A DNA stretch of 64,000 nt from contig OZ007515.1 in assembly GCA_963931865.1 (NCBI GenBank), positions 4,513,321 through 4,577,320 on the forward strand, in the 5' to 3' direction. Positions 1-64,000 of the stretch are shown piece by piece. Under the pieces are notes generated by a model that saw only the letters and a list, made by a program, of their open reading frames with translations, was not told the DNA's origin and did no database searches. The DNA comes from Axinella damicornis. Taxonomy: Eukaryota; Porifera; Demospongiae; Axinellida; Axinellidae. Each line of letters starts with the position of its first letter. Within the stretch, counting starts at the first letter, position 1. The translations under genes were made by a program, and so were the position numbers.

Positions 1-2680
1 CCTCAAAATAGAGGTGGCTGGAATATAGGTGACCGCGGTCCTGTGAAGTTTTAGTGTGATTACGAAGGTTAAACACATTTCGTGCATGCACGCATTTCAC
101 GCATGCACGTACACACTGGCCGTTATTGGCTGTGTATTATAGGAGGAGCACGATCTTCTTACCACCACCCAACAAGACCAGACTGTAACACCCCCCCCCC
201 CCCCCCCGGATGTGGCCCTCTCAGGTCACGTACCAACCCACTGAACTGAAAACTCTCACACTTACATTTGGTTTGTAAAATGCATAATTATATTTTTAAA
301 ATGACAGTGTATTATTGCATGCTACAGCGTGCTTGGGGTGGAGCAAGGTGACCGCTATAATAGAACAACAGTAAAGTATGGTGACTGTGGGCTCAGATTC
401 CAAGCTGACCACAAAAGCGGAGGTGACCGCCTTATTCATGTGAGGTTTCACTGTACAGTGCTTGCGAAATATTGTTTTTGGGTCTGTCTATCTGTCTGCA
501 CTCTAATATAAAAAAATCACCTCAAGACCAATAATGTGACTGCATCGTTGATCCACATTGGCACACGTACTCCACACCAAATGTCAGGATGTGAACGATG
601 TCATAACTATTTGGATGTACTGGCCTTCCTGCTTGCCCCCTAGCTACAAATGTACCAATTAAAACTGCCTCTTCGGTTACAATTTCTGCACTGAAAACCA
701 GGTAAGGCTGTAGGTGGAGTTAATGAGAAAGAACTAGCTTTCGTGTGTGACATAGGATGATTCGGTTGACATACCAGTGACAGAGACCGTAATGAGAATG
801 TCTATGATGAGATGAAAGTCGAATGTGAAGTCACTGGGGTCAAACCATCCCCTTTCAGCATGTATTATTTCAAAGCACCCACTGTCACTACTCATGCAGC
901 TCTTTTTGGCACTACAGCAGGTGCTTTGCTTTCACTCACGGTAACAGTAGTCTACCACTGGCGCTAGAAGCAATAGTGAATCGTCAGGCCATCGTTGAAG
1001 TGGCCATATAATAGAGTCGGTAGACTCCATATGTAGGGATAGAGCGGACATGCAATACTCGCGCATGCCAAGAGTCCAGAGTCTTAGGCAAGTCAACGAG
1101 CTGCTCATTTAAGTATTATAATATACGTAACCACATACAAGTAGCAGTTCATCTGTTGATTCGGAAAGCTGCTCGTCACTAGAAAACTGCTCTTTCTCCG
1201 GATCCAACTGGTGCTCATGGCTGATGTGGGTCATTCACTTATCGTGATCGTCCAGCTCTGCAGGTAGGATGTTTCAACTTGTCATTGTTCTTGGTCATAA
1301 TATACAGTCTGGCTATACTTTGCCTCGTCTGGGCATATAGTGACTCCAAGGCAGATGACCTCATCGTCACTGTAATCACCCATAAGATTGGTGAGTGCCA
1401 TCAGGGCTAGCTAACTACCTCGCTAGGACACTGGACACATGCATGGCCCAATTCTTTGGCTTGCAGAAGCCTTAATTGCAAATTGAATGATGAATCTCAT
1501 CATGGAATCATCACATGGTAGGGACAATGGCTTTTAGCTAAATTTATGATTTGCTGTACCATCTGTAACATACATATGAAGTAGAAACAGCATAGAAGTT
1601 TGAACCCCTGCCATCAAAAGCATATGGCCCGACGACGACTAGTGAAGTATGTGCATACAAGAATTAAGGACTTCCACCTTTGGAAAAAGCCAAAGTACAT
1701 GCTAAACCATTGTTTCTGTCACTCACACAAAAGTACTGAATTATTTCGCTGTCGCATTATTCTAATCAACACTTTCATTGAACGCTTTCAAATTCTGTCA
1801 CCAGACAGCCTCCTGGTCTGGGCACGAGACTATCTCGCAAGGCGTTTGAAACCACCCACTCAAGAACTATAGCTCTGTGTGTGATGCCATTTTCTTCATT
1901 TGTACTCATGCGCACAGCACTTAGCTGAGCTAGAAATACAGTTAGTGTGTGAGAGATCTATGCATACTGCCTAATCTTCTCTGTTTGTTGAGGTTGGGGG
2001 ATACTTCAAAAGATGCATGCAAACCACTGTGAGCACTGATGAGCCAATACATACATAGCTACAGGCCAATTGATTGTCTACCCATCTATATCTTGATCCT
2101 GGTTTGATATATTGGTGCACTCATCAACCGATATATCAGTACAGTGCAGGGTTGCAGAAATTTCCATCAGAACCATCGGTCAGCTAGGCCATTAGCTGTT
2201 CTCTCATGGTTCGATCACTTGCCACAGCCTTGTGTTATTTCACCCTGGGGACCAGATGAGGCTATAGTTTGCCATGCCCAGCTGTAGTTACAGTTATACA
2301 TAACAGATGTGGTCATCCGTATTATTTGGGAGCGGTTGCCTTCCACTTCAATTGTTCTCTTTAGCTAGATCTGTTTAGCTACATTGTACTTCTTGTTTAT
2401 TTTACTGCTTTGTTTACCGGTGTTTCTAGTCATGCACGATTGTAGTTACATCAATTGTTTTTTGGCCAAACAAAAGAACTCATTGACTTGAATATGACCG
2501 GACAAATGACCAATAAATGTTCTTCTGACCTTGGAGCCAACATGAGAACACCAGCATTGCCTAAAGGTCAAAGGCATAATTCAAACTAGATTCCGTTCTC
2601 TTTATTGTTAGCTAATCTGATCTGATGTCATGTGTGAATTATATAGCACCCAAACCTCTGAATTTATTTTACCACTGCAG
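1..2680. other. No supported gene; non-coding or intronic
   Basis: I see no coding exon with family similarity here. There is a 17-base poly-C tract at 191-207. A stretch near 1013-1045 reappears as a reverse-complement copy near 22345-22373, so it belongs to a dispersed repeat. If the CAP-Gly exon at 2681 is part of a live gene, this stretch would be its upstream intron, but no first exon like those of the three paralogues is visible. Confidence 0.5.
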
Positions 2681-2893
2681 GAACCACAATTCCATGGACG
2701 CGGATCTACTAATGGGTTTTTCCAGGGCAAGCAGTACTTTCAGTGTGAAGAGAACTGTGGGCTGTTCGTTGGACTCGGCAAGCTCTCAAAATTCCCCCAG
2801 GGTGCCAGTCATGCAAAGGTTTCTTCTTCCAGCGAGAATGTTACAAAATTGGGTCAGCAACATAATGACAGCAGCAACCAGTATGGTATACGT

Positions 2894-3491
2894 TAGCCTC
2901 GTACCCAGGCCTTCAATCGTGGGGGGAAGGCCTGGTATACACTGTTTGCGCATGCGTTTAATTTCCCCAAAAATCTTAGAAAATAGGATATCTCGGTATT
3001 CTTCCGTGAAACGATGACGCCAAATGACGAGTAGCAATCATGGCATGCAGTGTAAGCGAAAATTCCGGTGGTAGTAGTTTCTCTGAGGCTCTTTCCTATG
3101 CTTTGCGAAGGCTGAAAATGACACGGATTACTGTGAAAGAAGAGCAGCGCTCCTCCATGAGAGCTGTGTACGAAGGCAGCGACGTGTTCGTGTGGCTACC
3201 TACTGGCTATGGCAAGAGCCTGTGCCACCAAGCGCTGTCTTTCTTCATGAACTACAAGAAGGGACTTTAGACAGTGGAAAAGAGCTGTGGTGTGCTTGTT
3301 GTGAGCCCTTTGATCGCTCTCATATCTCATGCACGCGTACGCGGATGTGTTTACGCAAAACATCATCGGTTAAGCCCAACCCATTCGCAAACGTCATAAT
3401 TAAAATTGACGTAATATTTCAATTAAACGCATGCGCAAACAGTGTGTACCAGGCCTTCCCCCTGCGATTTGAAGGCCTGGGTACGAGGCTA
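2894..3491. mobile_element. TIR DNA transposon carrying a RecQ-like fragment, 9-bp target duplication
   Basis: The left end TAGCCTCGTACCCAGGCCTT and the right end are inverted repeats that continue inward for about 70 bp. The element is flanked by a perfect 9-bp direct repeat, GGTATACGT, at 2885-2893 and 3492-3500. Inside is a RecQ helicase-like reading frame. No transposase is visible, so it is a non-autonomous element that seems to have captured host helicase sequence. A 9-bp duplication is typical of Mutator-like elements, but I cannot assign the superfamily. Confidence 0.85.
3040..3399 (+). pseudogene. RecQ-like helicase N-terminal fragment with premature stop
   Basis: The frame from ATG 3040 contains a Walker A motif in RecQ context, WLPTGYGKSLCHQ (about residues 51-63), after an upstream region like the RecQ Q-motif area. 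An in-frame TAG at 3268-3270 breaks it. The same frame then reads VLVVSPLIALISHARVRG, which matches RecQ motif Ia, before ending at 3397-3399. No DEAH box or later motifs follow. It lies wholly within the TIR element 2894-3491 and is probably not a functional helicase. Confidence 0.7.
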
Positions 3492-3882
3492 GGTATACGT
3501 ATGAGGACACGCTCCAGTGTCGATTCTCCACCAAATGTATTTAAAATATAGAGTGGTGGTTTATAACAAGTCGTCCCATTCTTCAAAATTATTCCTTGTC
3601 ACACTATCTATCACAGATTATACACCCAAAGTGGCTTGAGAATCTGTGAACAATTAACCACTTGCTTCTCAATGTCTATGCAGCCAGCTAGTGCACTAAA
3701 CTGAAGCCAGACTAAACTGTGCTGCAGGTGGTTACCAAGGAGACTCCATAGCAACTGCGCTGCAGTATGATGCAAGCCATAGTAATCAACATGAGATAAG
3801 TCAGTTAGATCACGCCTAGTCTGGTTTACAGTCACTTGCCCTCAGGCGCTTTGTGCTGTCTTGCTTGTGACTATAAATCAGA

Positions 3883-4296
3883 TAGCCTCATTCCCAGGCG
3901 GTTCCCACCGCCAGTATTTCATCGCTTCCAGTATGAAATACAGCGGGGGAAGGCCTGGGAGATCTGGTCACGTGCGATGCCATCAAGTAGCTAGACACAT
4001 GGTAGACACATGGAGGGCGGTGCCCAATGAAGAATCTCGACGTCCTGTGTTGTACTGTCCGTCCAATGGCTGGATATCAGAGCGTTCGAAAGGCAGACAA
4101 TCGATACCATTCATTGTTCACAACGCCGGGGACGGATCAACGCAAAACAGGTATTTAACGGTTGGGCACCGCCCCCCGTGTGTCTACCATCTGTCTACCA
4201 GACGTCATTGCACGTGACCAGATCTCCCGTATTTCATACTGGAAGCGATGAAATACTGGCGGTGGGAACGGTGGGAACGGCCTGGGAACGAGGCTA
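3883..4296. mobile_element. Non-autonomous TIR element (TAGCCT family)
   Basis: The ends are inverted repeats (left TAGCCTCATTCCCAGGCGG, right ...CCTGGGAACGAGGCTA) with about 100 bp of internal inverted homology, including a GATCTGGTCACGTG stretch. The flanks TAAATCAGA (3874-3882) and TAAATCATA (4297-4305) match at 8 of 9 bases, so a 9-bp target duplication is likely. The 118-codon open frame inside shows no family similarity and is treated as chance. Confidence 0.8.
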
Positions 4297-4485
4297 TAAA
4301 TCATATACATCCTCCTAGACATGTAACTAATGGCATGACGAGACCAGATTTGGGCACGGATTATTGCAGTTGTGCCAACCCTGGTATTTGTATGAATATG
4401 CAGGACAACTATAGCCTCTTTTTATTTTTCTTTCTCAGTGATCCATTACACTAACTGTGCTCCTAGGAGAAAATTTACTGTTAGG

Positions 4486-4961
4486 TCGAGGGGCAACCGC
4501 ACTCTGGTAGCTGCGTTGCAACCAGTTGCAACTCGCTGGTCGTGCAAGCTAGGTACAGGTATTGCAGTTCATTATGCAAATGTCACGTGATGTCGAGTCG
4601 ATTGAGCAATGGCGTCCAAAGAACTTAGTACAGTGTTAACAACTTTGCCAGCGTGGTGAGTTTTGATACGTAAGCGTCAGTGAACGACAGCGATCACGGC
4701 TGTGTGGTCAGAATCTTTGTGGGGCCTTCGTAAGACTGTACTGGCAACCAACGTCGAAGAGAGTCATCGAGCAATGGCGGCCGACGGCACAACAAAAAGC
4801 ACTTGTATCTCCACCATCAAGGTGAGTTTCTGCACAATTATTATGTGATTGTGTCACTGCATGATGGCGATCATGGCAGTGTAGTCAGAATCTTTGTAGG
4901 CCATTCCGAAGTAGTCAAACGTTTATAATTACGCAGCACAATTTTTCCCCTACCAGGAGTG
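4486..4961. mobile_element. Dispersed repeat, copy 1 (CACTCCTGGTAG family)
   Basis: This stretch is homologous to 18911-19452 (reverse), 33386-34058 (forward) and 34059-34450 (reverse). It shares blocks containing GCGATCACGGCTGT and GAGCAATGGCG, and ends with TTTTTCCCCTACCAGGAGTG. It is a transposon-like family of unknown class, with no intact protein. Confidence 0.65.
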
Positions 4962-5219
4962 TAATATCAAACTAATCCGGGCCATTTTGATCATGACAGT
5001 AAAGGTGCTAGCATAACTGGAATTCTGAACACACATCCTCTTGCCAGTTGACATCTCAGGTAAAATATTTAGCCTGATCATTTTTCTCTTCACACATCCC
5101 AATGTAACAGCTCCCTTCAGCAATCCCACCATATTCTTCACATTTCTGTTCAAGCTTCTCTCCTAAGCAGTTCTTTTCCCATGATGTCATTTTCACTATG
5201 TGGTAATTACAAGGCTTAA

Positions 5220-5827
5220 CCCTTTAAGTCCCATTGACGTCTATAGGCGTCATTTAGACCCTATGCACTTGTATGGCTTCTCGTCAGTCCAAAAAGGGAC
5301 CAAAAAGGCTTCAGAGGGCCTAGGGACCGACTTTGAGGGCCGAACTCAAAAATTTGGTCAGATTTCGGCGCGCCTCCCCCACTAAATGTACAAGCGGGGG
5401 GGTATCGAAAGGGGGGGCGGCAGCCCCCCCTTTGCCTGTCGTGGGCGTTTTTTTTGTGGATTTTAATGAGATTCATTGACCCGAGAATTATTTATTCTAA
5501 TGATATTCGTAGACCCCACCCAGGGCCTCAAGAAAACCTGCAAATTGGTGGTGTAAGGTGTGCCATCAGTCAGATCTGGCCCAAGTTTAGGGAAATGCTG
5601 GGCGAAAATCCGGCTGACATCCACCTTTGACCTCCGATTGCTGGGCTTGTGGGGGGTCATGAATATCATTAACGGTATTGCCAGAGGGGTCTCTCCATGT
5701 GTGCGGGCCCCACCAAGTTTGGCCGCTGAGGAGCGAATGCTGTGGGAGAGGAGTACCTACGAAAGTGGTGTGCCCTGAATGCATGAAAATGTGTTGTCTT
5801 GGTGGGAAGAATTCGGTGGTTAAAGGG
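5220..5827. mobile_element. piggyBac-like or Kolobok-like MITE with TTAA target site
   Basis: TTAA lies at 5216-5219 and again at 5828-5831. The enclosed element begins CCCTTTAAGTCCC and ends GGTTAAAGGG, so its termini are inverted. TTAA duplication with CCC/GGG ends is typical of piggyBac, and Kolobok also uses TTAA. No transposase frame is seen in its 608 bp. Open frames inside are overlapping on both strands and look like chance. Confidence 0.65.
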
Positions 5828-5913
5828 TTAAGCACTAATTTCCTGTGAATAACATGTGTGAATGCCTGTAGACTATAGTCCACTAGTAGCCCAGTGTTGC
5901 ACTCCTCTGCTGA

Positions 5914-5990
5914 GGGGTCTGCATGGCTCAGTGGTAGGAGTGTTGATCTGGTAATCTGAAGGTTTTGAGGTCTAATCCCAGTGGGTGACC
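5914..5990 (+). repeat. tRNA-like SINE head (tRNA-Thr-like)
   Basis: A polymerase III A-box-like stretch (TGGCTCAGTGGTAGGAG) is followed by an anticodon-loop-like CTGGTAA and a B-box-like GAGGTCTAATCCC. Only about four acceptor-stem pairs can form, so a functional tRNA is unlikely. A body follows, ending near AATAAACC, as in the SINE at 26956. Confidence 0.4.
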
Positions 5991-6706
5991 AGTTTACTTT
6001 TGTTGACACTTCGCAGAATAAACCCCCTTGAATGGTAGAGTACAAACAATAGTATTGGCAGTATGTGACGTTACAAGTGCTTAATTGGGACAAACCATAA
6101 GCTAGCCACCTACAAAGCAGCCTGGGTCGATGACGCTAACTGTATAGTATGAGCTGGTGGATGCATATCCACGAGGCAAGAGGAAGACCTGAGACATCAT
6201 TAGTTTGCCCTACCTGTTGCACTAGCCACCAGCAGTGTGGTTGCTGATTCAGAGTATCGGTAATAGTACCTGCAATAAGTTATGATCAATTCGCTAAATT
6301 AGTACCCACATATAATAGTGACGTTGAGGTATTTCCTTATGCTCATTGTTCCTGTACAGTCATCCTACCCAGGCCCACTGTTAGCCCCATCTGTATCAGG
6401 GTCAGTGAGCTTGAGCTAGTTCCTTGCTCACTGGTGAGCATATTCATGGTGTGTAAACACCTTCCCAATCAGGATGGGAAACCTGTAATCAGTTTGAGCA
6501 TGAGGTGTCTTTACTTGCCAGGATGTCTGCCTGTGTAACTCTGTTGCTGGACCTGTTAGTCAGCTCTGTGTTTCACTGTCCTGACATGAAGGTGCTAAGA
6601 GAGCCAATGCAGATAGCGAAAAAAGGAAAGGTGAAAAAATTTCTGTGCTTTGATCGACGCTACATGCTACTCTTTGCCTTATTCAACAGTAGCCGTGCTT
6701 TCCTCC
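5991..6706. other. No supported gene
   Basis: SINE-body-like sequence is followed by anonymous AT-rich DNA. I see no exon with recognisable protein similarity. Confidence 0.45.
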
Positions 6707-6868
6707 GGGCCTGGTGTGGGCATGTGTGTGTGTGTATACTTCTGGGCCTGGTGTGGGCTTGTGTGTGTGTGTATACTTCTGGGCCTGGTGTGGGCATGTG
6801 CGTGTGTGTATACTTCTGGGCCTGGTGTGGGCTTGTGTGTGTGTGTATACTTCTGGGCCTGGTGTGGG

Positions 6869-6904
<36 letters not shown>

Positions 6905-7676
6905 CTTCTGGGCCTGGTGTGGGTTTGTGTGTGTGTGTATACTTCTGGGCCTGGTGTGGGCATGTGCGTGTGTGTATACTGCTGGGCCTGGTGTGGGCAT
7001 GTGCGTGTGTGTATACTTCTGGGCCTGGTGTGGGCATGTGCGTGTGTGTATACTTCTGGGCCTGGTGTGGGCATGTGCGTGTGTGTATACTTCTGGGCCT
7101 GGTGTGGGCTTGTGTGTGTGTGTATATTTCTGGGCCTGGTGTGGGCATGTGCATGTGTGTATACTTCTGGGCCTGGTGTGGGCATGTGCGTGTGTGTATA
7201 CTTCTGGGCCTGGTGTGGGCTTGTGTGTGTGTGTATACTTCTGGGCCTGGTGTGGGCATGTGCATGTGTGTATACTTCTGGGCCTGGTGTGGGCATGTGT
7301 GTGTGTGTGTGTGTGTGTGTATACCTCCGGGCCTGGTGTGGGCATGTGTGTATGTGTGTGTATATATGAGCCTGGTGTGGGCATGTGTGTATGTGTGTGT
7401 ATATATGAGCCTGGTGTGGGCATGTGATAATACCTCCAGACCTGGTGTGGGCTGTGTGTGTGTATACCTCCAGGCCTGGTGTGGGCATGTGTGTGTGTGT
7501 GTGTGTGTATATACCTCCGGCCGGGCCTGGTGTGGGTATGTGTGTGTGTGTGTGTATGTATACCTTCGGGCCTGGTGTGGACATGTGTGTGTATGTGTAT
7601 GCCTGGTGTGGGCATGTGTGTGTATGTGTATACCTCCAGGCCTGGTGTGCATGGGCATGTGTGTGTATGTGTGTAC
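6707..7676. repeat. 37-bp GT-rich minisatellite
   Basis: About 25 tandem copies of a unit near 37 bp, built as GGGCCTGGTGTGGGCATG, a (TG)n stretch and TATACTTCT. Copies vary in the length of the (TG)n part and drift towards the 3' end. The array is open in several frames on both strands because the unit contains few stop codons. None of these frames is a credible protein. Confidence 0.95.
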
Positions 7677-7825
7677 AAGTCTGAGAGAGCTGCAACCTGG
7701 ACTGCATGTAGTAGCTACGTATTCTGAGATCTGTGTGTATGCTTAGAAAGTGTGTGAGGTTTGTAAATTGTGTGCTTCCTATTGGGTCTGTTTAGAGCAA
7801 TATATAGTATGTGTATGAGACTACA

Positions 7826-7934
7826 TAGTTCCCAGGCCTCCACGCCCAGCTTTTGTCGCTTGCAGTATGCAAAGCGCTTTTCATACTGCAAGTGAAAAAA
7901 GCTGGTCGTGGAGGCCTGGGAGTTAACGAGGCTA
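7826..7934. mobile_element. Short TAGCCT-family hairpin MITE
   Basis: A 109-bp inverted repeat with arms containing CCCAGGCCTCCACGCCCAGC and the complementary GGAGGCCTGGGA, ending GAGGCTA. It is a minimal derivative of the element family at 15728 and 40096. No clear target duplication is seen. Confidence 0.6.
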
Positions 7935-8310
7935 GTTCCCAGCTGCGACAGTACATGCATTCACACTGGTATGTGGGAAGGTAGTTCCCAGCTCTTGTGA
8001 CGTCATATCCTGTCACAGTGTAATGATTGTGAATATAGCTGACCAACTTGTAGCTGTATAAGTTGTTCCTTCACTGATGGGTCCTCTCTGATATCTGAAT
8101 GTGGTGTTGAGTTTATCCATTTTAGCTGGCTTTGGGCTCACATCTCAGTTATGTATGCAGTACTAGGAATGAGCTCAGTGATTTGATGTACTCACTAACC
8201 CTTCATCATGAAAATATGGAGCTCAAGATTGTTGGCATGACAATACTTTACGTTGTGGAATGCTAATGGAAGTGTTGAGTACAGTGTTCTTCTCTATCTT
8301 TCTGCACCAG

Positions 8311-10370
8311 AAGCGGAAAAGAGGAGTCACCTTGCTGCCTGCGAACGAGCAATTAAGGAGAAAGGGTTCCTTAAGCAGACGTCTATTCACTGCGTATTTA
8401 TCGGCATGCCACGGTCCGGAAAAAGTTCATTGATGCGTCGTCTCCTTGGAAAGCGTCTGTCTTCACATGCTAGTACTGGGGTGGCTGAAAGGGTTGTGCG
8501 TGTGGAGATCAGGAAGTCCACGGTACATGTGTCTGGGCTGCTCTGGTGTGAGTTGGAGGATCTTGACGATGAAGCCACCTTACTCATGTGCGATGTGTCG
8601 AAGATTGATATTGCTCAGTCTGCCACAAATCTTCCACAGCCAGGTAAGCCATTCTCTCTGTCGAAGTTTCTTCGAAAACTCTTTAAACTGACTCCACGTA
8701 CCCAGCAAGCAGCTTCTTCCCCCAGTCCACAGTCTTCTGCACAGCCGCAGGTACCAGAGGAACAAGGTACCAAACATCCACTTGAAGTATTCGGAGATTC
8801 TTTCGAGAAGAAATGGTCCAAATTGAAGGATCTGCTCGATGACCACTGGACAGTGTACCTCACTGATACAGGAGGTCAGCCAGAGTTTCAGGAGCTGCTT
8901 CCGATTCTTGTCTGTGGTCCTTCCATCTTCTTCCTGGTGTTCCGTCTTGATCTTGAGCTCAATAGCAGGTATCAGGTGGAGTATATCAACTCTAGTGGGG
9001 AGTCCATTGTACCGTACAAGGCTGGCCTCACGGTACAGGAGACTCTTCTTCAGAGTCTTGCTACCATTGCGTCCACTAGTATAACCAGAATGGTAGGTGG
9101 TAAAACGGTTGACATCTTGCCCAGAGCTTTCTTTGTCGGCACACACAAAGACCGTGTGTCAGACCAACACCTGCTTCAGATAGACAACACTCTCCAGGCA
9201 GTAGTTAAAAGGACCGAAGCTTATCAGGAGGGGATGGTCCAGTTTGCTTCCGAATCTTGCTTGATCCTTGCAGTCAACAACCTGTCTGAAGGTGATGAGG
9301 ATGTGCAGCAGATCCGAACTGCTGTGGAGCGTATTGGAAGGCAAGGAAACTATGAAGTGAATACTTCTGTCTCGTGGCTCATGTTTAGCAACATCTTGCA
9401 GCAGCTGAATGCGCCTGTTCTCGAATATGAGCGAGGCTTCAGAGTTGCTCAGAAGTGTGGAATTAGAACACGTGATGAGATGAGTGATGCTCTGCAATTC
9501 CTTCATGAGAATGTTGGAGTGATTCGCTACTACCGTGATGTACCAGAACTCAGAGAGTTCATTATCAAGGACCTTCGGTACCTCTTTGATGTGATCACCG
9601 ACCTTCTTGTTGCCACCTTTACATTTGACCGCACTGCTCCATCCCTTTGTGAGCGGTTCACACGCAAAGGAATCTTCCCACTTGATGTCTTCGAAAAGCT
9701 AGCCAGGTCAACCGAATTTTTTCCTCCTTCAAAACTTGTCGCACTCCTGCAGCACCTCAACATCGTAGCAGAGCTCAAGAAAGATGCTGTTTCCTCTCAG
9801 TATTTCATCCCGTGTGTCCTTACACACTCCGAGAGCAGCCAGTCCGCAATGTCTGCCGCGACTCCCTCTCATGCCTGCCCTCTGCTGGTGATGTTCGAGA
9901 GTGGATATTGTCCTAAGGGACTGTTTGGGTCAATGGCGGTTCACCTACTCGAGAATAAAATGAAGTCAAGTCTGGAGTGGGGCTTGGAGCAGGACAAAAT
10001 CTTCCGATACCAAATCTGCCTCTCTGTTGGCCCATACGATTCTTTTCAGCTGAAGGTGCTACCCGGTTTCCTATCCATCGAGCTTCGTTCTTTCTCAGGA
10101 GCTTCAAATCGCGAGATTTCTCTTGCAAGTGTGTGTAGTGAGGTTCGCCAGTGCATCAGCAGCAGTATAAGCGAGGTTTGTGAAGCGTTACAATGCTCTC
10201 GAAAGGCTGCACATTCCTTTGCCTTCTTCTGTCCAGAAGTGGTAGGTTCCGACCAGTCACCTCATCCCGCCACACTCAAGCTGCTTCATGGAAAACCATG
10301 TATCCTGAAGTGTCCCATCACCCACAAGCAGTTTGACCTCCCTGATGGCTGTCTGGTGTGGTTCAATGAG
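8311..10370 (+). CDS. ROC-COR exon
   Basis: This large exon has a good acceptor: a pyrimidine tract, then CTGCACCAG at 8302-8310. Counted from the open frame at 8253, the Walker A/G1 motif GMPRSGKSS lies near residues 51-59, the G3 motif DTGGQPE near 205-211 and the G4-like THKD near 297-300. This order and spacing are typical of ROC domains. Between G1 and G3 is a Pro/Ser/Gln-rich insertion of about 40 residues. Residues from about 380 to 560 have the length and leucine pattern of a COR region (residue 453 onward reads VATFTFDR). The exon most likely ends at GAG|GTGGGC (10370/10371), which is phase 0. Confidence 0.75.
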
Positions 10371-11756
10371 GTGGGCTGTGACTCCAGTGCATGTGTGTAG
10401 TAGAGTGTGGAAGTGTGTAATGTAAGCTTGTGCATTAATTTCCCGATTTGCATCGTGTCTGAACAATTTCTTCAGGGTGTATATTCTTGCTCTTCTCTGT
10501 TCAGGAGAGTTCATCGGTGGACAGCAGAGCAGACTCTTTTGCAGCAACTGGACCTCACCCTTCCCTGGGTATGCATAGCTACTTGCACCAGCAGAGTACT
10601 TGTGGTGCATGCTTCTCTGTGACTTAGCTACATGGATCAAGTTACCAATAAGGGTGTTGTTGTTGTAATAATCCTTATTCTACTTCTCTTACTAGACTGA
10701 TTGGTTTGCACCTATATTGCAGGCACAATGCCTTCTCCCTCAGATGCAACTACCTCTGGTACAGCAACCCAGTCATCTCCCAGTCCCAGTGGATCCCACG
10801 TCATCACGGGTATGCCTGAGTATAATAAAGTATTTTGTGCTATAATACATGCACTATAGACTGTAGACATCATGTATTGTTCCCATCTGCACATGCAGTA
10901 TCAAGAGGAGCAGTCTGTCCTCCACCTTCTCTCCCAACTCTGCGGACCTCCAAAGTTTACCCACTTGGTAAGTGTTGAACACAAACCACATGGTACACTG
11001 TCATCGCACTAACATGTATACAGGTTTCACTGTAACATAATATCTTGGAGTATCCTGTGGCTATTATCAAAAGCGAAGATTGTGGTAATAATAATGGTTT
11101 CCTGATGATTGTGGTTCCTATGGTTATCATTCCTCAGATGCAACCACCTCTGATACAGCAACCCAGTCATATCCCGGTCCCAGTGGATCCCAAGTCATCA
11201 TGGGTATGCCTGAGTATATAAAAGTATCTGATGCTGTAATACATTCACTATAGACAGTAGATACCATGACTGTATCATTCCCAACTCCATGCAGGAGCAA
11301 TCTGTTCTCCACCTTCTCCCGCACCACTGCAGGCCTCCAAACCTGACCCACTTGGTAAGTGTTGAGCACGAACTACGTACACTATATTATCACACTAATG
11401 TATACAGAGGTTTCACCATAATTACTGTCCACCTCTCTTGCTTCAATGTCCCCTCAGCCACTAAAGACTTCTTGGAGATCACAGAATATCTGCTCGACTT
11501 GGAGAAGACCGATGTGTACAACCTCGGACTAGTCCTGGGGCTCAGCCAGCATAAAGTCAAGGCAAAGAAAGATTCGGACACTTTCCTGGATGACATCATT
11601 ACAGCATGGTTGCGGAAGGAGGACCAAGTGATGGAGATGGGAGAGCCAAGCTGGACAGCTCTTGTTAGTGCTCTGCAGCACCGCAGACTAGGACAAACCG
11701 GAATCGCCTGCAAAATTGCAACGGACAAGGGATTAATTCGTTCTGTTAGGTCATAG
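8311..11756 (+). CDS. ROC-COR GTPase with C-terminal death domain (seven exons seen, 5' end missing)
   Basis: Exon chain: 8311-10370, 10505-10568, 10744-10809, 10899-10967, 11138-11203, 11295-11354, 11458-11756. All junctions are GT-AG and phase-compatible. The summed coding length, with one base borrowed from an upstream exon, gives 894 residues plus stop. The order is ROC-type G domain, COR-like region, Ser/Thr/Pro-rich linker, death domain. Such proteins act in the cytoplasm, coupling GTP binding to death-fold assembly; that role is inferred from the family. No in-frame ATG precedes the P-loop after the last upstream stop at 8238-8240, so the start must lie in an exon further upstream that I cannot find. 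If the donor at 10371 is not used, translation would stop at 10398-10400. Confidence 0.7.
10505..11354 (+). CDS. Linker exons with a tandem exon-pair duplication
   Basis: Exon 10505-10568 encodes a Ser/Ala-rich stretch in phase 0. Two pairs of short symmetrical exons follow: 10744-10809 with 10899-10967, and 11138-11203 with 11295-11354. The first members read DATTSGTATQSSPSPSG and DATTSDTATQSYPGPSG. The second members are also similar to each other. The introns between them also match, so a block of about 400 bp was duplicated in tandem. Every exon is phase 1 on both sides, so copy number can change without breaking the frame. Confidence 0.6.
11458..11756 (+). CDS. Death-domain exon, 3' end of the ROC-COR gene
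   Basis: The acceptor CCCCTCAG at 11450-11457 gives phase 1, matching the previous donor. About 90 residues follow in the six-helix death-domain pattern: LLDLEKTDVYNLGLVLGLS, then helices with WLRKEDQ and PSWTALVSALQ, which matches the usual 'W..L..AL' core of helix 5. A short tail leads to the stop at 11754-11756. Death domains recruit other death-fold proteins; the partner is unknown here. Confidence 0.75.
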
Positions 11757-11922
11757 TTCAGTGTGGTTCTGCACCTCAATCTGATTAGAGTTTCCAGTGT
11801 ACAATGTCACTCCTTTTTCATGCACTTACATACCAATAATTTTGTGAAACCTCATTCTTGCTCATCACATAATTTCCTACTACTGCTAACAGCTTAAAGA
11901 AGCAGAAGAGAGTATTAATATA

Positions 11923-12600
11923 CATTGCAAAATAGTAGGAGGGGCTGATTTTATCAAACACATCCTGTCAGGTGATCACATTCCGGGCCAGCTAAAGTAT
12001 CACCAGCCTCCTAGCCTAGCCGTGCGTGAAGGTGGAGGGACACTGTTATGGAAAAACAGCCGTGAGTATGCATGCACTGCAGCTAGGGAGTAGTATGGTG
12101 TCCGACGGTATTTCTAGACAAAACCACTATAATTTGTAGGAATGTCTGTTGAGGTGATTGGAAGGAAGTTCAAGGAACATAGAGATGGGTAGCTGCAGGC
12201 AGGTCATGATATGGGGCATGTGGGGTCCCTAGGACATGACGTGTACATGTAAAATAGGGATCCAACCCTGACCTGCTTTGAAGGGTAAATCCAGGTGGGG
12301 GTTGATTCTTGGCCCAGACCCTTCCTGCGACGATTTAATAGTGGGGCGGGGTGAAAGGGGAGGGGAGGTTAATCAACCACGCGAGACTGGTTGATTATTA
12401 TATGCATGTTTATTGGGGCGAGCCTGAGCGAGCCCCACATAGTCCTCTCAGGATGTCCGTCCAGTTGGTGTCTGTCCGGTGTTCATTTAGCGTATGACCA
12501 TATATCCAAGTGGAAAATCGTAATGTTGTGCCGCCCGCCCGCATGCTGGATCGACAACACGCGTACCAGTCACCAAGCGTACTGAACAACAGTACCTAGA
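11923..12600 (+). repeat. Dispersed repeat, short copy (pair of 24198-25240)
   Basis: It shares its start (TACATTGCAAAATAGT, then AGGGGCTGATTT) and end (CAGTCACCAAGCGTA) with 24198-25240. A GGGGCGAGCCTGAGCGAGCC motif lies at 12415 and recurs at 53936. The internal TIR part CAGACCCTTCCTGCGA is reduced to about 100 bp here and flanked by GTTGATT repeats. Confidence 0.65.
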
Positions 12601-13109
12601 AGATGCATGTGGGTGGGACAGACTTACTTTTGTTTTGTAGTCAATGTTAACCTGTAGTACGTCTCACAAGGCAGGATGTGCTTGCCCATGTGAGTATCTG
12701 GCCTTGCGAGACTAGAAGTTAATGTTGACCTGCAAAACACTAAGTCTGCACCACCCATATATACCACTGTGAATGTACATATTCCCCTTCGGTTTTTGTA
12801 GTGCCCCCCAGCGGCTACCTTTCCTGAGGGCACACAGCCAATGGTGTATCGGCTGTGCGGCAGTATAAGTGTGTTGGAGATCCATCCCTTACATTCGAGG
12901 AACTACTGCTTCATTGAAATGAGGGCCAAGTACATGGAAAATTGAACTTCCATATTCCCTGAGCCCATTAATTTCTGATAGTGTTGTAGGTCAAAAGTCA
13001 CATGCACATAAGTGATGAGGATATACTTGGGTTCCAAACTTATGGTGGTTGTAGGTGGTAACATGAAAGCAATTTCTTTTGAATGCTCAAACCAATGGCT
13101 ACCCAACTG

Positions 13110-13412
13110 TATACAAGGCCTGATAAAACTTGTCACGTGCAACCACACTCCTGGAAGTAGGGTCAGTGGACATGTGGAGGAGTGGCATATTCCTTCTGTT
13201 CAGCTGTGAGGTGGCTTTCTGAACCCAAGAAATGTCACCAAGACTGCCCGATGTTGACTGCTCAGTTGCACCAGGGTCCATGGTTGTGATCAGTAGCGCA
13301 CTCACTTATTACTTGAGGGTTTACTGTGAATGTGCCACTCCTCCACACATCCACCCTACATTCAGGTACATCACTGCATGTGACAAGTTTTACCAAGCCT
13401 TCCCCCTCGTTG
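13110..13412. mobile_element. MITE with long inverted repeats
   Basis: The left arm (AAGGCCTGATAAAACTTGTCACGTG ... GTGGAGGAGTGGCA, written here in pieces) is matched by a reverse complement at the right (TGCCACTCCTCCAC ... TGACAAGTTTTACCAAGCC). The middle is unrelated sequence. No transposase is present. Confidence 0.6.
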
Positions 13413-13499
13413 GTACTGCCAGCAACAAACACTGGGGTGAGAAGGTGTGTGTACGGGCCTATGGAGCTATGGAGCTAACATTCTGTTAGGTTGAGTGTA

Positions 13500-14475
13500 A
13501 TCCAGGTGCACAGTTACGTGCAGCTCTGTCAATCCCATAGACTTTGTTTATGCATCCATGCTCGAAGAGTGACATGGCCATGCCTTATAGAACTCCTGAC
13601 TCAGCAAGCTCTTTCGCTGGCTAAAGTCAGCATCAGGGCTTCCTTAACATTTTAACGGATGTAGCCGGCTATAGCCGGCATGAGACGTGATGTCGTATCT
13701 GGCAATGTCCTTTGGAGAAAAGGTGGGACATGGGGAGGTGGGTGTGTGCACCAGAAGGGTGCAAATGGCATGACTGTGTCTGGGCTTGACCTTGCAAAGC
13801 CCTTGATTGGCACCGGGTGGGCCGTTTTTTCTCCTCCTTTGACGAATGGGCTAAGAAAACAGTCCTCTCACCTTGTAGGGCCTCCATTTCTGGCAGTGAA
13901 GTTTGTTCCCAGTTAAGACAGGCAATGATCGGCTGAGAGCCGTGACTATTGAATGCCCCTTGATGGGTGGATGTGGTTAGGATCACAAACGTGTAGAGGA
14001 TGGCTGCATGGGCAATGTGTGTGAAATTTGGGGACTAAAAACCAAGAGAAATAATAATTTATCCATCTCACATCTGGCAATGTCCTTGGGACTTATGTTC
14101 TGTGTGAGCAGAAAGGGCGGGGTAAGGGGAGGTGGGTGGGTGCACCCGAAGGGTGCAAACAGCATGGACTTCGCGCCTTGGCTGGCACTGGGAAGACCAT
14201 TTCTGTCCTTTTTGGCATAAACAAGCCGTCGATCTTGCCTTGTAGGGCCTCCATTACCAGCATTCATGGCCCATTTTCCAGCTACAACACATTGGCATTT
14301 CCTGAGAGGCATGATTGCAAGTTCATTAATTGGTGGGTGTAGTTAGAGTTACATGTACATATCTGTTTAGGATGACTAAAATTACCTTTGGGAGCAGTTT
14401 CAAGCCCAGCAATGATAGGGAAGTGTTGTAGACACTGAAAATCACCTCGAAAAGAATTTGAGCCCTGAACAGTTA
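13500..14475. mobile_element. Long-TIR repeat family, rearranged copy
   Basis: It contains two related blocks with GGCAATGTCCTT, then GGGAGGTGGGTG, then GAAGGGTGCAAA. These recur at 45230-45310 in reverse and near 56700-56780. The right end (near 14380-14470, with GAGCAGTTTCAAGCCCAGCAA) matches the right end of the element at 44873-45670. Confidence 0.55.
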
Positions 14476-15012
14476 ATAATGCACCAGATGCTAAGCAAGG
14501 GGCCTGGCTACGACCTGTGTGATGCATGAGAATTAATGCATCAAGTGTGTTGTCATACACTTGTGTGTATAGCAAACTAGTTTAAGGCCAGCCATACTAC
14601 AGTCATAGTTTTGCATCAGCCACTTCTACAATTTGCATGCGGTGGGTGGTTTTGCTCTGAGTACGGGTCAAGTTCAGTTGCACAGTGTGCTCCTCTGCAC
14701 AGCCAGCTGTTTCACCATTCACAATGCATTCGATTCCCATGTCTACCATTACATAATCATGGTTGGTCTTGATTTCCATTGGTCGCTGAACAGATAGCTA
14801 GCATGTTGGCCTAACTTTAGTTAGTAAAGCTAGTCAGCACACACACAAATGGCCTCCTCTACTGTTTTGACATCACATACAATCGGCATACTGTAAAACC
14901 CGAAATTCCCATACAGGCAATGTTATCTGTGATGTACATACATGTTTGTATAGATACATACTGGGAAGAAGTTTGTTGATTAGTCTATTGTTTTATTGTT
15001 AGGTCAACGACA

Positions 15013-15495
15013 ATGGAGAAAGGTATTCTTCTGAAGGACATGCTTGGGGAAAAGTCGGAATCTGTGTTGGGAGGTATTGTTAGGAGAGTGGTGGGGAGAC
15101 CGTCCACAACAAATATCTTGAAAGGTGAGCTTTTGGAGCAGATCCCTGGTGATGGTATCGTTCCAAGAAATGCGGGACAGAACTTTCAGAAGCCCTTCAA
15201 TTACCGTTTGGTGAAAGATCCAGCAGTGGCTGTCTATTGCAGTGAATTTGATGTTGCACCTCTGAGTGACAAGGAAATTCTCCTCTTGGAAGCAATTCAA
15301 TCTCAAAGTGCGCGTTACGAAGTGTTCATTGCTGGAAACAAGATGGAGTGGGGATGTGGTCTGAAGCCAGGTGACCCCGTGTGTGTCAGCATACCTGGCC
15401 TAATGATGATCCCAAATCAACGTGCTGTTGCAGTCATCCGCTATGTTGGAGGTCTTCCACCAGACCCAGGATTAATGTTCGGGATTGAAATCACA
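15013..15495 (+). CDS. Gene 1 exon 1: N-terminus and first half of CAP-Gly 1
   Basis: It starts at ATG 15013, just after a pyrimidine tract and GTTAG|GTCAACG that is also conserved before gene 2's ATG, which implies a 5'-UTR intron. The frame carries LKDMLGEKSES near the start, then LSDKEILLLEAIQSQSARYEVF, then GDPVCV and AVAVIRYVGGLPPDPGLMFGIEIT, the first half of a CAP-Gly fold. The donor is ACA|GTAAGC at 15495/15496, phase 0. Confidence 0.8.
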
Positions 15496-18400
15496 GTAAG
15501 CTATCATTGGTTTATAGGGGACTTGCGTGTTACAAAGCTGAAGTACCTGCTATACTGCCCATGCAGGTGCAGCAAAGCATGTGTCATGTATCATGTTCAT
15601 ATTCTGCGCATTTTTATAGGCCCAAGGATTGTCCAACTACTGCTAACTATCTAGAGTAGCATGCAAGTTAGCCTAACCAGGTTTTGCATACCATTGTACT
15701 GCTAAACAGCACAGTGAATCATATAGGTAGCCTCGTTCCCAGGCCTCGTCCAGCTTTTCGTCACTTGCAGTACGGAAACACAGGAGAGGGCCTGGTATCT
15801 TCCTCACGTGAGTGACGTCAGGATAGAAAGGATGGTAGAAGGGTTTGATTGAACATGGGCACACTGCATGGGGCTCAGAACAGCAAGAAGAGCTAAGGTA
15901 CCAGGTAACTTACCACGCATATCTAGCTAGCAGGAGGCAACTGTCATTCACACCAAGCGTTGAACAGGTAGTTGGTTGAACAATACACGAAACGTCACTT
16001 TTTCATTCTTGCCATTTGTCGATTACATCATGCTCACATGAGGAAAGATACCAGGCCCTCTCCTGCGTTTCCGTACTGCAAGCGACGAAAAGCTGGGCAG
16101 GGCCTGGGAACAAGGCTAAGTCATAGGTGATGGAAGGGTACAAATATTGTGGGCAGAGACCACCCACTTAGATGGAAATTTAATTGTACTGCAGACCACA
16201 AAGAAGATGAACTTTAGAACGAAGTTGTTTTGGATCACACCTATAAAGCTAGCCATCTATCTAGTACTTGTGTCTCTACACTGGCCTGTACTGTGGCATA
16301 GCTACTGGTTCGATTTCCTTCTGTCTCAGATGCCATCCTTTTGTAGCTGCCACTGCACCCTCCTCATGTAGCTGGACCACAGAAGTACTAAACAAAATTT
16401 CGCTGTCCTTGAGTAGATATGGACACATACTTAAGTGTGTAGCAAACCTTGTGTGACATAAAGGTGCAACCACGGGGCCACAGTTACCAAATTGCCAGAC
16501 GCAATGCCACTTTAGTTGGTTGGTTGTTTCTCCCCTCAGGCAAAAAAGTAGTCGGAGTGGCAATTTGGTACTTGCAGTGATTCTAGCCATTTATGCCTTC
16601 AAAACCGCCTCCCTATCCCCCCCTAGGCCCTCTCGCTACCTCAAATTCAGCTCTGTGCACGGGCGCTGCACCACAGGCGTCCTCTTGGTGGACGTGGGCA
16701 CCCGCAGCCCACTCGCTGCCTGTACCTTCATGTGATTCGACCCAGCCAAGTGTTTTCTGACGTGATATACACTCAGTGATGAGAGATCTGCCCCACAACT
16801 GCAGAGCTTCTTGGTAGGAGGACGCGCTTCTTCCACGGCCTCGGATCATCAACGCGCTCGTCAACCTTCATTGCACGTGTCCACTACTCGTGCACCTCCG
16901 TATATCGTATTTCTTGGACCGTATACCTCCGTATACTACGTACACGTCATTATGACGTCATGGTTGGTTGTTGGTACGTGGTTCACAGGTCGAGGAAAAA
17001 AGGGGGATTGCATCGGCAAAACGATGGCCCCATGGGTGCAACATTACTTACCGGGTATGCCAAACAGTATAGGTCCGATTTGCCTGATGTAAATTTTTGC
17101 TGGTGTACTTGTCCACCCGAGTGTATGAACTTAGTACAAGGGGGTGACACTCCCACACACGCTGTAGTCAGAGCTGCGACCGGGCTTATCAGCGAATCTT
17201 GACCCCGTATACTAAGGAAAGGCTGCAGTCGCTACGCATTCTTCCCTATACTATCGGCGGTCAAGCGGTCAACGGCTGAAATACAGCGCAGTCAAACGGT
17301 CAAGAGTCTTTTTGCGATGCGGTCAAGCGGTCAAGCAGCAAAAATGACGGTCAAGATTTCTTGACCCCGGTCGCAGCTCTGACTACGGCGTTAATTGTCA
17401 CCCCCTTGTAGTAACTCTTTATAGCGGATCAACCCTGAGTTCCTAACCAAGATAGCCTAGTAGGCACAGTGCCATCAACTCAACAGAAAATGAAGGGTGT
17501 GGTCAGTCAACTTAGCGAAACCTAATGTAAAACTAAGAATGTGAAGTTTAGATTTCAATTAATGACAGCCATTTCGATCCATCGAGATTTGTAACTGTAG
17601 ACATTTCCAGGATGTGATTACATGCATATAGAGATCAGTAATTATTCCATACAGGATCAGCAATATCGTGGTCTTGGCTATACTGATGGTACTTTCTGTG
17701 ATGTGAGGTACTTTAACTGTGAAGACGAATGTGGGCTGTTTGTGGCACTCGACAAGCTATCAATCGATCCTGAGGGCAACACCCTTGAAGCGGCACCATG
17801 TGGTGGCCATCGCTATGCCAAAGCTGTCAGTCATGGATCAGCAACAAGTGACCGGTCGTATCCACAAGGTGGTGGTCCTCCTGCCGACAATACCCGGGCA
17901 ATGAGTCAGGCTGTCCAGCGACAAAATGTTCAAAGACATGATGATCGACTTCCTAGGTATAAGAAAGGAGACCGGGTTGTGGCCTTTGACAAGACAGGTA
18001 ATCGCATTCATGGCACAGTACGTTGGATTGGGACGACCAGCAGAACACAGCACTTCATCGTGGGAATTGAAACAGTAAGTTCCGGTAATTTTTGCTTCGT
18101 TCAGGCTTCCCTTAAGCATTGTATACAAACACACTGCCTAGTTCTCTGCTACAAAACACGTATGTAAAAAAAGCTAGCTAGGGTAGAGCCCGGAAATGAG
18201 AATGCGCAAGCGAGTAAGTTACACTATTGTGCATATGAAATGCTGATATTCAGATTCTGCTTAGTACTCATGCTTCATGGTCTATTGCACACAGGATGTT
18301 GCAGTGAGTAGATGCAATTTTGAAGGAGCCATGCCAGGAATGACATACTTGTTTCCAGCTGCCAAACATCACTATCTCTTCATACCAGAAATAGGAGCAA

Positions 18401-20893
18401 TCCTCAGTGAGGAAGAAGCTGCTGGTACCAATGTTGACAAGCCTCATCCCACTGACAGTATAGATGTGGCCAAGGAAATGGGAATCTCGAGGTGCGAAGG
18501 TCAGTTCAGCGTGCGAAGTTTAGTTGTTCAAAGTTGTGCGAAGTTGCTGAAGGTTGAAGATGGCTAAGCGTTGCCAGGAAGAATACGAAGACGTTAGCGA
18601 GGTTCTACACCCTTTAGCACTGTCAACACTCTATATGTACGTACCATGGCCTAGACTAATCGTTTGTCTTACTTGTCTCCGCTAAACTTTCCTTGTATAC
18701 ATCGCTTCTTCGTCAATCTGTCAGACTCTCTCTCCTTTGCCTTACTCTCTCCTGAGGCAGTGTCCCTTTTCCATGTATAGATCGCTTCTTTCTCAACTCT
18801 GCATTTCTCACGCGCAGTACATGCACGTGGCTATCAGGGCCACAGAAACCGCAGCGATGCAACCACCCCCTGCCCCGCGCAATTAAAGTGTGGCGGATAT
18901 ATATATATATATAACACTCCTGGTAGGTGAAAAATTGTGCCGCGTAAATAATATAATATAATCCAATATAACATAATATAAATAATGTTTGAGTACTTAG
19001 GATTGGCCTACAGAGATTCTGACTACACCGCCGTGATCGCTATCATGCACTGACCTGAATGTAAAAAGTTGGTGCTGAAACTCACCTTGGTGGTGGAGAT
19101 ATGAACGCTTTTGTCTCGCCGTTGGCCGCCATTGCTCGAGTACTCTCTCGACTTCCGGTGGCAGTACCGTTCTTAGGAAAGGCACACGAAGATTCTGACC
19201 ACACGGCCGTGATCGCTGTTGTTCAATGATGCTTATGTACCGAAACTCACCGTGCTGGCTAAGTTATGAGTGTTGTAGTAATGTCTTGTCTTCCCTTTGG
19301 TCGCCATTGCTTGCGATCGACTTGAGCGTGGTGGTTGCCATGTGGCATGTGCGTTAATTGGAACGAATTGCAATACTTAGCTTGCGCTACGGCGAGTCGC
19401 AACTGGGTTTGCAACGCGGCTACCAGGAGTGCGGTTGCCCCTCGTATATATATATACGCGATGTGACTACACTGCACGATTAGTTGCCTCGCGCTAAGGC
19501 GCTCGACAATAACAGAGACACCAGACAAGCAAGGCAGAATTCGTTAACATAATTGACTTGACAGCAAAATTGCTTCATATTAAAAGACAAAAAAAAACAT
19601 GCTGGCATACCATCAAACGCTCAAACACTTGCTAGCCAAGAACTGTTAAGTGATTTAGTGTATCCAGCTGCCAATAGGTTGGGGTAAGGGGAAAAGTCTA
19701 CTGAACTATTGTAATTGCAATAAATCACAACTGCTGGGAATTGTACATTACAGCCAACATTACACCAACCTCTACAATGGGAGACAAGAATTACCAGTGA
19801 AGCATCGTATCTGCACATGCCTCTATGAGTTCATCTTTCCACCTGATGACATAGTATTATATTACAATACACAGAATCACAACAGGAGAAAAGCCTTCAG
19901 GAGCAGTTGGTTCAGCAGAGAGAAGAAGCAACACAAACAAGGCAGCAGCTACAGCAGCTTCAACAAAGGTTAGAGGATGCTGCTGCTGAGAACCATCAAC
20001 TGCAGCAAAGGTTACGCAATGCTCTTGCTGCAAGTGAGCAGTCTCAACAGAGGCTGGGCAGTGCCTCTGCTGAGCTTCAAGGTCTCCAAGACATTGAGCC
20101 CTGGAAAGTGTCTCGAGACAAAGTTGAAATTTGGACAGAAATCGGTTCAGGTGGATGGGGATCCGTATCAGAAGGCACTCTGCGAGTTGCAATCAAACAG
20201 CTGCATCGTCAAATTCTCAGCCCACACTACGTTGACCGCCTCCAGAGAGAAATGCGAATGCTAGCACAGGTTCGTCACCCCAACCTTGTTCAGTTTCTCG
20301 GTGTTGTGCTGGATGAAGCAGCGCTGAGGCTTCAAGAACCCCCAATGATCATCACTGAGCTCCTTGATGTGAATTTACGCAATGCATATGAGAGAAGGTT
20401 GGTGTTTAATAAGCTGTCAGTATTTCAAGATGTGGCCCGAGCTCTGAATTACCTCCATGAGCGACATAATCCGATAATCCACCGAGATATCAGTGCACCG
20501 AATGTCCTTCTTGAGGCTCTCCCGAACGGTATGTGGAAGGGCAAAGTCTCCGATCTTGGATCAGCCAATCTGGCCAAGCTGGCCCAAACCTTAGCAGAAG
20601 GTGCCATCATCTATGCTGCTCCTGAAACCCTACCACAGCTTGCACACCAAGCTCACGATCCGCACTCTCCTCCACCACCCCAAACCACAAAGATAGATGT
20701 GTACAGCTATGGCATACTCCTCTGTGAGGTTGTTACCAGTCGGTTCCCCGATCCTGCCCAGTACCACGATATGCTGGGACAAGTCCAGCGTGAGTGGCCA
20801 TTCATGTATGGTCTGATCCTCTCTTGCACTAAGTATAATTCTGTCGAGCGACCAACAATGGCTGAGGTACTCACTAAACTCATACAGTCCTGA
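15013..20893 (+). CDS. Gene 1: CAP-Gly / coiled-coil / protein kinase, CYLD-like without the USP domain
   Basis: Exons 15013-15495, 17655-18074, 18295-18499 and 19875-20893 sum to 2,127 nt (708 residues plus stop), with phases 0, 0 and 1 all compatible. The N-terminal module is the CYLD-like CAP-Gly region shared with genes 2 and 3. The C-terminal module is a Gln-rich coiled coil plus kinase, nearly the same as the end of gene 2. The CYLD deubiquitinase exons found in gene 2 are absent from the 1.4-kb last intron, which holds only a transposon (18911-19452). The protein could be a microtubule- or adaptor-bound kinase; this is inference. It may be a natural short form, or gene 2's architecture after deletion of the USP exons. 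Confidence 0.7.
15728..16118. mobile_element. TAGCCT-family TIR element in gene 1 intron 1
   Basis: The ends TAGCCTCGTTCCCAGGCC and GGCCTGGGAACAAGGCTA are inverted repeats, with internal arms of about 90 bp (AGATACCAGGCCCTCTCCTG on one side). The 9-bp flanks match poorly (TCATATAGG and AGTCATAGG). The matching intron of gene 2 lacks it. Confidence 0.75.
16147..17530. other. Gene 1 intron 1, homologous to gene 2 intron 1
   Basis: Blocks at about 16147-16350 match 35021-35210 (shared AATTTAATTGTACTGCAGACC). A block at 17460-17530 matches 39055-39130 (shared CATCAACTCAACAGAAAATGA). The matching intron of gene 2 differs by transposon insertions. No exon is seen here. Confidence 0.65.
17655..18074 (+). 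CDS. Gene 1 exon 2: second half of CAP-Gly 1, linker, first half of CAP-Gly 2
   Basis: The acceptor CATACAG|GATCAG opens phase 0. The exon reads RGLGYTDGTFCDVRYFNC, then CGLFVALDKLS, which closes CAP-Gly 1. After a linker of about 60 residues comes KKGDRVVAFDKTGN, then HGTVRWIG and IVGIET, the first half of CAP-Gly 2. The donor is ACA|GTAAGT, phase 0. The corresponding exon of gene 2 has a much longer Gln/Pro/His-rich linker. Confidence 0.8.
18295..18499 (+). CDS. Gene 1 exon 3: second half of CAP-Gly 2
   Basis: The acceptor CACACAG precedes 18295. The start, DVAVSRCNFEGAMPG, matches the exon 3 start of gene 3 (DTVVSRGDFSDAIPG). Later KPHPTDSID...KEMGIS matches gene 2's exon 2 linker, so segments have been shuffled between paralogues. 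The donor GAAG|GTCAGT at 18499/18500 leaves phase 1, exactly what the kinase exon needs. If it is not used, the frame would stop at 18565-18567. Confidence 0.65.
18911..19452 (-). mobile_element. Dispersed repeat (CACTCCTGGTAG family), reverse copy in gene 1 last intron
   Basis: It begins CACTCCTGGTAGGTG, next to TTGTGCCGCGTAAATA, and ends GCTACCAGGAGTGCGG. The inner part is the reverse complement of 33600-33900 and of 4600-4800. No protein is seen. Confidence 0.65.
19875..20893 (+). CDS. Gene 1 exon 4: coiled coil and protein kinase
   Basis: The acceptor ATACACAG|AATC gives phase 1. A Gln/Leu/Glu heptad region of about 75 residues comes first. The kinase follows: glycine loop IGSGGWGSV, beta-3 VAIK, alpha-C Glu in REMRML, catalytic loop HRDISAPNVLLE, DLG in place of the usual DFG (metal-binding Asp kept), APE, DVYSYGILLCEV and a C-lobe Arg in ERPTMAEV. 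The loop between beta-2 and beta-3 is three residues shorter than in gene 2. It resembles tyrosine-kinase-like kinases. All catalytic residues are present, so activity is likely. Stop TGA is at 20891-20893. Confidence 0.85.
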
Positions 20894-20972
20894 AGCTAAC
20901 ATTTGTTTATAATTTTGTATCATGCACAGACTTCACAGTCATGCAATCTATGTAGCTAATGTTTTAAAGTCT

Positions 20973-21210
20973 GATTTGATCCTGCTTTGCAATCAGTATA
21001 ATCCACAGTTGCTCAACAGACCAGCAGTGGCTGAGATACTCAATAATCTCTTACAGCCATGATACTAACTGTTACTATAATTTTGGTATCATGTGCCATC
21101 ATGCAACTAACTAATTTTGATTTGATACTGCCTTGCACTCAGTATAATCCCGCCGAGCAACCAACATTGTCTGAGGTACTCACTACAGCCATTGTGCTAA
21201 CGCTTATATA
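20973..21210 (+). pseudogene. Two decayed tandem copies of the kinase 3' end
   Basis: After the kinase stop, the segment covering its last ~30 codons and 3' flank repeats twice (about 20973-21110 and 21119-21210). The shared blocks read CAGTATAATCC, then CAACAGACCAGCAGTGGCTGAG or CAACCAACATTGTCTGAG in matching positions, then ACTCA. Frames are broken. This is local tandem duplication that then decayed. Confidence 0.6.
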
Positions 21211-21217
21211 CTACAAG

Positions 21218-21482
21218 TAATAAAAAACATTTGAAAATGTAACAGGATGTAGGGATACCAGAACGGCAAAAAGTAAGGAAACAAGGCAGGGATGATCGCA
21301 CAAAACAGTGAAGTATACAACCCCCCTACAGAGATCTTTTTCCATATACGTGTATAATGAAAAAAGATATGTAGGGGGATTGTATACTTCACTGTTTTGT
21401 GCGATCATCCCTGCCTTGTTTCCTTACTTTTTGCCGTTCTGGTATCCCTACATCCTGTTACATTTTCAAATGTTTTTTATTA
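21218..21482. mobile_element. Long near-perfect palindrome (foldback MITE)
   Basis: The left half, from TAATAAAAAACATTTGAAAA, is repeated as its reverse complement ending TTTTCAAATGTTTTTTATTA. The arms are about 105 bp, with a second imperfect inverted stretch in the centre. The near-identity of the arms implies recent formation or gene conversion. Confidence 0.85.
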
Positions 21483-21899
21483 GCTACTTGTTTATGTCTT
21501 TTTTTAGCAGCAGCGCATGCAATTTGCCATCACAGAGCAGAAGTCGGTGTCCTCACAAGTAGTAGGAGCCCTTGCTTTGGTATATGGACAATATTGACTC
21601 TGGTATTCACATTGGCTGAAGAATCAGACCCAAGTCAACCCTTTTCTGGACGAATACTAAGGCAGTAATCACTGTCTGAACTCTGAAGACCATAATATTA
21701 TTAGCTAGCTAGCTATACCAGAAGTAGCAAGATTTATAAAGTCTTTAGATAGGCATTCAGCCCTCTCACAGAACACAGTAGGTAGTAACATACATAAATT
21801 ATACGCAGAGTAACCAGAGTTAAGAATTTACCTGGGTTTTATGAAGTACGAAATTTAATATCGTCAACACAACGGGGCAAGACACTTCTAATTCAGCGA

Positions 21900-22400
21900 T
21901 CTTGAGTAATAATTACGTTCGTTGCTAAGTGATCGCGCATGCGTACAAACGAGAAAATGGCGTGACTAAAGAAGCCATAGTTATTGAGTGGGCAGCTGCA
22001 GCCGCCTGGTGAAAACTTGGTGGTTGCGAAAAAGCGATGGCCAGGTGCACTACTCGGTGTGAAATGCTGCTGTTTCGTGCGAAAACCATCATGAGAGATT
22101 GAGGCGACGTAGAGCTAGCCCGTCTGAAGAAGAAGAAGAAGAAGAAAGAAAGAAAAACAATTTGCCCGTTTTGCGCGTACCTGGTGTGGTACTTTCGCGA
22201 CGGTTTTTCGCGACGCGAGGAGTCTTGTTGGTCATGAAAACACTCGAAGATGAACGGTATGTGGTTATAAAGGCTTATAAGTGTACCGTTTCTGAGATTT
22301 GGAGAGATTCTTTTGTATTAGCATATATTGCGTGTACGTCGTATCCCTACATACAGAGTCTACCGACTCTGTGATAATTTATGTATCATGCAGTCATGTA
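21900..22400. repeat. Dispersed repeat with (GAA)n tract
   Basis: A GAAGAAGAAGAAGAAGAAAG tract near 22125 produces an acidic open frame without family similarity. The end (TCCCTACATACAGAGTCTAC) is an inverted match to about 1013-1045. I treat it as repeat sequence, not a gene. Confidence 0.5.
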
Positions 22401-22840
22401 AACTACTTTTGTACATTGTTAGTCTTGGTCTTACGTTGATCACAACTAGCCAACTTACGTGGTTTACATTTCCGTACAGAATAATATTACACCTTCCCTG
22501 TAGCTGGAAAGATTTGTTATTTTGTAAGTTGTAAACTACTCATGAGACATTTATTATCAGATTTTTAATTCTCAGCAGTCTTTTGCAGCTAGTGGTGAAC
22601 AGTAGCTATTAGCTACAGCACAATCAGTATTGTCAAAGCTCAGAGTGAGGCTGTATGTAGAGCTTGTAGCCATTGCAAGCACGACCAACATGACTATATA
22701 TCATCGAAGATGAATGCCCCACCACCTTCGTCCCCAAAGATAGCAACATCTAATACATGGAAAATGGTCTCCCTTACTAGCTGATACCTTAGCTTGGCTT
22801 CAGTAGCTAGCTAGATTGTTCATGTGTTTGTCTATGTGTC

Positions 22841-23350
22841 ATCATTTGCCAACGCTTGTTTCGAATTCAGACCCCAGACAACAGCTGTCAGGGTATGCCA
22901 ATGAGTGATGGAAACAGCTCATAGGTTCCTGGCCCAGGTTTATATCAGAGTTGATTACCTTTCTGTCATGTGACAGTGGACGGTTATTACAAGTTATTGC
23001 AAATAGCTGTATGATTAGAAGACCGTTTCTGGGGCTGCTGTGGAGTGCTCCCAGTTGGCAATCCTCGAACGCGCTTTGTAAATGGACGAGAAGGCCCCGA
23101 ACCTCCATTCTAGTCTCGCAGGGCCGATGTTTGCGGCGCGCGTGGGGACCGTCTGGACGGGGAGACTACTTCCACTCGTTTCTGCCATACCTCAGCTGAA
23201 TCTTGAAGGGCTCGACCTTTTATATTGACAACAGATGCCTACGCTTCCCTGCGAGTCGATATTCCAGGTGATTGCGTCGGGGCTCGATGTTGAAAACTGT
23301 CGAAACATTGTCTATGGAAGTACTGTACTTAACATTCATTACGTAATCTA
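22841..23350 (-). repeat. Dispersed repeat, reverse copy of 62470-62990
   Basis: It shares, in reverse, CGACTCGCA or CGAGTCGATATTCCAG-type blocks, CTTCCACTCGTTTCTGCCAT and CCATAGACAATGTTTCGACA with 62470-62990. No coding frame is conserved between the copies. Confidence 0.6.
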
Positions 23351-24197
23351 TTATTATCGGATTACACGTAAGCAATGATTCGCGCGCGCGACCGCGCAAT
23401 AATTGGAGGCGTGGTTCGAGTTCCGAATCACCGCTCTCGAGCGCTCCAGCAGCAGCCATCCAAGATGCTGTGCCACCTTTCTTCTTTCAAGGCTGTTGGG
23501 CATCCATTGACAGCGTGTCTAGTTGAGCGCTACGTTATACGTACTTCGTACCGTGACAACGCCAGCTGCAAATCTCGGCGAAATACAGCAGTTTTTTCTG
23601 TACGTCTCAAAAATCAGCAGAACGTATTTAGCTAAAATGTTCTTTTCAGGCAGCTCTTCCACTGGTTACTCGAGGGGGCTACGTTGTCATATGGCGTCGA
23701 ACGAACGTCTCATCGTGGTTTCTCCCCTGCAAGACGTACAAAAACAGGAAAATTGACCTCGCGATAACACTGTTAACTCCGTATCCGGCTAGTTCGAAAG
23801 CGTACTTACATTAACTCAACGTAGCCCCCTCCAGACTGGGCCTGTCTTGATCCTGAGAAAGAACAGCAGCAGTAGCTTGCGTGCAATGAAACTGAGACGT
23901 ACAGACAAAATTATGTAATTCCATCAATACTGAATAATTCGCTGTCTCCGTTCTTTGCTGCTCAGAACATCCTGGCTTGGTACATAAGTAGCACTTACCA
24001 TGAAGTGTTTGATTACCACATTTGGTTTCCATTCATGGCAGGACTTGCAGGTTACAACATATTTTAGATGACATAATTATTAATTCCAAAATCACTTGCC
24101 CGCCACCTTAATGAGACCTGATTAGCAAAGGTCAACCTTGGCCGTCCTCCTCCTCTGGGTTTATATCGTCACTGTGCAATCACGGGAGACCTTGATT

Positions 24198-25240
24198 ACA
24201 TTGCAAAATAGTGGGAGGGGCTGATTTATCAAGCCCACATCCTGTCAGGTGATAACATTCCGTGCGTGGGAAGAATCAGCCATCGCGGCGTGTGTGAGGG
24301 CCTAGGGTCACTGTGTTACGGAATTCGAAACACAGCGGTGAGTATGCACTGCAGGGAGTAGCTAGTATAATATGTGTCTCGACGGTATTTCTAGATATAA
24401 GGAATGTCTATTGAGGTGATTGGAAGGAACATAGAGATGAGTAGCTGCAGGCAGGTGGCATGTGGGGTCTCGCGTGCCCAGACCCTTCCTGCGATGATTA
24501 GTGGGGAGGAGAGGGAGGAAGAAGGATCTGGTGACTCTGAACAGGATGTTGTTGGCTCTGGTGGAATGCTGGCAGAGCCAACCAGATTGAAGCAGCATGT
24601 AATTTATGGCACGATTTCCGCTTTGAGCGCGTGACGATTTATAGTTGACATGGCGAGAGATTGAAGTTGAGCAAACTGCCTCCTTAGTGGCTTCACAGCT
24701 AGGCTACAGGCAGTTGATGCCCGAACAAAGCGAAGATAATTTGCATGTGATAGGGACGTCTTCCCCATGGGTCTGGAATGTCTCACTGTTTAGTCTCCTT
24801 CGCGTACTACTCTTCGGCAAGTCTTGGAGCCCTCTTCCTTACACATAGCCATGGCTCTCGCTCTGTGCTCGATAAATACACTTGAGGTAAGTCACGTGTA
24901 TTACGTCTAGGGAAGATAATTACATTTCATTGTAAAACGGCAGCCTGTTCAGAGTCACCAGACCCTTCATCTCCCTCCCCTCCCCTTTTGCCCCGCCTCA
25001 CTAATTGTCGCAGGAAGGGTCTGGGCCACGCGAGACTAGTTGATTATAATCATGTTTATTGGAGGGAGCCTGTCGTGTGTCGTGGTCTCAGGATGTCCGT
25101 CCAGTTGGTGTCTGTCCGGTGTTTGTTTAGCGTATGATTGTATATCCAAGTGGAAAATTGTAATGTTGTGCTGCCCGCCTGCATGCTGGATCGACAACAC
25201 GCGTACCAGTCACCAAGCGTAATGAACTACAGTACCGAGT
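24198..25240 (+). repeat. Dispersed repeat containing a TIR element (24463-25038)
   Basis: It is homologous over its flanks to 11923-12600. The inner element has inverted arms of about 85 bp (CAGACCCTTCCTGCGATGAT on the left, its complement ATTGTCGCAGGAAGGGTCTG on the right). It is a full-length version of what is reduced in the 12-kb copy. Confidence 0.65.
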
Positions 25241-25371
25241 CGAGCCTGCTACGTTTTACGCTGGTGCTACAAACTACGTACTACAGACTTGTTGAGAGCT
25301 GCGGAGGTCAGCTGGAGGGAGAGATTCTCTTGGCAACTTGGGGTATACGTACTCCTCTCAGGTACAGTGTA

Positions 25372-25452
25372 GCCTCGTTCCCAGTCGCCCACGCCCAGCT
25401 TTTCGGCGCTTGCCATACGTCACTGGACGTGAGACTAGGAACGACGCTACCA
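25372..25452. mobile_element. Very short TAGCCT-family remnant
   Basis: TAGCCTCGTTCCCAGTCGCC with CCACGCCCAGCTTTTCG matches the left end of the element at 15728, and the right end (GGAACGACGCTA) is degraded. No target duplication is seen. Confidence 0.5.
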
Positions 25453-26955
25453 CAAACTTGAAACTGCAGACCGCCAATGATGAACGACAATTGGCTACAT
25501 CGCAACTTATGCTCAGGCCCCACCCCCAGCTTCCCTTATAAGCTGTGCCGCGCTGCCCAGGCCTCCCAGCCTATGATCAGTGCAAATCACTCAGCAGTAC
25601 GTCAGGTTATCATGCAAGCCCCACGATACCCTGCATTCTCCTGGTTATATAATAGTTTGTCGGATGCAATTGATCATTGTGGACCAAGCTGTGCTGGATT
25701 CAAACTGAAAGTTAAACCACCTAAGTTTCATAAACTGAGACAGCTCATATGCAGTAGTCTGGGATGATTGCAGGAGAGTTGTTTGTTTCAAAAATGACGT
25801 TTTCAGGTCGGTCTGCCAGTGATCCACACTTGAGAGTAGAAGAACCAGTTGGATGACCCAGTTCCCAACGAGGCGTAGCAATAGGTTGCTGTGATCATCC
25901 TGCTTTTCATGTAGCAGGTGCTAGGTGTCCGAAGTTAGAGGTCAAGTGCCGACGAACAAAGTTTCAGAGCCCAAAGCCATAACACCAAAACTAGTAGGTC
26001 TACAAAAATGCAGTTTAAAGCCCATGGATGGTAGTCTCAATGCATCATTTGGTGTACCCTTGTTGGTGAAGTGGAAAGTAAAGTATAAAAATCAATTGCT
26101 TACTCTACGTCCTTGATGTTAACCTTTCACTGGTACAAATTCCCCAGCAGTTGAGATATATATAGCCATTAGCGCCTCTCAATTAAACTGACACTATGAA
26201 GTGTTTCTTACATTAGATGCATGAATGATTGATTCCATGTAAATACTGCAGAAAATGATTATTCCGTAAACTTTACACTAGGAATATACATACGCACAGA
26301 GAATCCTTCACGCACGCAAACATAATTAGTAGGCATGGCCTCTGCTGAAGTAGTGCACGCACCCCTAAGTGCTGAAACTCAAGGCGTGGTTAGCTCACTG
26401 TCTCGAGCTATGAAGAGTAGTAAGAGTTTGTGCTGCTGACTGCGTCGCACTGGCTCCACCAACTCATACAACTCATCCAGTGTCCATCACTAAAACGCAC
26501 ATAGACCATCACATGTGCGTTAACTTTAACCGATAGAGTGTATTCCTAAGCATGACTAACTATTGCCACATATATACATTGTCAAACCCTAGCTGAGATT
26601 GTGGCCTACATGGACAGATTACTTACGTCACGCTAAGGCACTCGGCAATTATAATCACTTGGTATACCTAAGAGCTACGTACATAGGACATGACAACACC
26701 TTAGTCTTACTCCCGAGAATGTTAGTGACTAGCCTCGAACCCAGGAGCGGAGGTGACATGAGGTTGTCTGTGCATTAAATTTGTAATTTACCTTGTGGTT
26801 GCAGGTGTCTACACTTCTTGTCCGTGCTGGCGTAGAATCACGCAGCATGTTCCCGGAGCACTACCTGTATTCCTCAGACTCAGACTGATCCAGTGAGGGC
26901 TTGCTCTTAGACTGTACATCTGAGAACAAATCACATTCAGAGCTTCTGTCAACTA
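25453..26955. other. No supported gene
   Basis: Open frames here are short, overlap on both strands and show no family motif. A TAGCCTCGAACCCAGG fragment near 26732 is another TIR remnant. Confidence 0.45.
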
Positions 26956-27408
26956 GGTGGGTGGCCGAGTGGTTAGAGCATTTGACTGCTAATAGAAGTT
27001 TGTAGGTTTGAATCCCACCATGCCATAGGAGAGATTTCCTTTCCTCCTACATTGGAGTCGACTTAAGTCTCGGCCCCAGACCCAAACTAACCCCAGCGCG
27101 GATCACTTCCAGTATCACACGGCGGGGAGGGAGGGTCTAGTGAAGTTGCTACGTAATAACATTATGGGATGTAGCACGCCACAGTCATTCTGAATAGTAA
27201 TTGGCCGGTGCAAGATTACAACCCAAGTAGGTGCGAGAAAACTCAAAAGTGCACAGTGGAGCTACGTGTATTGAACAGTTAGCTGTCTTACCAGCTTATG
27301 GCTACAGCTTCTAAGCTAGGGCTTTTCGACCTATGCCAAGTCTGTTGCAGCAAGATACCATCTGCACTAGTGTCAATGATGAGGGAGGAATTCGGCTTAG
27401 GTAGAAGG

Positions 27409-28481
27409 TAGTCTCACAGGCCAGACCCTTTTTCCTGTTTGGGGGTGTGGCCGGAAGCATGGAGGGGAAAAAGGGTCTGGTCTCTCTGGGCCATATTCCG
27501 CGGCCTCTGCAGGAATTTATTCAGATTCAATGAAGTCGTAGCTCTCACATGACTCAGCCAAAAGTATTTAATCTCTGTCAGTATTCCACTTCAATCAAGA
27601 AAGCTATCGTTTAATGCGCGCGAGCAACTTAGGTGTGCAGACTAGACTATAGAGCGAATCGAGACAGCCATCTCTGATCTCTGAAGCGGCTCAACTTCAA
27701 GGGCAATGACGTGATTGTTAGTCTGCCTACTGGAAGCGGTAAATCTATTTGTGGATGCTCCCGCTGCCTTCAATGCTTTATGTGATTGCTGTTTTTACTT
27801 GCCGTAGCGAACACTGATCTAGAGTACGTCATCAATCACCGGACATCATATAAAATCGGACACCGCCGAACTATTCGCAACAATGATCCTTGCATTCCAG
27901 GTAGGAGTTAGTCACATACGTTCCGTATATTTTCTGGGCATTTTCCTATAAAAACGTAGCTTAATTACGCTGTGGATATGCATAGTTTCGACCTCTAATC
28001 TACTTCTGTTGTCTTGTACGACTTTATCAAGCCTGGTCATAGAATGATCCAATCTGGTTGGAATGATGTCCGACGATTGAAGTATACAGTCCAGTGGAGT
28101 CCGAAGATAGAGGTCGCCCTTCGAGCGTTGATGGGTCTGGATGCATTAGCTATTGTAGCCATTTGTGGCGTAACCTGCAAGCCGGTTCATTTTGCTTCTT
28201 ATTCACTGCCTCGTGAAAATAAACGCACAAAGTTATCTTAGAGATATCGCAATTTCCGGTTGATGGTGTCTGAAATAGCTAGATGAGCTACTCTACTTAC
28301 TAAATTAAATAACTTGTTTCCATTTATAGCATGCCTCGTTAATTCAAATCCCATTCGACTTTACCAATTATTGCATTCCACATTGCAACGGAATACGGCC
28401 CAGAGACACCATGACTCTTTTTCTCCTCCGCTCTTCCAGCCACACCCCCAAGCAGGAAAAAGCGTCTGGCCTGCGAGACTA
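27409..28481. mobile_element. Inner TIR element with RecQ-like Walker A fragment
   Basis: The left end TAGTCTCACAGGCCAGACCC and the right end GTCTGGCCTGCGAGACTA form inverted arms of about 85 bp. The flanks GGTAGAAGG (27400-27408) and GGTTGAAGG (28482-28490) match at 8 of 9 bases. It is nested inside the element 27064-29190. Confidence 0.75.
27687..27785 (+). pseudogene. RecQ-like motif I fragment
   Basis: The frame reads GNDVIVSLPTGSGKSICG, a RecQ Walker A motif in its usual context, then runs into a stop at 27783-27785. A one-base shift after SIC would continue with a more RecQ-like sequence, so a frameshift is likely. It lies in the element 27409-28481 on the plus strand. Confidence 0.6.
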
Positions 28482-28676
28482 GGTTGAAGGGTGGAGAACT
28501 CGCCATTTCGCAATGCAGTGTGCCTCATCTACAACGACAGTGTCAAGGCATTCCTGGTGTTGAGATCTCTCTCTTCCACTTGCTACTGCCTCCGGGCTAA
28601 GAATGCCTCTGTTCTCTACCCTTCTGCCGATGACTCCGCCCCAATTTTCGGCACTAACGCCAACTCCAGGTAGCAC
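28482..28676 (-). pseudogene. RecQ-like DEAH-box fragment
   Basis: On the minus strand, TVVVDEAHCIAKW is the RecQ motif II context. The coding sequence is lost where the inner element's 9-bp duplication begins. Upstream (higher coordinates) another minus frame has IVFVVNPLKVFML, which may be a decayed motif Ia; the same block is at 50750-50825. It is a remnant, not a gene. Confidence 0.6.
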
Positions 28677-29354
28677 AAAGAGTCATGGTCTACATCAGGA
28701 GGCCACGAGCGCCGCGAAGTGGTGCTCCTGCTAACATGAACACCTTCAGAGGGTTCACTACAAAGACAATCAGCTCTGCTGACACTGCAGGAGGCAGGCA
28801 TCCACTACAGTGGAGCGACATTCCATTCTGCCTGTCGGAATAGATACAAAATTCAAACCATGCAACAGTTTGTCCTTTCACCAGCTCTCTCGCGACTTCG
28901 AGCTGTTCTGACTTCACCGTAGCTAGTGACTGTCGACCCTAGTTGGCTAAATACAGCTGTAATCGTGCTCTCGACCACTTTGTTGAGCTAGCTAGCATGA
29001 ATTAGCACACGGTGCGCGTGGCGTTTTAACATTCCAAACGTCACTATTAGCCAATCAACCAATCAGATTCAGCCCTCTGAAATTCCGCGGACGACTAATT
29101 TATGTAGCAACTTGACCAGACCCTCCCTCCCCGCGCGTGATACTGGAAGCGATCCGTGCTGGGGTTGGTTTGGGTCTGAGGCCGAGACCAGAGTCAACTC
29201 GGCTCTACCCTGCCGTCAGCCCTGGGGGACCTGGTTTAAATAGGCTCTGCCTTCTCTAGGCCCTCATTAGCCACCATCGTGGAAATCCCTCAGCAGCAAT
29301 AAACCAAAATGCAAGCTGACTAGTCTATAGACTGGACCCAGTATTTGTCCATAA

Positions 29355-29940
29355 TACTGTATAGCGGGAAATTTTCGTACGGTGCTAATTTTCGTATATT
29401 TCGTATGAAGCCTCGAGATACGAAAATAAAAACTTTAACCGTCGAAATTTTAACATCAAATTTTGAATGGGCAATCGAACACGTGGAAGCGGCGAGCAAG
29501 CGATGGCGTTTTATAACGGTATTTCTAGCCTTTGAATGGCCTTCCAGACTCCAGTGGACCCGTCTACACCCGTTAGCCTGCTACTATAACTACACTCAGC
29601 GTGGGAAGTGCGACAAATGAAAGTAAGTCAAGTTCACTGAGCAGCAACGATCGGCAAGTATGCCGCCACAACCAGGCGGCTATTCGTCATTTTTCGAAAT
29701 TCTTGCCAACAACATGAGGCCCAGATATCAGCATTGTAGACGTACCCTCTCACCATTGTGCATTGCCTCAATCGAAAACAGAAAACGACTAGACGACACG
29801 TTACGTACGCATAGTGCTAGGGGGCGTGGCAATGCGCAGGCACATACAAAATTTGAATACGAAAGTTTCTGCTGAGGGGCTTACGGCCATTTATATGAAA
29901 TTTTGCACCTATGAAAATATCCCTCTATACGGTAAACCTC
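29355..29940 (+). mobile_element. Dispersed repeat with short TIRs, copy A (pair of 49240-49670)
   Basis: The start ACTGTATAGCGGGAAATTTT and the end CCCTCTATACGGTA are inverted over about 14 bp, with TA at both borders. The interior, with ATTGTAGACGTACCCTCTCA, matches 49240-49670. It is non-autonomous, perhaps mariner-type. Confidence 0.55.
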
Positions 29941-31269
29941 AATCGTTGCTGTATCCAATGGTGGAAGTCAGGCATGTCCATAGCTTGCAGGGTTCAGGAG
30001 ATATGGACACGAATTCACTCATGTAAACCAAATTCACAAAAAATGGTTGACTTTATGAGCTCATAGCTCCAAATCTGATGGGGAATAGATACAAAATTCA
30101 AATCATGATATGGCTTCACCCCCATGATGTGGCTATTTTCTGAAAGTACAGAGATGGGGCTTTCATCTGGCGCAGATCCGGTCTTCACAGCACCCTGCGT
30201 TCTTGCACTAGGGGCGCTTGAATCTGATCACCTTGAGAAGCTTGCGATTCCATGTAACGAAATAGCCATGTAAGACGGCTTCAAGAAGCAGACTTTGGCA
30301 CCAACTGTTCCGAGATGTGTTCATGCGAACGACTTATATATCCTTCGTATTTCTGATGGTCAAGAGTCTATATAGCTATCAAGACTGTTGAGACTGCTCC
30401 CGTCTTTGTGTGAGAACGCTGTAAAGTCGGTCTAGCTGATAAATCCGATTTCCGAACAGATACTACCAGAAGAAGTAATGGACGAATACGAATCTCTGTA
30501 AGCTTGCACTCCCTCCTCTGGGCGAGTGCATTATCCACCCGAGACCGTTAACTAGATTGCCTGAGTGCACTAAACTCCGTAATGCACTGCAAACTGGTAT
30601 CTAAACTACTTAGCACTACTCATTGACCCGAAACAGCTGCAGACTAAAGTGTGCATTAGGTTCTGTCATGTGATCGATCCCTGAGGCATCTGATTCGTTG
30701 AGGGTCATGTGAGTAGCACTAAGTGTCGCGGGATGCTTCCCATGAACTCCAGAAAAGCAGAAGGGGCGATTATTTCCACTAGTCGAGATGCCCGCTTGGC
30801 TGTGTGAAGCGGCTTGATCAACTGCATCATCACACAGCACTTTCTCAAGGTCTGTCACTACCAGTATGTTATTCCCCTGCCTCATTACCATTGGAGTCTT
30901 GATACTGGCCTTTTCTCTGTCTTCTAGCAGTCATCCTTCGTGAAGTCTCCGTACGCATGCAAGCTAAAAAATAGCATTGGAACTACCGTGGGAACATTTT
31001 CAATTTTAATCTTTGGCATGGTCGTTTCATGCTCCTCCCTTCCTTCCGCTCTCTACCTTATTATGCGCTCCTGCCACAACCCATAATTATGCCATTCAAA
31101 AAAACTCCAAGTAACAGCATCAAACAATCTGCAGTGTTTCGTTATCATACACCTATGATGGGTAGCGCACTACTCACAAGTATATTCCTAGTTAAGGCTG
31201 TATGGCAGTAGCATCATGAGTGTATCAACTGCTGAGTATATTTGGAGATCCAGCCATAGTCTCGCGTGC
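29941..31269. other. No supported gene
   Basis: I see no family similarity in any frame. Open frames here are under 100 codons and lack splice support. Confidence 0.45.
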
Positions 31270-32447
31270 CATATTCTTAGTTTTGCATCAGCCACTTCTA
31301 CAATGTGCATGCGGCAGCTGCAGGCAATATATTCACTGTGTTGTCAGATCTGTTTCACTTGATGGCTCTACTGTATAGTATGGGTCAGTTCAGCTGTACA
31401 GGTGATCCTCTGTACGGGCAACTATGAAAGCAGGAACGGAATGGAACGCGGAACAGAACGCGAGTAAGATGCGGGCCGCACACTAGACTGGACTGGACTC
31501 GCCCAAAAATCTGTAAAATGCGTTTCTCAGTGTAGGACAGAAGCTAAGCATACTTATTTATTCACTATGGTCGCTTGCATAGCTTGCTTTCGTGTCTTTC
31601 CTCGAGTCGGTAGAGGTCAAAGGTCACGTGCATATTTAATAAGCTTCAATGAAAAGGTTAGAGCATTTGTTTACCGCAGACATCGAACTCCAGCCTTTTG
31701 CTGAAGCATAGAAAACAAAAGAATATTCCTCTATCATCCCCGACTGACTGAAACGCGTTTTGCTGAAGCTCATTAAATAGGCCTATGCACATGACCTTTG
31801 ACTTCTACCGACTTGAGAAAGACACGAAAGCAGGCTATGCAATTGCGCAAGCGACCTTAGTGAATAAATAAGTATGCTTAGCTTCTGCCCTATACTCTGA
31901 AAAAGGCATTTTACAGATTTTGGGTGAGTCCAGTCCAGTCTAGCACGTGGCCCGCATCTTACTTCCGTTCCGCGTTCCGTTCTGCGTTCCGTTCCACGTT
32001 CCATTCCGTTCCTGCTTTCATAGTTCCCCCCTCTGTACAGCCAACTATTCTCAGAGCGCATGATGAGATCATCTTCATGGCGGCATGGATGACATCATTG
32101 TCATTGTGGACCTGCTCTGCACCATATATATGTAATGACAATGATGTCATCATGCACTCTTGCTGTTCTCAATTCACGTCTTCCATGACGCAATCATGGT
32201 TGTCTTGTCAAGATCTTCACAGAATGACTTCCAGAATCCAACTTCCATTTGACATTGGTCACAGAGCAGAGACGTAGCTAGCATGCATGTGGCCTCATGT
32301 TGATAGAGCTTCTGTATTTTTGTCAGTATATGCACAAACTGCAATCATAAATCTATTTCCGTTATCCATGATGTATACTACCTAGCACATACATGTTTAA
32401 AAAAAAGTTGTTTATAGTTCTATTGTTCTGTTGTTAGGTCAACGAAA
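31270..32447 (+). other. Upstream region of gene 2, duplicated from or to gene 1
   Basis: TTTTGCATCAGCCACTTCTA, and the blocks that follow, match 14606-14720 upstream of gene 1. The end, a T-rich tract and TTAGGTCAACGAAAATG, matches the gene 1 start. This is probably 5' flank and 5'-UTR intron. The inverted-repeat element at 31416-32029 is present only in this copy. Confidence 0.6.
31416..32029. mobile_element. Long-TIR element with perfect 9-bp target duplication
   Basis: The ends GGGCAACTATGAAAGCAGG and CCTGCTTTCATAGTTCCCC are inverted, with arms of about 230 bp that include CCAGTCCAGTCTAG and GGTAGAGGTCAAAGGTCA-type blocks. CCTCTGTAC lies on both sides (31407-31415 and 32030-32038). The corresponding place at gene 1 (near 14690-14705) has CCTCTGCAC once and no element, so it is an empty site. 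Confidence 0.85.
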
Positions 32448-32921
32448 ATGGAGAAATATATTCTTCTGCTGGACAGGGTTGGGGAAAGATCTGAATCTGG
32501 GTTTGGAGGCATGTTTAGGAGAGCAGTGGGAAGACAGTCCACAGCAAATGTCTTGAAGGGAGAACTATTGGAGAAGAACCATGGTGATACAAGAAGTGAG
32601 GGACACAACTTTCAGAAGCCCCTCAGTTATCGTTTGGTGAAAGATCCATCAGTGACCGTCTATTGCAGTGCTGGTGATATTGCACCTCTGAGTGACAAGG
32701 AATTTCTCCTTTTGGAAGCGATTCAATCTCTAAGTGCGCGTTATGAAGTGTTCATTGTGGGTAACAAGCTGGAGTGGGGATGTGGTCTGAAGCCAGGTGA
32801 CCCCGTGTATGTCATCGTACCTGGTCGAACAGTGATCCCGAATCGTCGTACTACTGCAGTAATCCGCTATTTTGGAGGTCTTCCACCAGAAGAAGGATTG
32901 ATGTTTGGGGTTGAAATCACG
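32448..32921 (+). CDS. CYLD-like: Gene 2 exon 1: N-terminus and first half of CAP-Gly 1
   Basis: It starts at ATG 32448 in the same context as gene 1. About 158 codons are closely similar to gene 1 exon 1 (LSDKEFLLLEAIQSLSARYEVF, written in part; GDPVYVIVPG; AVIRYFGGLPPEEGLMFGVEIT split as in CAP-Gly folds). The donor is ACG|GTAAGC, phase 0. Gene 2 lacks three residues relative to gene 1. Confidence 0.85.
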
Positions 32922-35900
32922 GTAAGCTATAGAATTTATGCGTTAAATTTTGTAGGGGACTTGCCCATTAATTGTCTCTCCCAGCATCATTCTCTTTGAT
33001 TGCCAAGTGAGAATTGAGGCGTATGATCGTTCTGTGTGGGGTGGAAATCTGGGCAAAATTATGTATAAACAATAAGAGTGTGCAACTGTCATATGGTTTC
33101 CACTACACATTTCTCTGCAGTATGACTGGCAAATCATTGTGGCCCACACGTGCATGGGCTGTGTAAACACTGTAGTAATCACAATTTCCTTCTCGTGCCC
33201 AATCTTCTCTGGGAACGAGACTAACTTACTTACTAGGAGCATGCAGCTGCTACTACTTTATAGTCTCATGCGCATACATCCACACCCACTGGCGGAGAAC
33301 AGCTGGTGGTTTGAGTTATATTTCTTGTCACAGAGGCATGTCCAGCGTAGGTGTAATTGAAGCACTGATTGCACTAATAATGTTACATTCCTGGTAGGGG
33401 AAAAATTGTGCCGCGTAAATATTGTAAATATTAAACGAGGGGCAACTGCACTCCTGGTAGCCGCGGTTAAACGGTAGCACAAGCTAAGTGTGACAGTTCG
33501 TTCCAATTAACACACATGACGTGAATACCATGATAGCTATATATAGATAGGGAAGATCAGAAATTATTTCGAGTGCTCTGAAGTACCAAATAAAACCGTT
33601 CATAGCCGCGTTGCGACCCGCCGCAGTGCAAGCTAAGTGTTGCAATTCGTTCTAATTAACGCACATGCCACGTGGCAACCACGCTCAGTCGTCGCGAGCA
33701 ATGGCGACCAAAAGGACATTATTACAGCACTCACAGCTTAGCCAGCACGGTGAGTTTTGGCATGTAAGCGACAGTGATCACGGCTGTATGGTCAGAATCT
33801 TTGTGGGGCCTTCGTAAGACTGTACTGGCAACGAACTTCGAAGAGAGTGATCGAGCAATGGCGACCGACGGCATGACAAAAGCGCTTGTATCTCTAACAC
33901 CATGGTGAGTTTCAGCACCAAAATTGTGCGGTTGGGTTGCTGCATGAGCGATCAAGACGGTGTAGTCAGAATCTCTGTAGGCCATTCCTATCTCGCGAAC
34001 GAGTTATTTATTATATATTATTTATTTACGCGGCACAATTTTTCCCCTACCAGGAGTGTAATAATTAACGTCTGACTATATTTACGAATGGCCTGTAAAG
34101 ATTCTGACTACACCGTCGTGATCGCTATCATGCACTGTCCTCACTGAACAATTTTGGTGCTGAAACTCACCTTGGTGGTGGAGATATGAGCGCTTTTGTC
34201 TCGCCGTTGGCCGCCATTGCTCGAGCGCTCCATCGACTTCCGGTGGCAGTACCGTTCTTAGGAAAGGCACACGAACATTCTGACCACACGGCCGTGATCG
34301 CTGTCGTTCACTGACGCTTACATGCCGAAACTCACCGTGCTGGCTAAGTTGTGAGTGCTGCAATAATGTCTTGTCTTCCTTTTGTCGCCATTGCTCGCGA
34401 TCGACTGAGCGTGGTTGCCACGTGGCATGTGCGTTAATTGGAACGTATTACTTAGCTTGCAGTAGTTGACTTTGAAGCATGTTCTGTTGGTGTAGTCTCA
34501 TACCCAGGCCCACATGCGGAACGGGGAAGCGTGCCTGGTGACACTTGGCAAAATTTCCGTATGTGCCCAGTCAGCATAATTGTGTAAGCGATTACATTCC
34601 TTACTTGGATGCATTCGAATTCACCCAGCAGGTAGCTGTTGGCTACATGTAGTAGAAAGCCCTTGCCAAGGAGCGACCAGAAGTGAGTCTTGAAGGCGGT
34701 TTTATCAAACAGCTACACTTTTCACGTGGTGAAATTATGTAATTACTATGCAGTAATTGGCAATGGACGAACATGATTCGCCTACCCAAATCAAGACTGC
34801 TGACCTCAGCACATACAGAATTTTGCCAAGTGTCACCAGGCCCACTTCTGCGTTCTGTGTGTGGGCCAGGGTACGAGGCTACAGTTGGTGTGTCATCCAA
34901 GCATTTTTAGAGATAAAGTGGTTACAAGAGTGGATCAATCAGACTTGGTCAGGGGAACCTGGGAATGAGGCTAGAGCCTAGCATACCATTGTACTTCTTG
35001 TCATATGTGGTGGAGGAATGGTACGAATATGGTGGGGGCAGAGCCCCATCCACAAATGGAAATTTAATTGTACTGCAGACCAAGAAGATTGAGAACGAAC
35101 AAAGTAGTTTTGTAACCCCTTAACTCTCTTAGCTAGCATTGTTGGTCTCTATACTTGGCCTGTGCTTTACTGCTACTGCTTTGATTCAGATGCTATGCTA
35201 CCACCCTCAGTTGTAGCTGGACCTGTATTGTAGAGGTACCGGTATTGTAGAGGTACCTAATTAGGCATGCATGTATTGTCCACCCACCATTGAGCAGTTG
35301 TATAAACAACAAGCGCTGCGTGAATATCAATGATCTGGCCTAGTTCCCAACAGATGATTGAGCTGTTTCATGAGCAGAGAGAACAAATGGAGGAATCTTC
35401 TTTGGGCCGTGGCCTAAAATTGTTTCACCTCTCAGTATCTGAATCTGAATCTGAATTTATTTTTGCTATAATATAGCGTGGGTACACAAAAGGTAACTAG
35501 ACCTATAGGGCGTGCTCCCCACTGTACACACAGAAAATGACAACAACAAAAAGAAAAAGAAGAGGAAATAGGGGTACAAAACAAGACAAATACACAAACG
35601 GTAATCAATTAGGATAAAGGTGAGAGGCAAGGCAGTCCCTGAAAGTCTCAGGGCAAACTACACACAACAAATAACCAGGTAACTGATTCCAAATAAACGG
35701 TGCGTTTACAAAAAAAGAGTAGCGAAAAGTATTTACACGAGAAGGTAAAAGACAAATATGCAGTGGATGATAAGACCTGCTACTCAGGTTATTACAGAAA
35801 CGATAGTATTTTTGGAAGTTAATACAATCAAGACTATGTACAATTTTATAAGTTTGTAAATTTAAAAGGAAAAGACGTCTTGCACGAAGAGATGGGAGAT

Positions 35901-38900
35901 TTAGCTCTGTCAGACACTGTTCGTATGACTTGGACCACTTCAGGGAGTTCTGGCTCCACACACTTCCAGCCATCCATCGGGCAGCACGGCGTTGCACACT
36001 CTCCAAGATTTCAATGTTCTTCTGGTAATGCGGCGACCAGGCTTGGACACAGTACTCCAAATGGGGACGAACAATGGATCTGTAAGCTCTCACTTTGGCT
36101 TGAGTGTGGCTGCCCTTCATTACACGTTTCAGTAGGCCAAGCATCATATTTGCTTTAGCAGCTGCCTGCTGGCATTGGGCGGTCCATGAAAGTTTTCCAT
36201 TGTAAGTCACACCTAGATAGGTATATGAATCTACCCACTCGAGGCCATGGGTGCCAAGTGTGTAAGGGAAAATGATTGGGTTCCTTTTGTTGGTAATCTG
36301 CATAACTTTGCATTTGTCCGTATTTAGCTTTAATTGCCACTTGTTTGTCCAGCTGGAGATAGTATTGAGGTCATGTTGGAGGACACTGCAATCAGATAAG
36401 TCAGACACTTCACGGTATATGGCACAGTCGTCAGCAAACAGACTGATCTTGGAGTCCAGGTTGGCGCTAATGTCATTGATATAAATGATAAATAAAAGTG
36501 GTCCTAAGACGGATCCTTGAGGGACTCCAGATCTTGTTCTCTTCCATGATGATTTGTAGCCATTTATTACCACTCTCTGTGTCCTGCCAACCAGGAATCC
36601 TCGAATCCACAACAGGAGGTCCCCCCTCACTCCAGCTTCCTCAAGCTTCAACAACAGGTGCTCATGAGGGACACTGTCGAATGCCTTTGCAAAGTCTATA
36701 AAGACAATGTGTGTGCTAAGCGCACGATTGAGAGTTTGTGCCCACTCGTGAGTTGTCTCGAGCAGCTGGGTCAGGCAGGAATGTTTCGCTCTAAAGCCAT
36801 GCTGTGTTGGTGATAGTATGTTGTCAGCAAGAAGGAATGCATTCAGCTGATTGGCAATTAGGCGTTCCATAACCTTGAAAACCAGCGATGTCAGACTGAT
36901 TGGCCTGTAGTTCTGAGGAAGCCGTCGTTCTCCTCTTTTGTGGATTGGAGTGACATGAGCCGTAATCCAGTCAGTTGGAATCTCGCCTGTTCGGAGTGAT
37001 CGTGTAAATAACTGGGCCAAGGATTCATCAATGACTGGGGCTGCCTCTTTTAAAAGGCGTCCCGGGATGGCGTCGGGGCCACTGGATTTACGGGAATCAA
37101 TCTTGCAGAGCCCTGCATACACATCATCAGCAGTGAATGAAACGGTAGTGATGGAGTCTGTATTGGGCATCAACTGTGAGGCAATCTGAGGAAGCATGCT
37201 CATGTTCTCATCGGTGTGGACTGAACAGAAATAGTTATTGAACGCTTCTGCTTTATGCTTATCGGTGTCAAAAACTCTGTTCTGGTAGGCAATCTGCGGG
37301 ATGATATTGGAAGAGCCTTTCATGTTTTTGACCCACCTCCAAAAGGACTTGACATTTGCGGTCATCTCTCCCACAAAGGTCATGTGGTCCCTCCTAGTCC
37401 TATCGCGCAGACGATTACTGACCTGGCGGTACAAACTCCAATGTTCCTGCAATCCAGTTTTCCTAGCTTTCCTGTAGTATCTCCTTTTCTTTTTAATGAG
37501 CTTCCTTGCATCACTGGACAGCCAGTTCTTCCTCTTGCCTGGTTTCCAGACCACTTTCGGAATGGTCTCATCTGCTGCCTTGAGGAGTGTCTCCTTCCAT
37601 TTCAACCATGCCTGGTTCACGCTGGTATTCTGCCAAATAAAATCCCATGATACAACATTTAATTTCTGACGGAAAGCTTCAAAATCTGCCTTCTTAAAGT
37701 TATAGACGGTACGTCTTGGCTGTACTTGGAGCAATGGGGGGGGTCGTAATGTCCAACTGTATGGCATGATGGTCAGCTCCCAGCAGATTATCAATGACAG
37801 TTACATCTTGAGTCTGTCTTGGAGAGTTTGTGAGTACCAGGTCAAGAATACGTCCGTCCCTTGTGGGATCAGACACGAGTTGGGTTAAATGGAAGTCTTG
37901 AACCAAGTTACACAGTTCATGGGCTGTCCTACTGCTAGAAATTGGGAAGATGGTTTCCCAGTTGATGCTCGGCACATTGAAGTCACCGCACACAATGTAT
38001 GGCTGGGTCATAGGGATAGCAGTTAGGGATCGGCAGAGGTGTTGAAGGTCATCTGATGAACTTCCAGGTGGGCGGTAGTATATGCCAATAAGTAGTTTAC
38101 CAACTGCAAGGGTCAACTCAGCCCACAAGAGCTTACAGTTTCCTTCCTCCAGATCCAGTCTACGGGTTGCCTGAATTGGAGTACGAACTGCCATCAGCAC
38201 ACCTCCTCCATGCCTGTTGCGATCTTTCCTGAACACTTGGTAGCTTCGCGGGAATAGTTCACTGTCGGTGATATCTGGTCCTAAGAAGGTTTTAGTAATG
38301 GCCAGGATGTCAGGGTTACAAGTGTCAATCATTGCTGCCAAGTCAATTGTTGACAATACTTCTGGCGTTCAGGCATATACAAGTCATGCCTGACTTGCAA
38401 CCATGAAACCGTCTAGGGGTTGAACCAGGACTGGGGGCCGATGAGGAACAGTTGGCATGGCTGAATCTGCTCAACTCAAAATATGGCAGTTCGGAAACCA
38501 GGCAGCTGGGGCAGAACCAGGTATCATCATTGCCACAATTGACCATCCGGTTGTACTCATCCATGCTGACCCCGCCACCACACCAGATATGTGTCCACTG
38601 CTCACATTTATCACAGCATATGGCTGCATCATTGTCACTCACACATTGGCCACATATTGCGCAGGGGAAGTCACAGACAACTTCAGCAGTTGGACCAGGG
38701 TTGGAGTGGATATCACCAGCTGAAAGCAGTAGGGCAATTAGCAGCTGCTTCGTCTTTTGTGGTCCATTCCAATTGGTTCCCACCTGCTTCCGACCTCTTC
38801 GCCAGAACTCGGCCTTCCGTATGGCACTCCTCACCAGGCTCCTCCCCACAGTGTGCAGCACTCCACCGCGACCTTCGGCACCACAGGCGTCTCCGCAGAC

Positions 38901-41900
38901 AATATTTACAAGCCATAAAATCCCGAGAAAAGCGAGAGCCAAATTTCGCACCTCCATCTCAACGTCACGTGTTTGCACCAGTACAGCCACCACAGCAATA
39001 TGATCAACCCCCAGCATGGCAGATCTTCACTAAGATGTCCTTGTAGGCATGGTAACCTCTCACCATCAACTCAACAGAAAATGATGTCATGAAAGGGTGT
39101 GGTCAATCAGCTTAGTGGAAGCTAATGTGAAAATAAGAATACCGTAGTCTCTCGAAAATACGCCCATGGGCAATGAATTTAGAATCTGCTCAAAGAGGGG
39201 GATGGGCGTATTTTCGAGGACCCCTCTCCCGAAAATAGGCCCACCCTTGACTTGAAAGTAGGCCCACCCAATTCGAAAGTAGGCCCACCCAAGTACATGC
39301 GTATACGAGTGCAATACTGCAACAGTCATTCTAGCAAGGCTTAACTACTACTAGTCCCGGAGTTTCTTGGTGAGCAGGAACAATCTCTTTGTGTGTGTAG
39401 CTACAGGAACAGCAAACAAGACACTGCTTGAATGACGTAGAGTGCGCAGACTATCTTCGGGACTTGCCGATTGCTGCTGCTTCTTCCTAGTCCGTAGTGC
39501 GCTGCTAGTGCTACGCTAAGGCGATTGCACACGCGAAGACACAAACATGCAATGCACAGCGCGTGCACAGTCCATGTCATGCATTCAGTACACAGCTGAT
39601 TATGCAATGGCATGCAACATAATGAAATTCATTGCAAATAGTACGCGATAGCCAGCCTTCATTTCTTAGTCCAACCTCTTTGACAGTGCTTCTTCCGGAG
39701 CTATTCAAGTGCTTTTCCTGTTCGAGCTAATAGGGTGGGCGTACTTTCGAGTAATAAATGACCCTTTGCAACAACTTGTCGTGAAAAAGGGGGGTGGGCG
39801 TATTTTCGAGGGTGGGCGTATTTTCGAGAGACTACGGTACAAGATTTCAATTGCATGTAATTTTGTACCTGCAAACATTTCCAGCTGTACGGTATTCAGT
39901 AGTGCAGCTATATTGATGAGGTACAGGACACATCTGTATAATCATGTAAGGTGTAATTGCAGGTCAGTGTGTATACTAGCCTCGTTCCTAGTCTAACAAG
40001 CTAGCTCTTTGCTTTCTCCAGCTCACAATCACTTCCCCATGCGATCACGTGAGTCGATCCGTGCTGGGAAAATTCGAGGGGCTAGCCTGCTAGACTACCT
40101 CGATCCCAGGCCTCCACACCCAGCTTTTGTCGCTTGCAGCGGTTTTCTTTCAAATCCGAGGTATGTTGTATAGGTAGGACCTGCCTCTCCTCTGGAGTTT
40201 GTCTGGTCTTTGTAGCGTCCCTAGAACAGGTGATAGCAAGTTGAATATGTATTAATGGAAACCATGACGTCAGTGGCGGCACGCATCACATGAGAAATCC
40301 GTCCAGGCCTTCCCCGCTTTTTGTACTGAGTAATACAATGGGGGTTATAACTTGGAAGCGCTTTTAATTGTACTGTTCACTCTGTGCAATGAGCCAGCCA
40401 TAGCTCTGGAAAGTACAACACTTGCAGCTCAGCACTACTTCAAAGGTATGAGTTCTAGCTTGGATAAGCTCGCTGTGGCTCTCTTCTGGCCGTTGACCTG
40501 TCTTATTACGCGATCATAGCTACTGTACTAGTCTGTAGTGCCCTTGAACAGATGACGCTTTATGACGGTTGCAGCACACATCACGTGAGAATCTGTCCGG
40601 GCCTTCCCCCCACTTTTCGTACCGCAAACAACAGAAGCTGGGCGTGGAGGACTGGGAACGAGGCTACACATATATGTGTATATCATGTTCCTGTGCCTCA
40701 GTAATTATATTCCTATCCATGCAGGATGAGCAATATTGTGGTCATGGCACTACTGATGGTACTTTCCGTGATTTGAGGTACTTTGCCTGTAAAGAAAAAT
40801 GTGGGCTCTTTGTGCCACTTGACAAGCTCTCAAAGAATCCTGACGGCAGCATGTACACCCGTGAAAAGGCGGCACGTGGTGGTCAGAGCTATGCCAGTGT
40901 TGACTACAAGAACAAACCTCATCCTACTGACAGCATAGATTTGGGGAATACCTCCACACGGGCCAAGGAAATGGGAATATCAAAGAAACAGCTGATGGCC
41001 GACCAAAAAGCTGTACTTAGAGAAGCAGAGAAATCAAAAGCAGCTCAGGAACTGAAGCAGGAGGCAGTACCTGATCAGAGTTTTGATTTACTAGCTGCCC
41101 AGAGAGCTGCTCTTCATGCTTTTAGAAAGGATGACAGCGAAACAAGGTCCTCCCTTCCTCCCAGAGGTGAATGTTATACTGATGACAGTGTCCATCTGCG
41201 ACCACGCCCACCTCAAATACAGCATTCATATGAACCTGTGAATAGCAGTCCTTCTCAACGCAAGCATCTGGGTAGTCAGACAAAGTCTGCGTCATTGGCC
41301 CGTAGAGAGCAGATTTACACCCGCGTTGACTCCCAAGGTTATCAGCAGAAGCCATCACACGAGTATGCACAACCACACGAGTATGCACCACGCGAGTATG
41401 TACATTCACAGCCTTTCCCACAAAATTTGTCTGACCAACAACTACCAAGGTTGTACGAACATCCACAGAGTGAACATCCTCTACAACAACCACCTTATAA
41501 GCAACCCTTACAACACCAACCACCACCACAATGGTTGCTACATCATCCACAGCAGCTCCCACAACCACCACTTTACCAGCAACTCCATCAGGCGTTTGTT
41601 CCCGATCAACACCAAGTGCATCAAAGCTTGACCATTGGCTCTACAGTTCAGCTTGTTACATTTAGTGATGCTGGTCCTCAACAACCTCGATATGGAGTGA
41701 TTCGTTGGATTGGGGAGATTACTGGAGTGACGGGAACCATAGCAGGAGTTGAATTGGTATGATGAGAAACTGGTTTTGTATGTACCATTAGCATGGGTGG
41801 ATCAAAAGGGCTGTACACTTAAGCACCAAAAGGTTAAGAAGTGATGTTCTTCCAAGACAATACTGCTTTCAACTAGACTCCATCTACAGTTAAGTGGTCC

Positions 41901-44900
41901 ACTGTGTCCCACTTTCAAAGAAACATCGCAATGAAAAAGGTTAGGACGAAGCTGACACACATGCAGATACTAAACTAGGGTGGCATTTATTTCATTCAGC
42001 CCTTTTGAAGGTGTGACTATTAGCCACAAATCAAGGGTGGTGTGTGATCGTGGAAACACTGTAACAGGTGATCACTTGCTTGCCATGCACACATCCAGGA
42101 GGATCCCATGGAAGGATGTGCTGATGGAACCTTTCAGATGACAGGGCAGAAATACTTTGACTGCCCAGATGGAAGAGGTCTCTTCTTCCCACTTGTACAT
42201 CTCAAGCCAGATGAGAGGTTCACTGATCCTGGAGCAACCCCTGCAGTGCCTGCTAACCGTAAGTACTATATTGTGTCACATTTTGAGGCACAGGTTTTTC
42301 TTGTGTCTTTGTGGAATTGCGTAGTAGGCTCGTGCATAGAATTTGTTGACTCATATCGTACTAATCACCTAGACAATGCCTTGACTAATTGCTTCCTAAG
42401 GAAAGGCCTGGGAGAGTAGTCATAATTATGTGCATGCGGTCAATAAAAAGCTGACATAATATTTGAGTTAGTACTTAGCATCATGGGTGTAACTAGCATT
42501 GAGGCAGAGGAGGCAGCTGCCCCCTCACTTTTCTGAATAATGACGGGCGTGTCTTAGATCCTCACACACGCCGCATTCAATGTGCGTTCAATCTGATGGC
42601 AGAGACTGCAGCTAGGCTGACCATGAGCCGGTGTACTCCTAACACGGATAAAATGCTGCAAGTCCGGGACAGTCAGGGCACTGTTTGCGTGCTCTGCGGA
42701 AGTAATCGTGCGGAAATAATTAACTCATGAATAATCTGAGAATCGTTATAGTTTCTGTTAATAATACTGCGAGGCTATAGTCCGAGGCTAGTTCGAGGCT
42801 AGTCCGAGGCTAGTCTGAGGCTAGTCTGAGTCCGAGGCTAGTCTGAGGCTAGTCTGAGGCTAGTTCGAGGCTAGTCCGAGGCTAGTCTGAGGCTAGTCTG
42901 AGTCCGAGGCTAGTCTGAGGCTAGTCTGAGTCCGAGGCTAGTCTGAGGCTAGTCCGAAGCTAATCTAAGGCTAGTCCAAGGCAAGTTCGAGGCTAGTCCG
43001 AGGCTAGTCCGAGGCTAGTTCGAGGCTAGTCCGAAGCTAGTCCGAGGCTAGTTCAAGGCTAGTCTGAGTCCGAGGCTAGTCTGAGGCTAGTCCGAAGCTA
43101 GTTCGAGGCTAGTCCGAGGCTAGTCCGAGGCTAGTTCGAGGCTAGTCCAAGGCTAGTTCGAGGCTAGTCCGAGGCTAATCCGAGGCTAGTTCGAGGCTAG
43201 TCCGAAACTAGTCCGAGGCTAGTTCAAGGCTAGTCTGAGTCCGAGGCTAGTCTGAGGCTAGTCCGAAGCTAGTTCGAAACTAATCCGAGGCTAGTTCGAG
43301 GCTAGTCCGAAGCTAGTCCGAGGCTAGTCCGAAGCTAGTCCGAGGCTAGTCCGAGGCTAGTTCGAGGCTAGTCCGAGGCTAGTCCGAGGCTAGTCCGAAT
43401 GCAACTGAAAATAACACATCAGGCCACAGAATACTGTCAGTCACTGTCATATAGTTGTTGTGGTAGATTTTACAACCATGCTGTTTCTATAGCCCTTGTC
43501 AGGTATCCACTGGAAGAGCGAGCAGACCAGACAGTTATGCCCAACCAGATGGAAAAGTACGTGGGGGATGAGCGAGGGATACAGGGCCACCAGAATTCCT
43601 GCTACCTGGATGCCACTGTGTTCGGGCTGTTTGCTCTCAGTGAAGCCTTTGATTCTATATTCCTGCCGGAAGCAAAGGATGCTGCTGGGAAAGAGATCCG
43701 TAGTATACTGCAGAAAGACATTGTCAATCCACTTCGAAAGTGAGCAAATCTATACATAGACTGGTGCTACAATATTGACATTTCCTGGCTTTGAAAGGCA
43801 GTTTGCATCAGCAGACAAACCCTTGTTTACAACTACTAGGCAAATTTGAGAGTGCAAGCCATGGCTATGTATAGAAAATGACTTTGAAGACAGCCAGCAA
43901 TAACCAGCCAATCATCAACGCCGCAGGTTAACACTGCTAGTGACTGTAAGCGTGGCAGCATGCCGAAACTACATTGCAGTGGGCCAGCTACCACAAGCCT
44001 TTGCCAAGAAGACAAACGCCTGAAATGTAAGTTGGAGCTTCTCCAGTGTCCTTTCGAACATGCATGACAACACCTTCCCATGCATTGCTTTAGCTTGCCT
44101 CCTTGACTACAAGTTGGAAAACGCATACATGCTGTATCCAACATTCGTCTTGCAATCCTATCGGTTAGAACTATTCTAGTCTAATATAATTATGGGTGGT
44201 CTCTGAAATTCAGGAATGGTGCTGTGAGGTTTGAGTCTGTGATGCGGCTGAGGAACAAGCTGGAGGAGCTCGGCAAGATGAAGGGAATTGCTCAAGATGA
44301 GAAAGGTATTATCAGTCTACTAACACACCAACAAGAGGTGCAGATTCTCTGTTACCTTTAGCTTGGAAAACGTTTTTGCTGACGTTTCAACTGAATACTT
44401 CAGTTAGTGAGTGCAAAAAACCCAAACATTAATAGCCGTACACTACTGAGGATACACATCGGAAACATCACTGGGCCAGAGGACGGGGAACTACGAAGCC
44501 CTGCAAATCCAGATGACACCTGCAGAGGAGTAGCACTCCAACTGAGACAGAGGGCTGGAGATGCCAGGTTGCTGGACTGCAGTAATGAGGAGGCAGGAGA
44601 GGAGCAATCCTCATCAACCTTTGACCTCTGACTCCCAGTTGATGGGTGTATGGTGGTTCTCCCATGCATGCTCCACCACAGCCTCTGTCATCCCTCTCTC
44701 ATGGACATCTCGGTGTTCCTTCAGTCTCATCTCGGTTTGGTCTGAAGCATTCAGTTGAAACGTTGGCAAAAATTTCTGATCAGATGAACAGATAAGCCTT
44801 GAGATATGTAATTTAGTATCATGCAGCCTTAGCTGTAGCACAGCAGTGTAAACTGTGAAATACATCCTTAACTCTTTAAGGCCCAAATTTCTTTCTCTAG

Positions 44901-47900
44901 CTCATTTTCAGTCTGTAAAACACTTAAACATACCCTAATTTCTGTTCCCTGGCGTTGCTGGGCTCGAAACTGCTCACACAGGTAATTTCAGCTACACTAA
45001 GCATATACGTGACTTAATCACACCCACCAACTAACGAACTTGCAATCAAGCCTCCCGAGAAGTGGCCAACCTGCCGTAGCTAAAAAATGGACCATGAACA
45101 CTGGAAATGGAGAGCCTACAAGGCAAGACAGCTACTTTCTAAGTCCATTTATGCCAAAAACGGCGGAAATGGCCCTCCCAGTGCCGACCAAGACCTTTCT
45201 ACCGCGGAGCCCAGACACGGCCATGCTGTTTGCACCCTCCAGGTGCACCCACCCACCTCCCCCTGTCCCGCCCTTTCTGCTGTCGCAGAACCTATCTCCC
45301 AAGGAAGTCACATGATGAAGCTGAAAGTATTATGACAACATTTGGCGTCATTAGGTGGGAAAGGGTTTTAACTTTGACTACATCCAGGGAAACTGTAGGT
45401 TAGACCACTGCTGCTTCATACAGTCATTAGCAGTACCAATACATGGTGTGACATCTCACAATGTCAATTGTGATGTGTGACACTGGAAAGGTTTGATGGT
45501 ACGTAGAATCAGAACCAGATGATCCTTGGGTTCGGACTCACTTGGTATAGCTGAGATTACCTGTGTGAGCAGTTTCGAGCCCAGTAACGCCAGGGAACAG
45601 AAATTTGAGTATGTTTAATTAAGTGTTCTACAGGCTGAAAATGCCCTTGAGAAACACTTGGGCCCTAAATAATAGCAAGTGCAACATTAGCTTTCAGAAT
45701 GAACTTGAAGCTTGTCTAGCAAAGGACCAAATATTTCCATCAACAGTATACCTTAAATAGTAGCTAGTTCCCTTGGAAAATTCCTAGAGGAGGTTGGACA
45801 CGGTCATGTGACCTACGTGCGTAGGCGAATTTATATGGATGTTGACTATACTGAAGAGTGTCTCGGTAGTCTTTACGAGTATCTCAACAAACTTGACATC
45901 ATTCGAAAGCTCTAGTGGAGTAGATTCCAAATATGCCGTCAACCCCATTCAACCCCTGGGTCACTTAGGCTGTACGGCCTCTTGAAGGATTGCCCGTGCT
46001 GGATGGCAGAGAAGCCAGTGTTAAGAGACACTCGGTACTCCAACTGGAAGCCTTCCCAACCTGAAGCGTCTTCAACGTACTCCTACCTTTCAATCTCCAG
46101 CTTCACTTCTCGTTGGCACTTTACGATCACCTTCGGTCTCATGCAGGCCATATTGACATGGGAACGAGGCTTTTTGGCGAGGTTTTTACATGAAATACGC
46201 AATTATTATTTCCGTTCGCATCCATAGTCACGTGCACAGAAAATGTGTCCAACCTCCTCTGCAGGAAGTTCCAGGGGGAGTGAAACTATTCAGCAGCCAA
46301 GTTGTATTCTAGCTACACTGATTTCCTATCTATGGGTAGCTACGTAGCTAGCACAACCACATTGTGTTATAAGCGTCCCTGGATGGCTGTATTGATGGAT
46401 TTTTATTGAAGTGGAGTATCCAGAGTTTAGTCCTGTTGTACCTCTTGATGTAGCTAAAATTATATTGGCATTTCTCTTCTGTCTACACAGATCCGGAGGA
46501 GTTTCTGAACATGCTTTTCAAGCACACACTGCATGTGGAACCGTTCATCAGAATCAGGTGGATATCTACATGCACATACATGTACAATGAGTGTGTATCA
46601 TTGTGTGGTGCAGGGGTGTGTGTGTGCCAGGTGTGTGTGTGTGTGTCTTACTGGTCTTCATTCCCCTCAGACGACCCTTTGGAACAGAGCAGGAGTATTT
46701 TGTGCAGCTGTTTTTGGAGTATGATGAGTCAATGAAGCTACCATCTGTGGGAGATCTCCTTACAAAGATGTTCAAGGAACAGAAAATATCTTTTACTGAG
46801 GTATTTTGACTCACGATGTTTACACTCCTGGTAGCTATAGGGGAAATCTCCTGGTAGGAGAAAAGATCTGTGAAATAACATGTTTAAGCATTCAGGGAAG
46901 GAGGTCGAAGATTGTGATTATGATTGCCATTGTGCACTGACCATTACGTACTCGAGACTTGTGGTAATGCATGTAACGGACTTGCCTGTCAATTCAGTCA
47001 CTAAAATGACCAAGGTGGCCAATGGGAGGGTAAAAGTGCTTCAACTTCACCACTAAGGGCACATTATCCCTCCAGGTATGTTTGGTTGCCATTTCTGGCA
47101 ACTTTTGGTACGCCCGTTACTAGCCAAAAATGGCTAAAACTTGACCATAGTTGCCAAAAGTGGCGCACATCTGTCCTAGGATATTCCGTTGCCAAATATG
47201 GCAAGTATATGAATCTATTCCTATAACTACCATGTTTGGCACAATTTGGTAACAACATTATTGCCAAATATGGCAAGTATATGAATCTATTCATATAACT
47301 ACCATGTTTGGCACAATATTATTTGGTAACAACATTATTTGCCAAATCTGGCAAGTGTATGAATAGATTCATATAACTACCATGTTTGGCACAATTTGGT
47401 AACAACATTATTTGCCAAATATGGCAAGTATATGAATAGATTCATATGTTTGGCACAATTTGGTAACAACATTATTTGCCAAATATGGCAAGTATATGAA
47501 TCTATTCATATAACTACCATGTTTGGCACAATTTGGTAACAACATTATTTGCCAAATATGGCAAGTGTATGAATAGATTCATATAACTACCATGTTTGAG
47601 ATGGTTTCACCGGTAGGAAAAGAGCGAGAAAGGACTCATTTACACCCATTGCTGTGAGAAAGCCAAAACGCCATTAGCATTAAACTGACTTATCTTGTCA
47701 TTGTCACTTGATTGATTATTATGCTGCATACATAATTGATATTGTAAACTTGTAAAATCTGATATCCAAATTTGGCAATATTTGTGACTAGAGGAAGTGG
47801 AAATCCATGCATGTACTTGCCAAATATTGCTTCAACAGGAAACCAAATTTGGCAATATTTGTGACTAGAGGAAGTAGAAATCCATGCATGTACTTGCCAT

Positions 47901-50900
47901 ATTTGGCAAATATTGTTTCAACAGGAAACTAAAAATATCCAAATTTTGTGGAAATTCTATATAAGTAACAGCGAAAATTAAATCTGGCCATTTTGTCAAA
48001 ACAGGACATTGCCAATTTTGGCAATGACCTGGACCAGGCCAAAAGTGACCAAATTTGGTTACTAGTTGGCTCTAATATTTATGTCAAGATGTTGCCATTT
48101 CTGGCAACTTGTACTCCCATCAAGTTGGCAACGGCATTGACATAGCAAAAGTTGGCAACTTTTGGCATGTGAAGAAGTTGCCATTTTTGGCAACTTGGTG
48201 GAATGCGCCCACCAAGTTGCCAAAAATGGTAACATCTAGACATACCAAAAGTTGCCTGTCCAGGAGTTGCCATTTTTGGCAACTTGGTGACTACATTCAT
48301 CAAGTTGCCAAAAATGGCAACTTCTGGACATACCAAAAGTTGCCACAAATGGCACCAAAACATGCCTCCACATTATACGCTTGAGTCACACATATATGTG
48401 TGCGTTAATAGGGGCAAAATGTATAAGCTAGGTGTAAGAAACCAGGAGCACACTCTTCCATAGCAACACGGCTATGCAATGTATTGAGGGAACACCATGC
48501 ACACCCTTGGAAGCCAGAGTGTTTCACAACTGCATGCGGTTTGGACTCGATCCTGTGCAGCACCAGCTGAAGAATCAGCATCAGTCAACACTTCTCTGCA
48601 TGGATGACCAAGCAGCCCTCTTGTCTGATATGCCTATGCAGATTGCATAGATATGAGCATCGACTGCCAGTGTGCCATGCAGTGTGCTGCATTTCAAGTG
48701 AAATACTGGAGTATGAATTATTGTGAATTCATTCACTGGGAATGAATTTAACAGAACACTTTTTGGACACACTATTCACTGGACTAGCTGAAGCACATTG
48801 CTCTTCCTCCGTTTCCATAAATCTCTATAGGCTGTTAGCCGGCAAAAAAGTGCTGAGTCAGCAGATATGGAAATAAGTATTTAGGTCCTTTGATCTTTGT
48901 TGTGTGTGAGTTTGTTTGTCATCATACACTACCTATTCAGCTGCCCTCGAAGTTGCTGATCCAGGTCCCAAGGTTTGGAAGGCAGTTCAAGACCTATCAG
49001 AAGATTATTGCGGACCTTAACCTGGACATCATGCACCTCACCGATTCCCCAAGTAAGCACTCTGAGACTGATATATAATCTAGCCGCTAATCTCCATGAC
49101 AGCGGCCACCAATTTAAGTGGATAAGAAGAGCATTTTCAGTGGAACTTAGTACAGCATGCACTGCTGTTTCTCACAACTTAGCTCCAGAGCTAAGTCAAG
49201 GCTGTGTTGGGACCTTGTGCATCCAGGGTGGAAGTAAGGATATACTGTATAGCGGGAATTTTGGTACTGTGCAAATTTTCTCGCCATTGCCATGCTGACT
49301 CATTATTGACATGACTGAGCATGGTGAGCGAGTGATGGCACTTGTAACGGTATTTCTAGCCTTTGAACAGCCTTCCACACTCCAGTGGACCTGTCTACAC
49401 CCATTAATTAGCCTGCCATGGTAACGAAGCTATGGGAAGTGCGACAGATGAAATTAAGACAAGTTCACTGAGCAGCAACAATCGGTGAGTACACCGCCAA
49501 CCAAGAAGCTATTCATCATTTTCCGAAATTCCTACCAACAACAGAGGCTCAGATGTCAGCATTGTAGACGTGGTACCCTCTCACCATTGTGCATTGCCTC
49601 AACCGAAAAAGGACACCATTGACACGTTATGTACATGTAATGCTAGGTGGCATGGTAATACATAAATAGGCATTTCGGTATTCTGCATAGGCTATATCTG
49701 GATAAATGGATGTCAACTGTTGCTTGCAGATCCCTGCTTCATTTGCGGTGAATCTGCCCGGCTGTGGTGTGCAGAGTGTATGACAGAGTTTCAGCAATTG
49801 GAAGATCCTGTCCACTTCTGTCTTGGCTGCTCTGAGTCAATACATGGGCGCCCTCATCGAATCGGCCATAAGGTTGACATGCCTCAGGAAGCTGCTGTGA
49901 GGTTGGAGTTGCTCTCCGTGATCTGCATTGAGACTAGCCAACATATCAGCTTCACGCGAGCAGAGAACCGGTGGATATTCTTTGACAGCATGGCCAACCG
50001 AGTCTGTAAGTTATAGAATGTACCTGGTATGTAATGTGCCATGAAGCTAGTTACATTAGGTGTTCTGTAAGCAGCTGTGTTGTAGACTCCTTACATATGC
50101 ATATTGTCCCAGATACAAATAATAACTTTAAATGTGCAAAACACATGTTTATATAGTTTGAACCATGACTGTCATGCATTTCTGAAGTTCTGTACAGACC
50201 TTTGCAGGTTGGTTGTTCACAGGCAAAGTAGATAGGTGGGGATGTGATTGAATTAGTACACCTCTCAATCACCTCCTTAAGAGACCAACCTGCAAAGGTC
50301 TGTAAGGCTTCAAGCTGTATAGTCTCGGCCCCAGACCCAAACCAACCCCAGCGTGGATCGCTTCCAGTATCACGCACGGGGAGGGAGGGTCTGGCCAAGT
50401 TGCGACATAAAAATTAGTCGTCTGCGGAATTTCAGAGGGCTGAATCTGATTGGTTGATTGTCTAGTAATGACATTTGGAATGTTCACGCCATGCGTGCCG
50501 TGCGCTAATTCATGCTAGCTAGCTGCTGTACGAGTCAACAAAGTGGTTGAGACCGCGATTACAGCTGTATTTTGCCAACTGGGGTCGACGGTCACTAGCT
50601 ACGGTGAAGTAGGAACAGCTCTAAGTTGCGAGAGAGCTGGTGAAAGGACAAACTGTTGCATGGTTTGAATCGATTCCAATGGGCAGGATCGAATGTCGCT
50701 CCGCTGTATAGTGGATGCCTGCCTCCTGCAGTGTCAGGGAGAGCTGATTGTCATTGTAATGAACCCTCTGAAGGTGTTCATGTTACCAGGAGCACCGCTT
50801 CGCGGCGCTCAAGGCCTCCTGATGTAGACCGTGGACTCTCTGTGCTACCTGGAGTTGGCACTTGTGGCTCAATATAGAGGGAACAGAAACTGTAAGAAAA

Positions 50901-53880
50901 GGCTATAACCGGTTATTTAAGTAAAGAGGGAGAGTGTCCCGGGATGTTGAAGTGGGCTGCTACTGGCTTCTCAGTTCTCTTGTTCTTGATGTCACTGCAG
51001 TGTCCATTGAGGCGGATATGGAAGGGGGTTCTGTGTTTCTCTCACATACTGCTTCTTGCATCACCTGCACTCGATGAGGTAGATGACATTGCTCGTCTTG
51101 CAGGTGGTTGTATATAGCTCGTACGTGGAAGGGCTGGCCAAACGCTTCCCCAGTCGCTGGCATGTGAGGCACCGTCAGTTGCCACAAGGGCTGCTGCCAA
51201 GGTTCGACTCACTGTTGGGTGGTTTGAGTTGGGCGCTGACCAAGAGGTTCGTAGGTTTTTTGGTCGGCGGTAGGCCACAATGGGAGGCTCTGAAATGGCC
51301 TGTTAGGCGGTGGGAGGCGTGCAGTACTGGTAGGAACTCCCTATTAGATGGGGCAGGTTGGGGTGGTAAGACACTACCAGTGGAGTCCTCTTGTTGTTCT
51401 ATATACTCTGTCCCTTTGGTGTGAGGGCTTCTCCTCGGCTGATGTGTCCTGCACGGTCAATCTGTCCCTGCACTTTGGATGCGTCATAGCCCCGGTGGAT
51501 AATGTGACCCTTAATTCAGCTCAGAAGTTCTTTTTTTGGAAGTCATCTTCTGATGAGCAGATGTGCCTCATCCGAAGGGCTTGACTGAAGGGGGTGGCTT
51601 CTTTGCAGTGCATGTATTACTGTTTGAGGCCAGGTACTAGTGGGTGCACGTGGGTGGGGGTATCAGTGGGCTTCACATGTAGTACATCCTACTTTCAGCA
51701 TCAATATACCGAAATGTAGGTCAGTCTAAAACCTGTCACCGAAACAGACAGCCACATCGAGCATACAGCCCATGCGATTGCGTTAAACTGCTTGTGTCAT
51801 GTCAATTTCTACTGCAGTGACATGTCACAGGGCTGTACGTATGCACTGCAACTATGCATAATTATCATTTCTTTCTCTGGTATCCATTGACAAAATGTGT
51901 ACACTATCTCATGTCCAGTATATACACACTCCACGCCTCCTATAGTTGACTAAGACATCCTTGACAAGAAATAACATGTAAATTTTAGCAGGAAGTCTAC
52001 ATGTCATAACAAGGGTACAACAGTACATTATACCGTGAGCTCAGGACTTATGAGTCATGACAAGCGTACATTGGTGAGTGTGGTTTATTCCTAGTTAGCC
52101 ATACCCATTTGCTTCCTACATGCCAAAACGACATGATTCTTGGGACACTTCATGTAGTGACCCTTGGACAATGGCTATTTCTTTTATACAGATGATATGT
52201 ACAACATCCCTAAGGGAGTAGATTGCACCCAAGAGCTGAATGAGTGGGTGTACTCTGGGAATCACCAGCGACTTCTGGACACCCCACCTCGAGAGCTTCC
52301 TGAGTATGTCCGCAGGTTCACTCAGGACATCTACATGTGTGTGTACATTTCACCTGATGCTGGAATGTATGAAGGTGGACCATCACTGGCAGGTAGGTGT
52401 GCCAATTCTGCAAGTATGTGGGTCCTTCTTTGACCTTTTGATGACTCTATGTGTAGATTACCAGCCTGTGAAGAGCAAGGATCAACTGAAGAAAGAAAAG
52501 GCTGAAGTTGAGAGAATACCAGATGAGAGGTACAAAACCCTTGAAACCCAATTGTCACAAGCCCAACGTGAGAAGCAAGACCTACAAGAGAGGCAAACAG
52601 ATTTGGAGCAGCAGCTTCAGAAAGAACGACAAGATACACATCAATATCTGCAGGAGTTACAGCAGCAGATGAAACAAGAGAGGCAGCAGATGAGAGAGGA
52701 GAGGCGGCAGATACAGGAGGAAAATAGGCAGTTTGAGCGCCAACTGCAAGAGCAGATATCTGACAACCAGAATCTTCACCGCCACGTAGTAGATGCCCAA
52801 AGTGAGGCACAAAAGCAGGCACTCGAGAAGCAGGACCTCCAAGAGAGACACACACATTTGGAGCAGCAGCTTCAGCACTTAGAGCAGCAGCTGAGACGGG
52901 AGAGGCAGCAGACACAGGAGGAAAAGAGGCAGCTTGAGCGCCAACTGCAAGAGCAGATAGCTGACAACCAGAGTCTTCACCGCCAAGTAATAGATGCCCA
53001 AACTGAGGCAAGAAAAACACAGCTGATACAACCGCAGGGCGTACTTGAAGACATTGAGTGTTGGAAAGTTCCTCGTAGTGATGTCCGAGTGGTGAAGGAA
53101 ATTGGGGTAGGTGCATGGGGTTCCGTTTCAGAGGGCAAGTACAAAGGCCAGCCAGTTGCTGTCAAACAGCCACACCGAGCCATTTTGACTCCACCAATTG
53201 TTGAGCGCCTTCAACGTGAAGTGCAAATCATGGCCCAAGTCCGCCACCCCAACCTAGTAAGGTTCATCGCAGCAGTGTTTGACGATAAAGTACAGAGGCT
53301 GAAAGAACCTCCGATGATTGTCCTTGAACTTCTTGACATGAACTTGCGTGCAGCATACGAGCGAGATGTTGTAGGAGCCAGTCAAATTCCTATCTTCCGA
53401 GACGTAGCCTATGGCCTCCACTATCTCCATGAGCACCAGGATCCTATTATCCACAGGGATATTAGTTCTCCTAACGTCCTCTTAGAGGCTCTTCCCCAGG
53501 GAGCTTGGAAGGCCAAAGTCTCTGACTTTGGATCTGCAAACTTAGAAAAGCGTTCCAAAACAGCAGGAGAAGGGGCTATCATTTATTCAGCCCCTGAGAC
53601 ATTCCCACACACGGACCCCACCACTCTCCCGCCACCCCAAACAACGAAAATAGATGTCTTCAGCTACGGAATACTTCTCTGTGAAGTAATCACAAAGCAG
53701 CTGCCAGAAGACCCAACCAAGTACCGGAGCATGCTGCAGCACGTCCAGAGTCAGTGGCCGTACATGTATGACCTCATTGTTTCCTGCACTAAGCGTGATC
53801 CTAATGAGCGACCTACAATGGCCCAAGTGCTTGATCAGCTGAACAAGCTCCCTCGTCCCCGATTTCGCCAGCGCAGTTAG
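32448..53880 (+). CDS. CYLD-like: Gene 2: CYLD-like deubiquitinase fused to coiled-coil protein kinase (11 exons)
   Basis: Exons: 32448-32921, 40725-41756, 42099-42258, 43493-43739, 44214-44305, 46491-46557, 46671-46800, 48941-49052, 49730-50005, 52192-52392, 52457-53880. They sum to 4,215 nt and every junction phase fits, giving 1,404 residues. Domain order: CAP-Gly 1, Gln/Pro/His-rich linker, CAP-Gly 2, CYLD-type USP with inserted zinc B-box, coiled coil, protein kinase. The USP part follows vertebrate CYLD block by block to its very C-terminus (the 'YMCVYISP' region), where CYLD normally ends; here a donor joins it to the kinase exon. CYLD cleaves K63/M1 ubiquitin chains in the cytoplasm; the fused kinase is new to me. 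The alternative is two genes with no stop between them; the shared phase and the same join in gene 1 argue against that. Confidence 0.8.
33386..34058 (+). mobile_element. Dispersed repeat (CACTCCTGGTAG family) in gene 2 intron 1
   Basis: It begins CATTCCTGGTAGGGGAAAAA and ends with the complementary TTTTTCCCCTACCAGGAGTG, with TA at both borders. Inside are further copies of the TIR (about 33450). The next stretch, 34059-34450, is a partial copy in reverse. Confidence 0.65.
34059..34450 (-). mobile_element. Partial reverse copy of the same repeat
   Basis: It matches 18985-19370 in the same orientation, with shared GACTACACCG(C/T)CGTGATCGC and TTCCGGTGGCAGTACCGTTC. It forms a large imperfect inverted repeat with the neighbouring copy. 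Confidence 0.6.
34493..34881. mobile_element. TAGCCT-family TIR element, 9-bp target duplication
   Basis: The ends TAGTCTCATACCCAGGCCCA and GGGCCAGGGTACGAGGCTA are inverted. The flanks CTGTTGGTG (34484-34492) and CAGTTGGTG (34882-34890) match at 8 of 9 bases. It is the same subfamily as 58006-58406 (shared CACTTGGCAAAATTYC and GATTACATTCCTTACTTGGA-type interior). Confidence 0.8.
35605..37794 (-). pseudogene. LINE reverse transcriptase frame
   Basis: The frame has 729 codons. Motifs seen: NYRPISLT (about 295-302), QHGFR (331-335), VFIDFAKAFDSV (364-375), SGVPQGSVLGPLLF (422-435) and FADD (453-456), the RT active site. The RT core is uninterrupted. The first ~30 residues are the endonuclease tail read in the wrong frame; the frame joins the endonuclease in a run of Cs near 37735-37742. 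Confidence 0.85.
37700..38356 (-). pseudogene. LINE endonuclease frame with a changed catalytic Glu
   Basis: An APE-like endonuclease with GDFNVPSINW and a final ADHHAI block. Where the family has I-T-E-T-W-L, this frame has ITKTFL (about residues 20-25), so the catalytic Glu is Lys and the Trp is Phe. The usual SDH is ADH. With the frameshifts on both sides, the element is very likely dead. Confidence 0.8.
38343..39017 (-). pseudogene. LINE N-terminal frame: 2A-like motif and PHD finger
   Basis: ATG at 39017. A hydrophobic stretch lies at about residues 25-42. LLLSAGDIHSNPGP lies at 96-109, a 2A-like ribosome-skipping motif with His where active 2A peptides usually have Glu. A PHD finger follows (Cys pairs CAIC, CDKC, then H..C and CPSC, about 119-173). 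It ends in LNARSIVNN and then a stop, one frame away from the endonuclease, so a frameshift is present. Confidence 0.8.
39142..39837. mobile_element. TIR element with repeated CGAAAATACGCCCA ends
   Basis: The left end CCGTAGTCTCTCGAAAATAC and the right end GTATTTTCGAGAGACTACGG are perfect inverted repeats, with TA at both borders (39140-39141 and 39838-39839). Sub-repeats of GGGTGGGCGTATTTTCGAG occur near both ends. A TA border suggests a mariner-like or Harbinger-like family. No transposase is seen. Confidence 0.75.
40096..40666. mobile_element. TAGCCT-family TIR element before gene 2 exon 2
   Basis: The ends TACCTCGATCCCAGGCCTCC and GGAGGACTGGGAACGAGGCTA (given in part) are inverted, with an inner arm GAGAAATCCGTCCAGGCCTT matched at 40590-40610. 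No target duplication is visible. Confidence 0.6.
40725..41756 (+). CDS. CYLD-like: Gene 2 exon 2: end of CAP-Gly 1, long Q/P/H linker, start of CAP-Gly 2
   Basis: Acceptor CCATGCAG, phase 0. It opens with GTTDGTFRDLRYFACK and CGLFVPLDKLS, the CAP-Gly 1 closing half. A linker of about 250 residues is charged at first (KKQLMADQKAVLREAEKSKA) and then rich in Gln, Pro, His and Tyr. It ends with GSTVQLVTF...YGVIRWIG...GVEL, the first half of CAP-Gly 2. Donor TTG|GTATGA at 41756/41757, a weaker donor but in phase. Confidence 0.8.
42099..42258 (+). CDS. CYLD-like: Gene 2 exon 3: second half of CAP-Gly 2
   Basis: Acceptor ACATCCAG. The exon reads GCADGTFQMTGQKYFDC and GRGLFFPLVHLKPDERF, a standard CAP-Gly closing half. 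The donor AACC|GTAAGT leaves phase 1. Confidence 0.8.
42771..43399. repeat. 11-bp minisatellite (GAGGCTAGTCC)n in gene 2 intron 3
   Basis: About 57 near-identical copies with TCC, TTC and TCT variants and occasional six-base inserts (TGAGTC). There is a higher-order pattern of longer blocks repeating. It ends about 90 bp before the exon with the catalytic cysteine. Confidence 0.95.
43493..43739 (+). CDS. CYLD-like: Gene 2 exon 4: USP Cys box
   Basis: The acceptor TTTCTATAG at 43484-43492 fits the phase left by exon 3; the nearer AG at 43502 does not. GIQGHQNSCYLDATVFGLF is the CYLD-type Cys box with the catalytic Cys. It ends in DIVNPLRK, as vertebrate CYLD does at this point. The donor AA|GTGAGC leaves phase 2. 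Confidence 0.85.
44214..44305 (+). CDS. CYLD-like: Gene 2 exon 5: USP helical segment
   Basis: Acceptor AATTCAG. It reads NGAVRFESVMRLRNKLEEL, matching the CYLD segment that follows the Cys-box domain. The donor AAAG|GTATTA leaves phase 1. Confidence 0.75.
44873..45670. mobile_element. Long-TIR element in gene 2 intron 5
   Basis: The left arm (CTTTAAGGCCCAAATTTC and then CTGTTCCCTGGCGTTGCTGG) is matched in reverse at 45580-45670 (CCAGTAACGCCAGGGAACAG and GGGCCCTAAAT). The interior shares GCACCCACCCACCTCCCCCTG with 13500-14475 and 56700. No protein is seen. Confidence 0.7.
45787..46259. mobile_element. MITE with GAGGAGGTTGGACAC ends
   Basis: GAGGAGGTTGGACAC at the left and GTGTCCAACCTCCTC at the right are perfect inverted repeats. 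The next internal bases also match in part (GTCACGTG-type). No target duplication is obvious. Confidence 0.7.
46491..46557 (+). CDS. CYLD-like: Gene 2 exon 6: USP core
   Basis: Acceptor GTCTACACAG. It reads DPEEFLNMLFKHTLHVEPFIRIR when joined to exon 5 (written here as the 23-residue block, positions 46491-46557, key residues EEFLN and VEPF). It aligns closely with CYLD. The donor CAG|GTGGAT leaves phase 2. Confidence 0.75.
46671..46800 (+). CDS. CYLD-like: Gene 2 exon 7: USP core
   Basis: Acceptor TTCCCCTCAG. It reads YFVQLFLEYDESMKLPSVG, then LLTKMF and KISFTE, like the CYLD segment before the 'PRFG' strand. Donor GAG|GTATTT, phase 0. Confidence 0.75.
47060..47600. repeat. 70-78 bp satellite with TTGCCAAATATGGCAA palindromes
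   Basis: Five to six tandem units, each with TTGCCAAATATGGCAAGT, ATGAATCTATTCATAT and CATGTTTGGCACAATTTGG. Each unit is rich in short palindromes. The array lies in gene 2 intron 7. Confidence 0.85.
47765..48360. repeat. Diverged TTGCCAAA-rich hairpin array
   Basis: A duplicated block with TTGGCAATATTTGTGACTAG (47775 and 47850) is followed by several hairpins of the form AAGTTGCCATTTTTGGCAAC near 48175-48340. The same TTGCCAAA core as the previous array suggests common origin. Confidence 0.75.
48941..49052 (+). CDS. CYLD-like: Gene 2 exon 8: USP core strand
   Basis: Acceptor CTATTCAG, phase 0. It reads LPSKLLIQVPRFGRQFKTYQ, then IIADLNLDIMHLTDSP. The PRFG block is diagnostic for CYLD. The donor CCCAA|GTAAGC leaves phase 1. 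Confidence 0.8.
49240..49670 (+). mobile_element. Dispersed repeat, copy B (pair of 29355-29940)
   Basis: It shares ACTGTATAGCGGGAA, CGGTATTTCTAGCCTTTGAA and ACCCTCTCACCATTGTGCAT with copy A. It is shortened at the 3' end, and lies in gene 2 intron 8. Confidence 0.65.
49730..50005 (+). CDS. CYLD-like: Gene 2 exon 9: B-box and USP His box
   Basis: Acceptor TTGCTTGCAG. A B-box-like zinc module is complete: CFIC, CAEC, CLGC and then IHGRPHRIGH. Further on is CIETSQHISF, and then WIFFDSMANRV with the Asp of the triad. In vertebrate CYLD the catalytic His follows 'ETS' directly; here that place is Gln and the next residue is His. The donor GTCT|GTAAGT leaves phase 1. Confidence 0.85.
50310..50880 (+). 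mobile_element. Truncated copy of the 27064-29190 element
   Basis: It starts TAGTCTCGGCCCCAGACCC (50320) and matches the right end of 27064-29190 in reverse, including ATGCTAGCTAGCTG-type flanks and the frame NPLKVFMLPGAPLRG. The left half is missing. It lies in gene 2 intron 9. Confidence 0.65.
50881..52191. other. Gene 2 intron 9, remaining part
   Basis: No exon or transposon end is recognised here. Open frames occur but lack family similarity. Confidence 0.45.
52192..52392 (+). CDS. CYLD-like: Gene 2 exon 10: C-terminal end of the CYLD module
   Basis: Acceptor TTTATACAG. It reads YNIPKGVDCTQELNEWV, then RRFTQDIYMCVYISPDAGMY. Vertebrate CYLD ends a few residues after the matching YMC.YQSP block. 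Here the frame continues to GGPSLAG and a good donor, CAG|GTAGGT, phase 1. Confidence 0.8.
52457..53880 (+). CDS. Gene 2 exon 11: coiled coil and protein kinase
   Basis: The acceptor ATGTGTAG at 52449-52456 gives phase 1, completing a GAT codon with exon 10. About 190 residues of Gln/Glu/Arg/Leu heptads follow, containing an internal duplication (QLQEQISDNQNLHR and QLQEQIADNQSLHR). The kinase has IGVGAWGSV, VAVK, REVQIM, HRDISSPNVLLE, SDFGSAN, APE, DVFSYGILLCEV and ERPTMAQV. Every catalytic residue is present. A Pro-rich loop (TTLPPPQTTK) precedes the DVFSYG helix in both paralogues. Stop TAG is at 53878-53880. Confidence 0.9.
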
Positions 53881-55285
53881 TGCACTCGTCTGGACATCTC
53901 AACTCCTTTTTCATTGCTAATTTTGCTGCAGTTATGGGGCGAGCCTGAGCGAGCCCCACTTATACGAGAGTGCTGTAAATTTTATAAGTGATGCCGTAAA
54001 TGACTTGCTGCTCTTATTTGTGTTCTTGGATCATTTGTTAATTCAAAAATGATTGTTGATCGATACAAACCATGAACGTCAATCATTCTACATTCAATTG
54101 GTACGTAGTTGTAACAGTATACTGAAATTAATGTAGCTATATAGGCTATCATGGTTTGACCCATTGCTGCGTATAATTATATATATATCAAGCAAGGCAA
54201 AGCATTGTTTGCATAAGCACAGTTTTAGTGTATATATTATATCGGCAAATGATTATCAACCGATGGTGTAATGGGATTTCCCCTTGTTTCTTTTGTCAAG
54301 AGGTGGAATGTGATAGCCACTACTCTTTGGTGATAATAGGGTTGTCATCTCTGCAGTATATCGTTGATGAGTGCATACACATGCAAGGAATACACATTAC
54401 ACTGTGCTATCTCTCCCCTGAAAGCTAAAAGATGCATAATATTATGCATGTGCATGAAATTGTGAAGCCAAGCATTGTTTGCACAAACAATCCTCCTTCT
54501 GGTCTGCATTTAAAGTTTGCACGTTGCGAGAGATTGGACTCTACAGAAATTGACTACAGATAGAATTGCACGTGTACAATTGCATGTGTGAATTGCACTA
54601 GCCTTGTTCCCAGCCTCCTCCCTAGCTGGGGAGGAGCCTGGGAATGAGGTACTTCATCATGCATGGGTGTGGCTGATGATCACACAATTATTGCCGTCAC
54701 CATAATTATTTGCATTGCCCCATGCATTGAAACGTTTTTGTAATATGAACTATGCCATGGCATAGGTCGTATTACAAACTTTACTGAGATCATGCAGTCC
54801 CTTCACTGATGAAATCTATTGCTTCAATACAACAAAACTAAACATGCTGACTCACGATTGTATAACTAGTGGCACAGCAATAATATGCACAATCCACATG
54901 TGTACACGTTCCCACATGCATGCATGCCTTTGATGTTGACGTACTGAGTCATGACTTGCTGTATGCAGCATATATATAGCGTCTCTTGTTTAGCTAGGAG
55001 TAGAGACAGACCACTTGCCTTGTGCCAGGCTGTGCAAGAGGAGAGACATCTCCCACACAGTGTAGTCATGATCGGCTAGTCTTCTACTGCTAGTTAGAGA
55101 CACCATCTACCCAACAGTGCAACAACTGCATGGGAGAAGCTTGGGAATGAGGCTAGCGACTTAGGAACACCACATCAGCTTATTAACTGAATAGTAGTCG
55201 TACTTCAAGTGCATTGCCATCCAGCCAGGTCTTACTGGAGAGTTGCCATGGCCACTGGCAGTACCACATCACAGTGCATAACACC
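53881..55285. other. Intergenic, no gene
   Basis: There is a GGGGCGAGCCTGAGCGAGCC motif at 53936, shared with 12415. A small hairpin at 54600-54653 (TAGCCTTGTTCCCAGCCTCC and its complement) is a TAGCCT-family remnant. No coding exon is supported. Confidence 0.5.
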
Positions 55286-55414
55286 ACATCAACCATAGCT
55301 GTCCCACCCCATATGCTACCCCCCAGGCTGGCCCACCCCCTATGCTACCCCCCAGGCTGTCCCACCCCTTATGCTACCCCCCAGGCTGTCCCACCCCCTA
55401 TGCTACCCCCCAGG

Positions 55415-55450
<36 letters not shown>

Positions 55451-55559
55451 AGGCTGCCCCACCCCCTATGCTACCCAAGGCTGCCCCACCCCCTTATGCT
55501 ACCCCAGGCTGCCCCACCCCCCCTATGCTACCCCAGGCTGCCCCACCCCCCAAGCAGTG
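55286..55559. repeat. C-rich 29-bp minisatellite with poly-C tract
   Basis: Units of the form CAGGCTGTCCCACCCCTATG, then CTACCCCC, repeat about eight times. A pure C run of about 31 bases lies at 55419-55449. Proline-rich open frames here follow from the repeat and are not credible genes. Confidence 0.9.
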
Positions 55560-56826
55560 AAAGGTAGAGCAAGGGTAAGGTTAGGGTGAGGGCTCACCTC
55601 ACCTTAACCTCACCCGAGCAGTACCTAACCCGAATGACTTCGGCACTGCGGAACCCGCTTTATATACCCGAAGAAGCCGGCCGGCAACGCGCGCGCCGAT
55701 AGGCCCAATGCTCTTATTTGATTGGTTGGTTCACATTTTGGCGGCAAAATTATACCAGCTGTGTCTGTCTCTGTCGATCTTCTTCGGTCTCCAATGGCGT
55801 TTGCCTCATCAGGTAGGCCCTCTGCCAATGGCGTTCCCTCTGTTGCTGTGGTTGTAGGCAATGTACTCTTGATATAGTTGACTGTACCCTAGGCTATTTC
55901 AAGTAGGGCGGTGCCCGGACCCGTACCCCTCGCCGCTTGGCCTTGGGAATAAATTTGGCGTCTGGGAACGAGGTTGTTGCAGTGTGGTGCCCAGAGACCC
56001 CACGCCGTTTCGGAATAAGGCTTGGGATCTGGGAACAAGGTTGTTGCTGTGACAGTTGGGATTGAGACTCCGATCTAGTCGAAGGTTAGTGAAGAGAGAG
56101 AATGGTGAAAGGGAGAGATGTCAACTCCTGAACGGCTCATAACAACCCTACAGAGAGAAACCACCTAGCCAGTTATAGTCAGCATTGTGAATGTTTTGTC
56201 CCAGAAATACATTGCTCAGCTCCACCTTTCTCATTGGAAAGAGAAGACTGAGGAAGAGATGCAGATACTAGCCTCTTTCCCAGGCCCCACCTCAACTTGT
56301 GATGAATCTACAGATGGATTCCTTGGATAAAGAAGTAAGAGACAGTGAGTGGTGTGTGGGAGGAGGTGATGGGATAACTAGAGTGCAAGGATGAGGTCTT
56401 TTTAATGGTTGAGCAACTCTTGCAGTGCCGGTGTATACCTTCAATGTGAGCTTGTCTAGCCTTCAGAGGAATACTCTTGAGGCTAACCACCTTTAGGGGA
56501 GTGCCTTCAATATACTGGGGTTACCTCCTTTGTAGTTCATCCAGCTGTTTGAATTCACTGGGCATTGGGGCAGCACCTTCCATACCTTCCAGACTCACTG
56601 ATCTCCAGCTTGTTGACTTTAGGTCTATAGTGCTTTACCAACCAATGATGCATATTTGTGTCGTGAGACTTTCAGCTCTCATGATTTCATTGCCCGTCAA
56701 TGTCGTTTGGACTTAAGTTCTGCGTGAACAGAAAGGGTGGGACAGGGGAAGGTGGGTGGTCGCAAAGGGTGCTAACAGCATGGTCACATCTGCACTTGGC
56801 TGTTTATTGTGAGTCGGGTATGACAT
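55560..56826. other. Intergenic, no gene
   Basis: No exon with family similarity. Near 56700-56780 is another copy of the GGGAGGTGGGTG/AAGGGTGC block found at 13700 and 45250. Confidence 0.45.
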
Positions 56827-57221
56827 TAGTCTTGTTCCCAGACCCCGAATGCGCACCCGCAAAAGAGTCTGGTAGCGATGCAACATTTTGCTCAGTCCTA
56901 TGACGTTGATGACGGGAATGTGGGATGGCCAATCACAGTTTAGCTAGAGCAATAAATAACTTCGCAGTTTCCACGTCGGCTAAGTAGACCTGGTAGACAC
57001 AGCCCAGAAACTACATGAAGAGGAGTGCTACCTTCCTTGGTACAAAAGAATACCTGTTTCCTTTCTCACCGCTTTACTGGGCATCATCGAATTTGCCGTT
57101 TTCACCTGGAATGTATTATGTCATCATGGTCACGCTCCTCAAATGTCAGGCAGCTAGCATGTCGTATTGTTACCAGACCCCTTTTCGCGGGTGCGCGTTC
57201 CAGGGTCTGGGAACGAGACTA
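56827..57221. mobile_element. TIR element with TAGTCT...AGACTA ends
   Basis: TAGTCTTGTTCCCAGACCCC and GGGTCTGGGAACGAGACTA are inverted, with an inner GCGCACCCGCAAAAG matched by CTTTTCGCGGGTGCGC. The nine-base flanks match at only five positions. A poly-C run (57306-57332) and a (TG)n tract follow it. Confidence 0.7.
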
Positions 57222-57367
57222 GTGGGTCGTGTGTGTGTGTGTGTGTGTGTGTTTGAGTGCATGTGTGTGTACGTGTGAGAGAGTATAGCTCCCTTTTCTT
57301 CTACCCCCCCCCCCCCCCCCCCCCCCCCCCCGCACACACACACACACCATACCTGAACACACCACAG

Positions 57368-57457
57368 GAGACAGGAGAATTACATGTGGCGAAGCACTTG
57401 AATCGGAACACCACTGAACCAACCACCTTTGAGAACAAGGGAAGAAGCTGGCGCAAG
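57368..57457 (+). CDS. Putative exon A of an unrecognised gene
   Basis: Acceptor CACCACAG, 30 codons in phase 0, donor AAG|GTGAGG. It reads ELHVAKHLNRNTTEPTTFEN and then KGRSWRK. I do not recognise the family. It joins in frame to exon B. The codon pattern and good splice sites are the only support. Confidence 0.4.
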
Positions 57458-57670
57458 GTGAGGTGAGAGAGACTTATCTCAGGGGAGGGACAACCTAGTA
57501 GTACTCTTGTCACTGCTACTGACAGTAGGACCATGACTTGCTCACCAGTAGAATCTGACCTGCTTTTTCTCACAAGCAAGCTTGCGCATGCGTGCATGTG
57601 TGTATGTGTGTATGTTGATCATGTTAGAGAGAAGGATTGAGTACCCCCTCCCTCAACATGCAATGGACAG

Positions 57671-57765
57671 GTGGATACAGCACTAGGTACATATCAGAGA
57701 GATAGCGGGAAGCTGACAGCCAGGGACCTGATGGAACTGAAGAAACAGATTGAACAGATGAACAG
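57671..57765 (+). CDS. Putative exon B of an unrecognised gene
   Basis: Acceptor ATGGACAG, donor ACAG|GTATAT. It reads TALGTYQRDSGKLTARDLME, then LKKQIEQMN, a likely amphipathic helix. It ends in phase 2, so it cannot join exon 59681 directly; an exon may be missing from the model, or the two parts are separate genes. Confidence 0.4.
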
Positions 57766-58005
57766 GTATATCGCATATAGTGCACACATGTATAGAAGAC
57801 TTACCTGAGTGGACGGTGGTCAGAGATTGATTCGTGTACGCGTGAGCTTGATGTGTGTGAGTGTGTAGTAAAATTATGTCTCACGCAGAAATGTGGGACA
57901 GCGCAGCTCACTTATAAGTGCGTATTTGCTGTTAGGCACAGGTTCAATTCTCGTCCCAAGGTACTCTGGGAGAGTTGGTAGCTCAACCAGAGGGTGATGC
58001 ATTAC

Positions 58006-58406
58006 TGGCCTCGTACCCAGGCCCACACGTGGAACGCGGAAGTGGGCCTGGTGGCACTTGGCAAAATTCCTGTATGTGCACAGTCAGCATAACTGTGTAA
58101 GTGATTAAATTCCTTACTTGGATGCATTTCGAAATCACGTGGAAGGTAGCTGTTGGTGATGGCTAAGTAGAAAGTCCTTGCCAAGGAGCGACCAGAGGTG
58201 AGTCTTGAAGGCTAGAACAGCGGTTTTATCAAACGGCTACACTTTTGACGGGTTAAAGAATGTAATTACTATGCAGTAATTGGCAATGGACGAACGTGAT
58301 TCGCCTACCCGAAATCAAGACTGCTGAGCTCAGCACATACGGGAATTTTGCCAAGTGTCACCAGGCCCACTTCCGCGTTTCGCATGTGGGCCTGGGAACG
58401 AGGCTA
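58006..58406. mobile_element. TAGCCT-family TIR element, perfect 9-bp target duplication
   Basis: The ends TGGCCTCGTACCCAGGCCCA and GGGCCTGGGAACGAGGCTA are inverted. ATGCATTAC lies on both sides (57997-58005 and 58407-58415). It is the same subfamily as 34493-34881. Confidence 0.85.
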
Positions 58407-58771
58407 ATGCATTACTGGGTTCTGGGTGAGTAATGTCGACCACTACAGAAGCAGCTCGCGTCGTTTTCTAGCTTCCATGATGCCACACGATATGGACGCC
58501 CCACGTAGGAGAACTAGCCATGACTGTATGAGAACTGAGAAATAAATACAACTGCTATCCATATCCATATATCCTCAACGCCTGTCGATCTAACTGCTTG
58601 ATATGGTACCAAATGGTTTCTGCTTGGTGCTCATTGCAGGTTACACCTCCTGCATTGAAAGTGCATGGCTATCGGTGCATCATAAAATGCCGCATAAAAA
58701 CTCCTTAGTTTCCTGCTCTACTACACAACTGTGATGAAAAGTGTACCCTTACCCAAATCCCGCCATCAGAC

Positions 58772-59056
58772 TTTCAGCTTGAGATGCATGTGGTAATATC
58801 CTTGGATATGGGCTGTTATATGTAGAGGCGAAGAGAAGCAGTTTGGTTGTTGGATCGCTGAGATTCAGAATGGCAAATAAATTATGTTTACAAAAACAGA
58901 AGCAGAAAACAGAAGCAGAATTCTGCTTCTGTTTTTGTAAACACAATTTATTCGCCATTCTGAATCTCAGCGATCCAACAACTAAACTGCTTCTCTTCGC
59001 CTCTACATATAACAGCCCATATCCAAGGACATTACCACATGCATCTCAAGCTGAAA
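58772..59056. mobile_element. Long near-perfect palindrome
   Basis: TTTCAGCTTGAGATGCATGT at the left is matched by ACATGCATCTCAAGCTGAAA at the right. The arms are about 135 bp and meet near 58920 at GAATTC. A few mismatches separate the arms. It is probably a foldback element. Confidence 0.85.
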
Positions 59057-59680
59057 ACCTGCAATGTCTGCTTGTCTGAACAGAGTGCCTAAAGGCTGAG
59101 CTACCCACTACCACAGACTAGTCCCCAGGATGCAAGCTATTTAGACCATGCCTTGTTTCTCGATGTTTATCAAAATACAGTGATGTTCCCTCATTAATCC
59201 CTCGGACTTTGCCCTGAGGAGTGCTTCAATCGATCATGTATTTCCGATAAACCCTTGCAGGCATGGTCTATCTATAACAAATGGGTAGAGATACCATTGG
59301 TTCATCACATGATCAAGAGGGCAAGGTCAGCCCCACCCAGGCCCAAAGTATGCACACCGCCAGCGCCAACCTTTTGGTATCGCATTACAGAGACCCAGCT
59401 TCTAGTTTGCTTGGGAACATACCCCGCCCAATCAGTATGTTTTGGCCACCCTAGGTAGAGCTTCATTCCTCAACAGCAACCTCCAGCATCTGTGAACATA
59501 AATCTACCCTTTAGACTAACTGAAACACATGGGAATGATTTGGAGTTAAGTTTTGCTTCTCCTTAGCCACATGACCTATCTGGCACACCAACATAATTAT
59601 GGGTGGAGCCAGGAAACGCTGGGCCTTGCTATGCGTGTTCTGGCTGGTCAGTTGTTATTACTTGGCATTCATCCCCCTAG

Positions 59681-60378
59681 GAACTCTTTGAAATGTCTCG
59701 GTATCCACGGAACCAGAACGTGGGGTTGTGTGATCTTGCATCATGGGCTAGTGGACATGGTGGTGTGGCTGCTAAGGAGAAGGTGAGGGGGGGAGGAGGG
59801 GGGGGGAGAGAGAGAGGAGGTGGGAGTTTGTGCAGGAGGGATGTGGGAGTGTGTGGGGAGAGGGGAGGTGGAAGGAGGGGGAATAGAGGTATGTGTAGGA
59901 AGGCTGGGTGAGACTCACGGTAATAATAGATTCACAAAAAAATCATACTCTGGCTCATGGTAAATCTGTGAGAGTTTGCAGGTCTGCTTCCATCTGGGAT
60001 CCCATGGCCAAGAACAAGTAGCTGATCTCTATGTTTTTGCAGTTGGCAGGGCGGTCAATAGGTACAGTGCACATGGGTACAGCATGTCAAAAAAAGATGG
60101 GGTATGTGCTTTTATCTGCTCAAGCATCTTCACGTGTCCTGCAGAGTATGCACATGCCGGACCAGTTGTGTTAGTTTTGTGCCTAGCCGTCCACACGCAC
60201 CCCTCACTGGTGTGGACATCTGGGCACGAGACTAGCTATACAGTTGTGTTTTGGGCCTGCAGCTAATTGTGCTATGCTCAGGATGACAGTCATGTGTATA
60301 TGTGCATCACATTTGATCTTTCTATAGGCAAGACGAATGCATGACGTTGAATGGGGGCAAACAACATTAACACACTAA
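59681..60378 (+). CDS. Unrecognised small gene, three exons (59681-59782, 59982-60101, 60328-60378)
   Basis: Acceptors CCCCCTAG, GTTTGCAG and TTCTATAG and donors AAG|GTGAGG and GGG|GTATGT all keep phase 0. The joined frame ends at TAA 60376-60378. From ATG 59693 it encodes MSRYPRNQNVGLCDLASWAS, then HLGSHGQEQVADLYVFAVGR, a Tyr/Ser/Gly-rich part, and DVEWGQTTLTH at the end: 86 residues from this ATG. If the exon is internal, exons A and B may be its 5' part. I do not recognise the family. The consistent phases argue for a real gene. Confidence 0.5.
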
Positions 60379-60671
60379 TTCAATCTAACATCAGTCTTAA
60401 TTGGTCTGATAAGCAATTGGAGCCCAAAACAAAGGTGTCATCACTAGTTTCAAATCCAGGTACTCCATCAACAGGTTGGTAGTGCAGTGACAATGTTGAA
60501 ACGTAAGCTTACATCATCATCACTCTGTCACTGTCAGCTGCTCTCACTCGACTCCTTGAGATCTTGACAGGTGTCTATGATGAAGTCTCTCCAGATTGCA
60601 CACAAACTCCAGGAATGTCACTACGTTCAAGGTAGAATACATTAATTTTTGCATCAATTACCGTCTCCGAT

Positions 60672-60722
60672 TAGTCTGGTTCCCAGACCCAACCCGCGGA
60701 GTTGGGTCTGGGAACCAGACTA
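60672..60722. repeat. Perfect 51-bp hairpin
   Basis: TAGTCTGGTTCCCAGACCCA and its exact complement TGGGTCTGGGAACCAGACTA flank an 11-base centre. It looks like two TIRs of the TAGTCT family joined with the interior deleted. Confidence 0.85.
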
Positions 60723-60863
60723 GACCTATCTCCGATTTTATAGGCGTAGCTGCAAATCGGTGAACTTTGATCCGGACTACGGTGCATTGTGCGTGCAGTT
60801 CGCCGCGCTATATATGATCGAGTTGACGCGTGGATAGCAGCTGGTCTACTCGTTCCCGGTTTC

Positions 60864-61361
60864 ATGGCCGGCGATGGTGGCAACACGTCTTGTATCCTGT
60901 TGAAGGATATGGTGGGGGAGCAGGAGGGCCATTTCAGCTTGCTTAGATTCGGACAAACCCCACCCGAGACAGTCAACATTCAACGTGGCGAGCTACTCGT
61001 TCCTAGTCGCCAGAAGGAGGAATCAAGCCTGCCAGACCACCATCAACTGTCCCAGTCCAAACTGGCCTGTAAACTATGGAGGGACTCCAACATTACAATT
61101 CAGTGCAGGCCAGACGAATTTGCTTGGTTGGACAACGTTGAATTTGACATTTTGGAGGCTGTCCAATCTCCTCTGTCTCGTTATGAAGAGTTTTGCATGG
61201 ATAAGAAGCTGAGTTGGGCTTCAAAACTCAAGCTTGGCTCCGTCGTTCATGTACGAATGACAGGTGAAGCACGGACAGTTGTACAGTATGCTGAAGGTGT
61301 AGTACGGTATATTGGAAAGATTGCAAAGAATCCTGGACAGATGTTTGGAGTTGAGATCACG
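60864..61361 (+). CDS. Gene 3 exon 1: N-terminus and first half of CAP-Gly 1
   Basis: It reads ILLKDMVGEQEGHFSLLRFG, then VEFDILEAVQSPLSRYEEF and GVVRYIGKIAKNPGQMFGVE, parallel to exon 1 of genes 1 and 2. Donor ACG|GTATGC, phase 0. Confidence 0.75.
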
Positions 61362-64000
61362 GTATGCAGTAAAGCATGCAATGTGTTTCAGTATGGTCTG
61401 CTAGGTACAATCAGGAGCATCCTCAGATTGATGGGAGCCTTGTGTGTAGCCTTTTCCCCCCGATTCCTAGCCTTGTTCCCAGGCCTTCTGTTCTTCAGTT
61501 TGCGTTGACAGCATCTAGGTATTATTGTCAATGCAAACCGAACAACGGCTAAGTCCTCACCTGGGAATGAGGCTACCTGATTCCCACCCTGCACGCGGAA
61601 AGATAACAAGACCACTGGTATAATGTTATCTTTGTTCTTACATGTACACAGGAGTCAAGGTTTCGAGGTCTTGGCAGTTCAAGTGGACGGCATCATGACA
61701 TCATATACTTTCCTTGTGATAACAGATGTGGGAAGTTTGTGGCGGTGGATAGGATGTCGAGAATGAAGAAAGAACACAAACGGAGATTTCCAGCCTTGAA
61801 TCCCAGCCATACCGGTAGTTCAGATCTCTCGGATAGCTTGGAGAGAAGGGAGTTGTTCTTTGGTGATCGTGTTGTGGTATACAGCCGAAAGAACCTTCCC
61901 ATTCATGGCACAGTGAGGTGGAGAGGCAGACACTGGAGTCAAGGGGATATTGTCGGCATTGAGACTGTGAGTTGATGCACTATCGCAGCACTGTACTGAG
62001 TGTATCATCCGGAGAGATAGCTGTGCTATAACTATTGTGCTTCACTGCTTTCACTGTATTATATGTACCCCCCATCAGGACACTGTTGTCAGCCGGGGAG
62101 ATTTCTCTGATGCCATTCCTGGACTAGCAGACGAATTCTCCATTGATCCTGATCATGGCCGAGTTGTCCTTCCAGAGAACCTGATTCTGAAGGAGACACA
62201 ACATACCAGACGTAGCCTGTCCCCTTCACGGGACCGCAGCCTGTCCCCAGCACGAGGAGAAGAGCAGTCACCTACACCAAGAGGGACTAAAAGTGGCGTA
62301 GTGGCAAACCACTGCCATGAAGATGACAGACAGACACGTAAGTTGTTTTAGTCTTCTACTCCGTTTCACCCCTCGCAGCATGGCAGAGACACATGGGAGG
62401 CTATGTTGTTTGGCATTATGCATGAGTGCAGTTTTCTGACTGCATTGCTCATATCCATGTTATCCAGTTGCTCTTTGAAAATACAGTTGACCCCAGAGGA
62501 GGCCGGCCAAGGTTGACCTTTGCTGACAAGGTCTCATTAAATCACGTTACTTCCATAGACAATGTTTCGACAGTTTTCACCGTCGCACCCCAATGCAATC
62601 ACCTGGAATATCGACTCGCAGCGAAGCATAGGTATCTGTTGTCATTATAAAAGGCCGAGCCCCTCAAGATTCAGCTGTGGTATGGCAGAACGAGTGGAAG
62701 TAGTCTCCCTGGCCAGACGGTCCCCCTTGCGCACTGCAAACGTCTGGCTCGTGAGACTGGAGTGGAGGTTCAGGGCCATCTCGTCGATTTGCAGACGGTC
62801 CCCTTGCGCACTGCAAACGTCTGGCTCGTGAGACTGGAGTGGAGGTTCAGGGCCATCTCGTCGATTTGCAGAGTGCGTTTGAGGATTGCCAACTGCAAAC
62901 ACTCTACAGCAGCCACAGAAACGGTCTTCTATTCGTAGGGCTATTTGCAATAACTTTTAACAATCCACTCGTCCACTCATCACATGACAGAAGAAAGTCA
63001 ATAATATATAAGTATCACCATAGTACCAAGCTATACCGGAAAATATCACGAGTTTGTTGCCGTAGTATTGTTACGAGTGCGAAGCACGAGTAACAATGCC
63101 AAAGGCAACAAACGAGTGATATGTTTCCGGTATAGCTTGGTACTATGGTGATACTGATTTTATCATACAAACCTGGAATTTCATTGCACGTTCCTCTACC
63201 AATGAACGTAGCGAATGCGCGTTACCATAGCTTGCTTGACGACAATATTTTCATTTCTGGTTGCCAACCCTGGCGTTAGTACAGCAAGCTACAAACGCTT
63301 TGGCGAGAAGGCCTGCGTACCAAGCCCAAGGCGGAACCACGCCGATAACTGGCAGCTGTACGGTCGATCCACGCTGATGACTGGCAGTTGTACGGTCCAT
63401 TTCAAACGGGATGCCCAAGTATACGAACGAGTTCAACCTCGACTTCCGGGATGTAAGTCAGCCCTCTTCAGGAGCCCAAAAGGTAGTCAGTACCAGCTAG
63501 TCCAGGTAGTCTCTGACATGAAACTATCACAGATTTGCTGTAGCGCACGTGACTTACTGTACATAATACGGATCTCTCGCGTGACCTACAGTACTAATAC
63601 GGATTTTTCACGTGACCTACTGTACAAAATACGGGTTTTTATCAACTGCGCTTGCGTACCAGGCTTTCCCATTGACTGCTGTACATTATTCAAACGTAGG
63701 TGTATGATAATTACTTGTATATAGTACATCCAGTAGTCCCATCTTGCACCTGATTAGTGTACCTGATCTGTTACCCAGATAGGAGACAACTAAGCACTAT
63801 TCATTGTGTGAATGATCAGGTCAGATGGGGTCAGTTTTTAAACAACCTTACTACATGACATTGTACTATCCTTTAGGTGTACTAAGGTCCAGTTCGGATA
63901 CCCTTCACAGTATACCTTTACACCAGCTACGGGATACAGTACAGTCACATGATCCACTAGTTGTATTAAACAAGGAGCTGGAGAACGAGCTGAGGAGCCA
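60864..64000 (+). CDS. Gene 3: CYLD-like multi-CAP-Gly paralogue, runs off the window
   Basis: Exons 60864-61361, 61652-61966, 62079-62338 and 63887-beyond 64000, phases 0, 0 and 2, all compatible. The order is N-terminal region and CAP-Gly 1, then CAP-Gly 2, then a Ser/Arg/Pro-rich tail, then the start of what looks like a coiled coil (VLNKELENELRS). Whether a USP domain, a kinase or both follow cannot be seen. It is clearly more diverged from genes 1 and 2 than they are from each other. The start at ATG 60864 was chosen because it aligns with the paralogues' ATG; the frame is open upstream to 60789. Confidence 0.7.
61468..61575. mobile_element. 108-bp TAGCCT-family MITE with 9-bp target duplication
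   Basis: TAGCCTTGTTCCCAGG and CCTGGGAATGAGGCTA are the ends. CCCGATTCC (61459-61467) and CCTGATTCC (61576-61584) match at 8 of 9 bases. It lies in gene 3 intron 1. Confidence 0.75.
61652..61966 (+). CDS. Gene 3 exon 2: end of CAP-Gly 1 and start of CAP-Gly 2
   Basis: Acceptor TGTACACAG, phase 0. It reads RFRGLGSSSGRHHDIIYFPC, then CGKFVAVDRMS, and later FGDRVVVYSRKNLPIHGTVR and IVGIET. The donor is ACT|GTGAGT. The linker is short, as in gene 1. Confidence 0.75.
62079..62338 (+). CDS. Gene 3 exon 3: end of CAP-Gly 2 and SR-like tail
   Basis: Acceptor CCCATCAG. It reads DTVVSRGDFSDAIPGLADEF and VVLPENLILKE, then a Ser/Pro/Arg stretch (RRSLSPSRDRSLSPARGEE). The donor ACAC|GTAAGT leaves phase 2. 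Confidence 0.7.
62470..62990 (+). repeat. Dispersed repeat with a tandem 78-bp duplication (about 62715-62870)
   Basis: It is an inverted match to 22841-23350. Inside, a unit with GACGGTCCCC, GTCTGGCTCGTGAGACTGGA and ATCTCGTCGATTTGCA occurs twice in a row with almost no differences. It lies in gene 3 intron 3. Confidence 0.7.
63012..63154. mobile_element. 143-bp palindrome
   Basis: GTATCACCATAGTACCAAGC and GCTTGGTACTATGGTGATAC are exact inverted ends, with arms of about 65 bp meeting near GCGAAGC at 63081-63087. It is probably a foldback MITE. Confidence 0.8.
63887..64000 (+). CDS. Gene 3 exon 4, partial
   Basis: The acceptor ACTAAG at 63881-63886 fits the phase 2 of exon 3; the nearer AG at 63875-63876 does not keep the frame open. 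It reads SSSDTLHSIPLHQLRDTVQS, then VVLNKELENELRS, up to the window end, which looks like the beginning of a coiled coil. Confidence 0.55.

Follow-up and report, generated by a model that had tools for sequence, protein, structure and literature searches.

The immune complexes on which CYLD usually acts have kinases that are proteins of their own. According to PMC5796713, human CYLD has three CAP-Gly domains, the triad conserved in USP enzymes is C-H-D, and a Cys-to-Ser change was used as a catalytic mutant of the worm protein; a figure legend there assigns RING finger, CAP-Gly and DUB domains to CYLD from five species, including Amphimedon and Acropora digitifera, and the term 'kinase domain' is absent from its text. 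In PMC8511506, ubiquitin is bound by CAP-Gly2 and CAP-Gly3 of human CYLD, the latter making contacts through Leu475, Val487, Arg488, Glu507 and Phe545, and KIF13B, which has Phe at the position of Leu475, did not bind ubiquitin.

Here we describe a locus of the sponge Axinella damicornis at which a CYLD copy and a protein kinase are probably encoded as a single polypeptide. The gene resembles human CYLD in its order of CAP-Gly, CAP-Gly and USP with B-box, and differs from it in the number of N-terminal CAP-Gly stretches found (two by Pfam, against three in human), in having Gln for the catalytic His, in lacking the C-terminal stop, and in the coil and kinase that follow. A literature search, which covered mostly papers outside subscription, found no description of a CYLD-kinase protein or of a coil-kinase family, in agreement with the earlier note on this DNA, whose author knew of no described protein with CAP-Gly, USP, B-box, coiled coil and kinase in this order.

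The window analysed is a stretch of 64,000 nucleotides (C11:4513321-4577320) from a genome of 226 Mb in 120 contigs. When the exons were rebuilt with GT/AG ends, the eleven exons and the total of 4,215 nt described earlier were recovered, all in phase, giving 1,404 amino acids with no internal stop (Table 1); to keep exon 4 in phase, the acceptor at 43493 has to be used and not a tempting one at 43503, ten bases further on. From N- to C-terminus the model carries CAP-Gly domains of the CYLD type, the CYLD USP with its B-box, a coiled coil and a TKL-like kinase, in the predicted order. The domain search proposed in the earlier note returned two CAP-Gly stretches and one kinase domain from Pfam and no USP family at E 0.01, and the USP was recognised by alignment of exons 4-10 to human CYLD 2vhf (E 1.8e-70, residues 3-373 of 374), which includes the Cys-rich B-box insert. 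Exon 1 is 71% identical to a paralogous exon at window position 15013. As exons 4-10 sum to a multiple of three, direct joining of exon 3 to exon 11 would preserve the frame as well; this symmetry is weak by itself, because 14 of the 45 contiguous internal exon blocks have it. Several repeats were noted by eye in the introns. On the minus strand of intron 1 (35605-39026), long frames (731, 222 and 227 aa) resemble a retrotransposon of the LINE type that encodes an endonuclease and a reverse transcriptase, and they include a PHD-like Cys/His stretch; a tandem array of a GAGGCTAGTCC-like unit occupies much of intron 3 (42770-43400); and intron 7 (47060-48350) holds many copies of motifs like GCCAAATATGGCAAG and TTGCCATTTTTGGCAACTTGG, some of which look palindromic. 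Just 3' of the gene (55298-55551) lie C-rich direct repeats with a poly-C run of about 30 bases.

Table 1. Features of the CYLD-kinase gene and of a neighbouring unit, in window coordinates
Feature	Position	Strand	Content
Neighbouring array unit	15013..20893	+	CYLD-type CAP-Gly exons, then coil-kinase exon; no USP match
Exon 1	32448..32921	+	N-terminal CYLD-type, first CAP-Gly begins; ATG start, GT donor
Exon 2	40725..41756	+	End of first CAP-Gly, proline/glutamine-rich stretch, start of CAP-Gly3-like domain; Pfam CAP_GLY, two stretches
Exon 3	42099..42258	+	Remainder of CAP-Gly3-like domain; phase-1 donor; nearest solved structures CYLD 1ixd, 7owd, 7owc
Exon 4	43493..43739	+	USP; catalytic Cys box NSCYLD intact; aligned to 2vhf
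Exon 5	44214..44305	+	USP; conserved in unit B
Exon 6	46491..46557	+	USP; conserved in unit B
Exon 7	46671..46800	+	USP; conserved in unit B
Exon 8	48941..49052	+	USP; conserved in unit B
Exon 9	49730..50005	+	B-box insert; Gln at catalytic His position (ETSQHISF); Asp box FFDSMA intact; unit B has ETSHHISF
Exon 10	52192..52392	+	CYLD C-terminal exon; no stop up to phase-1 donor
Intron 10	52393..52456	+	64 nt, links CYLD part to kinase part; ATG 52441 in kinase frame
Exon 11	52457..53880	+	Coiled coil and TKL-like kinase; stop 53878-53880; Pfam Pkinase E 1.4e-32
USP block, exons 4-10	43493..52392	+	1,125 nt coding; symmetrical phase 1-1

By alignment, exons 1-10 are CYLD. Among solved structures, CYLD CAP-Gly3 is the nearest match of the CAP-Gly domain in exons 2-3, and in the alignment with that domain Val487, Glu507 and Phe545 are identical, Leu475 is Phe, and the contact Arg is also identical, the residue taken as this contact counting to 489 on the alignment. 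Most of the ubiquitin-contacting residues are thus retained, and the fused copy may bind ubiquitin; the change from Leu475 to Phe may weaken such binding. The catalytic triad is incomplete: Cys and Asp are present and the equivalent of human His871 is Gln. His871 is the catalytic His of human CYLD, a number that agrees with chain position 289 (+582) if the 2vhf chain starts at 583. The motif could be located in 161 of the proteins fetched; His occupies this place in 160 of them and Tyr in the remaining one. Since the residue aligned to His871 is Gln, deubiquitination is probably lost or impaired, and the fused copy is probably an inactive deubiquitinase, which goes against the earlier reading of the gene as an eraser of ubiquitin signals joined in cis to a kinase. 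The adjacent His leaves some doubt, for a Gln-His pair could still support some catalysis.

Protein kinases are recognised by the Gly loop, the VAVK Lys, the HRD Asp/Asn, DFG and APE, and the usual form of the third of these is HRDLK. The kinase domain of exon 11 lies over the curated cut-off of PF00069 (113.5 against 31.7 bits), and its translation contains GVGAWGSV (Gly loop), VAVK, HRDISSPN, SDFG and SAPE. Among the best 60 of 1,997 solved matches CTR1 comes first, followed by EGFR, a Src/Abl ancestor, Fyn, RAF, TNNI3K and roco4; we call the kinase TKL-like on this ranking alone, in which the tyrosine kinase entries EGFR, Src/Abl and Fyn are interspersed between CTR1 and RAF. It differs from the TKL kinases CTR1, RAF and TNNI3K in having HRDISSPN and not HRDLK, and in its N-terminal partner, a deubiquitinase copy. 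Identity with RIP kinases, which the earlier note mentions for the pathways on which vertebrate CYLD works in trans, was rejected, no RIP kinase being present among the same best 60 of 1,997.

On sequence comparison, the kinase part is a member of a large coil-kinase family with varied N-terminal partners. The coil-kinase follows eleven ubiquitin domains in P0009, and elsewhere HSP70 (P0019), SPRY (P0037), an AIG1/septin-like GTPase (P0049), kelch (P0065) or, by eye, a second kinase (P0005 and loci L013 and L014 of the Axinella damicornis genome); this variety supports a general design of sensor plus kinase. Many ubiquitin-like domains followed by the same coil-kinase were also noted in P0009 to P0018 and others, and L013 and L014 (C7:1.30-1.31 Mb), each one continuous frame (735 and 771 aa, respectively), seem on inspection by eye to be tandem kinases, in the order kinase-coil-kinase. 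A JAMM-like domain on the Actinia tenebrosa coil-kinase P0137 was considered and is not claimed (Prok-JAB 20.9 bits, below the cut-off of 25; the PDB search gave nothing useful). The N-terminal region of P0137 is weakly like Prok-JAB, possibly another deubiquitinase-type fold on the same kinase family.

The junction between the two parts is where the single polypeptide has to be weighed against two adjacent genes. The donor after 52392 (CAG/GTAGGT, a good one) and the acceptor before 52457 (GTGTAG) together make a GAT codon, so the claim that the acceptor completes the split codon holds. The companion claims, that exon 10 ends in a good donor and has no stop, stand for the donor and for the frame as far as the donor only, because the unspliced frame runs on for 13 further residues (counting the split codon) and stops at 52431-52433. 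If these were adjacent genes, CYLD would end at 52433 with 13 extra residues, the coil-kinase would have its own start, for example the ATG at 52441 or an unseen first exon, and the fusion would be a model artefact or rare readthrough. That ATG, which could start a separate kinase protein, is found within the intron of unit B as well, and the acceptor has a poor pyrimidine tract (6/11); both points favour adjacent genes. So does a search with exons 9-11 for shorter junction-spanning proteins (candidates of about 348 to 1,108 aa), which found none among the best 120 of 537 matches: coverage there was at most 78%, about the length of exon 11, and hence none of these is shown to cross the junction. 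Against adjacent genes, no AATAAA or ATTAAA was present in 49000-55500, and in the frame of the near relative P0241 the codon corresponding to ATG 52441 specifies Ile instead of Met, a weak argument because the listed P0241 protein starts at another Met nine residues upstream.

The surroundings of the gene bear on the same question. Searching the genome with the kinase exon gave 92 matches (90 of 1,070 candidates scored), several of them clustered on C11 around the window, and a search with the USP gave 29, all on C11. As a separate observation, kinase matches genome-wide number at least 128, with dense clusters on several contigs (127 of 1,648 candidates scored), and the true number is larger. 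Between 4,455 and 4,583 kb of C11, surveyed except for 2 kb (4475000-4476999), eight family kinase exons lie on the plus strand, one of them broken (4470400-4471490). All eight are preceded on the same strand by CYLD-type N-terminal exons, which argues against adjacent genes; one further CYLD-type N-terminal fragment (4512.8-4516.2 kb) is not followed by any kinase match until the next unit is reached. USP matches within the array are confined to unit B (4501.5-4509.9 kb) and unit C, the CYLD-kinase gene. Units A and U1 have phase-1 donors at their last CAP-Gly exons; the kinase exons of A, B, C and U7 in turn receive a single base, provided that the AG in front of them serves as the acceptor. 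The array thus shows both orders, CAP-Gly to kinase and CAP-Gly to USP to kinase.

Units B and C, 57 kb apart, have a common donor and acceptor and a near-identical intron (65 and 64 nt, respectively, with one indel and four substitutions), and the indels between their exons measure 18 and 21 nt. On sequence comparison, the recurrence of the junction in unit B, and in the predicted homologues from Halichondria panicea treated below, is more than chance. The USP of unit B keeps the catalytic His (ETSHHISF). Its exon 10 has an in-frame TGA before the junction where C has Trp, which counts against fusion function in B and, with the kinase of B well conserved, in favour of adjacent genes. Just upstream of this exon lies a partial second copy of exon 10 in which the Trp is kept (L040, about C11:4508246). 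The kinase of unit U2 has two stops. Purifying selection is evident in the kinase of C compared with that of B (23 silent and 7 replacing changes, omega 0.09, p 4e-10) and with that of A (omega 0.12). The part of exon 11 before the first Met has an excess of silent change between C and A (omega 0.38, p 0.02, from rounded counts), as expected if the stretch were translated from an upstream exon; between C and B it has 3 silent and 10 replacing changes with no clear constraint (omega 0.75, p 0.71, also from rounded counts).

Two further CYLD copies lie on the minus strand of C11, D1 at 4370-4377 kb and D2 at 4388-4397 kb, and the kinase-exon search of the genome matched no family kinase near them. 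Both stop right after ...MYG at the USP C-terminus, whereas the polypeptide of the fused gene runs past this point; of the usual CYLD ends compared, P0003 ends at MYG and the Amphimedon CYLD P0008 14 residues beyond it. D2 keeps Cys, His and Asp. D1 (L045 and L048, C11:4367500-4378500) has Ser for the catalytic Cys (NSSYMD) and is for that reason probably another dead deubiquitinase.

Relatives with CYLD USP and kinase in one protein, for which the earlier note had proposed a search of other sponges and cnidarians, do exist as predicted models in Halichondria panicea and Acropora muricata; these predictions are already in databases. A protein search with residues 560-1404 passed 617 entries at E 0.001 (7,977 scored), and the top two of the best 120 are the Halichondria proteins P0001 (LOC135340804 isoform X2; 47% identity, 99% coverage) and P0002 (CYLD-like isoform X3; 42%, 99%). 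Both have CAP-Gly and kinase by Pfam, with the CYLD USP and the coil readable in the sequence, and P0001 reads ...MYGDGGEEDHQPHSVRE against ...MYEGGPSLADYQPVKSK in the Axinella damicornis gene. A third Halichondria entry, P0004, takes in CYLD, the coil and the first part of the kinase. The Acropora muricata protein P0024, named myosin heavy chain-like, is predicted to have CAP-Gly, CYLD USP, a long coil and kinase. The Halichondria fusions and that of Acropora muricata all retain ETSHY. Another Acropora muricata protein, P0121, has three CAP-Gly domains, coil and kinase without a USP, and Acropora palmata P0123 and Montipora P0147 are of the same kind; CYLD-type CAP-Gly, coil and kinase also stand together in P0288 and P0311 (Pfam) and in P0243 (CAP-Gly by eye).

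The full-length Halichondria models and the presence of CAP-Gly, coil and kinase within single listed proteins speak against adjacent genes. A point on the other side is the Stylophora model P0130, in which the parts are in opposite order, kinase before CYLD; annotation merging of neighbours does therefore seem to occur, a warning for the other models. It should also be noted that P0238 contains a translated intron, so some unnamed relative entries, at least, are unspliced open frames, and P0311 may be of this kind too. Weighing both sides, we consider two adjacent genes unlikely, though the alternative keeps real weight, and regard as likely the single polypeptide proposed in the earlier note, for which the frame, the splice sites and the homologous predicted models argue and which would be made from a spliced mRNA crossing intron 10.

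The history of such joinings was followed in two trees. The kinase tree has 101 rows, obtained from 108 matches after five under 220 residues (Stylophora P0130 and unit U2 included) and two duplicate loci, L042 and L043, were left out; the USP tree has 37 of 171 possible rows, hand-picked for spread, with about 20 residues of translated intron in the D1 row. Confidence in the trees is lowered by long branches, among them Aque_kelchkin and P0059. The seven kinases from corals and anemones group together as a clade (98/87); the eight-row branch around it (100/99) has the long-branched Amphimedon kelch-kinase as its other member. The fused Acropora USP is nested among Acropora CYLDs (100/100). 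These two results speak against a single ancestral fusion of sponges and corals and give good support, on the sequence data, to separate sponge and coral joinings; P0024 has the same domains as the Axinella damicornis gene and would have been joined separately. Within sponges, the Halichondria fused USPs stand apart from that of Axinella damicornis with moderate support (92/83, 82/68, 81/93), and in the best trees neither their kinases nor their USPs are in a clade with those of the Axinella gene. In the best kinase tree the five sponge CYLD-kinase rows do not group together, but the kinase data reject a tree that unites them only marginally (AU p 0.043), and all sponge fusions may still go back to one joining. 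The array kinases themselves fall in at least three places: A, B and C; U1, U3 and U7 with three C7 kinases; and U9 elsewhere. The trees thus indicate at least two CYLD-kinase joinings, and the earlier wording that this animal had made the fusion, which suggests one event, does not fit the Halichondria and Acropora models.

The open frame, the splice sites, the paralogous and homologous junctions, the loss of the His, the kinase motifs and most of the ubiquitin contacts are read directly from the sequences. The ubiquitin-reading parts are largely retained, the cutting residue has gone, and the kinase has kept its motifs and stayed under selection; a kinase recruited to ubiquitin chains and clustered there would suit this combination best. 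The stop of CYLD would have been lost and its last exon spliced to the phase-1 coil-kinase exon; CAP-Gly3 and the catalytically impaired USP would hold the protein on Lys63/Met1 chains at a receptor complex; the coil would pair or cluster molecules; and the clustered kinases would activate each other and then signal, ubiquitin gating the kinase. Granted a single polypeptide, this ubiquitin-reading mechanism is a tentative proposal that may well be wrong. Taken as a whole, the statement that the gene encodes a fused protein, and that this is a ubiquitin-reading kinase rather than a ubiquitin-removing enzyme, is one towards which we lean without great assurance.

Plant receptors with integrated decoys offer a comparison for another reading, in which the genes are modular intracellular sensor kinases whose baits are copied from immune components of the host (CYLD, ubiquitin repeats, HSP70, GTPases). 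The tandem arrays would suit it, as would the many different N-terminal partners on related kinases, the loss of the catalytic residue in the fused copy, and the conservation of the kinase between units when the N-terminal parts of the array are associated with three or more groups of kinases; we hold the CYLD part to be unlikely as an integrated bait. The reading put forward in the earlier note, a bifunctional enzyme with active deubiquitinase and kinase in cis that couples ubiquitin editing and phosphorylation, draws on the intact Cys box, Asp box and B-box, and on phosphorylation, which according to PMC8511506 stimulates human CYLD. It may hold for the Halichondria and Acropora muricata fusions, which keep ETSHY; for the Axinella damicornis copy, with Gln at the His871 equivalent and the other USP-bearing unit (B) interrupted, it is quite improbable. 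Least probable is a decaying duplicate, a pseudogene in the making with the lost His as its first visible lesion, which would match the nonsense codon of unit B, the two stops of U2 and the Cys-to-Ser change of D1, against which stand eleven open exons and a kinase omega of 0.09.

For the ubiquitin-reading kinase that we favour, the description 'eraser plus kinase' should become that of a putative ubiquitin-reading pseudo-deubiquitinase kinase, one of several sponge and coral CYLD-kinase joinings. In sponge and coral genomes a kinase can go unnoticed under a name such as 'CYLD' or 'myosin-like', and a 'CYLD' copy may have no catalytic activity. More speculatively, and with little confidence, we suggest that sponges and corals might use tandemly expanded intracellular sensor kinases, in which interchangeable N-terminal pieces of host ubiquitin, chaperone or GTPase proteins are combined with a coil-kinase output, and that CYLD was recruited to them at least twice and here disarmed into a ubiquitin reader or a microbial bait. 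If CYLD was joined more than once to a single family of kinases, in two animal phyla that branched early, this would point to a direct functional link between ubiquitin reading and the coil-kinase, and the CYLD-kinase genes would be a concrete set for testing intracellular sensing in sponges and corals, animals with dense microbiota. If true, the class would be an animal counterpart of receptors with integrated decoys.
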